A stretch of DNA of 64,000 bases from the NCBI GenBank assembly GCA_037447655.1, contig JBBHKE010001764.1, positions 243,305-307,304 on the forward strand. Direction: 5' to 3'. The position numbers and the translations under genes were made by a program. Of this stretch, positions 1 through 64,000 are shown one piece after another. The notes beneath the pieces were generated by a model. The model was given only the letters and a program-made list of their open reading frames with translations, had not been told where the DNA came from and did no database searches. Numbering within the stretch: the stretch's first letter is position 1; every line of letters begins with the position of its first letter. This DNA is from Zygnema cylindricum (Eukaryota > Streptophyta > Zygnematophyceae > Zygnematales > Zygnemataceae).

Positions 1-655
1 AGCTTTGAATATACACTCTTACACATAAAATACTCACAGCTCACAAAAAACATGTCGGCCAAATATCAATATATTAAACCAAAGCTTTTCAATACAACCT
101 CTCCCTCTCTCACTTCTTAATGTGTCTCCCTGCAGACACATGATGCATCTCTTCCTAAAGACTGCATGATGCATCTCCCCAGACTGCATACTAAACTGAT
201 GGAAAACACTCACTAAAATACCTTCTTAACACCGACAACTCACGACCACTAACTCCACTAACTGAAAGCAGACGAGGGCGCCGAAGTCCACATGCGGACG
301 TGCGCCTAATAAAAGCATTCAAGCGCCGAAACAAAGTGACACGCACTAAAATGCACTAGGCACGTATAGCGCACTAAATAACACAGTCACCAGTGACACG
401 ACCAAACTGAACCATCATGCATAAATTATCTATGTACCGGCTGGTACTAAACCGCCGTACATTGAATGAACCAAAAGTACTCCGATGCAAATCGCGAAAC
501 CATACTCAAGATCGAATCGCGCCACGCGAACCAAAACGTCAACAAATCCGCGGACGACCGATTCTCCACATCTCATCCGCCGATTCTTCCAATAATCCTA
601 ACAAAAACGACGGGAAAAAACCCTTACTTGAACACATGGGAACACGCCTTTAAAG
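1..655. other. Left edge, no supported gene
   Basis: Noncoding as far as can be seen. The words cgcactaa and gcactaa recur (about 320-380, and again 1480-1570), and a duplicated gcatgatgcatctc-type word is at about 138-178. Confidence 0.45.
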
Positions 656-659
656 TCGC

Positions 660-1190
660 GTATTTCGCCGAAAAGCTGACGTAGCCAAACATCCGAACGG
701 CTATTTCATTGTACTCGCGCGAAACAACTGCAGGACTTGCCCTTCGAACATTCAATACTGCAGGTTTATTTTCGCGCCTATGTTTGATGACGTCGAAGCG
801 TGTACGTTTTCCGATGAGTTCTCGGAAAATCAAATGCTCCGGTGGGAATAGGCTATGAAGTCGGGTTAAAGTTGCTAATTTATGTGAAACAGACCAACGG
901 TAACCCGAAAAGCTGACGTAGCAAAAACAACATCCGAACGTCTATTTCGTTGCTTTCGCGCGAAAAAACAGTCCAATGGACTCCAACCTAAACCGTAAAC
1001 GTTTGAAAATCTGCAGGTTTGTTTTTGAGCCTATGTTTTATGACGTCGAAGCGTGTGACGTGTCACAAGACACCTTCAATCAGAGTTACGTGCCAAAATT
1101 TTGGTGTGAACAAGACCCGTTTTCCGATGAATTCTGGGAAAATCATCGGAATGGGCAAAAAGTTACAAATGCTCCGGTGGGGAATGGGCT
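660..1190. repeat. Imperfect tandem duplication with TGACGT motifs
   Basis: About 663-860 and 905-1190 share, in order, gaaaagctgacgtagc, catccgaacg, ctgcaggttt, cctatgtttnatgacgtcga, ttttccgatga and atgctccggtgggaat. The right copy is longer by two insertions. Each copy holds GACGT motifs, with a further GTGACGTGTCAC in the right copy. It could be a regulatory region or an old repeat. Confidence 0.7.
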
Positions 1191-1509
1191 ATCACGCAGC
1201 CTCGCATGTCTACAAATGTCACGCAAGGTTATGCGACGTTCAAACTTCAAAACAATTTTTTACAATTTGGTGCGTCATCACAGATCGTACATTGTCGACA
1301 GCCGTCACGGGCATTGTCGACGTATACAATCGTCACGCCCTTACGTGACAACTTCGTTTGGTACACATAGGGACACCCGAAATCTGCGCTAAAAAACAAA
1401 GTAAATTCTCTAAGTTTGAATTACATAAAGACGGACCCTAATAGCGATACTCTGAGTACTAATTCGGCGGCGACTAAATCGAGAACGCACTAAGCGCACT
1501 AATTTTTTA

Positions 1510-1750
1510 GTTTCCCACGTGTTCATCGCACTAAATTAATTTAGTTTAATGTAACGACTTAACGCACTATAAAACATGAACCCGCCGTCAAATCCGGCGT
1601 GATACGCGGCGTGGATTTAGTTTCGCACGTGCGATGGAGATTCGACAGCGGCCGTACGGTCCGGAACATGCGGATTCTTTTGCTTGTCCTCGTCTGCCAG
1701 CTGGCAACTCTCCTTTGATTTCGTCGTTTCCGAAAGTGCCACGTGGCAGC
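1510..1750 (+). promoter_or_regulatory. Cluster of CACGTG (G-box-like) palindromes
   Basis: CACGTG occurs at 1516-1521, 1626-1631 (within CGCACGTGCG, directly before the ATG at 1634) and 1740-1745 (within GCCACGTGGC). G-boxes of this form bind bZIP and bHLH factors in plants. Function here is inferred from the motif alone. Confidence 0.4.
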
Positions 1751-3139
1751 AAGCAAGGATTGTTGAGAGAGGTGGGTGCCACGTCAGCACTGAAATTTTG
1801 GGATTTGGGCTGTCAGGATTTTGGGGTTATCTGGATAGTGTGAGGGAGAGATGAGAGGAGGAGAGGGAGGGATAGGGAGGTATAGAGAGGGAGAGGGAGG
1901 GAGAGGGAGGGGAATGGAGAGGGAGAGGGAGAGGCAGGCGCAGCTGTGGGGTTGTTTGAAATGTGAAGGCGGGTGGAGGGAGGGGAAAGAGGGAGGGGGA
2001 GAGGGGGGGAAGGGGAGGGAAGGAGAGGGAGGGAAGGGTGGGAGAGAAGAGGGAGGGGGAGCGAGAGGCGGGAAGCGGAGACGAGAGCTTTTCTGTTATT
2101 TTGAATTCTTAGTGAATAGATGTTTTTCAAAAAATGAACAAATATTAAACGTCAAAATTTTTATTATTTTTATTGCTTTTGATGGTTTATTGCGAACAAT
2201 TGTGCTTTGCAAAAAAAAATAAAAAAAAAATGGGAAAGGTGAAATACGTTATTTGTTGCTATCAAATATTTGTTAGTATCTGTTTATTTGTATTAATTAT
2301 TTATTAGAATTTATTTGTTATTAATTATTTATTAGGATTAATTCTTTATTCGGATTGTTTATTTATTAGTTTCTATTGATTAATTTTTTTATTTAGTAGT
2401 ATTTTGTATTTTAATTACGATTTTTTTTTAACAATCTGTAAAATAACCAAATAATTGGAATCTAGTTGTAATATACTGAAAATACATCTTCTATCTTAAA
2501 TTATTTTATTTGTAGAATTCTAAAATACAATTCTCTAACATTTTCGAACAACAGTTTTTTTCAATTTTTTACTTTTTTTTGCTTGTTATTGTTGTTTTTC
2601 TGAATGAATTCTTTTTTCCTTTTTGTGGGTTTATGGAAATATTTTTTGCATTTCTTTTCTCTTACCCGCAGCCTAAGTTTTTTTTTTGTCCTTTTGTTTC
2701 ATTTTTGCATTTTTTTGGCTTTTTTTTTTTTTTTTAGTTTTTCGCCTGTTGTTTTTTTTCATGGCCATTTTTTGTCCTTTTCCTCACCCTTTGTAATTTA
2801 TGTTCTATTTATTTCTTTACTTACCTTATCCCAACATTTTACGCAAATGTTGTCTTTTTTTCGTCATTTTATCCTATTTCGTCGTTTTAGATTGGAAATG
2901 AAATCGATACTCCAAAAGCCCCTTTGCAAATTTCTTCGATTTCCGATCCACTTTCGAATTTAGTTTTCGAAAATTCGCAAAAATCGAAAGAAATCGATTT
3001 AACCGATGTCCTCCAAAATCGTAATCACAAAAGTACGAATGTGACGGGACGTCACGATGAGATCGTTTCCGAATGGAATTCGAAGAAAATACAATTATTA
3101 CAAAAATTTGCTTCATCGGGTACAATTACGGTTTCCACG
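1634..3139 (+). CDS. Doubtful plus-strand gene of unknown product, two candidate exons
   Basis: Exon 1 (1634-1771) starts at an ATG directly behind a CACGTG palindrome and runs 46 codons (MEIRQRPYGPEHADSF...) to a GTGGGT donor. Exon 2 (2891-3139) follows a T-rich stretch ending in TTTTAG, codes 83 residues (IGNEIDTPKAPLQ..., SEWNSKKIQLLQKFASSG) and ends at GTAGGTAAC. Both exons are in phase 0 and can be joined. The inferred peptide is hydrophilic and I recognise no domain. The space between holds GA-rich and AT-rich DNA. Continuation after 3139 is unclear; an AATAAA lies near 3486. It may be a small gene converging on gene A, or chance. Confidence 0.32.
1840..2090. repeat. Polypurine (GA-rich) tract
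   Basis: About 250 bases almost purely of G and A on plus (gagagggaggg units), with several G runs that could form G-quadruplexes. It lies between the two candidate exons of the doubtful plus-strand gene. A shorter, similar tract is at 3409-3478. Confidence 0.85.
2210..2880. other. AT-rich and T-rich spacer
   Basis: Very AT-rich sequence with repeated ttatttatta words, then a T-rich stretch up to the acceptor at 2890. No supported gene, RNA or element is seen. Confidence 0.6.
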
Positions 3140-3559
3140 GTAGGTAACTTTTTGTCCTTTTCTTATCCTGCCCTTTTCTTTATTTGTCCTGTTCTTATTT
3201 TTTCCTTTTGTTGCGTTGTCTGTGTCTTTGTTGCTTTTTTTTATCTATTTGATCCTATTTTTCTTTCGTCTCTATTATTTCTTGTCTTTTTCTTGTTTTG
3301 CTTCTATCTTGTTTCATCTCTTTCTTGTTTTGTTTTGTTTATATCTTGTTATTTATTTTTTTTGGAACCTGTTTTTGGAATCGATGGATGTATCAACGCC
3401 AGAAAGCTGGGACGGGGGGGAGGGAAGGGGAGGGAAGGGAAGGGAGGGGGAAGAGGGGAGGGGAGGGGGGGCAAGGCTGGACTCTAATAAACGTTTTTAT
3501 TCTCGTAATATTTACAATTTTTTTTTTCACTTTTAACAATAAAACATAATCCGTTCCAT

Positions 3560-4190
3560 AGCTCATCTCAACCAAATTGTGAATGAAGACAGAGAGACAA
3601 TCAACCAGAAGCTACAAAGAATGCATAAGATGACAACATTCATGACCAATTAAAGGCCATCATTCCCAAAATTTACAAGAATTATAACAAGGAATTAGAA
3701 TAAAGAATAAAAACAATAAAAAACTCATTTCAATTTCTCAAACCTCTCCCTCCTGGACCAGTTCTATCCCAACTCTCTAAGGTAGTTGGTCAAACAAACG
3801 TCCAATACCCAAAATTTTATCCCAACCTTCAAAATTTTAAGACACTAGGTCGAATACTTGGAATTAAAACAATAATCAAGAGAAAAAAAAGGCAGAAATA
3901 GCCTTCATAGCTGTGCAATGGAGGCTAAACCTGTGTAAAAAACCCCCAAAGACAAATTACAAAGGTTAAATGAACAAAAGGACACCTATGGTATAGGCTT
4001 TAAGGTTCTGAAAAGATTGAATATAATCCTTTTGTTCTAAAATACAACCTGCAGAATAGACCAAAATTTCTCAATAAACGTAAACCCACAATAAATAAAT
4101 TAAATTTCAGTTTTCAAAGTTTAGTCGCCGTCTCCTTCTCTCATTCCCTCCACACCCCCACCCCCTCTGTCCCTTCCTCAAATCCATTAC
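3560..4190 (-). other. 3' flank of gene A
   Basis: Downstream of the gene A stop on minus. The first 110 bases are probably 3' UTR (GA-rich, then TTTATTTATTG). No coding signal is seen on either strand. The exact poly(A) site is not fixed. Confidence 0.45.
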
Positions 4191-7100
4191 TTATGGAGGA
4201 TTGTTGCAGTTCCGTTTGTTGTAACCGATCCTCATTGAATTTTGATCGTAAATGACCATCGATTGTCTCATCGATATTGCTGCAAAATAGTCACACATCA
4301 AAGATGAGAGCAAGATGGTCAAATACTGAAACTTACCAACCAACAATTTGATATTCAAATTGTCAAAAGAAATGTTTGTATGTGACATGGTTATAAGCCA
4401 TTATGTCAACAATCATGTAACATACACTTGTCAAGGCCTAAATTATCTAGGCAAATACTCACACATTTATATTAAAACCATATGTTGTAAATACATAGCA
4501 CAAATACATATAGACAGGCATTCCATTATTCCACATGTCCGGCCTCTAAGGGCATCGATCGGTTTTATGAAAACAAGTAAATTCAAATGCAACAACTTTA
4601 AAAACCCTAGAAAGCCCTAAAAGACCCTAAAAAACCCTAAAAAACCTTGAGTTCGGCTTTTACCTCCAATAACGTTGGAAAGTCCATAGTCGATGGGTCC
4701 CACATTCTTCACCGCAAGGCAAAGCTTTCCTTGAAATACCTGTTGACCAGATGGATTGTTTATTATGGGCCAATGAGAGAGCCGCGACCGGTTCACAAAA
4801 CTCAACAACGTGTTCTTTTTCGACGGCTACTCCAAAAAACACGCTGGACGATTCAATCAAACAAAAACCACACCATTTTTGTGTTTATCGTTGGTGAGGC
4901 AACTTCCAAGGATTGGGCGAGTCTTAGGGTTTTACCTGAATGTACTGATCGGCCCCCATTGGCCATCGGCCTTTATCAAGGTTGATCCAAACCTCGGGAA
5001 ATACGACGGAGTACCGTTCGTAGGTGCTGACGTCATCACACGAAACCATAAAGGGGCATTATTGAAAAAAGACTCCAATCTTTCAAACATTTTTGTAGGG
5101 TTTTTTAGGGTTTTTTAGGGTTTTTTTTGTATTGTTTGGAAAAACTTTTAAGGCATCAATCACTTGAAATCCTAATAAATATTGGTAGTGGAGTGTCTAT
5201 GCTCTAGGGAATTTATGAAGGGAATTTTGCGGATTGTCTATTTTGTTTAAGTTTTTAGGAGGAGGTTTCGTACTTGGTACACATCCTTTTTAGCAACACT
5301 TCAACTTATTTTATGTTTTTAATGTCGTATGATTTTCTGGCTGAAAATCATAAAATAGCGTAAATAACAATGAGGGAGTGGCCTACAATCCGCCACATCT
5401 CCCTACACTAAATTCGTATCACAATTACAAAAGTGCAAAAACAATTGGCAACGCTATATGAGGTTCCTCAAGATGAAACATTCTCATCGGTAATTTCGCG
5501 TTTAAACCGATGATTCTACACTGCCCATCGTTATTAGCATTCATGATTGATTGGTTTTAAAAAATTTAAAATAGCCAATACTAATTCAGTGCACGAAGAT
5601 GTTATAGTCCACTCTTAAATAGTGTTGTTAACACTATTTTATGATTTTCGGCCCAAAAAAAGTCACGACCGAATTAATGTTTTTGACTCTAATGATAATA
5701 ATGGGCAGTGTGCTGACGGGCAGTGTACCGTACGGCTATTAACTTATTATACGAGCGCTGTAAATTGCATTACTGTACTGGTTGAATTATCACAACAACC
5801 GTACAGAAAAATGTAGGATTCGTATATTGCCGTACAATATTTAAAGTGACCAGTGTACTTACAGAATCGAGCTTCCAGCGGGGGCCGACCAACAAGCTTG
5901 CAGTATTCGGTACGGATCATAGGAGTACGTCAGCTCATTTGTCCTATTTGCCACAATTTCCCACATCTGCCAATTCCCAACGAAAATGACGTTGTGAGTT
6001 TATAATCCGTCGCTCATGCTCGAATATGACGTTTAGCTATTGTCTCTAGCATTTTTTTTAGTTGTGCCTTAGTCACGTCACATTCCAAGAGTGAGCTCTA
6101 GACTTCAAATTTTTGTCAATCCTCTAGGGGATAAAGGGGTAGAAAAGCTTTTGCGGAGATTATTCTAGTGATCTCCACCCTAATGTAGAAAAAGTACTTC
6201 CAATTTTCATTTGGTTGTTCCACAAATGTTTTGGATTGAATGATTTTCATTTGGTTGTTCCACAAATGTTTTGGATTGAATGATTTTCATTTGGTTGTTC
6301 CACAAATGTTTTGGATTGAATGATTTTCATTTGGTTGTTCCACAAATGTTTTGGATTGAATGATACTATAGTTATTTAAGTGAACCTATTATCCATACTG
6401 GAAGACTATCGATCTCTTTTCAAATTTTAATCTTGAGAATGTCCACTCTATTCATTTTCCTACCGTCTCATAATTCCTAATGTAATTCATTAACAAATCA
6501 AAGCCGTTTTTCAATCCCATATTCGTTATCGTATTTTTCCCCAATCTTTCTCGTCGATTTAATCATTTCCTCTCCTTTTCTTTTCTCTCTCTTTTGATCC
6601 TCACCAATGCCACAAATGCTTTCCTTCCCTTCCCTTTCTTTTCTTTTATTTTCTTCTTTCCTTTCCTTTTATTTCCTTTCTTTTCTTTTCTTTTCTTTCT
6701 TTCATTTCTCTTACTTTTATTTCCTTCCCTTTTCTTTCTTTTCCTTTTGTTCCTCACCAATGTAACAAATGCTTTCCTTCCCTTTCATTTCTTATGTTTT
6801 CTTTTGTTTTCTTTCCTTTCCTTTCCTCTCCTCTCCTTTCTTTTCCTTTCCTTTCCTTTCCTTTCCTTTCGTTCCTCACCAATGCGACAAATGCTTTCCT
6901 TTCCTTTCTTTTCTTTCCTCTCCTTTCCTTTCCTTTCCTATCCTTTCGTTTCTTACCAATGCCACAAATGGTGTGTATAGTTCGTCTACGAAGGAGGAGA
7001 TGGTGGCGCCCGAGTCGATCTTGAAGCCGCCCGCCCATTCGAGGCCGTCTCCGAAAAGGGCTTCGATTAGTTGATGGCGGAGAACACGAGTTTGAAATTT

Positions 7101-10066
7101 TAATTCTTGTCCGTTGATGTAAATCGACGCCGCGGAAATATAATATCCGGTGCTGGAACAGGGTATTTGAAAAAAAAAAAAAGGGGAAGGAAAAAAATGG
7201 TTTAGGGTTCAGGACATGTTTGGAAGCCATCCTCCCATAAACACGATAAAACAAAATAGGAAGGATTAGAGTGGTCTGAAGAGAGAAAAAGAGGGGAGGG
7301 AAGGAGGGAAAAGTTGTCATGCAACAAGGATTTTGAGTTCTGGGATAAAGGAAGAAATGAATTGAAAATGAAATAAAATGAAACTTTTTTATTTTGTTTT
7401 TTATTAGAACATCAAATGGAAAACCTTTTAACCTTTTCAGTGAAAATGGAAATTTTCTTTTAAACGCGGTAAAGATTTGCCTTGAAATTATCATTTGGGG
7501 CTTCCATAACAAAAAACCAAGAATGTACTAATATACATTTTAATATATACATATTAATATAAGTATAAATTTTGTAGAGGATAGAGTTTGTGAGACAAGA
7601 GATAGGCGGATAGAAAGATGAAAATTCCAAGCAATGAGATAAAAGAAAAGTTAACAGCGGGTAAAACTTGCGACGTGACTTACAATGGCGAAAATGTTCC
7701 TTCAATAGGAATCCACACTACTTCACTTTTGGGCACTATTTTTTTGCCTATGAAAAAATACCCTCCCGAGGCTGCCATGGGCACAAACGACAAAAAAAGA
7801 ACAAAAAATCAAAAAGCGAAAAAGACGTTGGAGAAAGTTAAAACAATATCTCGGCATATTCCTAAACCATTCGTATCATGCTCGCTAGACAAAAGTGTAA
7901 GCAAGAAGAAAGAATTAGACAAAACTAAAACAAAAAGGGCAACAACAAAACTTTTAATAAAACACCAACGAAACAAAACAAAACGTAACAAAAAAGAAAA
8001 AAGGCATTAGACAAAACAAAACAAAAAAAAATCAACAAAACCCCTAAAAAAACAAAAATAAAAACAAAAAAAGCAAAAGCAAAAGCAAAAACAAAAGACA
8101 AAAAACCAAAAACAAAAAACCAAAACAAAGTCGAAGACAAAACAAGACAAAACAACACAATAAAAAGGAGTGCGTTACTGAAGTAACTGAACTAAATGAG
8201 GTAAGTGAACTGATTTTAAACTCACATGAGAGACAGTGTCCGAAAATAGGGTTGACATTTGTCGCAGCAGCGAGCTGATTGGGCATAGAGGTGTTGGAAA
8301 CTCCAAACCCTAAAATGCCGTCCGTCGCGTAACGTCCCGTGAGAATCAAGGAGGAGGAAGGACGATTGCATCTGTAGGAAAAAAATGAATACAAATCACA
8401 TCACATGATTACAATAGATTAGGTTTTCTTCATTATATTCATTAGGTTTTTTGTTATTACATTAGATTAGGTTCTTCATTTCAATAGGTTTTCTTATGTG
8501 TTTTAAGGTTGCTTTTTTCGGTTTTACATGGTTTTATTCTTTCTGGTTTTTAAGGGTCTTTTAGGGTTTTTGCGGATATTTTCGGGGTTCTGAAGGGTTT
8601 TTTGAGGATTTTTGTTGTGTACATATTGTATTTCTTTTTATCATCACAATCAACTAGGTTTTGGAGATTAGACATTGGATATTTGAACATGAAAAAAATC
8701 ATGTTACGAAATACCCAGAATTTACCTAATTGAAAATAAGCTTGTACTTTCAAAGTCAACATTTGAGATTCTCTTCTCTTCCAAACCACATTGTTAGAAT
8801 TAAAGAAACTAAAGTTTGTTAACAAACACCATTTTTTTTCAACTTTGACACCGCCTTCGACTTTAACATTAGATTTTCATTTTCACAAAACTTTTGTCCT
8901 TTTCTCTCCTAACCTAGCGTCAAAAAATTATAAAAGATATCCGTCCAAGTAAAAACGGTTTTAAACATGAGACTTCTTCACTCATGGGCACTTACATAAC
9001 CGAAAAAGTTTTTCAAGGAGGATAAAAGACAAGAAAAACTTACCCCACAACGAGAGGAAAAGTCACTAAATTTTCCTCCACAATACTAATTGTAGTATTT
9101 GTCTTTATTAGATATCCCGTCGCGTCATCAATTCCCCCAAGGTAACTATAAAAATAAGGACAAGTACGATCCGTACTATTCCCACAGCCCTGCAAAAACC
9201 CCAATTCGTACATAGTGTGGTGATAAATAGTCCTGAGATATCCACACTAATTAGGGTTACCATCTTTGGGGTGATCGAATTTCTTCTATTACCATTGTCA
9301 CAAAATCAAAAATAGGGTCGTAATCGCATCAATTCGGTGAAATTTTTTTTTCTCTTTTTTTTAAATGATGCCCTGAAAAAAAACTAGTTTTCTCCAATTT
9401 TCTAAGTATTGAACCGATGTTATTATCCACACTATTTATGGTGACCGGTTTGTATGATGAGATTTCTTACCTTTGTGGGGGCTATGTTGGCGTCCCTACA
9501 ATAATCCGTACTGCAATCCACGACGGACGAATTGGTGGGATCAAAAGGCTTTCTCGCGGTAATAATAGGCTGTGAAAAGAAAAATAGGACAGGAAGGAAA
9601 AAAGGATTAAAAAAAGGTTATAAAAAGAAAATGGAAACAGATTAGATAAAGAATGTCGAAATCAAGTTTTCCCCATCACGTGTCTTGCGACATTTCTGCA
9701 GTTTCCAATTGGTCAGAGATTTCACATTGAGGTGTCTCTGTTGTTTTCACCTGGTCAACTATTGGTCGATGGGAATTCTCTGTTTTTTCACCTGCTCAGC
9801 TACTGAATTTTTATATCTTTTCGACGTTGTGTTCTTTTCACCTGACCAGGTATCAAAAAATGGTGATATTTTCTAAGACTCTAACATGTGTATGTTTTTT
9901 TTTACCTGACCAAGTATTAAAACATTGAGTGTAGTTTTTTAGAGTGTAAGATTTTGTTAGTTTCACCTCATCCGGTTTTGCACAGTTGACCCAAACCAGA
10001 GCACTTCCGGTATCGGGCACCATCGTCATTTTTCGGCCGCCCAAAATAATGTCGATGGTATATAGC
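4191..10066 (-). CDS. Gene A exons 25-34: C-terminal pepsin-like (A1) aspartic protease domain
   Basis: Ten short exons, about residues 2927-3304. The domain starts LYTIDIILGG and has the first catalytic motif in VPDTGSALVWV (Asp near residue 2945). Plant-type A1 landmarks follow: KPFDPTNSS, VDCSTDYC, GCGN..TCPYFYSYLGG, TDGILGFG, NPIFGHCLS and GGYFFIGKKIVPKSEVVW. The second catalytic motif is FKIDSGATISSF (Asp near 3166). The end is the family pattern (ACW..SSILTYERYSVVFPEV, KLCLAVKNVG, LSNVIGG, MVIYDQNSMRIGY) with stop TAA at 4191. Both aspartates are present, so the enzyme may be active. No propeptide sits directly before it; the domain follows a Pro-rich linker. It resembles the apoplastic group of plant aspartic proteases. 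The substrate is unknown. Confidence 0.88.
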
Positions 10067-13000
10067 CTGAAATCAACATCAAATAATGCCAAAAACATGG
10101 AAAACAATAAGAAAAAAAAAACAAGAAATTGAAGGATTTTCTATCAACAGCAGAAAATGTCGAAAACAATTGCCCAATTTGATGACGATGACATGAAATT
10201 TATGTTGGAACAAACAATTTTAGAGAAGTGTGGGAAAAATCGGGAATATCAGGTTCCCTAAAAATGAGAATTCCCCAAAAACGAAAAGAAAAAAAAAATT
10301 GTGTGCACTTCAATTTTTTTAAGATAAGAACAAAAAATATGGAAAAATTTGGAATTGCAAGGTCATGGAATGATTGGACGAAAAATGAAAATTGGTTTTT
10401 GTTATATATATATATATAGTTATATATGTATATTCATAGTTATATATGTAGGAAGACCTAAAGAAAACAAAAACCGAAATGAAAACAAAAATTGTAACAA
10501 AAATTCAAACAACAAAAACAAACGAGAAAATTGTTCTTACCCTCGACTAAAACTTCCATCCATATTGTATTGAGTCAAAGGAGGAGGAGAGGGAGGAGGA
10601 GGAGGAGAGGGCGGAGGTCTCGGTGGAGGAGGTCTTGGAGGAGGAGAGGGTGGAGGGGGCCTAGGTGGTGGGGAGGGAGGAGGTCTTGGTGGAGGGGAAG
10701 GAGGTGGAGGCCTTGGTGGAGGAGAGGGAGGATGAGGGCTTTGCGGAGGAGGCGATGGTGAAGGCGGAGGTGAGCGCGGAGCTGTTAGTGGAGGAGAGGA
10801 GATTGGAAGAAACGGTGGAGGTCTTGGTGAAAGAGGGGTAGGTGGCGAAAAAGGAGTGAGCGGCGGAGGTCTTGGTGGGGAACCTTGGGGAGGAGGAATT
10901 GGCGGGATAGGTGGAGGGGAAGTAGGTGGTGAATTTTCAATACTGCCGAAAGTGTAGGTCAAGGTGAATTTGCTTGATAGGGTCGAGTCAAAAATGTTAA
11001 CGTAGTCTTTTGGAGGACGACTACCGTCTAGTGAAAAATATGTTGTCCAACAATTGAAGGGAAGGAGGAGTTGTGACCCATCGGCACGAGATACGCCCAA
11101 AAGAGACCACAGTTTGGAAGAAAAGCCTATTGGGGAGTCGAACTTGATATATTGCCATGTGGCAGTTCCAAGGTTTAGATTAATCCTGTCAAAGAGCACA
11201 TCAAAAAATTAGTCAAAAGTGTTCTTAGTAAGGTATTTGAATGGTGAGCTGAAGGTTTTTCGAAAGGCTTTTTGTTGAACTAATAACTAATTAAGATTGC
11301 ACTTCATAATAAAGATATTCTGAAAATTGCGCTTAGAAATTAGCTGGAGCACATTCATTTTTTTTTTGTTTGAAGCGTATTGTAAACTTAATTATTTGTT
11401 AAGATTGTACTCAATAAATAAGGTTTTTTAAAAAGCTAGTCGTAAATGTTATATGCGACCTTAAACAGTACACTAGCAATTAGTTGCATTTAAAAAGCTT
11501 CTTATGATTTTCATATGCAACGTCAAGCATGTAGAGGCCGCATGAGAAACCCAGACTGGAGTTTGAATACTGAAAAGTACGTACATTGAGAGTAAAAAAG
11601 ATAAATCACCACTTGCTTAAAGACCAAAAAATTAAAAGCTGGTTGCTTACCTGTTTATTGAGACTTCTTGAGAGTATATTTTGTTTCCTGCTTCCAGAAT
11701 TGGTGCCTTGACCATAATGCGGTCTTGAGGAATATTAAAAACCGGCAAAACTGCATTCTTGAGACTACTATGGACCATATCTGGTGTGAGATCTACATCA
11801 GGAATTTGGTCTACTAAAAAGTCAGGATAACCGTCCGAATTATCTCCGTCATCCAGCATCACAACATGAATAAGATCGAACAAATCGACCGACTGGATAA
11901 CTGACAAAGAAGGTTCCCCTAAAGGGTTAATAGAGGTAAACGTTGCATTGACACCGACAAACTCCCCTTGAAGACTGCATTCGATTAGCCAACGAACTTC
12001 AGAGGTTCCCCCCGGGGCGATATCACCAACTGTTAAAGAAAAAGCATTCGGAAGAGGAGAGTTTCCAAGTAAGGCTCCGACTATGGAAAATGTGACAAGG
12101 AGGCCTTTCTTATTGGAGGTAATAGTTGGTTGGAGAGATTGAGTTTTTACTGATTTTGCAATTCCAGCTCCTGAATTATAAAGGAGGAGACCCAAAGTTG
12201 CAGGAACAGGAGGCTCCACCTGTCCCCAAACCCCTACCGCATCTTAGAAAACAACGCAAATTCGTTTATGAGCATCTCTAAAATTAAGATACTTTTTAGC
12301 TAACTGTAAAATCTTTAAAGCTTCTGTACCACGTCATAAACAAAGGTCAATTGGAATAACAAAAGAAAAGGAATTAGTTCATTAATATCCCTGCAATTTG
12401 AATCATGAAAACCTTTAAAAAACAGTAACATCTTCAAAGCTCCTACACCACGTCATCAATGTCAAATGGAATAAAAAATGAGAAGAGAAGTAGTTCAATA
12501 CCATCTCAGTCAGTGATTATATTAAAAACTCTTCACGTAACAATAAAAATTGCAAAGCTCCTGTCAAATGACAAATGTCAAATGGAATTAAAAAAAAAAA
12601 AAAAAGGAATACTTGTTCAGTCACAACTTTACAATTTATTGCAATAACACACCTTTTAAATAACAACAAAACCCCCAAAACTTTCTTACCTCTGCAGTGA
12701 ACGGGTTGTCTCCATACACTGTTCGCTGAATAAAATATTTAAGTCCAAGTTTTGGTTGAGGCTCCACTGTTATTTTCACAGGCGTCAAGTCATATTCGAT
12801 GATAGAGCCGGGACCAAAGTCCTCTACTCCATAGGTTACTGTCCCTTGTATAAAATAAGAGGTGGGCCCTAATAAAGCTGCATTTGACCTAGCAGCTATT
12901 AACCAAGTTGCAGAACCAGAAGTTTCTCCAGGTAAATAACCTGCAATAAAAACATGCTCAACAATTTTTGAAATGATAACTTGGCTAGAGATTCATTGGA

Positions 13001-16000
13001 GTGGAACGTAAATGTAGACAAAATCGCTGACATTAATGAAGACAAAATGTGATGAACCGGCATGTTTACATTTGCGTACATGTTTCATACACTACTTAGT
13101 GTACTAAAAATCTAAGAAACTATTGCACGCCATTACTAACAAAAATTCCGCCGACAGTGCTTGATATGGGTATGTTTTCATTCACCTACAAGCTCCGAAG
13201 CCTTTCACAAAAAGTCCAAAAAACTACTGGGATTTTTTTTCAGTGAGAGGAAATGCACGGATGTTTTATTTAATGCGACTGCATTCATATTTGAATTTCG
13301 TTGTTTGCCTTTATATACTGTTTGCAATGCAATAAACAAGGATAAAAAATGTACCTGTGCCATCTATCGATGTCAACCCTAATAAAGTAGGTTTTCCTAC
13401 GACAAAAAGTAAATCGGCGAGAACTCCATTCAAATCTCGAAAAGAGAGTTTCACAGTAATATTTGTGAGACCTTGACTTGCAGCATTTGTAAGTTGCAGT
13501 TGTGCCTCCACCTGTGGTTAAACAGTATTGAGAAAACATAGATAGTCAAAAAAGGAGTGTACATTCAAATCCTAAGATGTTAAGAAATATGAATAGGGCA
13601 ATATAAGAGTTTGGATCATACTATGGATAAGTCAAACTCACTTACTGCATTCATAATAAGGATGGTTCTAAAAGGCATAAGTCAAATATACTTACTGCTG
13701 CATTCGTAATAAAAATTGACTGTTTAACAACGACGGTGACTTCTGCACATACACCCGCTTGGTCCTCTGACTCCACAAGCTCCATAAATGCAGCCAAAAA
13801 GGCATGACCAGCATTCAGATAACCTTGAGATCGTAAAAAATCTGTGTTATTTAACCACGTGGCATAAAGAGATTGCACTTTGGCAACATTCATTGTTGGA
13901 GTGCCAATAGGCACTGAGCTAACATTCCACCCTGCAGATTACACCCAGAAACAGGAGTTAAAACACAAAGAAAATCTATAACAAGGTGTGTGTAATTGGA
14001 TAGAATTAATGTAGCTTAGAATTTGATAGGAGAGGAGAATAAACAAAATTAGGAGCCAAACATGAATGTAAGTTAAAGGACAACGTGGATGTAGTTTAAT
14101 ATAATTTCTGAAGGAATTTGATTAGCTGAGGACAGACAAATCAGAATGACAGAAAGTACAGATGCGTCTTGGGAGTTAACTCTGGAGACATACAGACATC
14201 ACTATTGCTGACTTCAGATTTCAAATTAACAAGCCACCATTTTTGCAGAAAAACGAAGCTATTGCGAATTCACCCTCAAAAATTACAAAGATTGAGGGTA
14301 ATCGTTTGTATTGTCCTCACCTCCATTCCATCTTGAGAGAAAGCGTTGCCGATAGGTAGCTGCAATATATGAGTCATATGCGGAGTTTAAAAGCTGTTGA
14401 AGTTCTCCAGTAGATATAAGAATTCCTCCTTCAGAAGAGTCCGCTATTGATGTAACGAACAACGCAGTCCAAGTATCACCGATAGAAACATTTTGGTTGA
14501 GATTTAACCATTCACTGGAATCCTCTTTGCCAAAGTACTCATCGAAGAGATCACGTTCAACCAGGAATTTTTCTGCACACGACTTCAAAGGTGAATAATT
14601 TCAGATTTTTTTTTGGATAAAGGTTTTAGCTTCAAACGGCACAATGAGGCAGAAGGAATCAGGTAAACAAAGAGGCAAAAACTGATATGGACAAGCCAAA
14701 GTGTGGAGATGTTAAACGAATGGCATTTGCGAAAACGAACTGGAGATGACAAAGGTCAATGACGATCTCCTCAGAGTCTCAATAAATGCCCCAAGTGTGG
14801 ATATATCAAATGCTTTACAACAAACGTCGGCGTAATGTCAATGACCACGATTGTAAAAAAAAAAGCCATATAAAGACTCCAAGCACCAGACTGATCAGAT
14901 AGTTAACTTCACCTTGATAAAATCGGGCCATTTTTGCGGTAGGAGTGTTTAGCTCTAAAAAGGTTGGTGCCCCCCCCTCGCTTTGAAGGAGCCTCCTCCG
15001 TCGCTTACTACTGGTTTTACTTCCTTCAAATAAACACTCAATAATTCCCATAACAATGCATTTAGCGAGAAGGTTTGGAATCATGCCAGCTAAGGCAGTC
15101 GCACCATCTCGAATACATTGTATCGTCAAAGTTCGCGAGTTTATAACAGGAGGCCCTCCTAACAATTTCGAACCAAGATTTTCGGCAATTCCTTGGACAC
15201 AACCTGTACTAACAATATCGCTTGCCCTCTTAATTGCCTTAAATGGGATTTGAAAAACATCCCCACTGACACTGTTTCCACTCGCACTATTTCTACTAAC
15301 ACTGTTTACACTTAAACTTTTTTGGACGTTAGAAGTAATGCCGAAATAATCCGTGATAGGTTTCAGATACAGGCACTCGAAAAGCTTATTTGTACCTGCC
15401 GTTACACATTTTTCGCAGCTAAATGGAATAGAAACCTGCACATAATTATAGTTTTCAAACGTTTAAAAAAAAGTTAAAGGATTGGGTATTTTTCAAAATA
15501 GAGATGCAATATTGCATTTTCTTAATGCTACAAAGAGTGATCCAATATCAGTTTCACGTCGGTTTAATAGGGAGATGTGTCCCATTTTGTGTTCTTCTAA
15601 TGTCACAAAACAGTGAATTAATATCAATTTTAAGCGGCTTCCAAAGTCTAACCTGTAAATCTTATCCCGAAAATTAAGCTTACCTGAATGCTTGTTGGTG
15701 GGACATACTCCGTATACCCAGTAGTAGTAGGCACATCTGACTGATAATAGATGGGGATAGTGGTAATTGGTATCGGAAAAGATTGTAGAGGACAGGCTTT
15801 TGCTCCAATGACAGTTACTGTCGAGTCACACGTTATCCCATCACAAAGGTAACACCATCGAACACTAAAGACGGTGGGATCACAAGAAAAGCTGTGTGAA
15901 AAAATGTATCAAACACAAAAGAGAAGGTATTAAGATGGGTTTTGAAAAGCAGCAGGCAACATAAAATTGGGATTGGTCTTCATCGACTTATGTCTAAAAG

Positions 16001-19000
16001 AGGTTTTTATACATTTGCATCTTTTAGCTAGTTTATTTTAACTATTGCAGTCATGGTGCAACTTTGCTCAAATTTTCTGTCACATGTAAGCAAAAAACAT
16101 CATTGAAATTTCAATTTTATGGTCAACAGTGAAAAAATTGTGTTAAATCTGTTTTGATCTGAGGTACATGCATATATAAGGCAATTGTGCAAAAAAGGCA
16201 AAAAAGGTCAGCAAAACAAGTGAACGTGGGGGGCATTTGTCGTCCGTTTTTAGAAGATTAACACAATTCCCTTACTTATTAATATCCAATCCCTTCTACA
16301 ATCGGTATGCTACCAAAGTGGTAAAAATGTGGGGCATAAAATTTTATTTTTTCCAATTAGACATAGCGAAGACTTTATTGCTTTGTTTTCCTTTTATCCT
16401 CCCAATTTTTTTTTTTTTAATTCAGCGATTTTACCTATTGAACTCCTGATCTCTGGGCGTAACTCGAACTGGAATGAGAATACTTGTTAGCGCGGGAAGA
16501 ATTCCAATTTTTGGGTTCACTTCCGGGGAAAATTCAAAATCTGGGTTGTCGGTTGGAAGTAATAATTCGGTGTCCGTAGCTGTAAGCAACCCAACAGGCA
16601 CCATTTTGGGCAAATACTTAAAATAGAGATTGGTTTAAAGCCACAGTTTTGAACATTTTTATGGGGAAAGACTTTTCTTTTTGTTACTTGTCAGTTTCAT
16701 TACACTCGCACTGAATTCGAGTAAGAATTGCAGTATTCTTTCATGAACTAGAAGAGAGGTGCAGGAAAATGCCGGCATCGGAAAAAGTAAATGCTTTAGT
16801 GCAACACTAATATTGCCACAATTATGCATTGCTGATAACTTAGTGATGAAGAAGGAACACAATGATTTGAATAAAAAACACTCAAATAAACACAGCTTAT
16901 AGACTTCAAAGTTTACAAAATCCTCTATTCTGGAAAACAACCACACATACTATAGCACAATGTGTATCACACTGTTAACAATCCTACTGAGTTAACTAAC
17001 TTGCAGCCCTTGCAAAATTTGGGATCCTTGAACCTTACTTGCAATAAGACCCACGTTTGTAATGTTATACACAATTCTTGGGTTTGCCACGACAAATTCG
17101 AACGAGAGATAGGAAGGTTCAATAATAACCACAGGTGCCGGCACTCTGCAATTTTTGGTTGAAAAGAAAAAGAAAGAATAAAAAAAAAAAAACCATGAGG
17201 GACACTATATTTCTTCAATACAATATGGAAAGCGAGTGTATCACTGCGAGGATATGATGCCAATAAAATCCTCTTGCTAGTCCAAATCATTCATTTTCAT
17301 TTTCTTTTATCAATATTACTGCATTATCCCATTCATGTAGCAAAAATATGGCTGTCAGTGTGTTTTGAATGATATCCAAAACACCTCATGTTCGATTCAT
17401 AAAAAAAGGGGTGATAATCATAATGTGACTCTCAGTATGGATTTTACCTTGTGGAGAAGACCAGCGTAAGTGTCACCGTATTTTCCTCCACGAATGTGGT
17501 GGGAACCGCCGTAAAACTTATTGTTACCAGCTCCCGTTTCAGAAATAGAGTTACAATAACTTCTCCGTCTGCATATCTTACCTGCAAAAAAATAAATTGA
17601 CAGCCGTAGAGAAACCAAGTTTTTGTTTAGTTAAGTAGTTTAAGCTTTAAGGACCTAGACTTAGCTTTTGAACATGTTTTAAAACCACCTATTGCATTAG
17701 CATGTTGATGATGTTTGCACAACTTTTTATTCGATGAAATAGCACTTTTATGGCCGCCGATGTCATCTAGCAGAATTCAGTGATAAAAATTATTTGGAAA
17801 ATAGAGCACACATATGTAAACAATTTTGTGAAAATCAAGCTCTAGCGAAATTTCCAGCCAGAAGGTGGACACCATCGAGTAAAAAGGTGAAAGGTAAAAA
17901 GTTTGATTTGCTCAGGAGTTTGTATGTCAGTCCTCTTACAACGTCAAAATTTACATCTATCTTAAGATGTTAGCATATAATCATTTATCTTTTATAACTA
18001 TACTGCCCATCGTTATTAGCGTTAAGGATTTACTAGTGTTAATGCAAAATTAGAATTAACATTTCTAATTTAGTGCAAGGGGACGTGGCAGATATGTAGT
18101 CCACATCCTAAAATAGTGTTGTTATAACTTCTGGCCAAAAAAACCCGCAACCAAATTAGTGTTATTAACTCTGATAACAATTGAGCGGTGTACTTTCATA
18201 AATTAGATAGAGAGTGGCAATGAAAGAAGTAATCTTCTAGGTTTTTTCATCAATAAAATGTAGCACACACCTTTGAAGCTGTCCCATGTTTAGGCGCCGA
18301 TCCTTTAATAGTGTACGACCTGCTTATCAAATTTGAAAAAGTGACTGTCCCATTAGAAGTTGTCACCTGAGTGGAAACAACTGTCCCATCCTCATCTGTG
18401 AGAGTGACAGTTGCTCCGCCCAATAATGGTGAGCCTTCTGCAAAATATGTATACTCATCTTGAACTTGTACGATAAAAGACGCTGTTCCAGAAGTCACAT
18501 TGGTCAAAACTACTAATCTAAGCGGTATTTGAATTAATTGGACACCAGAGCCCACAAGGAGAGAGGAGAGATAAATGCCACGTGGCTGGGCATTTTCTGG
18601 AACTGCGACTTGCAGCGTGACAGATGTCACACCTTGGGGTCGAAGCGATGGGAGAGGAGAAGGAGTGGCAAGTGTGAAAATAGAAGGAGGAAGGCTGATA
18701 GATAGTGGGATAGGTGCTGAGGATCCAAGAAATGCAGTATTAGTGATAAAGAACTCAAAATTTTGCACAGTTCCTGGAAAACCAGAGGCAGAAAAAGAGG
18801 TAGGAGAGACGGCGAGCTCCAATGAAGGTCTCACAGCTCTTACGAAAAATATGAGACTGGTAATGGCACCCTCATTAGAAGTGAAGTTAAAAGTTGTCGG
18901 TTCTTGAGCTGGAGACTCTAGAACTCGAGTTGTGGAGAATGTCACACTAACATTTGTAGTTTCACCAGCTAATAAAGAAGAGGTAGCTATGGAGGCAGTG

Positions 19001-22000
19001 GCAAAAATACTGGAACTCGAGGACAACTTTACTATGACTGATATTCCAGTTAAGTCTGTCCCTCCAGTATTTGCGAGTGTAGCAAATCCCGATATAGTGG
19101 TGGTAGAATTAACTGGTATTTTTAAAAGAAGTCCTGATTCGCCAAATTGTACAGCTGGAGAGATAAGACTAGCAGTCATACCCAATATGCGGAAGGAATC
19201 TTGTGGCACACTATTTTGTGTAGGATAGGTTAAGTTGTTTGGATTTCCAGAAAAGACATTAAACTTTCCTGCCATTGTTTGGATTGGGTCAAATGTGCTT
19301 TCAAATTTCCCATTTGCGTCGGATGTAAAAGCCGTTATCACATTTCGCAAATCGTTGTTAATGCCCGTCAAAAAAATGCTTACTTTTGATCCAATAGGCA
19401 CCGAACTAAAGGGAAACGTCGGAATTGCTGTACCATTAAAAGAAATTTGTTGAGGATATGGAAACTGGCGTTTGCTATCTTTTAGTTGAACTAAAGCCCA
19501 ATAAGGAAGTGGTACAACAATTTGCCAAGAATATGAATCTACCCCTTGGGAATTTGTTGCTACTACTACAACTTGTACATTTTCTCCTGTAGTCGCGAAA
19601 ACTGTCCAGGAAATTACACCTGTCAAATCATTGATTGACATTCCTAATGGGGCGGAAGAAAGTTTCCATTGACTAGTTGTACCACTTTTCAACCTTGGAG
19701 AGACAACATACTTTGTACCTGGCAATAATGTTATTACAGCATCCCTCTCAGGAAGTCCTATTTCAGAGATAATGGGAGAAATTTTCTGGACACTACAATC
19801 ATTTTCAAAAAAAGTATCTGAACAAATACAAATTCCCGCACTACAAAGACCTGAGCTCGAACAAGGAGGGTTTCCTGGACAGGCTCCGAAATATCTCAAA
19901 AGACTCGATGAGTATATTTGATATTGTTGTCCTAAAAACAACGCAGAAATGCCCACGGTCACTGATTTTCCAGCGGTTTCGTTAGGGAAAGTGCATGAGA
20001 GAGAAGAGAAGGAGAGGAATACGGCTTGTCCAACGGGTGAATTATTTCTGAGACACGTGTAAATTGTGGTCGAGTAAAATCCACTACCAATAATAGTGAT
20101 AGTTCCTCCAGGTGCCGGAATGGCGGGAGGACTAAAAGCAAAAATGGCAAATAGAATTGGAGGAGGAGGCGGAGAAGGTGGAGGACTTGGAGGTGGAGGA
20201 GGATTTGGAGGTGGAGATAGAGGTGGAGGAGGTCTTGGGGGAGGACTTGGAGGTGGAGGAGGACTTGGAGGTGGAGAGGGCGGAGGATTTGGAGATGGAG
20301 AGGGAGGTGGGGGAGGACTAGGAGGTGGAGAGGGAGGTGGATTTGGGAATGGGGGAGGTTTGGGAGGAGGAGGAGAAGGAGGTGGGCGTGGGGGTGGAGA
20401 TGGAGGTGGAGGTGGGGGTGGCGGAGAACGAGGAGGGGGCGGAGAAGGTGGAGGACTTGGAGGTGGAGGAGGATTTGGAGGTGGAGATAGAGGTGGAGGA
20501 GGTCTTGGGGGAGGACTTGGAGGTGGAGGAGGACTTGGAGGTGGAGAGGGCGGAGGATTTGGAGATGGGGGAGGTCTAGGAGGAGGAGGGAGAGGAGGTG
20601 GACTTGGAGGTGGAGATGGAGGAGGACTTGGAGGAGGCGGGAAAGGGGGCGGTGGTCGAGGAGGTGGAGGATACACTGGCGAGAATACAACGAAAGGTTT
20701 TGGTAAGAACATTACTATGTTGTAGTTATATCACACGCAACTAGGTATGCTTTAGTTCTATGAGTTTCATGTATTTAATATTTCAATGAACAAAGTAAAA
20801 AAAAAAAAACGACAAATAAATAAGATTCAGAGAGCAGAACCAGGTCCTTTGTGCATTGATGAAGTATGCATAAAGGAATAAACATGACGAAGATGACATG
20901 AGAGTAGTTTGGAAGACGAAGGAGAATAATGTGAGCAAAGGAATGATAAACGGGAATGGCAATACATGAATATAGATTTTAGATTGTAGAATTAGACACG
21001 GGCAGCAAGTATGAAGAACATTGACGCCTTCCAAAGAAGAATAATGGAGAAAAAGGAAAACAAACTGCGGGAGAGTTGACAAAAGTTGTATCCACAAAGT
21101 GGAGGGATGACCTTACCAGCTGGAACCGTACAAAAATTAGTTGAAGCAATATCATCTCTCGGTTCCTGCTCTTCTTGATTGAACCGAGCATAGTTTACTG
21201 AGAGTGTTGTTACTACCTGTACTCCACTTGTATTTGTTTGTGGTGCAGATGGGCGAGTCGGAAAAGCTACAGGAAAACGAACTTCACGTACTGATTTGGG
21301 AGCTAGAGGGCCTTGGAAAAAAGCTTCACATTGGATGGTCGTAGAATTATAGTAACTGCAAGATGAGTCTCCACTTAAGGATACAATACTTGATATAAAG
21401 CTCCGCACAGTTATGGCGTAAGCATTCGAGGGCCCCTTATTACCCACTTTGACTACAATACTCTGAGAATAAGTATAAGCATCAGTCAATAGCCCGAGCG
21501 TAAGGCACGAGCCACTAAACGCCTCAACCGCATTGCTTACATTGAGGTCTATGCGTTTAAGAACAACCAATTGGGCGGTTGCAATTGTGTACGGCCCACA
21601 AGAATCATTGACACTTAGAGCAATTGTTCGGAGGACATTGTTTTTTGCGGCAAGAATTTGTGGATCAAAAACATCACCCGAAATGTTAATAGTCGGATTG
21701 AAAGTATTTACTCCAGCAGTTGGTCTAAAAGTCACACCGTCATAGTTGAAGTCCCACTGTATAGTGAGGTTAGCACAACCATCATAGCCTCGATCGGCGG
21801 TTCCGTTGAGAAAAATTACCTGTGTAACATTTTCTACGACAATATAGGGCCCATTTGCGTTTGCAAAACCTGCAAAATCACTCGTGAAAGTAGAGTCAAA
21901 GTAGAGTCACTCCCTGACGTCCCATACATACTCATTAGAAACATTTAACTTTAAAACATTAGATAACGTCAACACCTTTGACGAGCTTAGTTTCTGTATT

Positions 22001-25000
22001 GATATTCAAGTATTACCATGCCAATCTGTCACATTTATGGTCCGTCTACAGGGCCTACTGTAGAGTTTATCAGTGGATTATTGATGATGAAAAGGATAAC
22101 CTTTTTATGACTGTTTCTGGCTATACTGATGTGTCTTCCAAACCTTTGAAACAGAGAGGAAGTAAAGACCAGTGGTACTAGTCGGGAGTACACAAAGCTC
22201 ATTTGCTACAAAAACACATAAAGCAAACACAGGCTGAACTAGGGCACAACAACGGTAAAGATAATCATCTGTTACTGTCTAATACAGTTACCGAAGTTCC
22301 TAAGAATAATATAAGCCACAATAGTTGATTTTTAGGTATCGCCACTGCCTATGATGCTGGTTTTGTTATGTGAATTTTTATGCTCATGTTTTCATTTGGA
22401 CTGTATCAACAATCTTCACACTCCATTGTTTTGCGGGCTTACGACATCATTCAATAAACTTCCTTCACTAACATGTTTTTGCGCTTCATTTCTGTTATAC
22501 AAATATTTGTTTCAGTGTGAAGGTCAATTTTGTAAAACCTTGATTATCTTTTTCTGTTAGCCATTTCAGGATTTTCAGTTAACTTTAGACGAGACAATTA
22601 GGCATGTTACTTTTTCTCGTAGACAAGCCTAAAATATGTTCTGGTAGAATAAATGGAATATTTGCTATAAATAATTACCAGGTGGAACGACAATGCTGGC
22701 TGCAGATATTCTAAAACACCATTTCCCTGGAATGTTCACATTTGATGTTCGAGGAAGTTCGGACATAAAAGCGGTGCCTGAACCCGGAAAGTTGTAGTAG
22801 TTCTCCTCATCACCAGCATCAAACCCACATTCACCATATATTCCATCTGCATGCATACATACAGGGACATTCAACATTACTTATACACTTGAGATATGTG
22901 GAATAGGTCAATTTGAAGACCGTAAGTGTCAAATATATTTTTATTTTCGTTATACAAAGTGCTCCAACATTGCCAATGTTAGTAAGCAATTTCTATATCA
23001 TTACTTGAACGGATGTCTAGCATCAGTCTTCAATTCAGGTCCTGCGGTTCAAAGGCGTTCATTGGCATTGAAAAAAACCATCCAAAGAAAGGTGACCATA
23101 CGTTAGTCATTTCAGGCATCATGCACAAAACAAATTCAATGAAGCAAGGTTACAAAGCAAAGGCATAAAGAACATACATAAACATAGCAAAAAGCGGGCA
23201 TATACACATTAAATGTATCAGTGAGCTAGCATTGTCATTATCCGAATATACAAATGTCCAAGTGGACACATTCACAAGCTGTCAAAAAGAGATCAGCTTT
23301 TGAAATGCCCAGAATAGAAAATGATCTTTATTGCCGCAACGAAGACTTGACCATAACAAAATATGCAATGCAGAACCATTCATAAAGTACATATAAACAA
23401 TTATTAAACTACGCGTTCATTTGTTTTCCAAATAACAAGCTTTTCTTAAAAGTACCACAAACATAGATTGGAAAGCCACTCACTATCTGGATAAAGCCAC
23501 TGCAAGCCATTCTCGGGATAAAATGTGCACGAATAAGTGACCGGTGAAGGACCCGCAGAGCTCCACACCAGCCATGTTTGGAAAGTGTTTACCTTATCAG
23601 TTTTTTTACTGCAAAAAAATCATAGGCTAAGTAAAACATGTCATGTTAAGGACTGATAAAATCTTGAACCTCACAGTTACGTGAATCTGAGTGGATTTTT
23701 ATGTAGTTGCTAAAAAACTACACACAAAAAGACCAATATCGTTCATGTACAACCAAAGAAACTTTTAAACGTGATAACCGAACAATAAAGAAAATGAGAA
23801 ATAGAACCTGCGTTTACTAATTATTTTTGGCATCTCTCAATTAAAGCACAACGTTCAACCATCTGATATCAAGTGATAAGTGGTAAGTGTACCAAGTGAT
23901 TTTTTGAACAACCACATCTAATATCTACATTTGTAAGTGGAAGTAACTCAATTTGCATTCACTCCAACACCAATTCATCAAAATTTGAAACACAAGGAAA
24001 GTAACAAGCACTTTCACACATTCAAGAAAAAATCAACAATCTAAGCTTGGCATTATTTTTTATTATAACACTAATTCAACAAGAAATCAAATGCAAGGAA
24101 AGTCACAATAACGTTCACATACTTGTAATACCCAACGTTAATCCAAGAAGCCACAAAGCCTCCATCTGGAATAAAATATTTAGCTCCTGGGAAAACATCC
24201 TTCACCTCTTTCGCCATGCGAGTTAAGTCCTCAGGCCTTTTAGTATTGCTTACTGTCCTGTAATACACTGAGCCTCCATTGCTCGGTCTTGTATCTACAC
24301 ACACCGCAAACCACAATCACCACTTGATGAAAAATGGGTCTTGGTCGGGAACGTGCAAAATTGTTCACATCTACGAAAAATATATTTTTATAAAGCATAC
24401 ATATTCATAGGCAGGTGCACCTCATCAGGGCAAAGACCTCTAGGCAAAAAAAAAACAGCAATAAATCATACATATTGGTTTGGCCACTATTATATTAGAA
24501 GACATGATGGCAGAAAATAGAGTGGAAAGATAGATAGCTTGAAATGTTTTCGGAACTTGATAAATTGAGAAGAAAAAGACGAAGTTCAAACAGAAAAGGA
24601 AAAAATATCCCGAGAGTGACCTTTTGGGATCCAATCGAACTTTCGTAACCTCAAGAGTCACTTAACTCTTCACTTACAAGCTGCAGTCAACATTTGTCGA
24701 CAGGTCTTTGACAAGAATCTAATTACACCTAAGGCACGCAGAAGAAAATCTAACTAACAAAAAAATGAAATACTGAAATCTTAAGCACTAAAAAAATCTA
24801 CATAATTCTAAATTTCAGTTAAACAAAACACAACTAGAAACTTAATAAGAGAAAGATTCTATCGGAAGCTAATCTGAACACCCCCCACCCTTTGTCACAA
24901 GTGAAGACAGAATGAGGTGTGATGGAGTTCAAATAGAGGTTGATGAAGGGCTTTGGAAAGAAAGCCTGCCATTGGAATGGAAGTCTGGCAATACTGGAAG

Positions 25001-28000
25001 GTACAAATGCCGACATCAATGGCTTCTCGGGTAAAGTGGAATTGGATGTCAATGTGTTTGGTGCGCCGATGGTGGATCAAGTGGCCTTCCTGAAAATATT
25101 GACATTTATAGCAAGGGCACTGGTATTTGTAGGCATTGACTCATTGGTAAGCTCCTTACTTCTAGTACGAGCTCAAGAACCCAACAAAGAAAGGCTGCGT
25201 ACCTACGAGTCCGGTGAAGAGCCTATGGAAAATTCTTGGGGAAGGTTTAACACCCGTTTCTATGGCATTGCGAACTTGGATTATATGGTTGCTCAACAAG
25301 ATTGGTCATGAAAGCAAAAGCTCATTGAAAGTCATAGAAGATAGGAGTGGGGAAAACCAAGAATGGAGATTGGATGCAAGTGAACAAAGCTAGACGACTT
25401 CCTTGCCAACATGGGTGGTGCCATATATTTGGCTTCTAAAAGATAAGTCAACCGTGGGTTGTTTTTTGGATGCCCGCGAAAGAAAAGCACCACCAAGAGA
25501 AAAATAAACACGTGAAGTGGAGCAGTGGGTATCTAAATCGCCCCCAGTCCACATCGTAAAAACCAACAAGTTCAAGAGAGGAGGTGTAAGAGATACAGTG
25601 AGTCTAGCGGAGGACTCTTTTTGCAACAAGGAAAAGCTCGAGTGTAGGTTTGAACATTTTGGCTTAATTGGCCGATGAAAACCTCACAGTCTACTCGAGT
25701 GCCAATCATGGCATACATAAGGCTACCGACCATGGATCTATATAAATCATGAATTTCTTTGTGGACTGGCCCATCGGAGTTGCTAATGAGTCTAGAATTG
25801 ACATCTAGTGGCGTAGAGACAACAGTGCAATAAGATAAGGAAAACTTGTCTAAAACCTCAAAGACCTAGTTTTCTTGCGAGAGGTACACCGTGAATCATT
25901 ATTAGCCTTATGTACGCCATATCGGCACCCCAAAATTTTGACATTGATACCTTAAATATAATAAATTACACTATTTAAGGACATGGGCTAAATCTGCCAC
26001 GTCTCTTGGCACTAAATTAGAATGAATTACGCTATTTTTTTCTTTACACTAATAATTTTTGTACGCTAATAACGATTCAAGGTGTAGTGTTTTATGGTCA
26101 ATCACGACAGACTAGGATTCTAAAAGTTTGGGAAATGCAAAATGGGAATTGCGCATGGTTTTACCCTAAAGGATTTGAAAGATAAAAAAACTAGATAAAA
26201 AAAAATCATCTACATCAATGATTATTACAAGGGTTTCGTTTTTATGAAGATTCCAAAATCTGCGGGATGTTTGAAAGCCCACACTGAGGAGTGTGGAAAC
26301 AGATGTTGGATCTAAACGTGTGGTGTTTGCTTGGGGCCATGGGGGGACTTGAGGAGGTGACACACTAGGTGCTTCGTGCCCAAGGAAATATAACCTTTGC
26401 GTCGGCAAGCAAAAAATTCCTCTTTGAGGGCGCAATAGAGGAAAATGATTTGCACAACAATAGAGAGGAGGATGCAGATGGAAGCAAATTTTGTGACAAG
26501 TGCGTGTGTTTTGGTGTTGTTTAGACCTTTTTTGAAAGGGAACACTGTAGAACAAAGCGAGCTTTAGAATGATCACGAGTGCCATCGATGTTTGTTTTTA
26601 CTCAAAAAAACTCATTTTGATTTCATGACTTTGTAGTTGTGAGAAAGAGGTTTGTTTTTAGGTGCCATTGCGTTCTAAAGAGTCAAATACCATTTTGGGC
26701 AACTATATAAGTCGCGACATTCGGACCGGCCATGGTGGTGGAAAACGATGAGGGAGCATCGAATGTTGCAATTAGGCGACGCCTTGAGTGACTCAATTTT
26801 TCCAAGCTTCGATCCGAGCACTTTTCCCTGATGAGATTAGCAATGTGACCACTCTGGCGAAAGTGTAATGACGTAGGAAGTCGAATTAGAGAAAGGGAGC
26901 AGGGATCGGAAATAGTCCTTTGAAGAGAAATGGGACAAACTTGGAGAGGGAGATGTTGGCTCCCATGAGCCAAAGAGGATTAAAGAATGTGGTCCTTTGG
27001 ATTGAGTAGTACGAGTAAATTTTCTTTCGATACAATCAGTAAGTTTTCTTTCGATACAATCAGTACACAAAGGGAGAATCTAATATTATAACGAGACCTT
27101 TGTTTAATTGGTCAAGGTTAGAATTGGAAAGATGGTCAAACCGATGTTGCCATTTTGAGAGGGTGGTATGTTAAGAAGTCGTGGCTGCGTTAGCAAATCC
27201 CAAGGTAAAAAGGATGGAGGGATACAGATGTCTCTCTTTCTAACTCCTACTTCGATGAGATTTTTGATATGTGAGAAAAGGAGACGTGATCGAAAGAAAT
27301 TACGGTTGTGGTCCCCTTGTCAGTTATTTATATTTTTAACTCCCACTGCGACGAGACTTTTTATTCATGAGAAAAAGGAGACGCCATCGAAGAAAAAATA
27401 CGGTTGTGGCCCTTTTGTCGCACCAACAAAAACAAATTCTTTCGAGGTTCGAGGCACAAAGGATGATGGAGAGGTTAATGCTTGATTTGGCCAAGAGTGA
27501 TGGTTTGGCCAATAGTTTGGTAATGTGTGGATGGTGGAGAGATTGAGGAAAACCAATCAGAATGAGAAGATAGATGGTGGGAGGCAATGAATCAACAATC
27601 CAGGTTGCTTTAGGAAAAATCGTTGGTGAAGCAGATTCAAGTGAGATGAAGGTCTTAATACAGATTCAAAATCGGATTGCGTCATTGAGTTTGGAGTGAT
27701 TTTAACCGTTGAAGAGAGGTGGAGTTAGGTGTCTTGATACGTACAATGTGTAGGTTTGAATGTATCCGAGGAATTGCAGAGTAGAGCGATCCAATTGGAT
27801 CGTATAGCTGTAAGTATACGGTTGAGACAATGTGGAAGGATTTGTTGGGAAAAAATGGTCATGGACAGTTGGAAAGTGGCCTAGCCGAGGAGGCTTTACC
27901 AAGATATGTTCCGTGTCCTCCGTGATGACCTTGCACACCTATAAGTACTAGTTGTCCTTGACGATCATATTTCCTCTCGAGTGTTGAACACATTGATGAC

Positions 28001-31000
28001 GTGATCACTCTCTCAACAATAGTGATAGGTGGAGGAAGATTTGGGTGGCTTCGACTTAAATGAAATAGTTGCCACAACAACATTTGGTTTGGTCTAGAAT
28101 GTCTGCTTCATATCCTCAACGACCAAACGAGCCATTACAATTAGGAATTATTGGTGAAGTCTAAAACTTGTCAAGGGAAGAAATGAGGGACAAATAAGAT
28201 TCTAACGAAATGTCAAGAATCGTTGAAATAAGTTGAGCGTTGAGATAACGTCAACGTCAAAATTTGGAGCATTGATGTTTTTCACCTGTATAGATAAAGA
28301 TTTGAGATGCTAGACCTAGGTTTTTTAGAATCAGATGCTAGACGTAGGTTTCTATAGAATTAGTAGGCAACTTCTTCCCTGTAGGAGTTGAGCTACCTCT
28401 TGAGGTAAAACTTATTAGACTAGGATTGATTCTCATATGCGGAGGTCAAGTGTGACCACACTTTGTGAGCAAATGTGGCGTCACAAATAGCGTCAACTTG
28501 GGAGGACTCGGGTGCGAGGACAAGCCGTGAGTGCGTTTTCTTGTTTTGCGCGTACTAAGTGGTTTTCTTGGCAACATCTGAGAGTTCGGTTTCATTGCCA
28601 CATGTGATTGACAAAAGTTTTATGCGCACAAAGGTGCTCAATCTAGTGTCCCCACCCGTAAGAGAATGTGCCTTTGAATTTGGCAACGGTATTCAAGTTG
28701 CTAAGCTAATAACCTATTAAACTAGAAGTTAGAAGACATGACAGTAAAAAATAGAGTGGCAAGATAGATAGCCTGAAAGGTTTATGAAGTTTGATAAAAT
28801 GAGAAAAAGTTTGATAAAATGAGAAAAAAAAGACAATTCAAATAGATAAACAAAAAACATCTTGAGAGTGACCTCTCGGGATCGAAATGATATTTTCTTA
28901 CCTTAAAGGGTCAATTGATCCTTCACTCAAATGCTACAGACAAATTCAAGGACGGAGGACAGATCTTTGACCAGAATCTAATTACGCATAAAGCACATAG
29001 AATAAATCTAACTAAAAAAAAATTGAAATCCTGGATACTGAAACAGGCAGCAAAATTCTAGATATCGAAATTACAAAAAACCAGAACTCCAATAAGACAG
29101 AGCTTTTATCAAAGGCTAATCCTCCAACAGCCTAGATACGTTAAAACATTGCACACATATTGAAGTAGGGCTTATGGAATTTTTTTTTGCTTAATTTTAT
29201 TCCAAATATTCCCAGATCAAAGCACCCGGAGGAAGTTTTATCGTCGCTAGTTTCAACGGATTTAAAACTTACATAGGTTGCAAGCAATGCAATTTGTTGA
29301 TATTTATTGAGAATTGGACCCTTCTAAATTGATTGTTAGAAAGGTTTTTTTGCAAAAATGCCATAAATGTTTTTGGTTATTCTAGTGAAACTATTCATTT
29401 TGTGATTTTGGCATTGGTAGAGAAAATGGGGATTTCTATGCAGCCTAGAGTGAGTCCCCCAATACTTGGTGAGATATGGCAAAGGAAATTCCATAGCATC
29501 ATCTGCACTCGCTCCAAATTGGTGGGAAACAAACACACAAAAATTCTATGTAATGGAAATTCCCCGAGACAAACCGTAATATTTGTTCTTTCACACAAAC
29601 TTTAAACGACAAAAGGCTAAGTGATAGAACGAAGGTTAACCAAAACCAAATCATTTATTTACTGTTTTAATCTTTTGGTGATGCTTTGGAAAACTGTAAA
29701 AGGCAAATGTTGGTGCTCACCCACATCCGACCAAAATGGAGCAATTATTCGAACTCCGCTTGAAAAAGGAAACGGAGATGGCGTGAATTCCGGAAGTTGC
29801 CTGGAACCGAAAGTACACCATTTCAAGTGTTTTTCATCTATTCTGATAGCAGACTTCTTAAAAGTACAAAATAATCAAAGACCGCAAAACAACAACCAGA
29901 AATATTTAAAGCAATGCCTTGCGCAGATTTCTTCTCTACGGCCTAACACAATAAAAGAATCATATGTTTATCAGTGTGAGAGAAAAAAAAGTGTGTATGG
30001 CGGAGAGGAAACGGAAGGAAAAGGGAATAAAGGGAGACAGGGAATGAGCAAATCCATAGAAACAACCCAAAACTAGAGAATATTCACATATATATTCACA
30101 TATATTCACAACTGTTGTTTTTCTTTTCAAAGTTAATTAGGCAAATAAATATGAACGAAAGAACAAAAAAGAACTCAAACAGATTAAAAAGCAGTGGTTA
30201 GGCAAACGTTTGAATCAATTTCGTTTGTTAAGACCTTTACAAAACAAAGACGTGTGTTAGAAAAGAGGAAGAAGAACAGGTAAGGAGAACGGGACAAGTA
30301 TAAAGATAAAGAGGGAATGGCCGAGACAAAAGAAAAAAAGGAAACATTACAACAAAATACGAATAGATATCCACCCCTTTTTAGGATCCATTTTATATAG
30401 TGTGTCCTCTAATGCAACCCCATAATGAAGAAAGAATAGGGAGGACCAAAAAAGTGAGGAAACCGTAAACATTGAAAAGAAAAAGTGAAATTGAAAGGTA
30501 GACAATAACCAAGAGAAACTGACTAACAAGTTCATAATGTCCCTAATTTTAATGGTACTTACTCGTCAAAAGTTAGATCTCCATTGTTGTTGACAAATAC
30601 TTTTGTGGCGGTGTAGTTGAAAAATGACATCGGAGTGGGAAGAGAGATAGCCGCACTGTAAAGGTCATCATTAGAATCAAGAGTTGTATCTCCATTCAAC
30701 GGGCCGTACGGAAGAAGTCCAGGCAGGGGAGGTGGGGGGGGAGGGTTGGGAGGAGGGAGCAGAGGTGGTGGTCTTCTGGGAGGAGGACGAGGAGGTGGAC
30801 TTGGTGGTGGCAATGAAGGTCGATTTGGAGGAGGAGATGGGGGCGGTGGTCGAGGAGGTGGTGGATAAACTAGGAAAATCACAAGAAAATCGTTAAGGGC
30901 GACAGCCACGTGTCATTTAAATTAAATGACTTCCATGTTGTTTCAAATTTTGATCGATGAATTTGTGCATTGTACACTAGCAAGTTAAATTACATGTACA

Positions 31001-34000
31001 ATACATCATAAACCAGAAGATATTCACTAACAAAAGGAGGTCACTGGGTCATTTTATCACCAATAAGATAGTTGGGGCATTTGATTTCTAATAGATAGAG
31101 AGAGAATACGACATGAAAGATGTCCAGAGATTGTCAAAAGACAAAAGATACACAAAAGAGAAAGCCGACCATATGGGAGGACTGGAAAAAATGACTAAGA
31201 TGCAGGTGTTTTGGAGGAAGAAAATTGGCAATGCAAGAAAAGTAAAGGGCGGGTGGCAGACAACATAGTTGGAGGAGAAACCCTTACTAGCTGGAGTCGT
31301 ACAAAATGCGCTAGAAAGAACATTATCCCCTCGTTGTAACTCTTCCTGATTGTATTGAGAATAGTTTACGAATAGAGTTGTTGTGACTAGCACTCCCCTC
31401 GTATCGGTTTTTGGTATCAATGGTGGACTGGGAAAAGCTAGACCAAAACGAACTTCACTGACCGATGCGGGAGCTAAAGGACCTTGCAGAAAAGCCTCAC
31501 ACTCCATGGTCGTATCATTAATGTAGCTGCAAGGCCAATCTCCTCTTAAGGATACCACACTTGATATGACACTCCTCACAGTTACGGCATAAGCATTTGA
31601 GGGGCCCTTATTACCCACTTTTACCAATATGTTTTGAGAAAATGTTTCGGCATCGGTCAATAGCCCGAGTGTTAGGCATGAGCCGTTAAAGGTCTCAGCT
31701 GTATTGGTGACATTGAGGTCTATGCGTTTAAGAACAACCAATTGGGTTGTCGCAAGGGTGTATGGCCCACAAGAATCACTTACATACAGAGCAACTGTCC
31801 TGAAGACATTGTTTTTAGAAGAAAGAGCCTGTCCATTAAGGACCTCATTTGAAATGTTAATGGTCGGAGTAAGAGTCACTGCACCGGGTGTTGGTTTGAA
31901 TGTCACACCATTGTAGTTCAAATCCCACTGTATAGTAAGGTTAACACAATCATCGTAGCCACGAGTTGCTGTTCCATTGAGAACAACTGTTTGTGTTACT
32001 TTTTCTACAACAATATAAGGCCCATTTGCATTTGCAACACCTGTGCAATTCAAACCAAAAGTTTTTGTCACTCCAAATCCCCAATTCAAATAAACTAGAA
32101 CAATTTACAATGAATTTTTCAGATTTCTTTAAATTCTTGGCCAACTTAGATGTCTTATATTAACCAAAAGTACCACTGTAATTTGAATAAAGTGCTATAA
32201 AATCATTGAAACAACGTTTATTAATGACGCTTTCTTGAAGAATGTCTGGCTATTTTTGAATTACCGTTAAGATCTACGAAAGGAAATACTAGGACTTGAC
32301 ATGTAAAGAACGTCAGTTATCCGAGACCGTTTATGCCATCAGCCTTTGCCATTTTACTCATTAGTAAGTTTTGGATGCCTTATTCTATTGCTTTTGAGTT
32401 TGCAAAAGAGTTCTCATTTGATATCTACGGTCTTGCCGTTGTTTTTGGCTTTTCAATTTCATGGCATACGTTTTCCATTGTTTTCTCCCCCCAGCAACAA
32501 AACGAAGGCAGTTTAGCCTACATTCTTATCTGTCTGTAAATCCTTTCATATAGATTTGTTTTTTTACTGGATACATATATTGGAAATTACCCGACCTTAA
32601 ATAAAACTGAAAAAGGCGGTTGTATCTACTTCAAGACATGTTTATGTTCTACAACGTGTACTTGGGTTATCAGGGAAAGAAACTATCACCTGGTGGGATG
32701 ACGATGTTCACTGCCGATATTCTAAAACACCATTTTCCCGGGATGTTCACATTTGATGTTCGAGGAAGTTCGGACATAGTAGAGTTGCCCGAGCCAGGAA
32801 AGTTGTAATAGTTTTCATCATCACCAGCATCAAAACCACATTGAGCATATGTGCCATCTGCATTCAAGTCAAATTCTAACATTGTTTGATTATTCCTGTG
32901 CTACAAAGTTTTCATTTTTTCATTGGTTTGAAGGCAAGGGGCTTCACAACTCTTTTCACCTTCCAGCCAAGATGACCTCCGATGTTTCTTCTATTTAATA
33001 TCTCAACATCAGTACTCAAAATATGCCTTCCAAATGTCAAATTCCATTTTGGACTTGTGGTGTTAATGACACAAATTCCCTTTATACCTTCTCGAAGCAA
33101 AGCGAATATGCAATTAGTCATTCTCAACATGCAAAGTGACAGATTATGCCGCACAAAACAAACAACAAAAAGTGTGAATGGAAAAGAATTGAAGAAAAGG
33201 CAAAACACGACTGAAAGATAACAGCTACTGTTGTGATCTAAATGTAGGGAACACAAAATTTCATAAACTCGATAAAGGTTTCACCTTCCAGAACTCCTTG
33301 AACAAAACATACTTTATTGTAATTTGGAAGACCACTCACCATCGGGATAGAGCCATTGCAAGCCATTCTCAGGGTAAAGAGTACACGAATAAGTCACGGG
33401 CTGAGCACCGACGGAACTCCAGACCAGCCATGTTTGAAAAGTATTTACTTTATCAGTTTTTTTACTGCAAAAAAAAAAATTGGCAGGCAATGCTTTTAGC
33501 ACTGTAACTTAATGTCTTACATTTGGTTAAAAAGGGTGGCATTTTTATGATGCTGAATATGAGAAAACAATGAGGATTTGGTTTTTGCTGAAAATTCCTG
33601 CTTTATTCTTAAACTAAAAGTGGTGACCATGGTTATATCGTTTTTGGTTTTTAGCAAAACCATGATCAGCGCAGCCACTTTAAAAATATTTACCATTCAA
33701 GAATATTTGATGAGAGTATTTGGTAAACCAAATCCAAAATCCGCATTCCTTTTTAATATTCGACAATAGCTTTTTTGACATTTACTTTGTCATAAAAGAC
33801 AAGAAATTAATTTCAATGTTGACATAAAAACGTTTTGATTGTAAAAAAAGCAATTACTGGAGCCTCTCATGCATTCTAATTTGAAAGAAATAAGATCCAA
33901 TTCCCACCGAACAAATCCCTAAGATGTCAAAATAAATTCGTCATTTGGGAAAAATATTCAATCGGCATAATTTAAAGATAACAACGAATATTGGTGAATT

Positions 34001-37000
34001 GCAATAAAACACTCCATTTGAATCATCTTCTACCCTTATTCTTTAAGTAGCAAAGAAAAAATCGTGATAAATCCAAGTGCGGTCATAAAAACCGATGCAA
34101 AAGTTACATTCTGAAGTCTTTGTCCAGAAAAGACCTCTTATTGTGAATTAAGGAGAGGTACAGTTCCCAAAAAAAAAAAACCCATAAAAGGATCCCAATT
34201 TTAAGCCTCAATATGGCTCAATTAGTAGCTTTTCAGTTAACCACAGTAATAAAGCACATCCAGGTTTTCGATTTGGGCAAAAGGTGTTTTCCTTTTGATG
34301 AATACCCTTTCTTTGGAATCTCTGTGCTCTCTCCCAGAAATTAAAATAATTTGCTATTTCCCGCTATATTCACACGAAAATACCTTGAAAAACTAAATCC
34401 CGTAAATTTTTTCAGTTGTTAAAATGGCCATTTGGAAACATATTTGGATTCAGTGGTAACTTTAACCTGTGTACTGGCTAATATGGCTAATTCTAGTTAG
34501 GCAGAACCAATAACCTTCCGTTTAAGGCCATGTCATTCGCAAAAATCAGGAAATTTATTGCTTGTATTTAACTTTAGACAGGTGGTTCGGTTTCAAATGT
34601 TGTCACATAGAGCTTTTCATTTTCATTTGCGCTTTGTGCGTCAAAAGAGTGTGTTCTAAGATTTTCATGTTCTTCAGATGCGTTTATGTTAGTAAAATTC
34701 AATTGAGAATGGCTTGCAAAAATGTAGACGTGAGTGTTTCACTGGGTGTTTGGGTGTTTGATTCTGTAGATTAGGCATGGCATTTAAACTAGTTTGATTC
34801 TCAGAGCCAAATTTCACTGAAAACCTATTTTTTTTTTTACTATTTCTGCTCTGCAAAGTTGCTTGATCCTTTTATGACCAGCTACATTCATTTTGATCAG
34901 ATAACTTCTAGAAATTGGAATCACTCCCCCATTTTTTTGCTATTTTTATTAAAACTTGCTTCGTTTTCTGGTTTTCCATGTTTTTAAGGTTTTTGTACTT
35001 ACAGCTGGTGCCATAGTTTTCGCCATTATTGGATAGAATCACTATGTTTTTTCTGTCTTGATCATAAGTGCAACTCTTTTCTGGATATGGTATGCTTTTT
35101 ATTCATGGGAGACAGAAAAAACTCGGCATTTTCTGGCAGCTAGAACTTAACATTGGTGTCGTCTTTTGCCATAATTCACATTTTGTCTAGTCGGCCAAAT
35201 AATTTCAAAATCCTCTGACATTTTTTCCATCAGAAACGTTTGCCTTCAATAGTTTCAGATTTTGTGGCTGAAAATATGCTTTATAATCCCATATTTAAAA
35301 GCTTCTAAGAGGCATATTGGCCGAAAAGAACCACTCCCATGTTAAACTTTCTCACGCCGAAATTTACCAAACACAACAAACACCTAAATGCCTTTGAGGA
35401 CATTCTTTCTTAAACACAACACGTAAGTTTCGTTTACAGACTCAAAGTTAACAACACAGACTTAAAGCTAACAGCATAAGTGTCCCGTTTTGGAGAGTTA
35501 TTCACGTACTTGTAGTATCCGACGTCGATCCAAGAGGCTACAAAACCCCCATTTGGAGTAAAATTTTTGGCCCCTGGGAAAACATCCTTCACCTGGCCCG
35601 CCATGCGAGCCAAGTCCTCGGGCCTTTTACTACTGCTCACTGCCCTGTAATGGACGAAGCCTCCATTGGTTGGTCTCGTATCTACTCACACCACAAACCA
35701 CATGCACACATGTAAGAGGAATATGGTTTTCGGGTACAGTAAACCTTGAGTTTCCATAAATATTTCGCCCGTGGAAAAATACTTCTTTATCGAGTACATG
35801 GGCATTTAATCATCGGAGGAGGTCTTAGTAATATGGTACTATAAATTTAAAGTCCAATAGAGGATCAATCTTCAACTTCTGAGAAATCAACCATTAAAAG
35901 TTTCTTAGGTAAAACAAAATAGTGAAACAAAGCTCAACTGGTTGACAACCATAACGATTAATCAACATTGTTTTTTTTTTTTCGCCATTATCTAGTGTTC
36001 TTCACCAGATGCTCCAACCAAAGACAAAAACCTAAAAGTGTAGTCACAACATTCACCAACGCAAAAATTATCCATCAAGAATTCAAAAAAGGGACGTTCA
36101 CAAAATCAGCGCCATCGAAAATTTATTCCCTGGAATAAGCGGACATCATAATTTGGCCGCAGATTTCCAGAAACATCATACCGCGGCCATCTGTAATTTC
36201 CGCTGCCATAATCATTGTAGTGACTATGCTTAAGAGTGATCTTCTCACCTACGTCCGACCAAAAAGGGGCAATTAGTCGAATTCCACTCGAATAAGGAAA
36301 AGGAGCTGGTGTATACTCTGGAAATTGTCTGAAACCAAAATACATCGTTGCAACCTATTGTGAATGCGAGTTAAATGTTAGAAAATAAAATGGAAAAAGA
36401 TATAAAAAGAGAATATGTTAGGGTTCCCACGGGTATGACAAATGTTGGAAGAAAAGTGTTTTATGAGGCCTTCATACAATCGTGGTACCTATGAGGGTGG
36501 AGAGAGGATAAAAAAAGTGTTTGGAGAGAAGTTGAAAGAGGGAGAGAACGGGGAGGAAGGAGGGAAAAAAAGCACAATGCAAAGGAAACTAGCCAGCCAT
36601 GGATAAAAATTTATCAGAAAACCCTAAAAAAACAATGTACCTATGTTTGCTTTTTCTTAGGATCCATCTCCCATCCTTTTTCCTCCAAGGAGAACCTAAA
36701 TTGGGTTTCACAAAGACTGACTAGAAGAAGAATTGAACATAAAAGGTGAGAAGAACACACGAGAGGAGCCAAAAGTTGGTTTTCACCCGACATAAAACGA
36801 CTAAGACATCTTGGAACCCCTTTTCCAAATGATGAGATAATTCAAGGGAGCGAGAGAAAGAGGGGAGGGAGAGGGAGAGCGAGGGAGAGGGATAGCGGGA
36901 GAGAGGGAGAGAGGAAAAAAGGAAGCAACGAAGCAAGGGAGAGAGGGCGAGAGGAAGGAGGAAGAGAGCGAGAGAGGACAAGGAGGGGACAGAGAGTGAG

Positions 37001-37407
37001 GGCAAACAATACGACAAAGTTCCAACCGACGACTTCTCCAATGACAATTTTCCAACCCATAAATTTCTCAACCAATTGGCAGTTTCTTATGCGAAAAATT
37101 CCGCATCTCACAATGTCAATTTATCAAACTTTTTTACAGTTTCTCAAGAGGCAATTTCTCACTCGTCAAAAGATAGGGCGCCGTTGCTGTTCACAAAAAC
37201 CCTCGTGGCGGAGTAGTTGAAAAACGACAAGGGAGTGGGAAGGGAGACAGCCTCACTAAATATGTCGTCACTGCGAGAGAGAGTGACGTCACCATTTGCA
37301 GCACCAAATGGAAGGAGGTCAGAACGCAAGAGGGAAGAGACGGGAGAGACAAAAAGTGTCGACAGTAAAGCGAAGAGAAGGGAGAGAGAGAGGAAATTGT
37401 GTGGCAT
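4191..37407 (-). CDS. Gene A: giant secreted multidomain protein with C-terminal pepsin-like protease (34 exons, 3,304 aa)
   Basis: Exons, 5' to 3' on minus: 37407-37163, 36328-36249, 35681-35510, 33464-33340, 32857-32690, 32040-31288, 30869-30563, 29800-29721, 24294-24123, 23608-23484, 22846-22679, 21869-21117, 20675-18271, 17581-17448, 17145-17039, 16579-16435, 15891-15684, 15435-14913, 14572-14321, 13931-13696, 13511-13355, 12940-12690, 12219-11651, 11185-10541, 10066-9967, 9569-9471, 9189-9044, 8371-8226, 7771-7684, 7152-6957, 5966-5863, 5026-4936, 4739-4664, 4279-4191. Every junction uses GT..AG and keeps one frame from ATG 37407 to TAA 4191; the total, 9,915 nt, is divisible by three. 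The start is chosen because it opens a hydrophobic signal peptide (MPHNFLSLSLLFALL...). The order is NIDO, PKD/DUF11-like, Pro-rich, NIDO, PKD/DUF11-like, Pro-rich, IPT/EGF/Ig-like, bacterial-like block, Pro-rich, aspartic protease. I infer a secreted wall or matrix protein. A transcript could still show that the region is split into several genes, but the codons split across introns argue for one. Confidence 0.8.
4596..5131. repeat. Inverted CCCTAAA-like short arrays around exons 32-33
   Basis: At 4603-4645 are five units of the CCCTAAAA type, and at 5096-5130 three units of AGGGTTTTTT, in opposite orientation about 450 bases apart. They resemble degenerate plant telomere repeats (CCCTAAA). 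Gene A exons 32 and 33 lie between the arms. A weaker AGGGTTTT cluster is near 8548-8600. Confidence 0.6.
5517..5712. mobile_element. MITE, TA-flanked (in intron 31 of gene A)
   Basis: Starts TACACTGCCCATCGTTATTAGC and ends with the inverted TAATGATAATAATGGGCAGTG. It has no coding capacity. Its interior matches the copy at 18001. A second copy of the terminus (gggcagtgta) follows at about 5718-5727, and a partial relative lies just left at about 5318-5420. Confidence 0.7.
6203..6362. repeat. Four perfect 40-bp tandem repeats in intron 30 of gene A
   Basis: The unit starts attttcatttggttgttcca and ends ggattgaatg. Copies at 6203-6242, 6243-6282, 6283-6322 and 6323-6362 are identical, which points to recent expansion. 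There is no spacer between units, so it is a minisatellite and not a CRISPR. Confidence 0.95.
6590..6970. repeat. CT-rich minisatellite carrying copies of an exon end and splice donor
   Basis: CT-rich tracts are broken by a motif of about 25 bases (ctcaccaatgNNacaaatgc) near 6600, 6753 and 6875. The same motif is the true 3' end of gene A exon 30 with its donor at 6956. On minus, each copy reads GCATTTGTNNCATTG followed by GTGAGG. Confidence 0.85.
7790..8165. repeat. A/C-rich low-complexity tract in intron 28 of gene A
   Basis: Runs of caaaa and aaaac units dominate. No coding support is seen; the Lys- and Phe-rich open frames here are composition effects. Confidence 0.7.
10541..11185 (-). 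CDS. Gene A exon 24: end of the beta block and Pro-rich linker 3
   Basis: 645 nt, about residues 2712-2926. The first 88 or so residues (INLNLGTATWQYIKFD, PFNCWTTYFSLDGSRPPKDY) close the preceding domain. The remaining 110 or so are Pro-rich (SPPPRPPPPSPPPRPPP) and end with QYNMDGSFSRG just before the protease. The linker separates the adhesive part from the catalytic part, like linkers 1 and 2 between the other modules. The acceptor is at 11186-11187 and the donor GTAAG starts at 10540. Confidence 0.8.
11651..17581 (-). CDS. Gene A exons 14-23: long block resembling bacterial giant surface proteins
   Basis: Ten exons, about residues 1852-2711, joined in frame. Landmarks in order: VPAPVVIIEPSYL, ITNVGLIATTDTELLLPTDN, LPALTSILIPV, a Cys-rich part (FSCDPTVFSVRWCYLCDG), a predicted helical segment (DEYFGKEDSSEWLN), VCAEVTVVVKQ, PTLLGLTSIDGTGYLPGE, YFIQRTVYGDNPFTAE, SVDLFDLIHVVMLDDGD and DGYPDFLVDQIPD. 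I know this order of blocks (EYTYFAEG, VPAPVV.IEP, NHGLIAAE, PAQSSI.VPV, GD.PFTPE.EPS.PF, DG.PDFLVND.PD) from very long uncharacterised secreted proteins of bacteria; that is memory, not a search. No catalytic motif is visible. Its role is probably structural or adhesive. Confidence 0.72.
13625..13718. repeat. Duplicated exon end and donor at gene A exon 20
   Basis: Two similar units about 50 bases apart: ataagtcaaactcacttact..gcattcataataa and ataagtcaaatatacttact..gctgcattcgtaataa. The right unit holds the donor used at 13695 (GTAAG on minus). The left unit carries a second potential donor (acttactgcattc). Confidence 0.7.
18001..18192. mobile_element. MITE, TA-flanked (in intron 13 of gene A)
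   Basis: Starts TACTGCCCATCGTTATTAGC and ends ACTCTGATAACAATTGAGCG followed by GTGTA. It shares interior words (tagtccac, aatagtgttgtta, ggccaaaaaa) with the element at 5517. Confidence 0.68.
18271..20152 (-). CDS. Gene A exon 13, 3' part: IPT-like, EGF-like and Ig-like adhesive region
   Basis: About 627 residues in one exon. The first segment (PAPGGTITIIGSGF, then YTCLRNNSP) has the shape of an IPT/TIG Ig-like domain. Next comes a Cys-rich EGF-like stretch (CSSSGLCSAGICICSD). A putative Ig segment follows (APLGMSINDLTGVISW). Later parts contain TSDANGKFESTFDP, a CARDB-like stretch (FATLANTGGTDLTG) and, near the end, DEYTYFAEGSPLLGGATVTL with TSNGTVTFSNL, which has the form of a carboxypeptidase-regulatory-like beta sandwich. 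All are extracellular beta folds. The exon ends at donor GTGTGT (18270) in phase 0. Confidence 0.75.
20153..20675 (-). CDS. Gene A exon 13, 5' part: long Pro-rich (SPPP/RPPPP) linker 2
   Basis: About 174 residues made almost only of Pro with regular Ser, Arg, Asn and Leu (units such as SPPPPPSPPPRPPPP). The SPPPP pattern is typical of hydroxyproline-rich wall glycoproteins of green plants and algae, where Pro becomes hydroxylated and arabinosylated and forms a stiff rod; here that is inferred. The acceptor lies just before TGTATCC at 20675. The stretch holds two identical 131-bp copies (20168-20298 and 20438-20568), a sign of recent expansion. Confidence 0.85.
20168..20568. repeat. Two identical 131-bp copies inside Pro-rich linker 2
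   Basis: 20168-20298 and 20438-20568 are identical, 270 bases apart, inside a coding repeat. The offset is a multiple of three, so the frame is kept. Confidence 0.88.
21117..21869 (-). CDS. Gene A exon 12: PKD-like and DUF11/CARDB-like unit, copy 2
   Basis: This exon is 753 nt, the same length as exon 6, and is closely similar throughout (ANANGPYIVVE, LVVLKRIDLNVSN, VKVGNKGPSNAYAI, ending FCTVPA). It covers about residues 799-1049 and joins directly to the long Pro-rich linker in exon 13, just as exon 6 joins linker 1. It is the second half of the duplicated NIDO plus PKD/DUF11 module. The fold assignment is by motif only. Confidence 0.77.
22679..30869 (-). CDS. Gene A exons 7-11: Pro-rich linker 1 and second NIDO-type domain
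   Basis: Exon 7 (30869-30563) starts with about 45 residues of PPPPRPPPPSPPP type and then repeats the NIDO opening (LLPYGPLNGDTTL, VFVNNNGDLTFDE). Exons 8 to 11 give SSGVRIIAPFWSDV, DTRPSNGGSVYYRTV, GGFVASWINVGYY, VNTFQTWLVW and YGECGFDAGDEENYYNFPGS. Their lengths (80, 172, 125, 168 nt) match exons 2-5 exactly, so this is a tandem copy of the first NIDO unit. The intron between exons 8 and 9 is about 5.4 kb because a copia element lies in it; the matching intron of copy 1 is about 570 nt. Confidence 0.8.
24490..24880 (-). repeat. 3' LTR of the copia element
   Basis: It shares with 28715-29129 long similar runs such as ttagaagacatga, atagagtgg, agatagatag and aatctaattac, with many substitutions. 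The right end at 24880 is well defined (minus-strand TGTTCAG next to the purine tract); the left end is approximate. Confidence 0.7.
25885..26086. mobile_element. MITE inside the copia element
   Basis: Starts TACACCGTGAATCATTATTA and ends ACGCTAATAACGATTCAAGG then TGTA. It is nested in the retrotransposon and is therefore younger than it. Confidence 0.7.
28715..29129 (-). repeat. 5' LTR of the copia element
   Basis: This is the partner of 24490-24880, with a small internal duplication (tttgataaaatgagaaaa twice near 28790-28830). The outer end at 29129 reads TGTTGGAGG on minus. The inner edge is approximate and no clear tRNA primer site was found. Confidence 0.68.
31288..32040 (-). CDS. Gene A exon 6: PKD-like and DUF11/CARDB-like unit, copy 1
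   Basis: This exon of 753 nt covers about residues 264-514. The first part (ANANGPYIVVE, then VVLNGTATRGYDD, then IQWDLNYNGVTF) has the form of a PKD-type Ig-like fold. The second part (LVVLKRIDLNVTN, SQNILVKVGNKGPSNAYAV, LAPASVSEVRF) has the pattern of DUF11/CARDB repeats, with the tell-tale VKVGNKGPSNA turn. Many NxS/T sites fit a secreted glycoprotein. The exon splits codons at both ends, as its duplicate at 21117-21869 does. Confidence 0.75.
32690..37407 (-). CDS. Gene A exons 1-5: signal peptide and first NIDO-type domain
   Basis: Residues 1 to about 263. Exon 1 gives a signal peptide of about 25 residues and then LLPFGAANGDVTL and VFVNSNGALSFDE. Exon 2 gives SSGIRLIAPFWSDV, exon 3 gives DTRPTNGGFVHYRAV and GGFVASWIDVGYY, exon 4 gives VNTFQTWLVW, and exon 5 gives YAQCGFDAGD, NYYNFPGS and LPRTSNVNIPGKWCFRI. 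This run of motifs (opening LLPFG..NGD, IAPFW.DVDTR, FVATW..VGYY, NTFQ..L, GFNAGD..YF..PGS) is that of the NIDO domain of nidogen, alpha-tectorin and mucin-4, an extracellular adhesion-type module. Cysteines near the end probably form disulfides. Exon lengths are 245 (coding), 80, 172, 125 and 168 nt. Confidence 0.82.
33465..35509 (-). other. Intron 3 of gene A, long and without recognised content
   Basis: A 2,045-nt intron between NIDO exons 3 and 4 (the matching intron 9 is about 514 nt). It is AT-rich, and no retroelement domain or inverted repeat was recognised. It probably holds an old insertion too decayed to name. Confidence 0.5.
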
Positions 37408-37870
37408 TTTGGAAAGGGGAAGAGGGACAGGGAGAGAGAGGAGTGGGGAAGACGTGAGAAAAGAGAAGGAGGGTGATAGGGAAGGGAAGAAGGACAGGGA
37501 AGGGGAGATAGAGGGAAAGGGAAAAATAGTGGGAGGCGGAGGAATGTAGGAGAGGGGAAGAAGAGGGAGAGGAGAAGGGAGAGGAAAGGGTAACAAGGGA
37601 GAGATAAAAAGAAAAACAACGCGGGGAATAAAATGGCGACTCGAGTGGCTGACAGGGAGAGGGAGGGGGAAAGGGAGGCGGGGAGAGAGGAGGAGAGAGA
37701 GAGGGTAGACTGAAGGAGGGTCGGGGGGAAGGGAAGGGAAGTCTTTGAAGGGGAGGGGAAAAGAGAGGAGGGCATATGGGAGGGAACTCTTGGGAAGTGT
37801 GAGAGAGAGGAGGAAGGAGGGAGGAGAAAATGGGAAGGGGAAGAGGGAGAGGAATAAAACGACAAAGCCA
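37408..37870 (-). promoter_or_regulatory. CT-rich leader and promoter region of gene A
   Basis: On the minus strand the sequence just upstream of the gene A start codon is strongly CT-rich for about 450 bases (GA-rich on plus), with few interruptions. Such pyrimidine tracts are common near transcription starts of plants and algae. A second GA-rich tract lies in intron 1 (about 36845-36990). No TATA box could be assigned. The transcription start is not known, so how much is 5' UTR is open. Confidence 0.4.
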
Positions 37871-38640
37871 AAATGCTTTGTCGTTTTAGTCCTTATTTAG
37901 TGTGGTATTTAGTGTGGTATTTAGGGTGGTATTTACCCATACCGACTCAGATATAGGGCTCAATACACAGATTTCCACACTATTTAATGTGAAGGAAAAG
38001 TTATAATAATCATGGCGCAATAAAAAAAAAAGGAGTCTAGAAGAGGGCTTCGCCAGGAAACGACAAAAGAAGAAGAGGACACGAAGGGGAAGGAGAGAGA
38101 GGCGTGAGAGGGGGTGAGGGACAAATAAAAAAGACGAAAATAAATTTGTCTTTGTTTGCCACTTTTTCTCCTACGTTTTTTTTTTCTGTCCTTCACTTTA
38201 TTTTTTTTAATTATGGCATTTCTGTACACTGCAGTGATGTCGCGTATCGGGAAAATTAATATCGTGATAAATTCGATATTCGATATATCGAAGATCGAGA
38301 AGTCAGGGGGATCGATACATCGCTCCGGGACCAACAAAAAATATCGCGATATATTTGGTAGGAAGTGGAGTACGTACAGTTGTAGTACGAAAAAACGTAC
38401 GACAAACGGGGCTTTGAAATTTTTGGGGGGGAGGGGAAGCCAATTAGCCAATGTCGTTTCAATATATTGCAGTATAGAAATATTGGCATATCGAGCTTTA
38501 CATCGAAAAAATATCGGGATATTGAGCTTCAGCGCATAACAAGGCGTAATATCGAATATCGGGTACCCAAAATAAAGCACATATAGAATATCGGGAAGGG
38601 GCCTTCGATACAAAACTCTACTGTACTGTACTCTTTAGAC
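37871..38640. other. Intergenic: 12-bp repeats and an ATATCG-rich stretch
   Basis: Three units of TATTTAGTGTGG type sit at 37898-37936. At 38260-38600 the words atatcg, gatatc and cgatat recur about ten or more times on both strands with gtac-rich spacers. No gene was found. Confidence 0.5.
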
Positions 38641-38719
38641 GTGTTCTAAAAAGTGCGGAGAATTTTGTACGGAGGTTGCGAATTTTTTCGTATCTAATTC
38701 TGTGTACGAACGGTGAGAT

Positions 38720-38920
38720 TTTGTGTATCTCCACCATATTTATGGTGTGATTGAAGCAACTCCCGTTTACAGGTGTTTAATCTTTCTTACTACGCGACAA
38801 AAATAGGGTGCTTGCATGGGAACTCGTTCTAAGTCTGAGCAAAAGGTGGCATTCGGCGTGTCTCCACCGAATTGAAGGTGTGTTCGAAACAACTCCCGTT
38901 CACAGGTGTTTTGCTTAGCT
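38720..38920. repeat. Imperfect direct repeat, intergenic
   Basis: About 38729-38785 and 38857-38913 share tctccacc, ggtgtg, caactcccgtt and acaggtgttt. The function is unknown. Confidence 0.55.
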
Positions 38921-39936
38921 GGACTGAACGTTACAGACTTATATGATTGTACCTTGAAATGGTACGGATGGGATATCCATAGGACTAGATTGGATTGGTC
39001 CAGAAGAAAAAGTCTTTATTGCAAAAAGAAGAAGAAAGAAGAAGATCCAGAAGAAGTAGATTGGATTCGTCTCACACTAGATTCTGCACTAAAAGGTACA
39101 ATCTGCAAAGAAAAGACTTGACTTGCTCGTCCAAGCCATGTTGAATACGGACAAAGCGGGAAATCCGGAGTTTCTGTACGAATCCTATTAACATCCACAG
39201 TGCTGTGATGTCCTGTACTGTACTTAACCGTATGAGAATCTACCGTATCTCCTTGCACATCAAGCATTCGGTTCGGCTCGAATCATTTCGGCTCGGTTCC
39301 CAAAGCTCAATTATAGACCTACTGAACCAGAACCGTTTTGCCGTACAGCAGTGGTACTTTACAGAAGTATATCAATTTTTCAAAGACAGATTACAGCTGT
39401 CTCTGGTGGACGAAATCTTCAACGCCGACAATGTTGTACGGCCCTAGATGCGGAACTGGATTCTTAAATGTAGAGAAATGCCAAAAGATTTGCCACGTAG
39501 GCATAGTACAACCAATAACTGGTAGAAAACAGGCTGCAAACGGCGACAAACTGGAGGTTTAAACGTCGGAAGCAGGACCTAAACGCATAGGTACTGAAAG
39601 TAATTCATCCGTACCGACATTGTATCCGTACTGGCCTTGTTGACTCGGATAGTCAGAATGGCATTACGTGTCATGGTACCATGACTGGTCTCTGGAGTCC
39701 AGCTGTCGAGTATCTTAAGGTGAAGTGCTGAACTTAACAAAAGGTCAAAGAGAAGATTTTGTTATCAAATTCGCGATGGTTAAACCATGGATGTACAAAA
39801 CTTTATTGGAATGGAAAATTGTTTACTACTGTACTGTACCATTAAAGGCTACAGTTGTAGAAACCAGAAAAAACAAAAAATACACTAGGTAAACAACACT
39901 AAAAACAAAAACAATAAAAACAAAGAATAATAACGC

Positions 39937-40260
39937 CGTCCTTATTCTGTAGCTTGGAGGTCCCCGTATCTCCGGAGCTCCAAAAGACGACAAATGACAA
40001 TTTTAAAGAAAGAATTCCGTACAGTTAGGTCTTCAATAGTTCTTGTTCTGTAGCTCGGTGGACCAGCTTGTCGAAAGTAGGAAAACGACAACCGTCAGCT
40101 CTTCTGGAAGTGAGGGTCCGTACAGTGAAGTTCTCCAAAAGTCCTTGTCGTGTAGCTCGGCGGTCCTGCTTCCCAAAGGGGGAAATACGTCACCCGGCGG
40201 CTGTACAGTGCAGCACTACTGGAAGTAATATGTCCGTACTAAGGTCTGTCTGCAAAAGTC
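39937..40260. repeat. Degenerate tandem repeat, period about 101 bp
   Basis: Three units share ttNtNNtgtagctNggNggtcc (near 39942, 40043 and 40144), with tccgtacagt and tcttctggaagt-type words between. It lies next to the MITE at 40313 in noncoding DNA. Confidence 0.65.
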
Positions 40261-40312
40261 CAAAGTCTAGCTGTCATTCGGTTATGTGTTGACCCATAGC
40301 TGGACTGTACGG

Positions 40313-40532
40313 TACACCGTGAATTGCTATTAGCGTCAATGTTTCTTTCGCCACTTAAAACATCGTTTATCCGTACACCTTGTCCGATTTTGTATCTGAC
40401 GGTTGCGATTGAAAGGTAACATTCTCAGCTTTCGATTGGCGGTCTCAAATTGAGAATCGGACAAGTGTGTACGGAGAAAATATGTTTTAAGTGGCGAAAA
40501 AAACATTAACGCTAATAGCGATTCACGGTGTA
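40313..40532. mobile_element. MITE in the intergenic region
   Basis: Terminal inverted repeats TACACCGTGAATTGCTATTA and AATAGCGATTCACGGTGTA flank 220 bp. A second inner inverted pair is also present: cgccacttaaaacat near 40353 and atgttttaagtggcg near 40485. It is flanked by TA, as for Tc1/mariner-type elements. Confidence 0.78.
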
Positions 40533-40539
40533 GCTTGAT

Positions 40540-42218
40540 GACCACCAAAAAGAATAGGATACGACAACCGCAGATCCCACCGGTGGAGCTGACGCTACAT
40601 CGCTTATGGTATTGTATGTCACAAGCATAGTTCAAAAGTAGGCGTTTTTATGGTAGGCCTTTGGTCGGCGCCTTTATCGTAAGTTGTGTTACGGGCTTTT
40701 CATGTGATCTTCTTAGATCGCTACTTTGATCAGCGACCGTCCGATCGTCCGAATCTGACGGTGTAAACAACAAATTTTGGTCCAAATGTTTTAATTGGTC
40801 CAATTTTTGGTCCGAATGTTTTAATTGGTCCGAATAGGTCCGAATACAATATGGGTCTTAAGGTCATATTGTATGTTTTGCATACAATAGGCATATTGTA
40901 TAGGCCTACTTTCACCTACTTTTGAACTATGGTCACAAGCGTGCAAGATTTTGAATGTCGCACGAAATCAGCATACCGTGCGATAATTTTTTCGGGAGTT
41001 GTCGCAATTTTGTGCGGCTGACTTCACCCATGAATATCGAACTGAAATCGCCAGGCACGCATAAAGCATAAAAATGAATGCCACTGATTTTTTTTATGTT
41101 ACTTTGCGTGATTCTCATGATCACAGATCTTCAAAGAAAAATCATTTGTATGCCTCGCACGTGTGAATCGAATTAAAAAAGATGTACTCGCAAATTTAGG
41201 TTTTGTCGGACCTCAGCGCTCATTACTAAGAATTGAAAAAAAAATCGTTTTTAGCACCAAAGGTAATGCTGACTTTTGCACTCAAGATCCTCACACTTGG
41301 CCACTAGGACACACATGTTCTTGCTTGTATACTTTAAATACATTTTTTTCTAATATACTAGATAACAAATAACCAATAATTAGTAATCAATAACCAATAA
41401 CCAATAGCTATGCACATACGGAAATGGGAGAATCTAATTCTACGAGAGAAACGATTAGCTGATGAAGGAAAGTGAGACAATTTGCTACATATCTAAAAAA
41501 CATTTACTTAACAACATGAGAGAAAGGTATGGAGTGAATGCGACAGAGTTCAAGTTAGGGAGGTGGAAAGATGGATTTTATTCTTTGACAATAATTGTGC
41601 GTGAAGGTACCTCTTTGCTATCAGTATGAAATGAAATGTTGGCTTGTCCATTCTATTTTACTCTGCCCATTCATTCCTTAATCAACGTGCATCTTGTATG
41701 AACACCACTTGGCAAGAGTGACTTCACCAGATGATTAGAAACCTCAATAAAAAATACTGGAAAACAACAGTTGTAGCAAGCAATTCACAACAAAAAATAT
41801 AAAAATGACAAATACCAATGTACTAAAAATCATACCATTTGGTAAAGAACACAATATGTTTAAATAGAAAACATATATGGCACTACTTCCATGCCTCACG
41901 AACATTTGATATGTTTGCTGTCCTTGTTGTAACGTGTACAGCAACATTCAATCGAACCACTTTAGTTTTAGAGCATGAGAAATTATGATTTCCTTTCACA
42001 CTGTAGTTCCACATTCACTATGGAAATTGACTCGGACCAAAAGAAGTAACATAAGCCTAACCTCGCAATATAAGATAAAAATATAAGAAATAAGTATAAA
42101 TAAAAAAAACAGCAAAGCAAGTCTACATCTTTAACTTATACAATAAGAATCTATGAAAAAAAACTTCATTGTCTCAACACATTCTCATAGCATCGTATGC
42201 TCTCCTTGTGCCTGGTTG
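40540..42218. other. Intergenic and 3' flank of gene B
   Basis: About 1.7 kb between the MITE and the gene B stop. The part next to 42218 is probably 3' UTR on minus. A ttttggtccnaatgttttaattggtcc pair lies at 40778-40835. Nothing else can be supported. Confidence 0.45.
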
Positions 42219-45200
42219 TCACACTGGAGTACAAACTGTTGCTCCAACCACCAGCTTGGTATCGTCGCAAATCCAGCCTCCATTAGCCTGCTTGAATTGC
42301 ACTTGATTTTTGTTGAAAGAGGTCAAGATTGACAAACAGGTGTCGCCAGCAACCACGGTGTAAATAGTGTTGCCGGCAGCTGTGCAGATACGACCAATTT
42401 CCTCGAAGGAGGTCGCTGAAGTGCATACCTATGGATATTCATATATGAAAGATAAGAAAAAGATCAGTTAAAATTGAAGTTGTGACAACACTTGGAGAAC
42501 AAGTGACGAACAAACAACATTTTGTAAACAATATCATCGCTAGAATTCAATAATAAAACGAAGCATAACCCATGCAAACGCCAATTAAAGAGGGTACTAA
42601 ACATTATTCCTCATATTGAACCCACCCTATCAATAAGGTATAAGATTTCTTTCATATACAGTTAGAATTTTCACCTCAGGACCCAACAAAACGATGTCGC
42701 CGGTTGGAGGAAAGAGGTTGGCACATTTGATACTGGGGTTAAGGGAAAAGAAGTCGCTTGCGCTTCTTCCAAAAGTAGAATTGATAACACTTGCACACGT
42801 GGCACCAGAAGGAACAGTATATGTGGAATTGCAGAGGCGGGTCTCTAAGGGTGTGCCAGTTTTTATGCAAATCTACATCCAAAAAACCATGGCAAATTTA
42901 GAGTTAATTAATATTCTGGTTTTGATTTTGGATATTTCTAACCAAAGATCGTAAATAATGTTTGTGACAATTTCCAACCCAAAAAATATAACATAGAGCT
43001 ATTGACCAATTTTCAATCCAACATCATAAAACAATGTTAATGCCAACCATCACAACAAACATAAAGTTAGTAACAATAAAGGAATGCACACTCCACTTCA
43101 GCAACACTACCTAGTATTACTAATGCTACTTCTGGATTACCCTGATTGCTATTTTAATAAACAGTGGAGCGTAATGGCACTCATTTCTTATACGCATCTC
43201 TGAATGTCTTCTGACAAGGAGTTTATTCAATAGTGTGCGATTCGTATATATTCTGTAAGGGGTCCGAGGATGTTTTTGGTTGCTTTCATTTGCAAAATGA
43301 TTCTTCATGCCAAGCGCAAAAAAAACCGCAACTCTTGAATGTGGTTCGCAAACAGGCAAGTTAAGAAAGTCGTGATGTTTCATGGATGGTTTATTTTTCG
43401 GAAGTGGGGTGCCTTTGAAACGGCATTTCCTTACTTAATTTTCAGAGAAAGAATTTTGGTTCCCTCACCTGCTTTCCTACAGGTAAACTGGCACCGCAGT
43501 TAAGGTTCACATTTGGAGATCCTCGGCCGCCGAGAGTTGCACTGGATGCTAGTTGGAAAAGTGACGCAACAGAGGCACAGGTGTCATTCTGAAAAATTGC
43601 AAAAACATGTAGTAAGTCGATAACTAAAACAGAAATGGAACAGAGCCATCAAACGGGATAAATGAAGCGTCAAAGGGAATAGACTGAGCAAGGTAGGTTT
43701 TTCATGAGTTGCTTGATTAATGAAAGTATGAATAAATGTGACAGACCCTCTTTCCAGGATTAGCATAAATAGCCACAGTTAACTTAGATTGCCCGTCAAC
43801 GTTTTGTTTCGTCCTGAATGTAAAACATAAAAAATACCGAAAATCGCGTGAATTCTTAGTATAAAGACATCTCTTTATAGCGATTACAATTCGATCGACA
43901 GACTTTTTGCCCTTTTTTTGTTTTTGTTCTTGTTGACTATGATTGTGTTATTCACTCACAGTGTCTCACTCATTTGAGTATCAGAATAAGATAAGGAAAG
44001 AAAAGAATATTCCATGTACAATAAAATGCCGGTTCAACTAGAAGTAGGTTCCAAAACCTAGAAAATAAGTTCAAAACCTTCCGACGCGTTAAATCCTGGG
44101 GTTACAGTCTGGCCCTGACATACGACAACGAATTTCCGGAGCAAGGGACATAATTCTAATTTAGCAGATTGCCCTTCAATGTAGAAAAAGAGTTTTAGAA
44201 TAAATGGAATTAGACGGAGTCTAGAGACTGTTGCGCCAAAAGAATGTAACAAGAATGACAAATTGTAATGATATTTTTATAATCCAGAAGGCTTCGATTC
44301 TCAATAATACTTTGAAAGTAAGATGCAATGCAGATATTGACGGGAAGACTACTTTAAGAAAGAGTATGAAGTGAACAATGATATTCCTATATTGTCGTTC
44401 ACAATTTTCCCATGTTTGTATAAAAGATGAGATTGTTTTAGATCTCTTCTAAGACAGTTTTGTCCGTATTCACCTGGTTGACGATGTAGGGCAAAGCACA
44501 TCTCCTGGACCCAGTCACATTTACCACTTTGAGAGAAGGTAAGGCAATCGAGCAGTTCACATCCTGCAGAGACCGAATACACTCAAAGTCAGAAAAGAGA
44601 GTGAAAATCTGTGACGTGATAGACAGTTCACCCCTTGTGACGTGTCAGAGAAACACTATTTTTGCTTCTTGCCTTGTAGCCAGATGGTTTACCGATCGTG
44701 AGTTATGCCATAAAGCATTCTTCTTCTCTAATAGAAATGTCGAATCAAATCAACATTCTAAGACTATGTCATAGCAGGACAATACTCAAAATTATTATGT
44801 TACCTCCGGATCATGCAACATTTGTACATTAAATAAGCATTGTATCAACATATTGTATTGGGAATATCAAACAACAATCGCATTGCTGCATTAAAGCTGC
44901 AAGCTTAGAGATGCACAGAAACAGCACATTAGTGCACCGATTTACCGTCTTGTCATCTGCATCTATACGCAACACTACACCGCTAATCGTTATTAGTGTA
45001 AAAGTTTTTTTCGCCACTTAAAACATATTTTCTCCTTGCACACCCTTCGGTTTGTAAATTGGAGACTGCCAATAGGAAGTTATGAAACTTGCCTTCCATT
45101 AGCAACTATCGGATTGACAATCCAACAAGTGTGCACGAAGAAAAGATGCTTTAAGTGGCGAAAAAAACTTTCACACTAATAGCGATACATGGTGTAGTTT

Positions 45201-45331
45201 TCTCATGCTCACCCTCGGTTGCTGGAGCCTAAAGAGAGTTGCGTTGATGCCAAACACGTCAGCAAGGAGGTCGCACGTCACTGTCGGGCCGCTTGGAACA
45301 GTGAAACGTTGACTAGAGAGACTTGCCGCAT
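42219..45331 (-). CDS. Gene B: C-terminal LysM modules and stop
   Basis: Exons 45331-45213, 44563-44474, 43588-43469, 42872-42675 and 42428-42219 are supported. They contain repeated LysM signatures: QRFTVPSGPTVTCDLLADVF, NDTCASVASLFQLA, STYTVPSGATCASVIN and TIYTVVAGDTCLSILTSFN, each with flanking cysteines. LysM modules bind N-acetylglucosamine polymers such as chitin or peptidoglycan. The last exon ends TVCTPV with TGA at 42219-42221. Between 44474 and 43588 one or two more exons are expected, since a half module must precede NDTC. Candidates lie near 44070-44180 (GQTVTPGFNASE) and 43750-43815 (SKLTVAIYANPG), but their splice phases do not fit cleanly. Confidence 0.75.
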
Positions 45332-48300
45332 CTGCCACATAGTATCCACCAATTGATGAGTCCATCAACAAAGTACTGTCATGCTAATACATGGAAAGGT
45401 TATACTGCTCAACTACACCGTTGTTGGTTACACCATTGTTGGTTATTACAGTTGAAGTACAATAAGTCTAGCAGGATATCTTCTCTTTTCAGTCGTATTG
45501 AACCTATTTTATTATTATTAACCGACTCAGTATTCTCAACTCGGTTAGTGAAAAACATCCTGAGTTCCACATATTAAATAAAGATTTGAACTGCAAGCAT
45601 TGCAACCTTTCACTAGATCTGTCCACACTAAAATAGGTTTGAAGGAAAACATGTTTGTCACACCTAGGAAGCTGCAATCTTCCAAGGTGGGAAATAGAAA
45701 GCTATAAACCGATGGGAAGCGGTAGGATATTTTTGGTCTTGGTTTGGAATATCAAAACACCAGAAATATATAAAAAAACTTATAATATTTTGTGTGATGA
45801 ACAATTTGTCTAACATGGCTATCTGATGAATTTCTGCCACCAATAGCTATTACATCAGAGCTAAAAGCTTTTCCATTTATTGTTATTCTAATGGAAATTT
45901 TCCTTTTCCCTCAATTATGCTGCTCTCTTTTGTGTTATCACTCTCACCTTCAGTCTATGTATCTTACATCCGCTTAGTTTTTTCACTCAATTCTCTTTCT
46001 TTTTCAGCTTGATCAGCTTGCACAAAATCGTGAGAGTAATACAGAGGGAGAAAATCTTAGCTATTGCGCAAATAAATAACTGCGAATCTTTGCAATTAAC
46101 TTGTTATGTTAAAACCAAGAGTGTTGAAACTTACTGGAAAGACACGTGGCACCTCCGCCAAAAGCGTATTGAGAAAGCGAATAGCCGGAAGGACAGAGAC
46201 ATGTGTACACTCCAGGAGAAGAATTCACATTCACACACTCTCCCACTAAACATGGGTTGAACGAATCAAACGTGCATGGAGATGCTGCAAACAAAAAAAA
46301 AAGTTTAGAATTGACAGTAATGGTCTTTAGAGGCAAATGCAGAAGGTCGACAGCAACAGTACACATCTCGGGTAACTTAGAAGTCAGCAAGACCAGTCAG
46401 TTATTCCCCTATTTTCTCCAGTTGTGGAATTGGATTACTAGTGATTACAAAATGGCTTACAGTTATTGTAACATACAAAGTACCATCATTTTCTCGAATT
46501 TTGAACAAATTCTTTAGTTTCTTTGAACGACACTGGTCGTTTATACTCACCTGGCACACAAGTCTGAGAGCCATCGGTGTTATTGGCGGCAACAAAGTTA
46601 GTTGGGCAGGAACATAAATTTCTCTGGCCAACCACGGTGCAGGTTCCGGCTCCACAGGGATTCAATCTGCCCGCAGGAAAAGTACTATTTTGGAGCCCTA
46701 AAGCCCCATAGCTACGGGATTGGCATGGATCGCTGCCTGCATATAGTTGAAGCAATAGTAAAGGTGAGATAAATATGCCAGTCAAAACGTTTTAGGCTTT
46801 TAGGTTTACCTCATAATTTTACCTACAACAATTTACGCAGAGTGAGAAGCTTTGAGTGACATCTTTATTTTCATCATAGTTTCATATGAGAAAACTATAG
46901 AATGTTGACAATGTATGTTCTGTATCTTACAATCATAACTTACCATGTTTCAATGCACCAGCTACCAGAGATAGTGTGGGTGAAACTTTATGGAAAGTTT
47001 GTCATCCGCACATTTTTTTGTGAATCATGACGCAAAACAAAGAGTTGGCCACAAGATTCCATAGAACCAAAAATGAGCATTGCCCACATTATTTCAATGC
47101 TTGTTACTCTTCCGTACACATGAAACCCTAGGCAGGGTAGCGTAGTAGAAGACTTCTGTGACACTTCGTCTGGTAAGCAGTGGAGTAGGCCATAGGGATT
47201 TATGGGTTCGTTACACAACCGGAGCTCTTTTTGCCAGGGAGCTCATACACAGTATTGTGAGTGCTAAAATGTCTTGGTCTCACAAATTATGGTAATATCT
47301 TTTTTTTTATAATATGTGTTCAGTGCTCATAAAATTTCGTAATCTGAAAACACACTACAAGGACGCACTGAAGGATTGCTGTAATTTGCGGAATAAAAAA
47401 CACAGATTTTGGTAGACGACTGAATGTATTCACATTATGAAGAATTGAAATTTTTTTGTGTAGAGTGCTACAAGCCACTAACCACATTTCATAAATCATT
47501 TGCTAGATAAGTAAACCTTGGATAACTGGTTTTGAATGTGAGGTGTTTGTAGTGTTTATCAACTGAAAACAGATTAACTGTCAATATCCTTGTTCAAGTT
47601 GATAGATGTCAAAATACTCACATGCAACTGATTTTCAAATTCTCGACCATAATCAAAACTATTTTCTTTACAAAATCACAAGCATGAATTTTCAATATTT
47701 TTAAACCACGGCGTGATAGGGAAGATGGAAATTTCCACCTTTGACGATTGGGACGAATCCTGCGGTAGAGAAAATTCCACATGTCCCAAAGCCGCTTCGA
47801 ATGGAAATTCGCATAAATCCTTTCTCTCCCCAACTTACTCCCCATGAATTTTTTATGATTAAATGGGGGGGACTAGTGGTAAGGCTATATCCCACAACCA
47901 CAACATTGTGGTCCACACCATTATTGAAGCAATTTGGGTCATCGTATATAAAACCCTGTACAAGTAGAAACACAAAAATAGAAAAATTTACTGTTTGAAT
48001 GATTTTATCATGCATTCACCATCTCTTGCTAATAGTATAGAATATAACATTACAACAACTTCAAATACTGCAGCTCTGAAATTACTCTTGATGGAAAAAA
48101 TCCACGGCATTTACATAGAGTTTCATTTAGGTAAATAGTAGCTGAATGAAATTTCACGAAACCAATTCCTTTGACAATTTGAAATCCAAACTTAGTATGT
48201 ACAAATTGCTTAATTAACACACTTGCACGATTGTGGATTTTTATCCTTCGATGTATTTTTGTAGAAATATAGTACTCTAATACCACTTCCAATATTGAAC

Positions 48301-51300
48301 GTAAAATAGATGAGCATTTCATTCACATTGACAAAAAAGCAAACAATCACAACCTTTTTACAAAGAGAGGTAAAGAAATAAAAGTACTTACTCCTTTATA
48401 GCGGATAAAGGATTCGCTCGACGCCTCGATCATGATTCCCATGGGTCCTTGGAGGATTGCAAGAAGGAGATCCAACAATCGCAATGGTTTCACTCTTTCA
48501 TAAGACGAAATGGTAGAACCAATGAGGACCTGCATATTATACTAAAAGTCAATGAATAAAAGTCTTGTATTGGATACCGACATACCACGACTTTCTCAAA
48601 ATCATCATGTTTGTTGTTGACATTTCTTGATAATTTTTTATTTTTTTTCGTTCTTTTTCTTCATTCCTTCCAATGCACGGCCTTTCCTTAGAGCCAACTG
48701 TGTAAAGCTATACTTATCTAAATATTTCCAGGGTAATTTAAAAAAGTTTTTATTTACAGTATATTTTAAAAAATCACCAAAGCATAATACTAGTCGTTTG
48801 AGTTCGGGAATATCCACACAACGTTGCCGAAAGTCAACACGGTGGACAAAAAGAATAAAAAAATGTACAACGTGCAAATATTTATTTGCCTTACTTTTGT
48901 GATATTACAAACATCAGGATACAGATTGTACGGCCAACTTGTCTCATTAGAAATTCTCGTAGAAGCTGAGTACTCAAAAGTATCTCCAGGAAAGCCTCCA
49001 CTACAGCCCATTTGATTTCCTTGACAATCCAAAACTTGCTGTTCAGAGAGAGAGGGATAAACATTTCCTCCATTTGCAAGAAAAATCGCACTTTCGATCG
49101 TGGAAATCGGAGCAAAAATCCAGCTGGCACCTGGATGTATAAAAAAAAAACGAAAAAAAAGAAAAGAAAACACGTCGCTAACCTCAAATAATAAGCAGGA
49201 AACTCACTAAATTGTATTCAAAATTGAGCCAACTCTGCAAAGTTCAAACCTACTTTTATGATTTAAAAGCAAATATATATTGGACCTCTTTTGCAGCGAA
49301 GGTAGCAATATGAGCAGGATCTTCATCTCCGTCCCCTCCCCTTACCTCCTCTCCCACCTTCTCTCCCTTCCGGCCCTCTCCCTCGTCCCCTTCCCATCTC
49401 CCTCCCTCTCCCCTCCCCTCCCCCCCTCGCTCCAACCCTCCCCAATTCTCCACTCCATTTTTAGCCTCTCTTGATTTGTTACAAACGAAATACAAAATCA
49501 TAGACATGGTTAATAGCCCTTAAAAAAATACCACTTCTACCATGCCGGGAAAGTTTCATTGGAAATAACATTGGGAAACATTCTTACTTAGCAGAAATCC
49601 TTGTTTATTCGGCTGGAAAATTTAGTTATTTAGATAGAAAAAACAAGTATTTACCACATGTGCTTTGATATCCAACACGGTCCGCTCCTCCTTTCTGAAC
49701 CCAATTCCATTGTTGTGGAAGTTTCCAACTTCGAGAAGTGCTCGAAAAACCCGAGCTTATATATCGAAACCAGCGATTTGAATATTGTGTTGTTTTATTT
49801 GCAGGAGGTAATAAACCCTTCACTCCAACTGGACAAACCTCGGAAAATCACAAAAAAGATAATAAAAAGGCCAAAAAACATCCAGCGGAAAGGTGGGGAT
49901 TTTGAGCTTAAAAAGACGTTTTAGACTGGAAATCAAAGTTTTCCAAATGTTTAAACAAAATGAAGAAAAAACTACATTTGGTCGCTTTTCTAGCAATGTC
50001 TATTATGTTTTAGGTCTTCAATACTAAGACCAGGACATAAAGCGTTTACACAGTCAATCTTGTTATTTTTTCTGAAGCAGTAACACAGATAAATTTGATC
50101 TGCCCATTTTTAAGTGATTATTGAAGTGCAGATTATAAAATAAAACTGCTAATTTTTGTGGTAAAATGCATCCATATTTTGATTGATGTAGGTAACAAGA
50201 ATTGGCAATGGCGTGCGCTTCAAAAGTTTGAGAATGAGCCACCTATAATTTCTTCAAAAACTTGCAAAATGTTGACCTTAGCTGCATATGTTTCCTAAAA
50301 GAAGACTCAAATGATAAGGAAAAATATGTACGACCGTTCAAGGACATCCATATTCACTTCTTGAATTCTTCCAAAATCTTAAATACGAAAAATGGCTTTT
50401 AAAAGGCCTTCTTAAATAAGAGTTAAATAAAGAATGACAGAATGAAAACATTTTCGCAATGATTGTGTACGTGGTAGAATGAATTTCAATACTTTAGGAA
50501 TTTTTCTCCAATACACTTTTTATGTGATTAGAAAGATAAATACGGTTGTAAAATATGTAAAACATGCGCCAATTGATGAATAATACTGTGATTACAAGCC
50601 AACAGTTAAAGCGCCACAAGCAAAAAAAGAAACAGATATTAAAACGACAAAAGTTAAAAGAGGAAAAAGGCGGCAAATAACAAGCAATAGGCATGCACCA
50701 CTTACTTGGGTTTCTTATGTATAAAGTCCCCTCTGTACTTATAAATCTTGACCGATCAGTGTTATATTTTATCCAGCAGTACATGTCCCCCCACGAATAG
50801 GTCCTACTAACGAAACCAGAGCAACTGCATTCTTGAGTACATAACTTTCCACAGTCTTCGGCAGAAACGCCGTAGTAAGATGTAATATCATAACTGGGAG
50901 CATCAATATTCTCGTAAGCCGTATATGAATTCTGAAATCCAAGACAATCTACAGAGAAACAGAAAAAAAAAAGGAAAAAAAAAGAGAAAAACTCCGGTAA
51001 ATGTGAAAAAAAGGAAGAAAAATAATAATAACAAGTAGCGTGTTAGTTATGCATCTTTGACGAACAAAATTGAACATGAGGAAGCTGAAAACATATTTTC
51101 TCATGAAGAAAAGGAGCAAACGAAGCGAAGACAAATTGCAAAATAAAGTTGAATAGCTTAGATATAATGAAACTGAACATTCAGAGGAAGAAAAGTGGAA
51201 AGAAAACTTCAAAACTCGAATCAGCTTCTCGTAAAGAACTGACTCGCGAATCCACATCCTAACTAAAGACCTTTTTTCTATAGGGTTTTTTACAATATAC

Positions 51301-54300
51301 TCCTAGCCAAACATCATCCAGAGTCTTTTCTGTGAAGATGTTAGCTCGAGAAGCTCACCTCTTTCGCATACACTGCTAGTCGTTGAAGTGTAATAATTAT
51401 AGTTACACTGACAGAAGGTCGTTGAAGAAGAAATATTACGAACACAAGTTCCCTGTCCTGAGCAAGCTCCACCTGGTTGAGTTGCGTTGCAAAACGCCTC
51501 ACAAGTTGATCGATTCTTTTGTTTTTCCGCAGTACAGTAAGAATCTTCATTGAAGAGACAGTTGTTTCCGAGAGCACCAGCTATGCAATATCTATTAGGG
51601 TCAGAATAATAATCATTAAAAGAAATTGGTCCAGTTAAATAATTAGTACTCAGGTTCAAAGAGGCTTGATACGATTGTGATATGGAAAGACCACCAGTAA
51701 GAAAGTTGTTTTGAAGCCAACTGCAAGAAAAAAAAAAAACAACAACACAATCAACATCTTTTAACAAACTTTTAAAGTAAGTTTGGCAATAACGGGAACT
51801 GGTTATAGCAAATTTTCATTTAAGTTTAGGGATGGAAAAAATAAGAAAAAGAAGAAGACAAAAATTCTTGTTTTAAATCAAGTCTACAATCAAAGAGAAG
51901 AATGTTTCTTACCACCAAAAAGATTGTAAAGACATAAATCATTTTCATTGAGTGAGTGTAGAGGTAAACTCACAAAACAGAAGAAACGCTTGAGAATGGA
52001 GGTATTGGCCCTATGATTTCATTATCATTGAGGTAACTACCCAACACAAGGAAAAATGTCAATAAACAAAGTTCTCTTCAATCAAAAACAGCAAGAAATG
52101 AATTGGTTAAATAGAATACTGTCACGCCTTTCATTATTTTTTTTAATTCAGATTCAAAGTAACAAAGAGATATTCCAACAGGAGCAATTAGGGAAGAAAT
52201 CGTCTAAAAGAATTTTCTCATTTGTTGAAGTTTGTTTTTGTATTTGTGTTTTTGTTCATGCTTTTGGTCAATCAAAACAAAAACGAATTCATCCAAAAGT
52301 ACTTACATAGAGTACAATCCACGATCAGAAAATAAAGTATTCGGTATTGTCCATGTGAGTTTATTGAAACTCAAATCCCTATGGAAATCTTAAGGAAAGG
52401 GTTAATATCTCTCTTTTGGCCCTTTTGGCTAAAAGTTTGAAACAGTCAACCATAAAACGTAAACACAACCACAGGAACAACATTTTGTTCTTTTGTGATT
52501 ACAGTCTTTTTTCTATTTTTTTACTACAAGACAAAATGGTCAAAAAGACTTGGTAAAAAAGGTTTTTGGGATTTCTGCAGATTAGGTTTTGACCACTGAC
52601 TGTGAAAATCGTAAAACCAAGTAAAACCAAGCACGTAAAGAATAATCTGGGGAAATAACAAAAATCAAAGAACGTGCTCCAATATTATAAGTTTAAATCG
52701 GAATTAAGCATTTGGCTTGATGACTTACAAATAACGAGTATAGTAGCCATTTACTGGAAAAGCTGATCCTGATAACTGATTATTGTTCAGAAAACTGCAA
52801 TGTTTTTAGCACAATTGAGATCAAATAAGAAAATGACACGTTTCCATAATTGCGAGCAAAAATAACCAATCATAGGTAGCCAATGATGAAAAGATGATCA
52901 TCATTTACTTTCTCAAAAAAATGCTTGTCAAAACCACGGCTTTTAACTAAAACGGCAAAATTAAGATTCTAAGACCTTCAGCAAATATCCGACTGGACAA
53001 ATAATAATGTCTTAAAATGTAAGAATCTAGATAAAACTTGGGGAGTAGCATGTTATTTTATTAACATTGGCCCGAACATGGTACTTCGCTTTACATTCAA
53101 AATATTACAAGATTAAACATGGCAATTGAGACCTTCAGACCAGTATTTCATGTAAGGAAAGTCTAAAAAGCACAATAAATAGGGCAAGGAAACCGAAATA
53201 TATCGAAATTTACTTTGTGGTAGATATAAGAAAGGTAGTCGTAGGTATTTATACTTACACCCATACATCACAACAACGTGGTAAGTACAGCGACGTGCTT
53301 TTAATTTGGTTGAAGCTCGCATCTCTGAAGAAAAGAAACGATATAAAACTCTTAAGTTCATATGTTGTTTCCTGTTTCTCTACTAGCTGATTCCCAAAAT
53401 TGTACGAAAAAGACAAAAAAAAACACAAGGTGGGACGCAGTTCAAAATTTACTCCCCTGAGTCTGCGAATGTGTTTCAAATAAAAAAATGTTATTTTCTC
53501 CTTCACGCAGACAAATGTGGCTGAATATTCTAATGCAGAAAGTTAAGCGTTGTTTTCTTTTTTTAAATAACTTACAGAAAATATAAGTTGCCAGATGAAC
53601 CAAGATCTGAAGGTAGACCACTGAATTGGTTGTTTGAAACGGTTCTGATTCCATACGCATAACAAAGTGTTCATGGATCCCCATCCAGCCCATTTTTCAA
53701 TTGACCCAATAATTATAATTTTTGGACACAAGAAACAGGTCCGCAGGTGCATTTTTCCAAAAGGTGGAACATAGTAAGTTTTGTGGAAAATCTTCCAATA
53801 TTTTCAGGGTTTATTAAATGCTTGAATTTCATGTCAATGCTCCTATACTGTTCTCCTGCTTCAACTTGGGCAAATAAATCACTTCTACATTTTTACAGCA
53901 TACGTAAAAAACTTCACAGTTTAAAAAATAACAAAAAAAGGAATTCACACTAGTCCTAGTTTAAGAAAAACAGCAAAATTGATATCCACAGGTTTCCCTC
54001 TTGAGTGCTTTATTAAACTAACAAAAAAGAATTGCAGATATCCCACTTTATGTGTTCATGAAGTAAAAGAAAATAATACTCACAAAGCGTTTAGTGGAAT
54101 AGTTGTTATATTAATTGGAATGCTTCCGTTGAGCCGGTTGGAGTCAAGATACCTTCACCCCTTCCATTCAATTTCCATTTAATGTCGTAGGCTTAAATCC
54201 ATTAGAAATATTTGATGCATTAAATGGAAGCTCTAGAATCGTAGCAATTGTATAACTTAAAGAGTGCTTATGCGGTTAAATGATTGAAAAACTCACAGCC

Positions 54301-57300
54301 AGTTTAAAGCTGGAAGTCTGCCAAAAGATTGTGGAATAGGTCCTGTAAGGTTGTTTTCTGATAAATCTCTGCAAAAGGAAGCATACAAATAAAAAAATAT
54401 AGACAAATTGAGCTAACTTTTTAAACAACAGATAACTATGTTCTATTGAGAATTTCAATGTAGAACATAAAAGAAAATGTAAATAAACGATAGTTCAGAA
54501 TATTTTTTCGAGAGAAAAATATACGATAGGAAAACTTGTGTAATTGAAAACAGAACAAGAATCGTTAGCATAGCTGAACTAGTGTGCTGTTTATCTCAAT
54601 GTAAAGTAGTCTCACAAATGGTAGAGTTGATTGAGGTTTCCAAAATTTGTAGGAATGGTTCCATTTAACTGGTTCTTTTCCAAAGCCCTGAAAAAGGAAA
54701 ACCAATAAGACAAGTGAAAAATGGCAAATGGCACATAGAACAAACGAAAAAGAAAGTGAAATGAAAAATGAAAGGAAAAACATGCAATCCAGACAAATAA
54801 CCTTAGAAATATCAACGAGGGAATAATCAAAGTCCAAAAGGTATTTTGTGTATTAAAAGGTTCATCAATCAAATGGCGAATGTAAAGAAACTTCTCTCTG
54901 CATAGGGAGCACATTAAAATGCCAGAACTAGTCAAATAAGCTGTCTGGTTTCCTTGCAATAGAATGCGTATAGTGCAATATGCACTCAAAATTTTAATTG
55001 GATGCGTAACATCTCACAGAGAAATCGGTAGTTTCTTGAATATGGTTGAAATTTTTCAGATTGCGTTAAAGACTGTCATAAATAAAATTTCTTAAATGGT
55101 TGTTACAAGGCCGCCTTCATTACCTACTCGTCCTACATCGATATTCATGTTACTTTTTAAATGATACCTTCTTTTGACGACATAATTGTTGCTGGAACGG
55201 TGATGTGAAAATGTTATATGAGAAAAACATATTCGTAGAGGAGGTAAATCATTTAAAACAGGAACTACGATCCCATGAAGCAAAGTTGTTAGAATGGCAA
55301 ACATACGTACAAAACTTTCAATTGCCCGAGATTCTTCATGTTGGTTGGTATGACTCCACTCAACAAGTTTCTATCCAAGGATCTGTAACAAGCACCGTAG
55401 TCACAAAAGTACATTGTTATGATGTTATTCCATATGTCCTAGCCGCGTGGAAGTGAGTACAGACGCTGCATTTGTCTAAAAGTATAAAATTGGCATTTCA
55501 AGCTTTTCAAAGTACTCACAAATATTGAATTTGTTTGCAACTGGTGATGCTCGATGGGATAGGGCCACTGAGAAAGTTATCATTTAATTGTCTGCGTCCA
55601 ACGATAAAGTGTCCTTGCTTAATCTATAAACGTAATTTTTTGCTGAAAAAACTTTGATATTTCTTAGTGGGGTGGAATAGCACGTAGAACACAAGGTCAG
55701 ATCTTTGATATAGATTCACATTTGTGGACAGAAAACATCGTACATAGGTAGAAATCACAACATCTTTTCATTGTCTATCGTTATTTTATTAAATCGTTTT
55801 TTTAGAGTCTCAATGTCAGGGCCCACGATGTTGAAAGTGCTCACAAGTTATTAAGGCTAATAAGTTTTCCGATGAGGTCGGGAATGCTGCCCGTTAATTT
55901 GTTGTTTTGCAAATACCTGCACAAATTTCATTGACCAGGTTATGAAATGACATTTTTCATATAGTACAATTTGAGAAGATTGAAGAGACATTTAAAAAGG
56001 GAAATAGATTCAAAAACTTACATGACTTGTAAAGCACCTAGTTTTTCAAAGCTTCTTGGGATTGAGCCAGTCAATTGGTTCCCGTTCAAGTATCTGTGTG
56101 GATTTTCCAAACAAGCAATCGTCAAAGAATGAAGCAGTAAACCGCATCGTGTCTCACGGGAAATCATGTAGATGATTTAGTAGTGATGCATCACATTTTA
56201 ACACCAATTAGAAATCTATTTCAGTATGTTCTTCATTGTGTTCCTTATTAGACATGGGAACAGATTGAATGTTATATTACTTACCAACTGTCCTCTTCTA
56301 GTAGGCAACAGTGGACAATTGGGTGCATTGTTCGGTACATTTTTTACATGCTTACATCTCAATACTATTTTATGTAAGAAAAACATGAATCTAGGAAGCT
56401 ACCTTTTTTTAAAGTACAACCTGCAACAATTGGCAGATTGCCATGAAATGAAAGACTACACCATGAATCGCTATTAGCGTATATAACGCTAATTCGACGA
56501 CCCTGAATTCTGACCTAAATTCTCAAATAGAATTATTAATTTTATTTAAAAATAAAAACAAATTAGAGTAAATGATTTCCTTGAAAATCCCCAAATTCCC
56601 AATTAGCGTCAATAACTTTAATTATTTTTTAACCCTAATTATTTCATAACGCTAATAGCGATTCACGGTGTACTGTTATATTGTGTGGCTACAACATCTA
56701 AAAAGTTTGGTGAAATCACTGTACGGATCACGTCCCTAGTTGGAAGAAAAAGAAAAAAGGAAGTGACCTTTTAGGTCAATGATCTGCACGTACAATTCAT
56801 TGAGGTTTTTAAGGTCTCCGATAGTTGACGGAATATTTCCGGTCAAGGACATGTCATTGAGAGCCCTGCAAACAAAGATGTCAAAGTATCAGAAAGCTCA
56901 TTTTTCAATGTTAAACGGGTTATAACAATATCGCAAAGGGGTGGAAAGACGACACATGGGAAAAAGAGCAATGGAGTTGAACTGAGATGGTTAAGAACAA
57001 TCTGTTTAAACACCCACAATACTTGAAAATTTCAAACATATTATAAAACACTTACAATTTTCTGATCGACACAAGTTTACCGATAGAACTTGGTATTTTT
57101 CCCGTAAAGTTGTTGGGATAGACAATTTCCCTAACATCACCCAACAGATTCAAATTAATTTGTTTCATCAATTATCATGCCAGTTTTTCAGATAGAAAGC
57201 CAGAATTTCCAACAACAACTTATCAATGAAATATCATTTGCAATGTAGCCCTAGCAGAAAGAATGGGAAAAAGTGAAAGAGAGGGAGGGAAAAGTAGAGG

Positions 57301-60300
57301 CACCACTCACAAATTGGGCAGATTGACAAGATTTCCGATGTTTTCTGGAAGGTTTCCCGTGAAATAGTTTTCTTCAATGCGCCTGAAAGATTCAATTTCA
57401 AACGAGTCCGTGAGATTTTTGGCACCTAAAATATTTCCATGACATGCTTTGGACTCTAGAAAGCTCTAAAGAATTTAAACCGTTAAAAAACATTTAAAAA
57501 CGTCAAAAGTTGGAAACGGTGAAAAACCTAAAAAATATAGGAGACCTTAAAGAATGCCTTGGAAAAGCACTTACATATCAGATAGACTAACCATGTTTCC
57601 AAATGTGGATGGTAGTGTGCCATCAAAAAGATTGTTGTGAATATACCTGCACGAAGTTCAGTTGTAATTTCCCTTGTTATTTTATTTTCCAATGCCAGAT
57701 GTTTTCCATATTCTAAATCTAAGAACATTTGTTTTCCTGATGGAAAGTTGCTAGGAAAGCAAGATAGGTTTTTCAATTGGTATGCACTAGCGCATTTATT
57801 GAACAACAACTCCAAACATATCATGGAGCAATTTCAACTTTTAACGCAGTCATTGAACGATATCAACTTTGAGAGGAAAAACAAGCCTCGCGCTTACATG
57901 CGCCATAAACTGGAAAGATTTCCCATGGATTCTGGTAAGCCTCCTTTTAGGCGGTTGTTTTCAAGGTACCTAAAAGAAAAAATAAAAAATAAAGATTAAA
58001 TAAGGTGAATAATGTTGTCGTTTGTAACACACGCAAATTTCCAAACCATATGCCCCCCACTGTGAACTTTGTTTCCAAAACTCAAAATGTTTTTAGACAA
58101 TTTAAAAGAGGCCATTAAGTTGTTGGTATTTGCAAAAAAAATGGCTGCGAATACCTTGTAGTATTCAAAAACATCCTTATATAAAACATATTGGGGATTT
58201 AAAGTTCCTATAAAAAAATTCAAACTCGTATTTAAACTTTGATTATCTAACCTGATGCTCTCATAGCCTAATATAGAGTTAATATACAGAGTTTCAAGCG
58301 CTCGGCTCTTACTCCTTTCTCCCAAAAAAAAAAAGATTGTTTTCTCCAAAACATAATTCTCAAAAAAATTAGGCTCAAGTGTTTTCTAATTTATGGTACT
58401 ACTTACAACTCTCTTAGGTTCACCATAAATCCAAACGTCGATGGCAATACTCCATCCAAAATGTTGGTCCGAAGCACCCTTCTCATAAGGCAAACAAGAT
58501 TGAAAATGTATGAAAGGAAGCTTTGAAAAAAAAAATTATGACCTTTTAGCTTATAAATCTTATAGTGAAAAACTTACTTTAATTAATTCAACTGACATGC
58601 AAACAAATTACAATTACCACTCAGCCAGAACCATTGTCAATAACTTGACCCTGGAGTTAGATATGAATGTACTTATTTAGAGGACACTCAGTTTTAGGGA
58701 TTGTCATTTCAATTATTTCCCTTGGAACCTGTTGCACAATCTTTAATACCATTTGGAGCATGCTTAAGACCTTTTGTCAGCTTGTCACTTGTAGATCCAA
58801 GAGTCTACACTGGTTATCGCTATTCGTGTAAAGAAACTTTAAGGGTAAACTCGGAGGTAAAATCTACATTACTATTTTTATTGTAGGAGGACAAGGCGAA
58901 TTGTAGTCCACTCCCTTACATTGTATTATTAAGGTTGTTTTGTGAATTTTGGTCAAAAGAAGCCACGACAAAATGAGGGCTATTAAACATCTATAGCGAT
59001 GGCCACGGTAGTTTTCAAGCTCAGGTTTTTAAATTTCCACAATCATGTTGTCGTCACCACATTGTCATTTGAACATTCGCTAACTTGGGAGGCAATTGTA
59101 ATTGGCAAATCTGGCAAAAACATTTGCCAAAAATACTTGTGCAGAATATGTCTTTCCATTTTTTGTCACAAAGTGCGCGGAAGTGAAAAAATTGTAAATG
59201 TCAAAGTGCTAGGTGGATAAATCCGGAGGCATCAAGTTTTTCGCTCATATGTATACAGCCAAATGTTTTTGGAACAACCCGTATTCTGGAGGGAATGGAC
59301 CCTTGAACCTATTCCGTAGGTCAAATATTTCCATGCCTAGTGCCAAAAGTGGTAAATTTACAAGGAGCGGACAAGAACATAAAAAAAACGACTTCTTCAG
59401 ACAATTTTGTCGCAGTCAAAATTTTGATACAACTCCCACAAATATGTTAGCGTATGATTTTACCACAACAGAAATTAAAGCCAGCTACTTGAACTGGTCG
59501 AAATCTGAACTTACAATGTCTGGAGAGAACGAAGGTTTCCGATGGAAGAGGGGAGAGGTCCTGATAAGGCATTTGATTCCAAGTTCCTGGGAAAAAGTGT
59601 GGAAAAAATAGGTGAAAAACATTTTCAAAATTTTCGGCAAATGTACTAAAAAACAACTAGAGAAAAAAAGGATATCCATATCATGTGCAAACTATGCTTG
59701 AAGAAAAAGTAAACACGAGGAATAGCATTTAGTTTCAGTCAAATTCAATAGTGGAAAACTCAACAAGAAACAATTAAAAAGTGGATTGTAATCAGATGAA
59801 GCGGCCTAAATTTGCCTTTTGTGTTGAAGTTCAGAATAAGAATTTAGGAAAAACTCACAGAATTCTAAGCAGCGACAAACTTCCAATAGAAGAAGGGATA
59901 GATCCTGTTAGGTAATTGGCTTGCAAATACCTGAGAGCAAAGAATAAATAATGTTACTGAAAACCAATAAAAGAGCATAGGGCCATTCGTGCCTAGAGAA
60001 CAAACAGTGGATTATAACTATTAGGCTAGGATCCTCTTTGTTTCAGAATATCAATTTTGGTTTCATTGTTTTTCTTGAATGTGTGAGAAATAACATGTAA
60101 AATGCATATCCTTCAACAAGCTTTAACTGCGGTTACAATGAAATGTCCCAAGATATGAGAACAAAAATAAAAAAAAGCCACATCAATCATAAGTGGATCC
60201 ACAAATTCATAACGAATGTTGTACCATAAAAGAGCAGAAATATTAACATGGACTTGTTTTTTTTCACATGTTTTTCAACGTATTTATTATACACACTTAC

Positions 60301-61602
60301 AATTCTTCCAATTTGGTTGCGTTTCCAAGTGATGGAGGGATTGTGCCCATTATTCTATTGTTGTTTATACTTCTGCAAAACCAAAAAATTTGCTATAAAA
60401 AGGTAAACAAAAACAAAAATCAATATCTGCATAACTTTTTTTTGTAAATATATAAATAATCAGTTTTATCAGTAAACTTAAAGTTAAAGTGATGCAACCG
60501 AGAATTGGATAGAAATTGATTAAGCACAACTCTCAAAAGCAGTAAAGAGCGGATATGGTCGCGAAAACTTACAAAATTCTTAAATTAGCCAAACGCAAAC
60601 CAAATGTCGGAGGCAATCCTTTTAGAATGTTGGAAGACAGATCACTGTTCAAATTCACGAATGGAAGTGTTAATACTAACCAATTTTGGATTGAATCAAT
60701 TGTTCGTTGAACTGCATATAATCATTGCTCTAAAAATGCGTAAAAACGAGATCCTAGATCTTTTCTTTACTTTTCTTTGTATATCCTTACACGTAGGTAC
60801 TAATTAAAAATAAAATAAGTTTTTTAGCTTAACACATTAGTTTTTTGTTATGGAAAATTATTGCTAGAGCCAAAAGAGCTAGAAACATCTCAACAGTACA
60901 TGATATATTTATTGCTAAATTTAATCGTCAGTAGATGAGCCACAATGACAAAAAAAAAACAAATAAATTGGTTTCTTATAGCTTTAGTTTCTTTCAAAAC
61001 TTACATTGTATCTGCGCTGATAAGGTTTCCAAGCTGAGAAGGAACCATTCCAATGAGCCTGTTTTGCCTCAAGTTTCTGAGAAATAAGACCACATAACGT
61101 ATTAAGTTTTATTAAAAAAAATATATTTTCCAAGCATATGTGCGTTGCAAAGAAAAATACAGCGTCATTTTCACGAAAACTGAAAATTGTGGAAGCGTAC
61201 AAACTGATGAGATTCGTCAGGTTTCCATAGCTAGCCGGTATACTCCCCATAAGGTTGTTTTGACTTAAGTCCCTAGATTCCCAAACGTCACATCAAATAC
61301 TGTTAGGATGAGGGAAAAAGAGGAAAAAACAAAACATCATTGTGACAAGTGACATGAAATTCTTACAAACTCACCTAAACCTTAATAATGAGAGTGAGTT
61401 TTGTGTGATTAAAACAAAATTTCTGAAATTTAAATGTTTAATTTGAATTGCATCACACCAAACCATACAAACATAGTTCTAGTTTCAAATTCTTTGTTTC
61501 TTTTAGAGATAGAATTATCTTCTTCTGTCATGTCCTCACAATGTTTTTAAACTGGTGATGCTGCCGAGGCCTGGTGTGGCAACCCCATAGTTAATCCTGG
61601 AT
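42219..61602 (-). CDS. Gene B: LRR-EGF-PAN-papain-like(C to S)-EGF-LysM protein (5' end not found)
   Basis: The minus-strand frame is followed across about 38 exons from a short LRR exon at 61602 to stop TGA at 42219. The order is about 25 leucine-rich repeats, an EGF-like segment, a PAN/apple domain, a papain fold, two EGF-like domains and LysM modules. Junctions keep frame by codon completion, for example GAT across 51359/50948, ATT across 50706/49828, GGT across 49655/49130, GGC across 47739/46736 and AAT across 46135/45331. Only 44474 to 43588 is unresolved. No start codon or signal peptide was found, so one or more 5' exons are missing, either in the last 2.4 kb or outside the window. 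The make-up suggests an extracellular protein that binds polysaccharide or protein. Apart from the papain fold, whose nucleophile is lost, it has no enzyme domain. Confidence 0.72.
44976..45196. mobile_element. MITE beside a LysM exon donor of gene B
   Basis: Starts TACACCGCTAATCGTTATTA and ends ACTAATAGCGATACATGG then TGTA. It has the same inner inverted pair as the 40313 copy (cgccacttaaaacat and atgctttaagtggcg). Its edge is about 15 bases into the intron from the donor at 45212. Confidence 0.75.
46135..46736 (-). CDS. Gene B: two EGF-like domain exons
   Basis: Exon 46736-46551 gives NPCGAGTCTVVGQRNLCSCP with further cysteines (SDPCQ, QTCVP). Exon 46284-46135 gives NPCLVGECVNVNSSPGVYTC, then LCPSGYS and ATCLS. 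Both have the CxxGxC...CxCxxG...C EGF layout. The first joins the papain exon through a split Gly codon and the second joins the first LysM exon through a split Asn codon. They act as spacers between the papain fold and the LysM modules. Confidence 0.77.
47739..49828 (-). CDS. Gene B: papain-like (C1) domain with catalytic Cys replaced by Ser
   Basis: Four exons: 49828-49655, 49130-48895, 48529-48392 and 47955-47739. Landmarks: LPQQWNWVQKGGADRV, then YQSTCGASWIFAPISTIES (the oxyanion-hole Gln is kept, but the residue before Trp is Ser where papains have Cys), LSEQQVLDCQGNQMGCSGG, LLLAILQGPMGIMIEASSES, DHNVVVVGY (catalytic His), IIKNSWGVSWGEKGFMRI (catalytic Asn) and GTCGI. The fold is therefore complete and only the nucleophile is changed. 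A Ser at this place is known from silicateins and TINAG-type proteins. It is probably not a normal cysteine protease. No I29 propeptide is visible; the PAN domain comes directly before it. Confidence 0.83.
49310..49450. repeat. Polypyrimidine tract in a gene B intron
   Basis: Nearly pure C/T on plus (cctcccctcc, ctctcccttcc) in the intron between the first two papain exons. Open frames over it reflect base composition only. Confidence 0.75.
50706..50948 (-). CDS. Gene B: PAN/apple-like domain exon
   Basis: One exon of 243 nt encodes about 81 residues with six cysteines: CLGFQNSYTAYENIDAPSYD, EDCGKLCTQECSCSGFV, DMYCWIKYN and GTLYIRNP. The pattern of a CxxxC followed by a CxCxxF stretch, a later CW and a final G.LYIR is that of PAN/apple domains, which bind carbohydrate or protein outside the cell, for example in S-domain receptors and plasminogen. 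Both boundaries fit GT..AG and keep the frame. Confidence 0.75.
51359..51720 (-). CDS. Gene B: last LRR, cap and EGF-like segment
   Basis: 362 nt. It opens with a last LRR-like stretch (WLQNNFLTGGLSI, LNLSTNYLTGPISF) and then a Cys-rich run: RYCIAGALGNNC, STCEAFCNATQPGGACSGQG, TFCQCNYNYY and SVCER. The spacing CSGQGTC..CQC..Y.....C is EGF-like, and the earlier cysteines look like an LRR C-cap. The acceptor is after TTTCTTGCAG at 51721 and the donor GTGAGC starts at 51358. The final G completes a GAT codon with the PAN exon. Confidence 0.75.
51974..61602 (-). CDS. Gene B leucine-rich repeat array, about 25 repeats, one per exon
   Basis: Exons on minus: 61602-61540, 61272-61201, 61076-61005, 60644-60573, 60372-60301, 59930-59859, 59586-59515, 58478-58407, 57969-57898, 57646-57575, 57382-57311, 57130-57056, 56865-56794, 56093-56022, 55916-55845, 55591-55520, 55382-55311, 54687-54616, 54368-54297, 54152-54084, 53644-53576, 53324-53259, 52794-52729, 52378-52307 and 52036-51974. 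Most are 72 nt (24 residues) and give the plant-specific LRR form, for example YLQNNKLTGSIPDLIGKL and DLSENNLTGPIPQSFGRL. All begin with the third base of a codon and end with two bases, so all introns are phase 2 and fall at the conserved hydrophobic position. Repeats 20-23 and 25 are slightly shorter. Plant-type LRRs of this kind form a solenoid for protein or peptide binding. No kinase follows. Confidence 0.88.
56457..56672. mobile_element. MITE in an LRR intron of gene B
   Basis: Starts TACACCATGAATCGCTATTA and ends GCTAATAGCGATTCACGG then TGTA, with long and nearly perfect inverted ends. The interior is AT-rich and differs from the other copies. Confidence 0.75.
58806..59010. mobile_element. 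Degenerate MITE in an LRR intron of gene B
   Basis: Starts TACACTGGTTATCGCTATTC and ends ATCTATAGCGATGGCCACGG then TA. The interior words gtagtccac and ccacgac agree with the 5517 and 18001 copies. Confidence 0.58.
59255..59332 (-). pseudogene. Possible decayed LRR exon of gene B
   Basis: On minus a stretch reads FDLRNRFKGPFPPEYGLFQK, which looks like an LRR repeat. It lies in the unusually long gap between LRR exons 59515 and 58478, but it lacks an acceptor in the phase used by the other LRR exons and a standard donor. I read it as a dead repeat, not part of the mRNA. Confidence 0.4.
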
Positions 61603-64000
61603 CTGAACAATTGAAACTTCAAAAACGATTTCGGTTTTAGAAGAGCTAAAAATAACGAAATATTGCATAAATATGCATCGTAAAGCCGGTTTTAAAGAGA
61701 GCGATTAAAAATTTAGCAAGATTTAAAAATTTGAAAGAAACCATGGAAAAGTGGATTTTGGAGAGAACTAAAAACAAGGCAAGATATCTAAACAATAATG
61801 AATCAAAAGTAATTTTAATGAGAGCAAAATTAACATTAGATAGCTTGTGAGACCTTGTAGGATCGAGGGATATAGTGTTGAGCTTAGTTTTTTGCTAGAA
61901 GCTTCCACTCAGTTTTCTTTATGATTTTTTTAATAACGTAGACTAGAACTCCATTTTACATTATCTGGCTAGCTTTAGCATTCTAGTTTTTACGTTATCT
62001 AGTTAGTTCTCATTTGTTTCTCTAGTCGCTTATTATAAGCGCACACTCTAGCATCCGACGAAATATTTGATTCTAAGTTTCCCACCGCCAGAATAAGGAT
62101 CTCTTATTTTTCCATTTCGGCCAATGAGTCAAGTGACCTTTCAGAGTAACTAAAGCTCCTTAAATTCCAAGAAGTCAACTTCGTGACGTTCTCCCTGTTA
62201 TTTCAGTTTCCAGCTTTTTATAAATTTTCACAATCAGATAAAATAAATTGTTTCCCTTACCTTTTTCCTTCGTCTATACTTCCTTTCCTACTTTTGTCCT
62301 TTGCCATGGCATCTATAGCAATATATAGTACGGGTACAGGACCACAAATAACCATGCTAACCTGCCGTATCTAAACACCATGAGGCCTGCCCATTTGATT
62401 GGAGCAACGGAAACACACTTTTTTTTTCCAAGTCCTTGCAACACCAAATCGTTTACCACGTCATCTCAGCAAATTTGCTGTATGCCCCCAAATTTTAGTT
62501 GATTTCTTTGAAGTTGTCCTTCACCTGGTGAATTTTTGCAAGTGCATTCCTATTTTAGCGTTTTTTTTTAATTATATGTAATCTCCGTCCACTTCCATTG
62601 TACCTTGGTAGCTTTTTCACATTCATTATTTTTCAGCTTTCTTTCCAGTCCCATTTGCAAACCTTCTTTTTCACCATTCTTTCTCCATTACCAAAATTTC
62701 TCTACTGTTGAGAATAAGACTTTGGGATAATACATAGTGGGGATTCATGTAATTGGTGTGGGTTTCATTCTTAGTATTTAGTATAGATTAGGAATCCGCA
62801 TGCGAAAATGGTAACAAAAATGTCCTTCTAGTACACGGAAAAAATCTGGTAGGTATGATCCAGTGATACAATACATGTCCTGTCCTGTAGTACTCAGATA
62901 CCAACCTAAATAGTATTTGGCTCCTGATCTGATAAGTTAAAAGTTGGCCCACTACATCTGATCACCTAAGGAGTTCTAGGGTGTTTTTTGGTGGCAATCT
63001 TCTAACGAACAGAATTCGTATCAAACTGTTGATGTCCACATTAACTCTCATTGATCAGTTTGGACCCCGGAGGACTTAGACGCATTAGACTTCTAGTCGC
63101 CAGGAAAAGCATCTAGTAAAGTGAGGTTTTTTACGAAGGAATATCTCCTGTGTTTGTGAGCTGTGCTAGAGTTTGATCTGGCTCTACAGAACTTTCATAT
63201 ACAAAAATTTCTGCTCTCGCTCCGTTTCCACCACTAGAAATGAGAGGGAGTGTTCATGTCCATAACACGTTCTGAAAATAGTTTAACCTAATTTTCAATT
63301 ATTCCTGTTACTCACTTGTATCCAAATTCATATTAGACAGTATACCCAACATTATTGCGTCCGTAGACCAAATTTTCTTTTTAATAGACAAATTTCTCCA
63401 CTTTGCTTCTCTTTTTCTATTTTTGTTGTTTTTTTTTCTCTTGGTATTGTTGGAATCCTAGATTCGTCCTTATTCTTCTTTGCTACAAACTTGATTTATT
63501 AAACATAGTGCTAGATAACGTAGTCTAGTATTCTGCTTTTCGTTATCTATGCTTTTGGACCTCTGTCTTAGATTTAGATTTAGATATTTTTCTTCCTCTT
63601 ACGAAAGGACACCTTGACCTTTCGTCATGCTAGAAAAAGGACAAGTGACCCTTCGGGATCACGTAGGCTGTAGGACAGTCTGTCAGAGTGACACTACGTG
63701 ACACTCAGTTACTACTTTAGAACTTTTTGTTTTCATTGTAACACACAGTTTTTTTATCAACTATTCTGGCAATCATTTTACTTGCCCAGTTTTCTGTCCT
63801 TTGTCGTATTCCTGCCCGCTGTCATGACTACTAATTCAATAGGTATTTGCCTCCATATTATTACTTTGCCATGATTCTCCTTTCTCTTGTTTTTCTTTCT
63901 TTCTTATTTCATGTTGCTTAGCCTAAAACGGCCTCCCCTCCTCCACAAGCATTACAGTGCTCTAGTTTGTACTTTCCATGAAAATTTGGTAAAAATAATA
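61603..64000. other. Upstream of the known part of gene B; two LTR-like stretches
   Basis: No exon could be supported. About 61925-62310 and 63505-63810 share words in the same order (ataacgtag.ctag, cgttatct, caagtgacc, tttgt.ctttt, tgtcctttg), so they may be diverged solo LTRs or an LTR pair. The second also shares gtgaccc.tcgggatc with the copia LTRs. The missing 5' exons of gene B may lie here or beyond the window. Confidence 0.4.

Follow-up and report, generated by a model that had tools for sequence, protein, structure and literature searches.

A 34-exon gene of Zygnema joins NIDO modules, a bacterial-type block and a plant-type aspartic protease

The minus strand of the window (the whole 64,000-nucleotide stretch of Zygnema cylindricum DNA analyzed here) carries one gene between 37407 and 4191. 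A gene finder followed by micro-exon pruning gave 34 exons, 9,915 nt and 3,304 residues. At the gene level, the sequence makes the fusion of NIDO modules, bacterial-type block and protease solid. Our best reading is that the product would be a modular, exon-shuffled, secreted matrix protein with an active protease. An initial annotation had proposed a single gene of this size with two NIDO modules, three SPPP linkers and a C-terminal A1 protease. Its exon and residue numbers were reproduced with given start and stop plus pruning, a Pfam profile search of the spliced protein recovered both NIDO modules, and linkers and protease were borne out in the spliced model (TAXi_N E 5.7e-28). Its module list was incomplete, lacking the TIG, EGF-like, He_PIG and SdrD_B-like parts and the bacterial-type block (~40% of the protein).

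Exons and features of the gene. Positions are those of the window; aa, residues of the spliced protein.
Feature	Position	Strand	Basis and remarks
Exon 1: start codon, signal peptide (aa ~1-25, by eye), start of NIDO unit 1	37163..37407	-	gene model; hydrophobic peak aa 5
Exon 2, NIDO 1	36249..36328	-	gene model; copy of exon 8
Exon 3, NIDO 1	35510..35681	-	gene model; copy of exon 9
Exon 4, NIDO 1	33340..33464	-	gene model; copy of exon 10
Exon 5, NIDO 1 end (PF06119 aa 69-255, E 2.3e-46)	32690..32857	-	gene model, Pfam; omega 0.16 vs exon 11
Exon 6, 251-aa DUF11-like module, phase 1-1 symmetric	31288..32040	-	gene model; omega 0.27 vs exon 12
Exon 7: SPPP linker 1 (30869-30715, aa 515-566), start of NIDO unit 2	30563..30869	-	gene model
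Exon 8, NIDO 2	29721..29800	-	gene model
Exon 9, NIDO 2, preceded by 5.4-kb intron	24123..24294	-	gene model
Exon 10, NIDO 2	23484..23608	-	gene model
Exon 11, NIDO 2 end (Pfam aa 604-790, E 7e-44)	22679..22846	-	gene model, Pfam
Exon 12, second DUF11-like module, phase 1-1	21117..21869	-	gene model
Exon 13 (802 aa): SPPP linker 2 (20675-20158) through first half of bacterial-type block	18271..20675	-	gene model, Pfam
Exon 13 modules: TIG aa 1229-1291, EGF-like ~1321-1349, He_PIG 1365-1435, then CARDB-like and SdrD_B-like block parts			
Exon 14, block	17448..17581	-	gene model, bacterial similarity
Exon 15, block	17039..17145	-	gene model, bacterial similarity
Exon 16, block	16435..16579	-	gene model, bacterial similarity
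Exon 17, block, variable Cys-containing part	15684..15891	-	gene model
Exon 18, variable block part	14913..15435	-	gene model
RRRRLL motif (aa 2194-2199), candidate S1P/SBT6.1-type cleavage site	14986..15003	-	motif pattern; invariant in 4 algal block copies
Exon 19, block	14321..14572	-	gene model
Exon 20, block	13696..13931	-	gene model
Exon 21, block	13355..13511	-	gene model
Exon 22, block	12690..12940	-	gene model
Exon 23, block	11651..12219	-	omega 0.10 vs two paralogues, dS 1.4-1.5
Exon 24: block end, SPPP linker 3 (10932-10576), first protease strand	10541..11185	-	gene model
Whole bacterial-type block, aa 1459-2791, spans introns	10948..19449	-	collinear bacterial similarity
End of DNA similarity to C1404 protease paralogue, within linker 3	10682..10682	.	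DNA comparison
Exon 25, protease, catalytic DTGS (aa 2945-2948)	9967..10066	-	gene model, C1404 comparison
Exon 26, protease	9471..9569	-	gene model, C1404 comparison
Exon 27, protease	9044..9189	-	gene model, C1404 comparison
Exon 28, protease	8226..8371	-	gene model, C1404 comparison
Exon 29, protease	7684..7771	-	gene model, C1404 comparison
Exon 30, protease, catalytic DSGA (aa 3166-3169)	6957..7152	-	gene model, C1404 comparison
Exon 31, protease	5863..5966	-	gene model, C1404 comparison
Exon 32, protease	4936..5026	-	gene model, C1404 comparison
Exon 33, protease	4664..4739	-	gene model, C1404 comparison
Exon 34, protease end and stop	4191..4279	-	gene model; first part only compared base by base with C1404

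The gene finder was purpose-written and combined a codon model, GT-AG splice PWMs and a frame kept across introns. The ends are not blind: the ATG at 37407 was supplied and the stop at 4191 was also fixed in the accepted run. With a free 3' end, the finder stopped elsewhere, with 48 exons ending at 4037 or, at an intron penalty of 11, 31 exons ending at 7266. Penalties of 2 and 8 yielded over-split models of 173 and 48 exons, which were discarded. Once trained and with the stop imposed, the finder produced 41 exons, from which seven micro-exons and one 61-nt extension were removed, the exon and residue figures of the initial annotation being already known. Among the micro-exons, 28920-28902, 28054-27939, 26371-26283, 26190-26165 and 25222-25203 lay within the intron that interrupts NIDO 2 and had no counterpart in NIDO 1; the same lack of counterpart applied to 22205-22170, and 9841-9792 was also dropped, its equivalent in the protease paralogue C1404 later proving to be broken by a 1-base difference. 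The extension was that of exon 25 (9966-9906); it is open in both the window and C1404, so a slightly longer exon 25 is conceivable. All 33 donors and 31 of the 33 acceptors of the model were also the best local splice sites, and 31 of 33 junctions kept the frame; this search ignored frame and was centred on the model sites, reaching 25 nt from each, and is hence a consistency check only.

Support independent of the model came from the exon borders common to both NIDO units (DNA identity 76-85%), from relatives that repeat the order NIDO, DUF11-like, linker, TIG and block without the protease, and from the protease paralogue, which retains all ten protease exons. Exon 7 unites linker 1 with NIDO 2, and exon 13 unites linker 2 with TIG and block. 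Exon 24 (11185-10541) runs uninterrupted from the block end through linker 3 into the first protease strand and contains no signal peptide along the way. This speaks against the protease being a gene of its own at this locus.

The NIDO modules (PF06119) scored 158.6 and 150.5 bits against a cut-off of 25, covering 2-185 of the 186 profile positions. Between the two units, omega (dN/dS) was 0.16 for NIDO and 0.27 for the DUF11-like module. The latter had been labelled PKD/DUF11. None of its six members matched PKD in Pfam at E<=1, and DUF11 (PF01345) matched weakly, in 2/6 members with a best E of 0.0038 (15.8 bits in the exon 12 ORF and 14.1 in unit 2, below the cut-off of 24.6). An AlphaFold2 model of the module was too weak for use (pLDDT 48). 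TIG (21.2 vs 20.9 bits), He_PIG (24.8 vs 24) and SdrD_B (30.0 vs 29.7) all passed the Pfam cut-offs barely, and SdrD_B fell just below (29.5) when scored in the single-exon ORF.

In animals, NIDO modules occur in secreted modular matrix proteins such as nidogen, mucin-4 and tectorin; we know of no animal NIDO protein with an A1 protease. Bacterial and unnamed NIDO proteins gave 22 matches (29-37% identity) with differing partner domains, two of them named nidogen-like proteins, from Sulfitobacter and Phycisphaerae. NIDO has been reported in filamentous Zygnema, and land plants and three unicellular Zygnematophyceae are reported to lack it (PMC11096116); the statements on these proteins in that paper name the domain alone, giving no module order, block or protease. 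NIDO in Zygnema is therefore already known, and the NIDO-block-protease architecture was not found in a literature search, among the matches listed.

From residue ~1459 to ~2791, the protein follows, in the same order, a block of ~1,300 residues known from giant bacterial proteins (62 matches, best E 6e-106), with 22-39% identity in matched pieces. These proteins carry CARDB/CarboxypepD_reg and come from Planctomycetota, Verrucomicrobiota, Cyanobacteriota and others. The Pfam lists of the 62 matches contained neither NIDO nor A1 protease, and one protein (P0047) had a subtilase domain. Unlike its bacterial counterparts, the algal block has introns. A prokaryote genome collection yielded 399 block relatives among 481 pattern stretches, and a viral collection two block loci. 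Structure matches of the block were mostly to single domains. In the members scanned, its conserved C-terminal half (~570 residues) stayed below every Pfam and NCBIfam cut-off despite the 399 prokaryote relatives, which makes it a family worth naming. Exon 23 gave an omega of 0.10 against two paralogues; a dN/dS value for exon 13 against C233 was misframed and discarded. An exon-sized protein query (189 aa) gave no match at E<=0.001 among 145 candidates, a result of little weight since the bacterial relatives were missed too. In one tree the algal block clade joined three Planctomycetota rows (96 SH-aLRT) at a point where long branches meet; in another it formed a long branch at the root. A joint algal and cyanobacterial clade was not rejected (p-AU 0.20), and a plastid origin of the block is conceivable.

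By profile and by both catalytic motifs, the C-terminal domain is a complete plant-type (TAXi/nepenthesin) A1 protease, with predicted acid protease activity. Both lobes scored above cut-off (TAXi_N 98.7 and TAXi_C 50.9 bits), as did Asp PF00026 (23.0 vs 19.9), and nepenthesin-like/TAXi-type plant enzymes have the same TAXi_N/TAXi_C profile. Ordinary TAXi-type A1 proteases are short; the window domain instead ends a 3,304-aa modular protein. DTGS and DSGA are both present and kept in C1404, and by eye a flap-like tyrosine stretch is kept in both copies. The two proteases are 93% identical in the compared exons, differing by 7% in exons and 11% in introns (dS 0.13, omega 0.44), and the compared codons contain no stop. 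Nepenthesin-type A1 enzymes have extra cysteines after DTGS. A TQCFNTW-like stretch after exon 25 is open in the window and in C1404; it was left out of the preferred model because the micro-exon that restores the frame is broken in C1404. By eye, no classical prosegment was recognised adjoining the protease.

Several relatives lie in the same genome. The minus strand of contig C2295 and, from aa 164 on, that of C233 repeat NIDO-DUF11-linker-TIG-block and break off within the block, at aa 2751 and 2559. On C2295(+) and C975(-), block and linker are followed by two PAN domains a few hundred bases on, a join based on proximity in unspliced sequence; both linkers contain frame shifts. C260 has NIDO-DUF11, joined likewise by unspliced proximity to a linker that shares one ORF with Lectin_legB (105.5 bits). 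C1404 is probably a stand-alone linker-protease, with a signal-peptide-like ORF upstream; DNA similarity to the window stops inside linker 3 and does not reach this ORF. The full NIDO-block-protease order was not found in any second gene, nor was the protease found in the DNA examined from four NIDO contigs. The linkers contain 63-76% Pro in SPPP-type motifs. In all five cases looked at (two from the window model; C2295, C233 and C260 read by eye), the linker exon behind a NIDO unit begins in phase 1. Exons 6 and 12 are phase 1-1, and linker 3 is exon-internal, without such a border. The protease join may be young, because its twin C1404 is so close (dS 0.13).

RRRRLL was the only polybasic site found by pattern search of the protein, and is invariant in the four algal block copies examined, including C2295(+) (a count that leaves out C975 and C225). 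RRLL and RKLL are listed among the motifs at which pectin methylesterases are cleaved (PMC4008260), and SBT6.1 is described as acting in the Golgi on these enzymes and on CLEL precursors (PMC7162652). As in those SBT6.1/S1P substrates, the RRLL-like motif occurs here in a secreted protein, which suggests a candidate cleavage site of a Golgi site-1-type subtilase; in contrast to the PME and CLEL motifs, it would part two large chains.

Altogether, there is about an even chance that the gene encodes one large secreted wall or extracellular matrix protein, built from whole modules shuffled at SPPP linkers, cut in the Golgi at RRRRLL, and with a protease working near its anchor. The signal-peptide-like start would lead to secretion into the wall or matrix. 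The linkers, with predicted hydroxylation and glycosylation, would form stiff glycosylated rods, and the NIDO/DUF11 units and Ig-like block could serve as its binding or spacing parts within the matrix. Cleavage would leave an N-terminal matrix chain of ~2,200 aa and a C-terminal block-linker-protease chain of ~1,105 aa, whose protease may act on wall proteins close to its anchor. Since sister genes end in lectin or PAN domains, related scaffolds could carry exchangeable effectors. The "self-tethered wall protease" first suggested would fit, because of the signal-peptide-like start, the matrix-type modules and a catalytic dyad kept in the paralogue at omega 0.44.

The locus might instead hold at least two genes or transcripts. 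The protease would then be made alone, as seems to be so for C1404, from a promoter within the block or the linker, and the NIDO-block part would end elsewhere. C1404, with the same ten exons, and the two other block copies that lead to PAN domains would agree with this, but it is unlikely given the open passage through exon 24 and a C1404 similarity that stops short of the upstream ORF. That the similarity stops within a repeat would also suit an assembly chimera in which linker 3, through its SPPP repeat, falsely connects two genes. We consider this very unlikely: the window contains no N, and its protease differs enough from that of C1404 that both true partners would have to be absent from the assembly.

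Most of the protein is scaffold, and a structural wall glycoprotein with a mainly binding or inactive protease domain could be envisaged. The unrecognised prosegment would be in line with it, as would the DSG motif where higher-plant A1 enzymes typically have DTG, but chlapsin of Chlamydomonas has the same DTG/DSG pair as the window protease (PMC8643629, in the motifs given there). With both aspartates and the tyrosine stretch kept in two copies, and with the omega and stop-free codons reported above, this appears improbable. Having enzyme and linkers in one chain would also allow self-processing, as the initial annotation proposed, with the protease cutting its own linkers or chain. The chance of this seems slim, as the conserved cleavage-like motif is of subtilase type and is kept in C2295(+), where PAN domains follow and the protease was not found.

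Returning to the secreted matrix protein, a wider scheme is conceivable, though we hold it with less than even confidence: an exon-shuffled streptophyte matrix system in which a domesticated bacterial cassette and a NIDO scaffold use SPPP linkers as universal joints, a site-1-type cut yields matrix and effector chains, and the C-terminal effector (A1 protease, PAN pair or L-type lectin) is swapped by recombination at or inside linkers. If true, shuffling at Hyp-rich linkers gave a relative of land plants modular matrix proteins in the animal style, some of them with enzymes. The plant lineage would then have its own counterpart to exon shuffling in animal matrices. The alga would also have acquired a large structural cassette known from giant bacterial proteins, with introns added afterwards. 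In volvocine algae, gametolysin and the VMP metalloproteases join a wall protease to a Hyp-rich domain; these are M11 and not A1 enzymes, without NIDO or bacterial block.

A hydrophobic stretch at aa 2163-2181 leaves room for a possible membrane segment.

The source genome comprises 352.8 Mb in 2,689 contigs, and the 64 kb of the window (G000:C1321:243305-307304) contain 0 N. A single gene of 34 exons and 3,304 residues had been proposed in the initial annotation, and this model was recovered by a gene finder supplied, in the decisive run, with the ATG at 37407 and the stop at 4191. The output had 41 exons; removal of seven micro-exons and one short extension led to the final model of 34 exons, 9,915 nt and 3,304 residues on the minus strand. 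In runs with the end left free, a stop was reached elsewhere than at 4191. Within search windows centred on the model, the best local splice sites chosen blind to frame coincided with it at 33/33 donors and 31/33 acceptors, and maintained the frame at 31 of the 33 junctions. At the level of the gene, the protease is part of the giant protein, since exon 24 spans the end of a bacterial-type block, an SPPP linker (linker 3) and the first protease strand. The two NIDO units, with matching exon borders, dS of 0.57-0.72 and omega of 0.16-0.27, are a tandem duplication.

Pfam profiles bore out the NIDO and A1 protease modules listed initially; the bacterial-type block had been overlooked. The 251-residue module following each NIDO had been labelled PKD and DUF11: Pfam PKD was found in 0 of 6 members, and DUF11 matched weakly in two of the six. 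TIG, He_PIG and SdrD_B scored barely over their cut-offs, and the EGF-like and CARDB-like parts under theirs. The NIDO query gave 22 matches in the protein database, at 29-37% identity and mostly nameless. Among solved structures, the protease sequence had 4 distinct matches at E≤0.001, which represent plasmepsin V, basic 7S globulin and EDGP. It has the DTG/DSG pair in common with chlapsin of Chlamydomonas, as reported in an excerpt of PMC8643629. Because of its signal-peptide-like start and a C-terminal tail without hydrophobic stretch, the giant protein is predicted to be secreted.

Positions and content of features of the giant protein, of its relatives on other contigs (strand in brackets) and of the surrounding DNA
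Feature	Position	Strand	Remarks
NIDO 1	aa 69-255		158.6 bits (Pfam)
NIDO 2	aa 604-790		150.5 bits (Pfam)
Variable part within block	aa ~1975-2210
Hydrophobic stretch	aa 2163-2181		possible membrane segment
KRRRR, then LL	aa 2193-2197		sole polybasic site by pattern in 3,304 residues
Protease	C-terminus		TAXi_N 98.7 bits, TAXi_C 50.9 bits (Pfam)
Catalytic motif DTGS	aa 2945-2948
Catalytic motif DSGA	aa 3166-3169
C2295(-)	breaks off at aa 2751	minus	hydrophobic leader, NIDO, DUF11-like, then one ORF with SPPP linker, TIG and block
C233(-)	from aa 164, breaks off at aa 2559	minus	order as in C2295(-)
C2295(+)	block from aa 2049	plus	then SPPP linker and ORF with two PAN domains (PAN_1 55.2 bits)
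C975(-)		minus	end of C2295(+) type (linker, PAN), by sequence likeness
C260			NIDO and DUF11-like exons, then one ORF with linker and legume lectin (105.5 bits)
C2015			NIDO, DUF11-like, proline-rich stretch, then ~5 kb gap
C1404			SPPP linker and A1 protease; signal-peptide-like ORF upstream
C2295, NIDO exons and block facing on opposite strands	560-606 kb
C975, NIDO exons and block facing on opposite strands	53-89 kb
Intron 8 (5.4 kb)	window 24300-29700	minus
Ty1-copia polymerase-like fragment in intron 8	window 25575-25865		degraded; by eye
Neighbour gene(s)	window 42630-61292	minus	LRR-like, EGF-like and LysM-like stretches, by eye
PAN_2 in neighbour gene(s)	window 50494-51042		23.6 bits
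Papain-type C1 protease in neighbour gene(s)	window 48790-49203 and 47701-48015
C1 protease exon on C2015 (L107)	6310-6741	minus	27.1 bits; downstream of the NIDO gene
Patched-like match	window 2891-3487	plus	weak; 19.9 bits, below the cut-off of 23

With residues 1223-2790 as query, and scoring restricted to the 7,990 candidates with most words in common, 62 proteins of 2,113-5,754 residues were matched (best match: E 5.8e-106, 28% identity, 90% coverage). The database apparently holds few eukaryotes, and the few matches carrying an organism name are bacterial. The matches are collinear with the algal protein over residues ~1459-2791, each as a single main piece or as two pieces that flank the variable part, and some proteins span just the C-terminal part of the block. 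This part, aligned as residues 2228-2793 with 11 of the 62 proteins, was used to scan prokaryote genomes, and 399 of the 481 pattern stretches were relatives. The best 80 are all titled as bacteria, often as metagenome bins, and include Planctomycetota, Verrucomicrobiota, Cyanobacteriota, Pseudomonadota, Armatimonadota and others. Part of the block is also encoded on two contigs labelled viral in IMG/VR (L081, L082). In the alga and two bacterial members, the C-terminal part gave no Pfam or NCBIfam score over cut-off. In an AlphaFold2 model of one bacterial member, a helical part and Ig-like sandwiches were seen; as modelled, it would be a scaffold without recognised enzyme. The ~570-residue bacterial domain of these 80 loci (L001-L080) occurs across many phyla, and its consensus has an IHELIH-like stretch that is not conserved in the alga.

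Because the block is spread across bacteria, these were probably its source. In the tree, which carries a long-branch warning, the algal clade is placed with three rows from Planctomycetota; grouping with cyanobacteria was not rejected (p-AU 0.20). In the alga the block is interrupted by introns, and exon 23 has an omega of 0.10 against two paralogues, with dS of 1.4-1.5 and counts near saturation.

Relatives of each module were found in the same genome. NIDO exons occur on at least seven other contigs, and the block recurs at least five times elsewhere, on four contigs (twice on C2295, once each on C975, C233 and C225). The protease has a close relative on at least one other contig (C1404), and other A1 proteases were seen, by Pfam Asp, on at least eight contigs. 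C2015, C260, C2295 and C233 were read in part, C1404 and C975 in pieces; for C2359, C814, C225 and the greater part of C975, reading covered the short NIDO or block loci. The DNA fetched from C2295, C233, C260 and C2015 showed no protease. Since the frame of the linker shifts and the join to PAN is by proximity, C2295(+) and C975(-) may be partly broken or mis-sequenced. The facing NIDO and block arrangements of C2295 and C975 are perhaps duplicated regions or two haplotypes.

The protease of C1404 keeps all compared splice sites (10 acceptors, 9 donors), with 92.9% identity in exons and 88.9% in introns. We counted 30.5 synonymous changes over 251 sites and 46.5 non-synonymous changes over 829 sites (omega 0.44), with no stop codon in the compared codons; 18 of 378 codons, mainly in the last exon, were not comparable. 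Similarity breaks off within linker 3, near window position 10682. Linker exons following a NIDO unit are entered in phase 1 in all five cases examined, and the preceding modules end in phase 1. This phase, the loss of similarity partway through linker 3 and the differing end modules together point to an exchange of modules at the SPPP linkers.

The polybasic site overlaps a conserved motif: when four algal copies of the block (that of the window, both of C2295 and that of C233) were compared, just two six-residue runs were invariant in an exon of ~42% identity, and RRRRLL is one. Of 110 bacterial-type sequences, made up of 48 ORFs and 62 proteins that perhaps overlap, 3 contain RRLL or RKLL at any position. 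Excerpts of two papers tabulate RRLL/RKLL as motifs at which pectin methylesterases of flax are cleaved (PMC4008260) and describe PMEs and CLEL precursors as substrates of SBT6.1/S1P in the Golgi (PMC7162652). A cut at RRRRLL is predicted, which would yield a matrix chain of ~2,200 residues and a block-linker-protease chain of ~1,105 residues. The giant protein might instead process itself with its own C-terminal protease; the presence of RRRRLL in C2295(+), where PAN follows and no protease was found, argues against such self-processing.

Secreted modular matrix proteins, and wall proteases with a Hyp-rich linker, are known kinds. What is new, to our knowledge, is the way the modules are combined, together with the occurrence of the bacterial-type block in an alga and the exchange of end modules. 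Among the papers listed in the literature searches, the architecture was named in no title or abstract opening. The occurrence of NIDO in filamentous Zygnema and its absence from land plants were noted earlier, in an excerpt of PMC11096116.

The Ty1-copia-like fragment of intron 8 gave no Pfam match at E≤0.01, and none was obtained for the LRR-like, EGF-like and LysM-like stretches of the neighbour gene(s) among those scanned. The adjoining gene(s), on the same strand, perhaps represent a second matrix-plus-protease design. On C2015, too, the NIDO gene has a C1 exon downstream, so genes of these two types may adjoin more than once.
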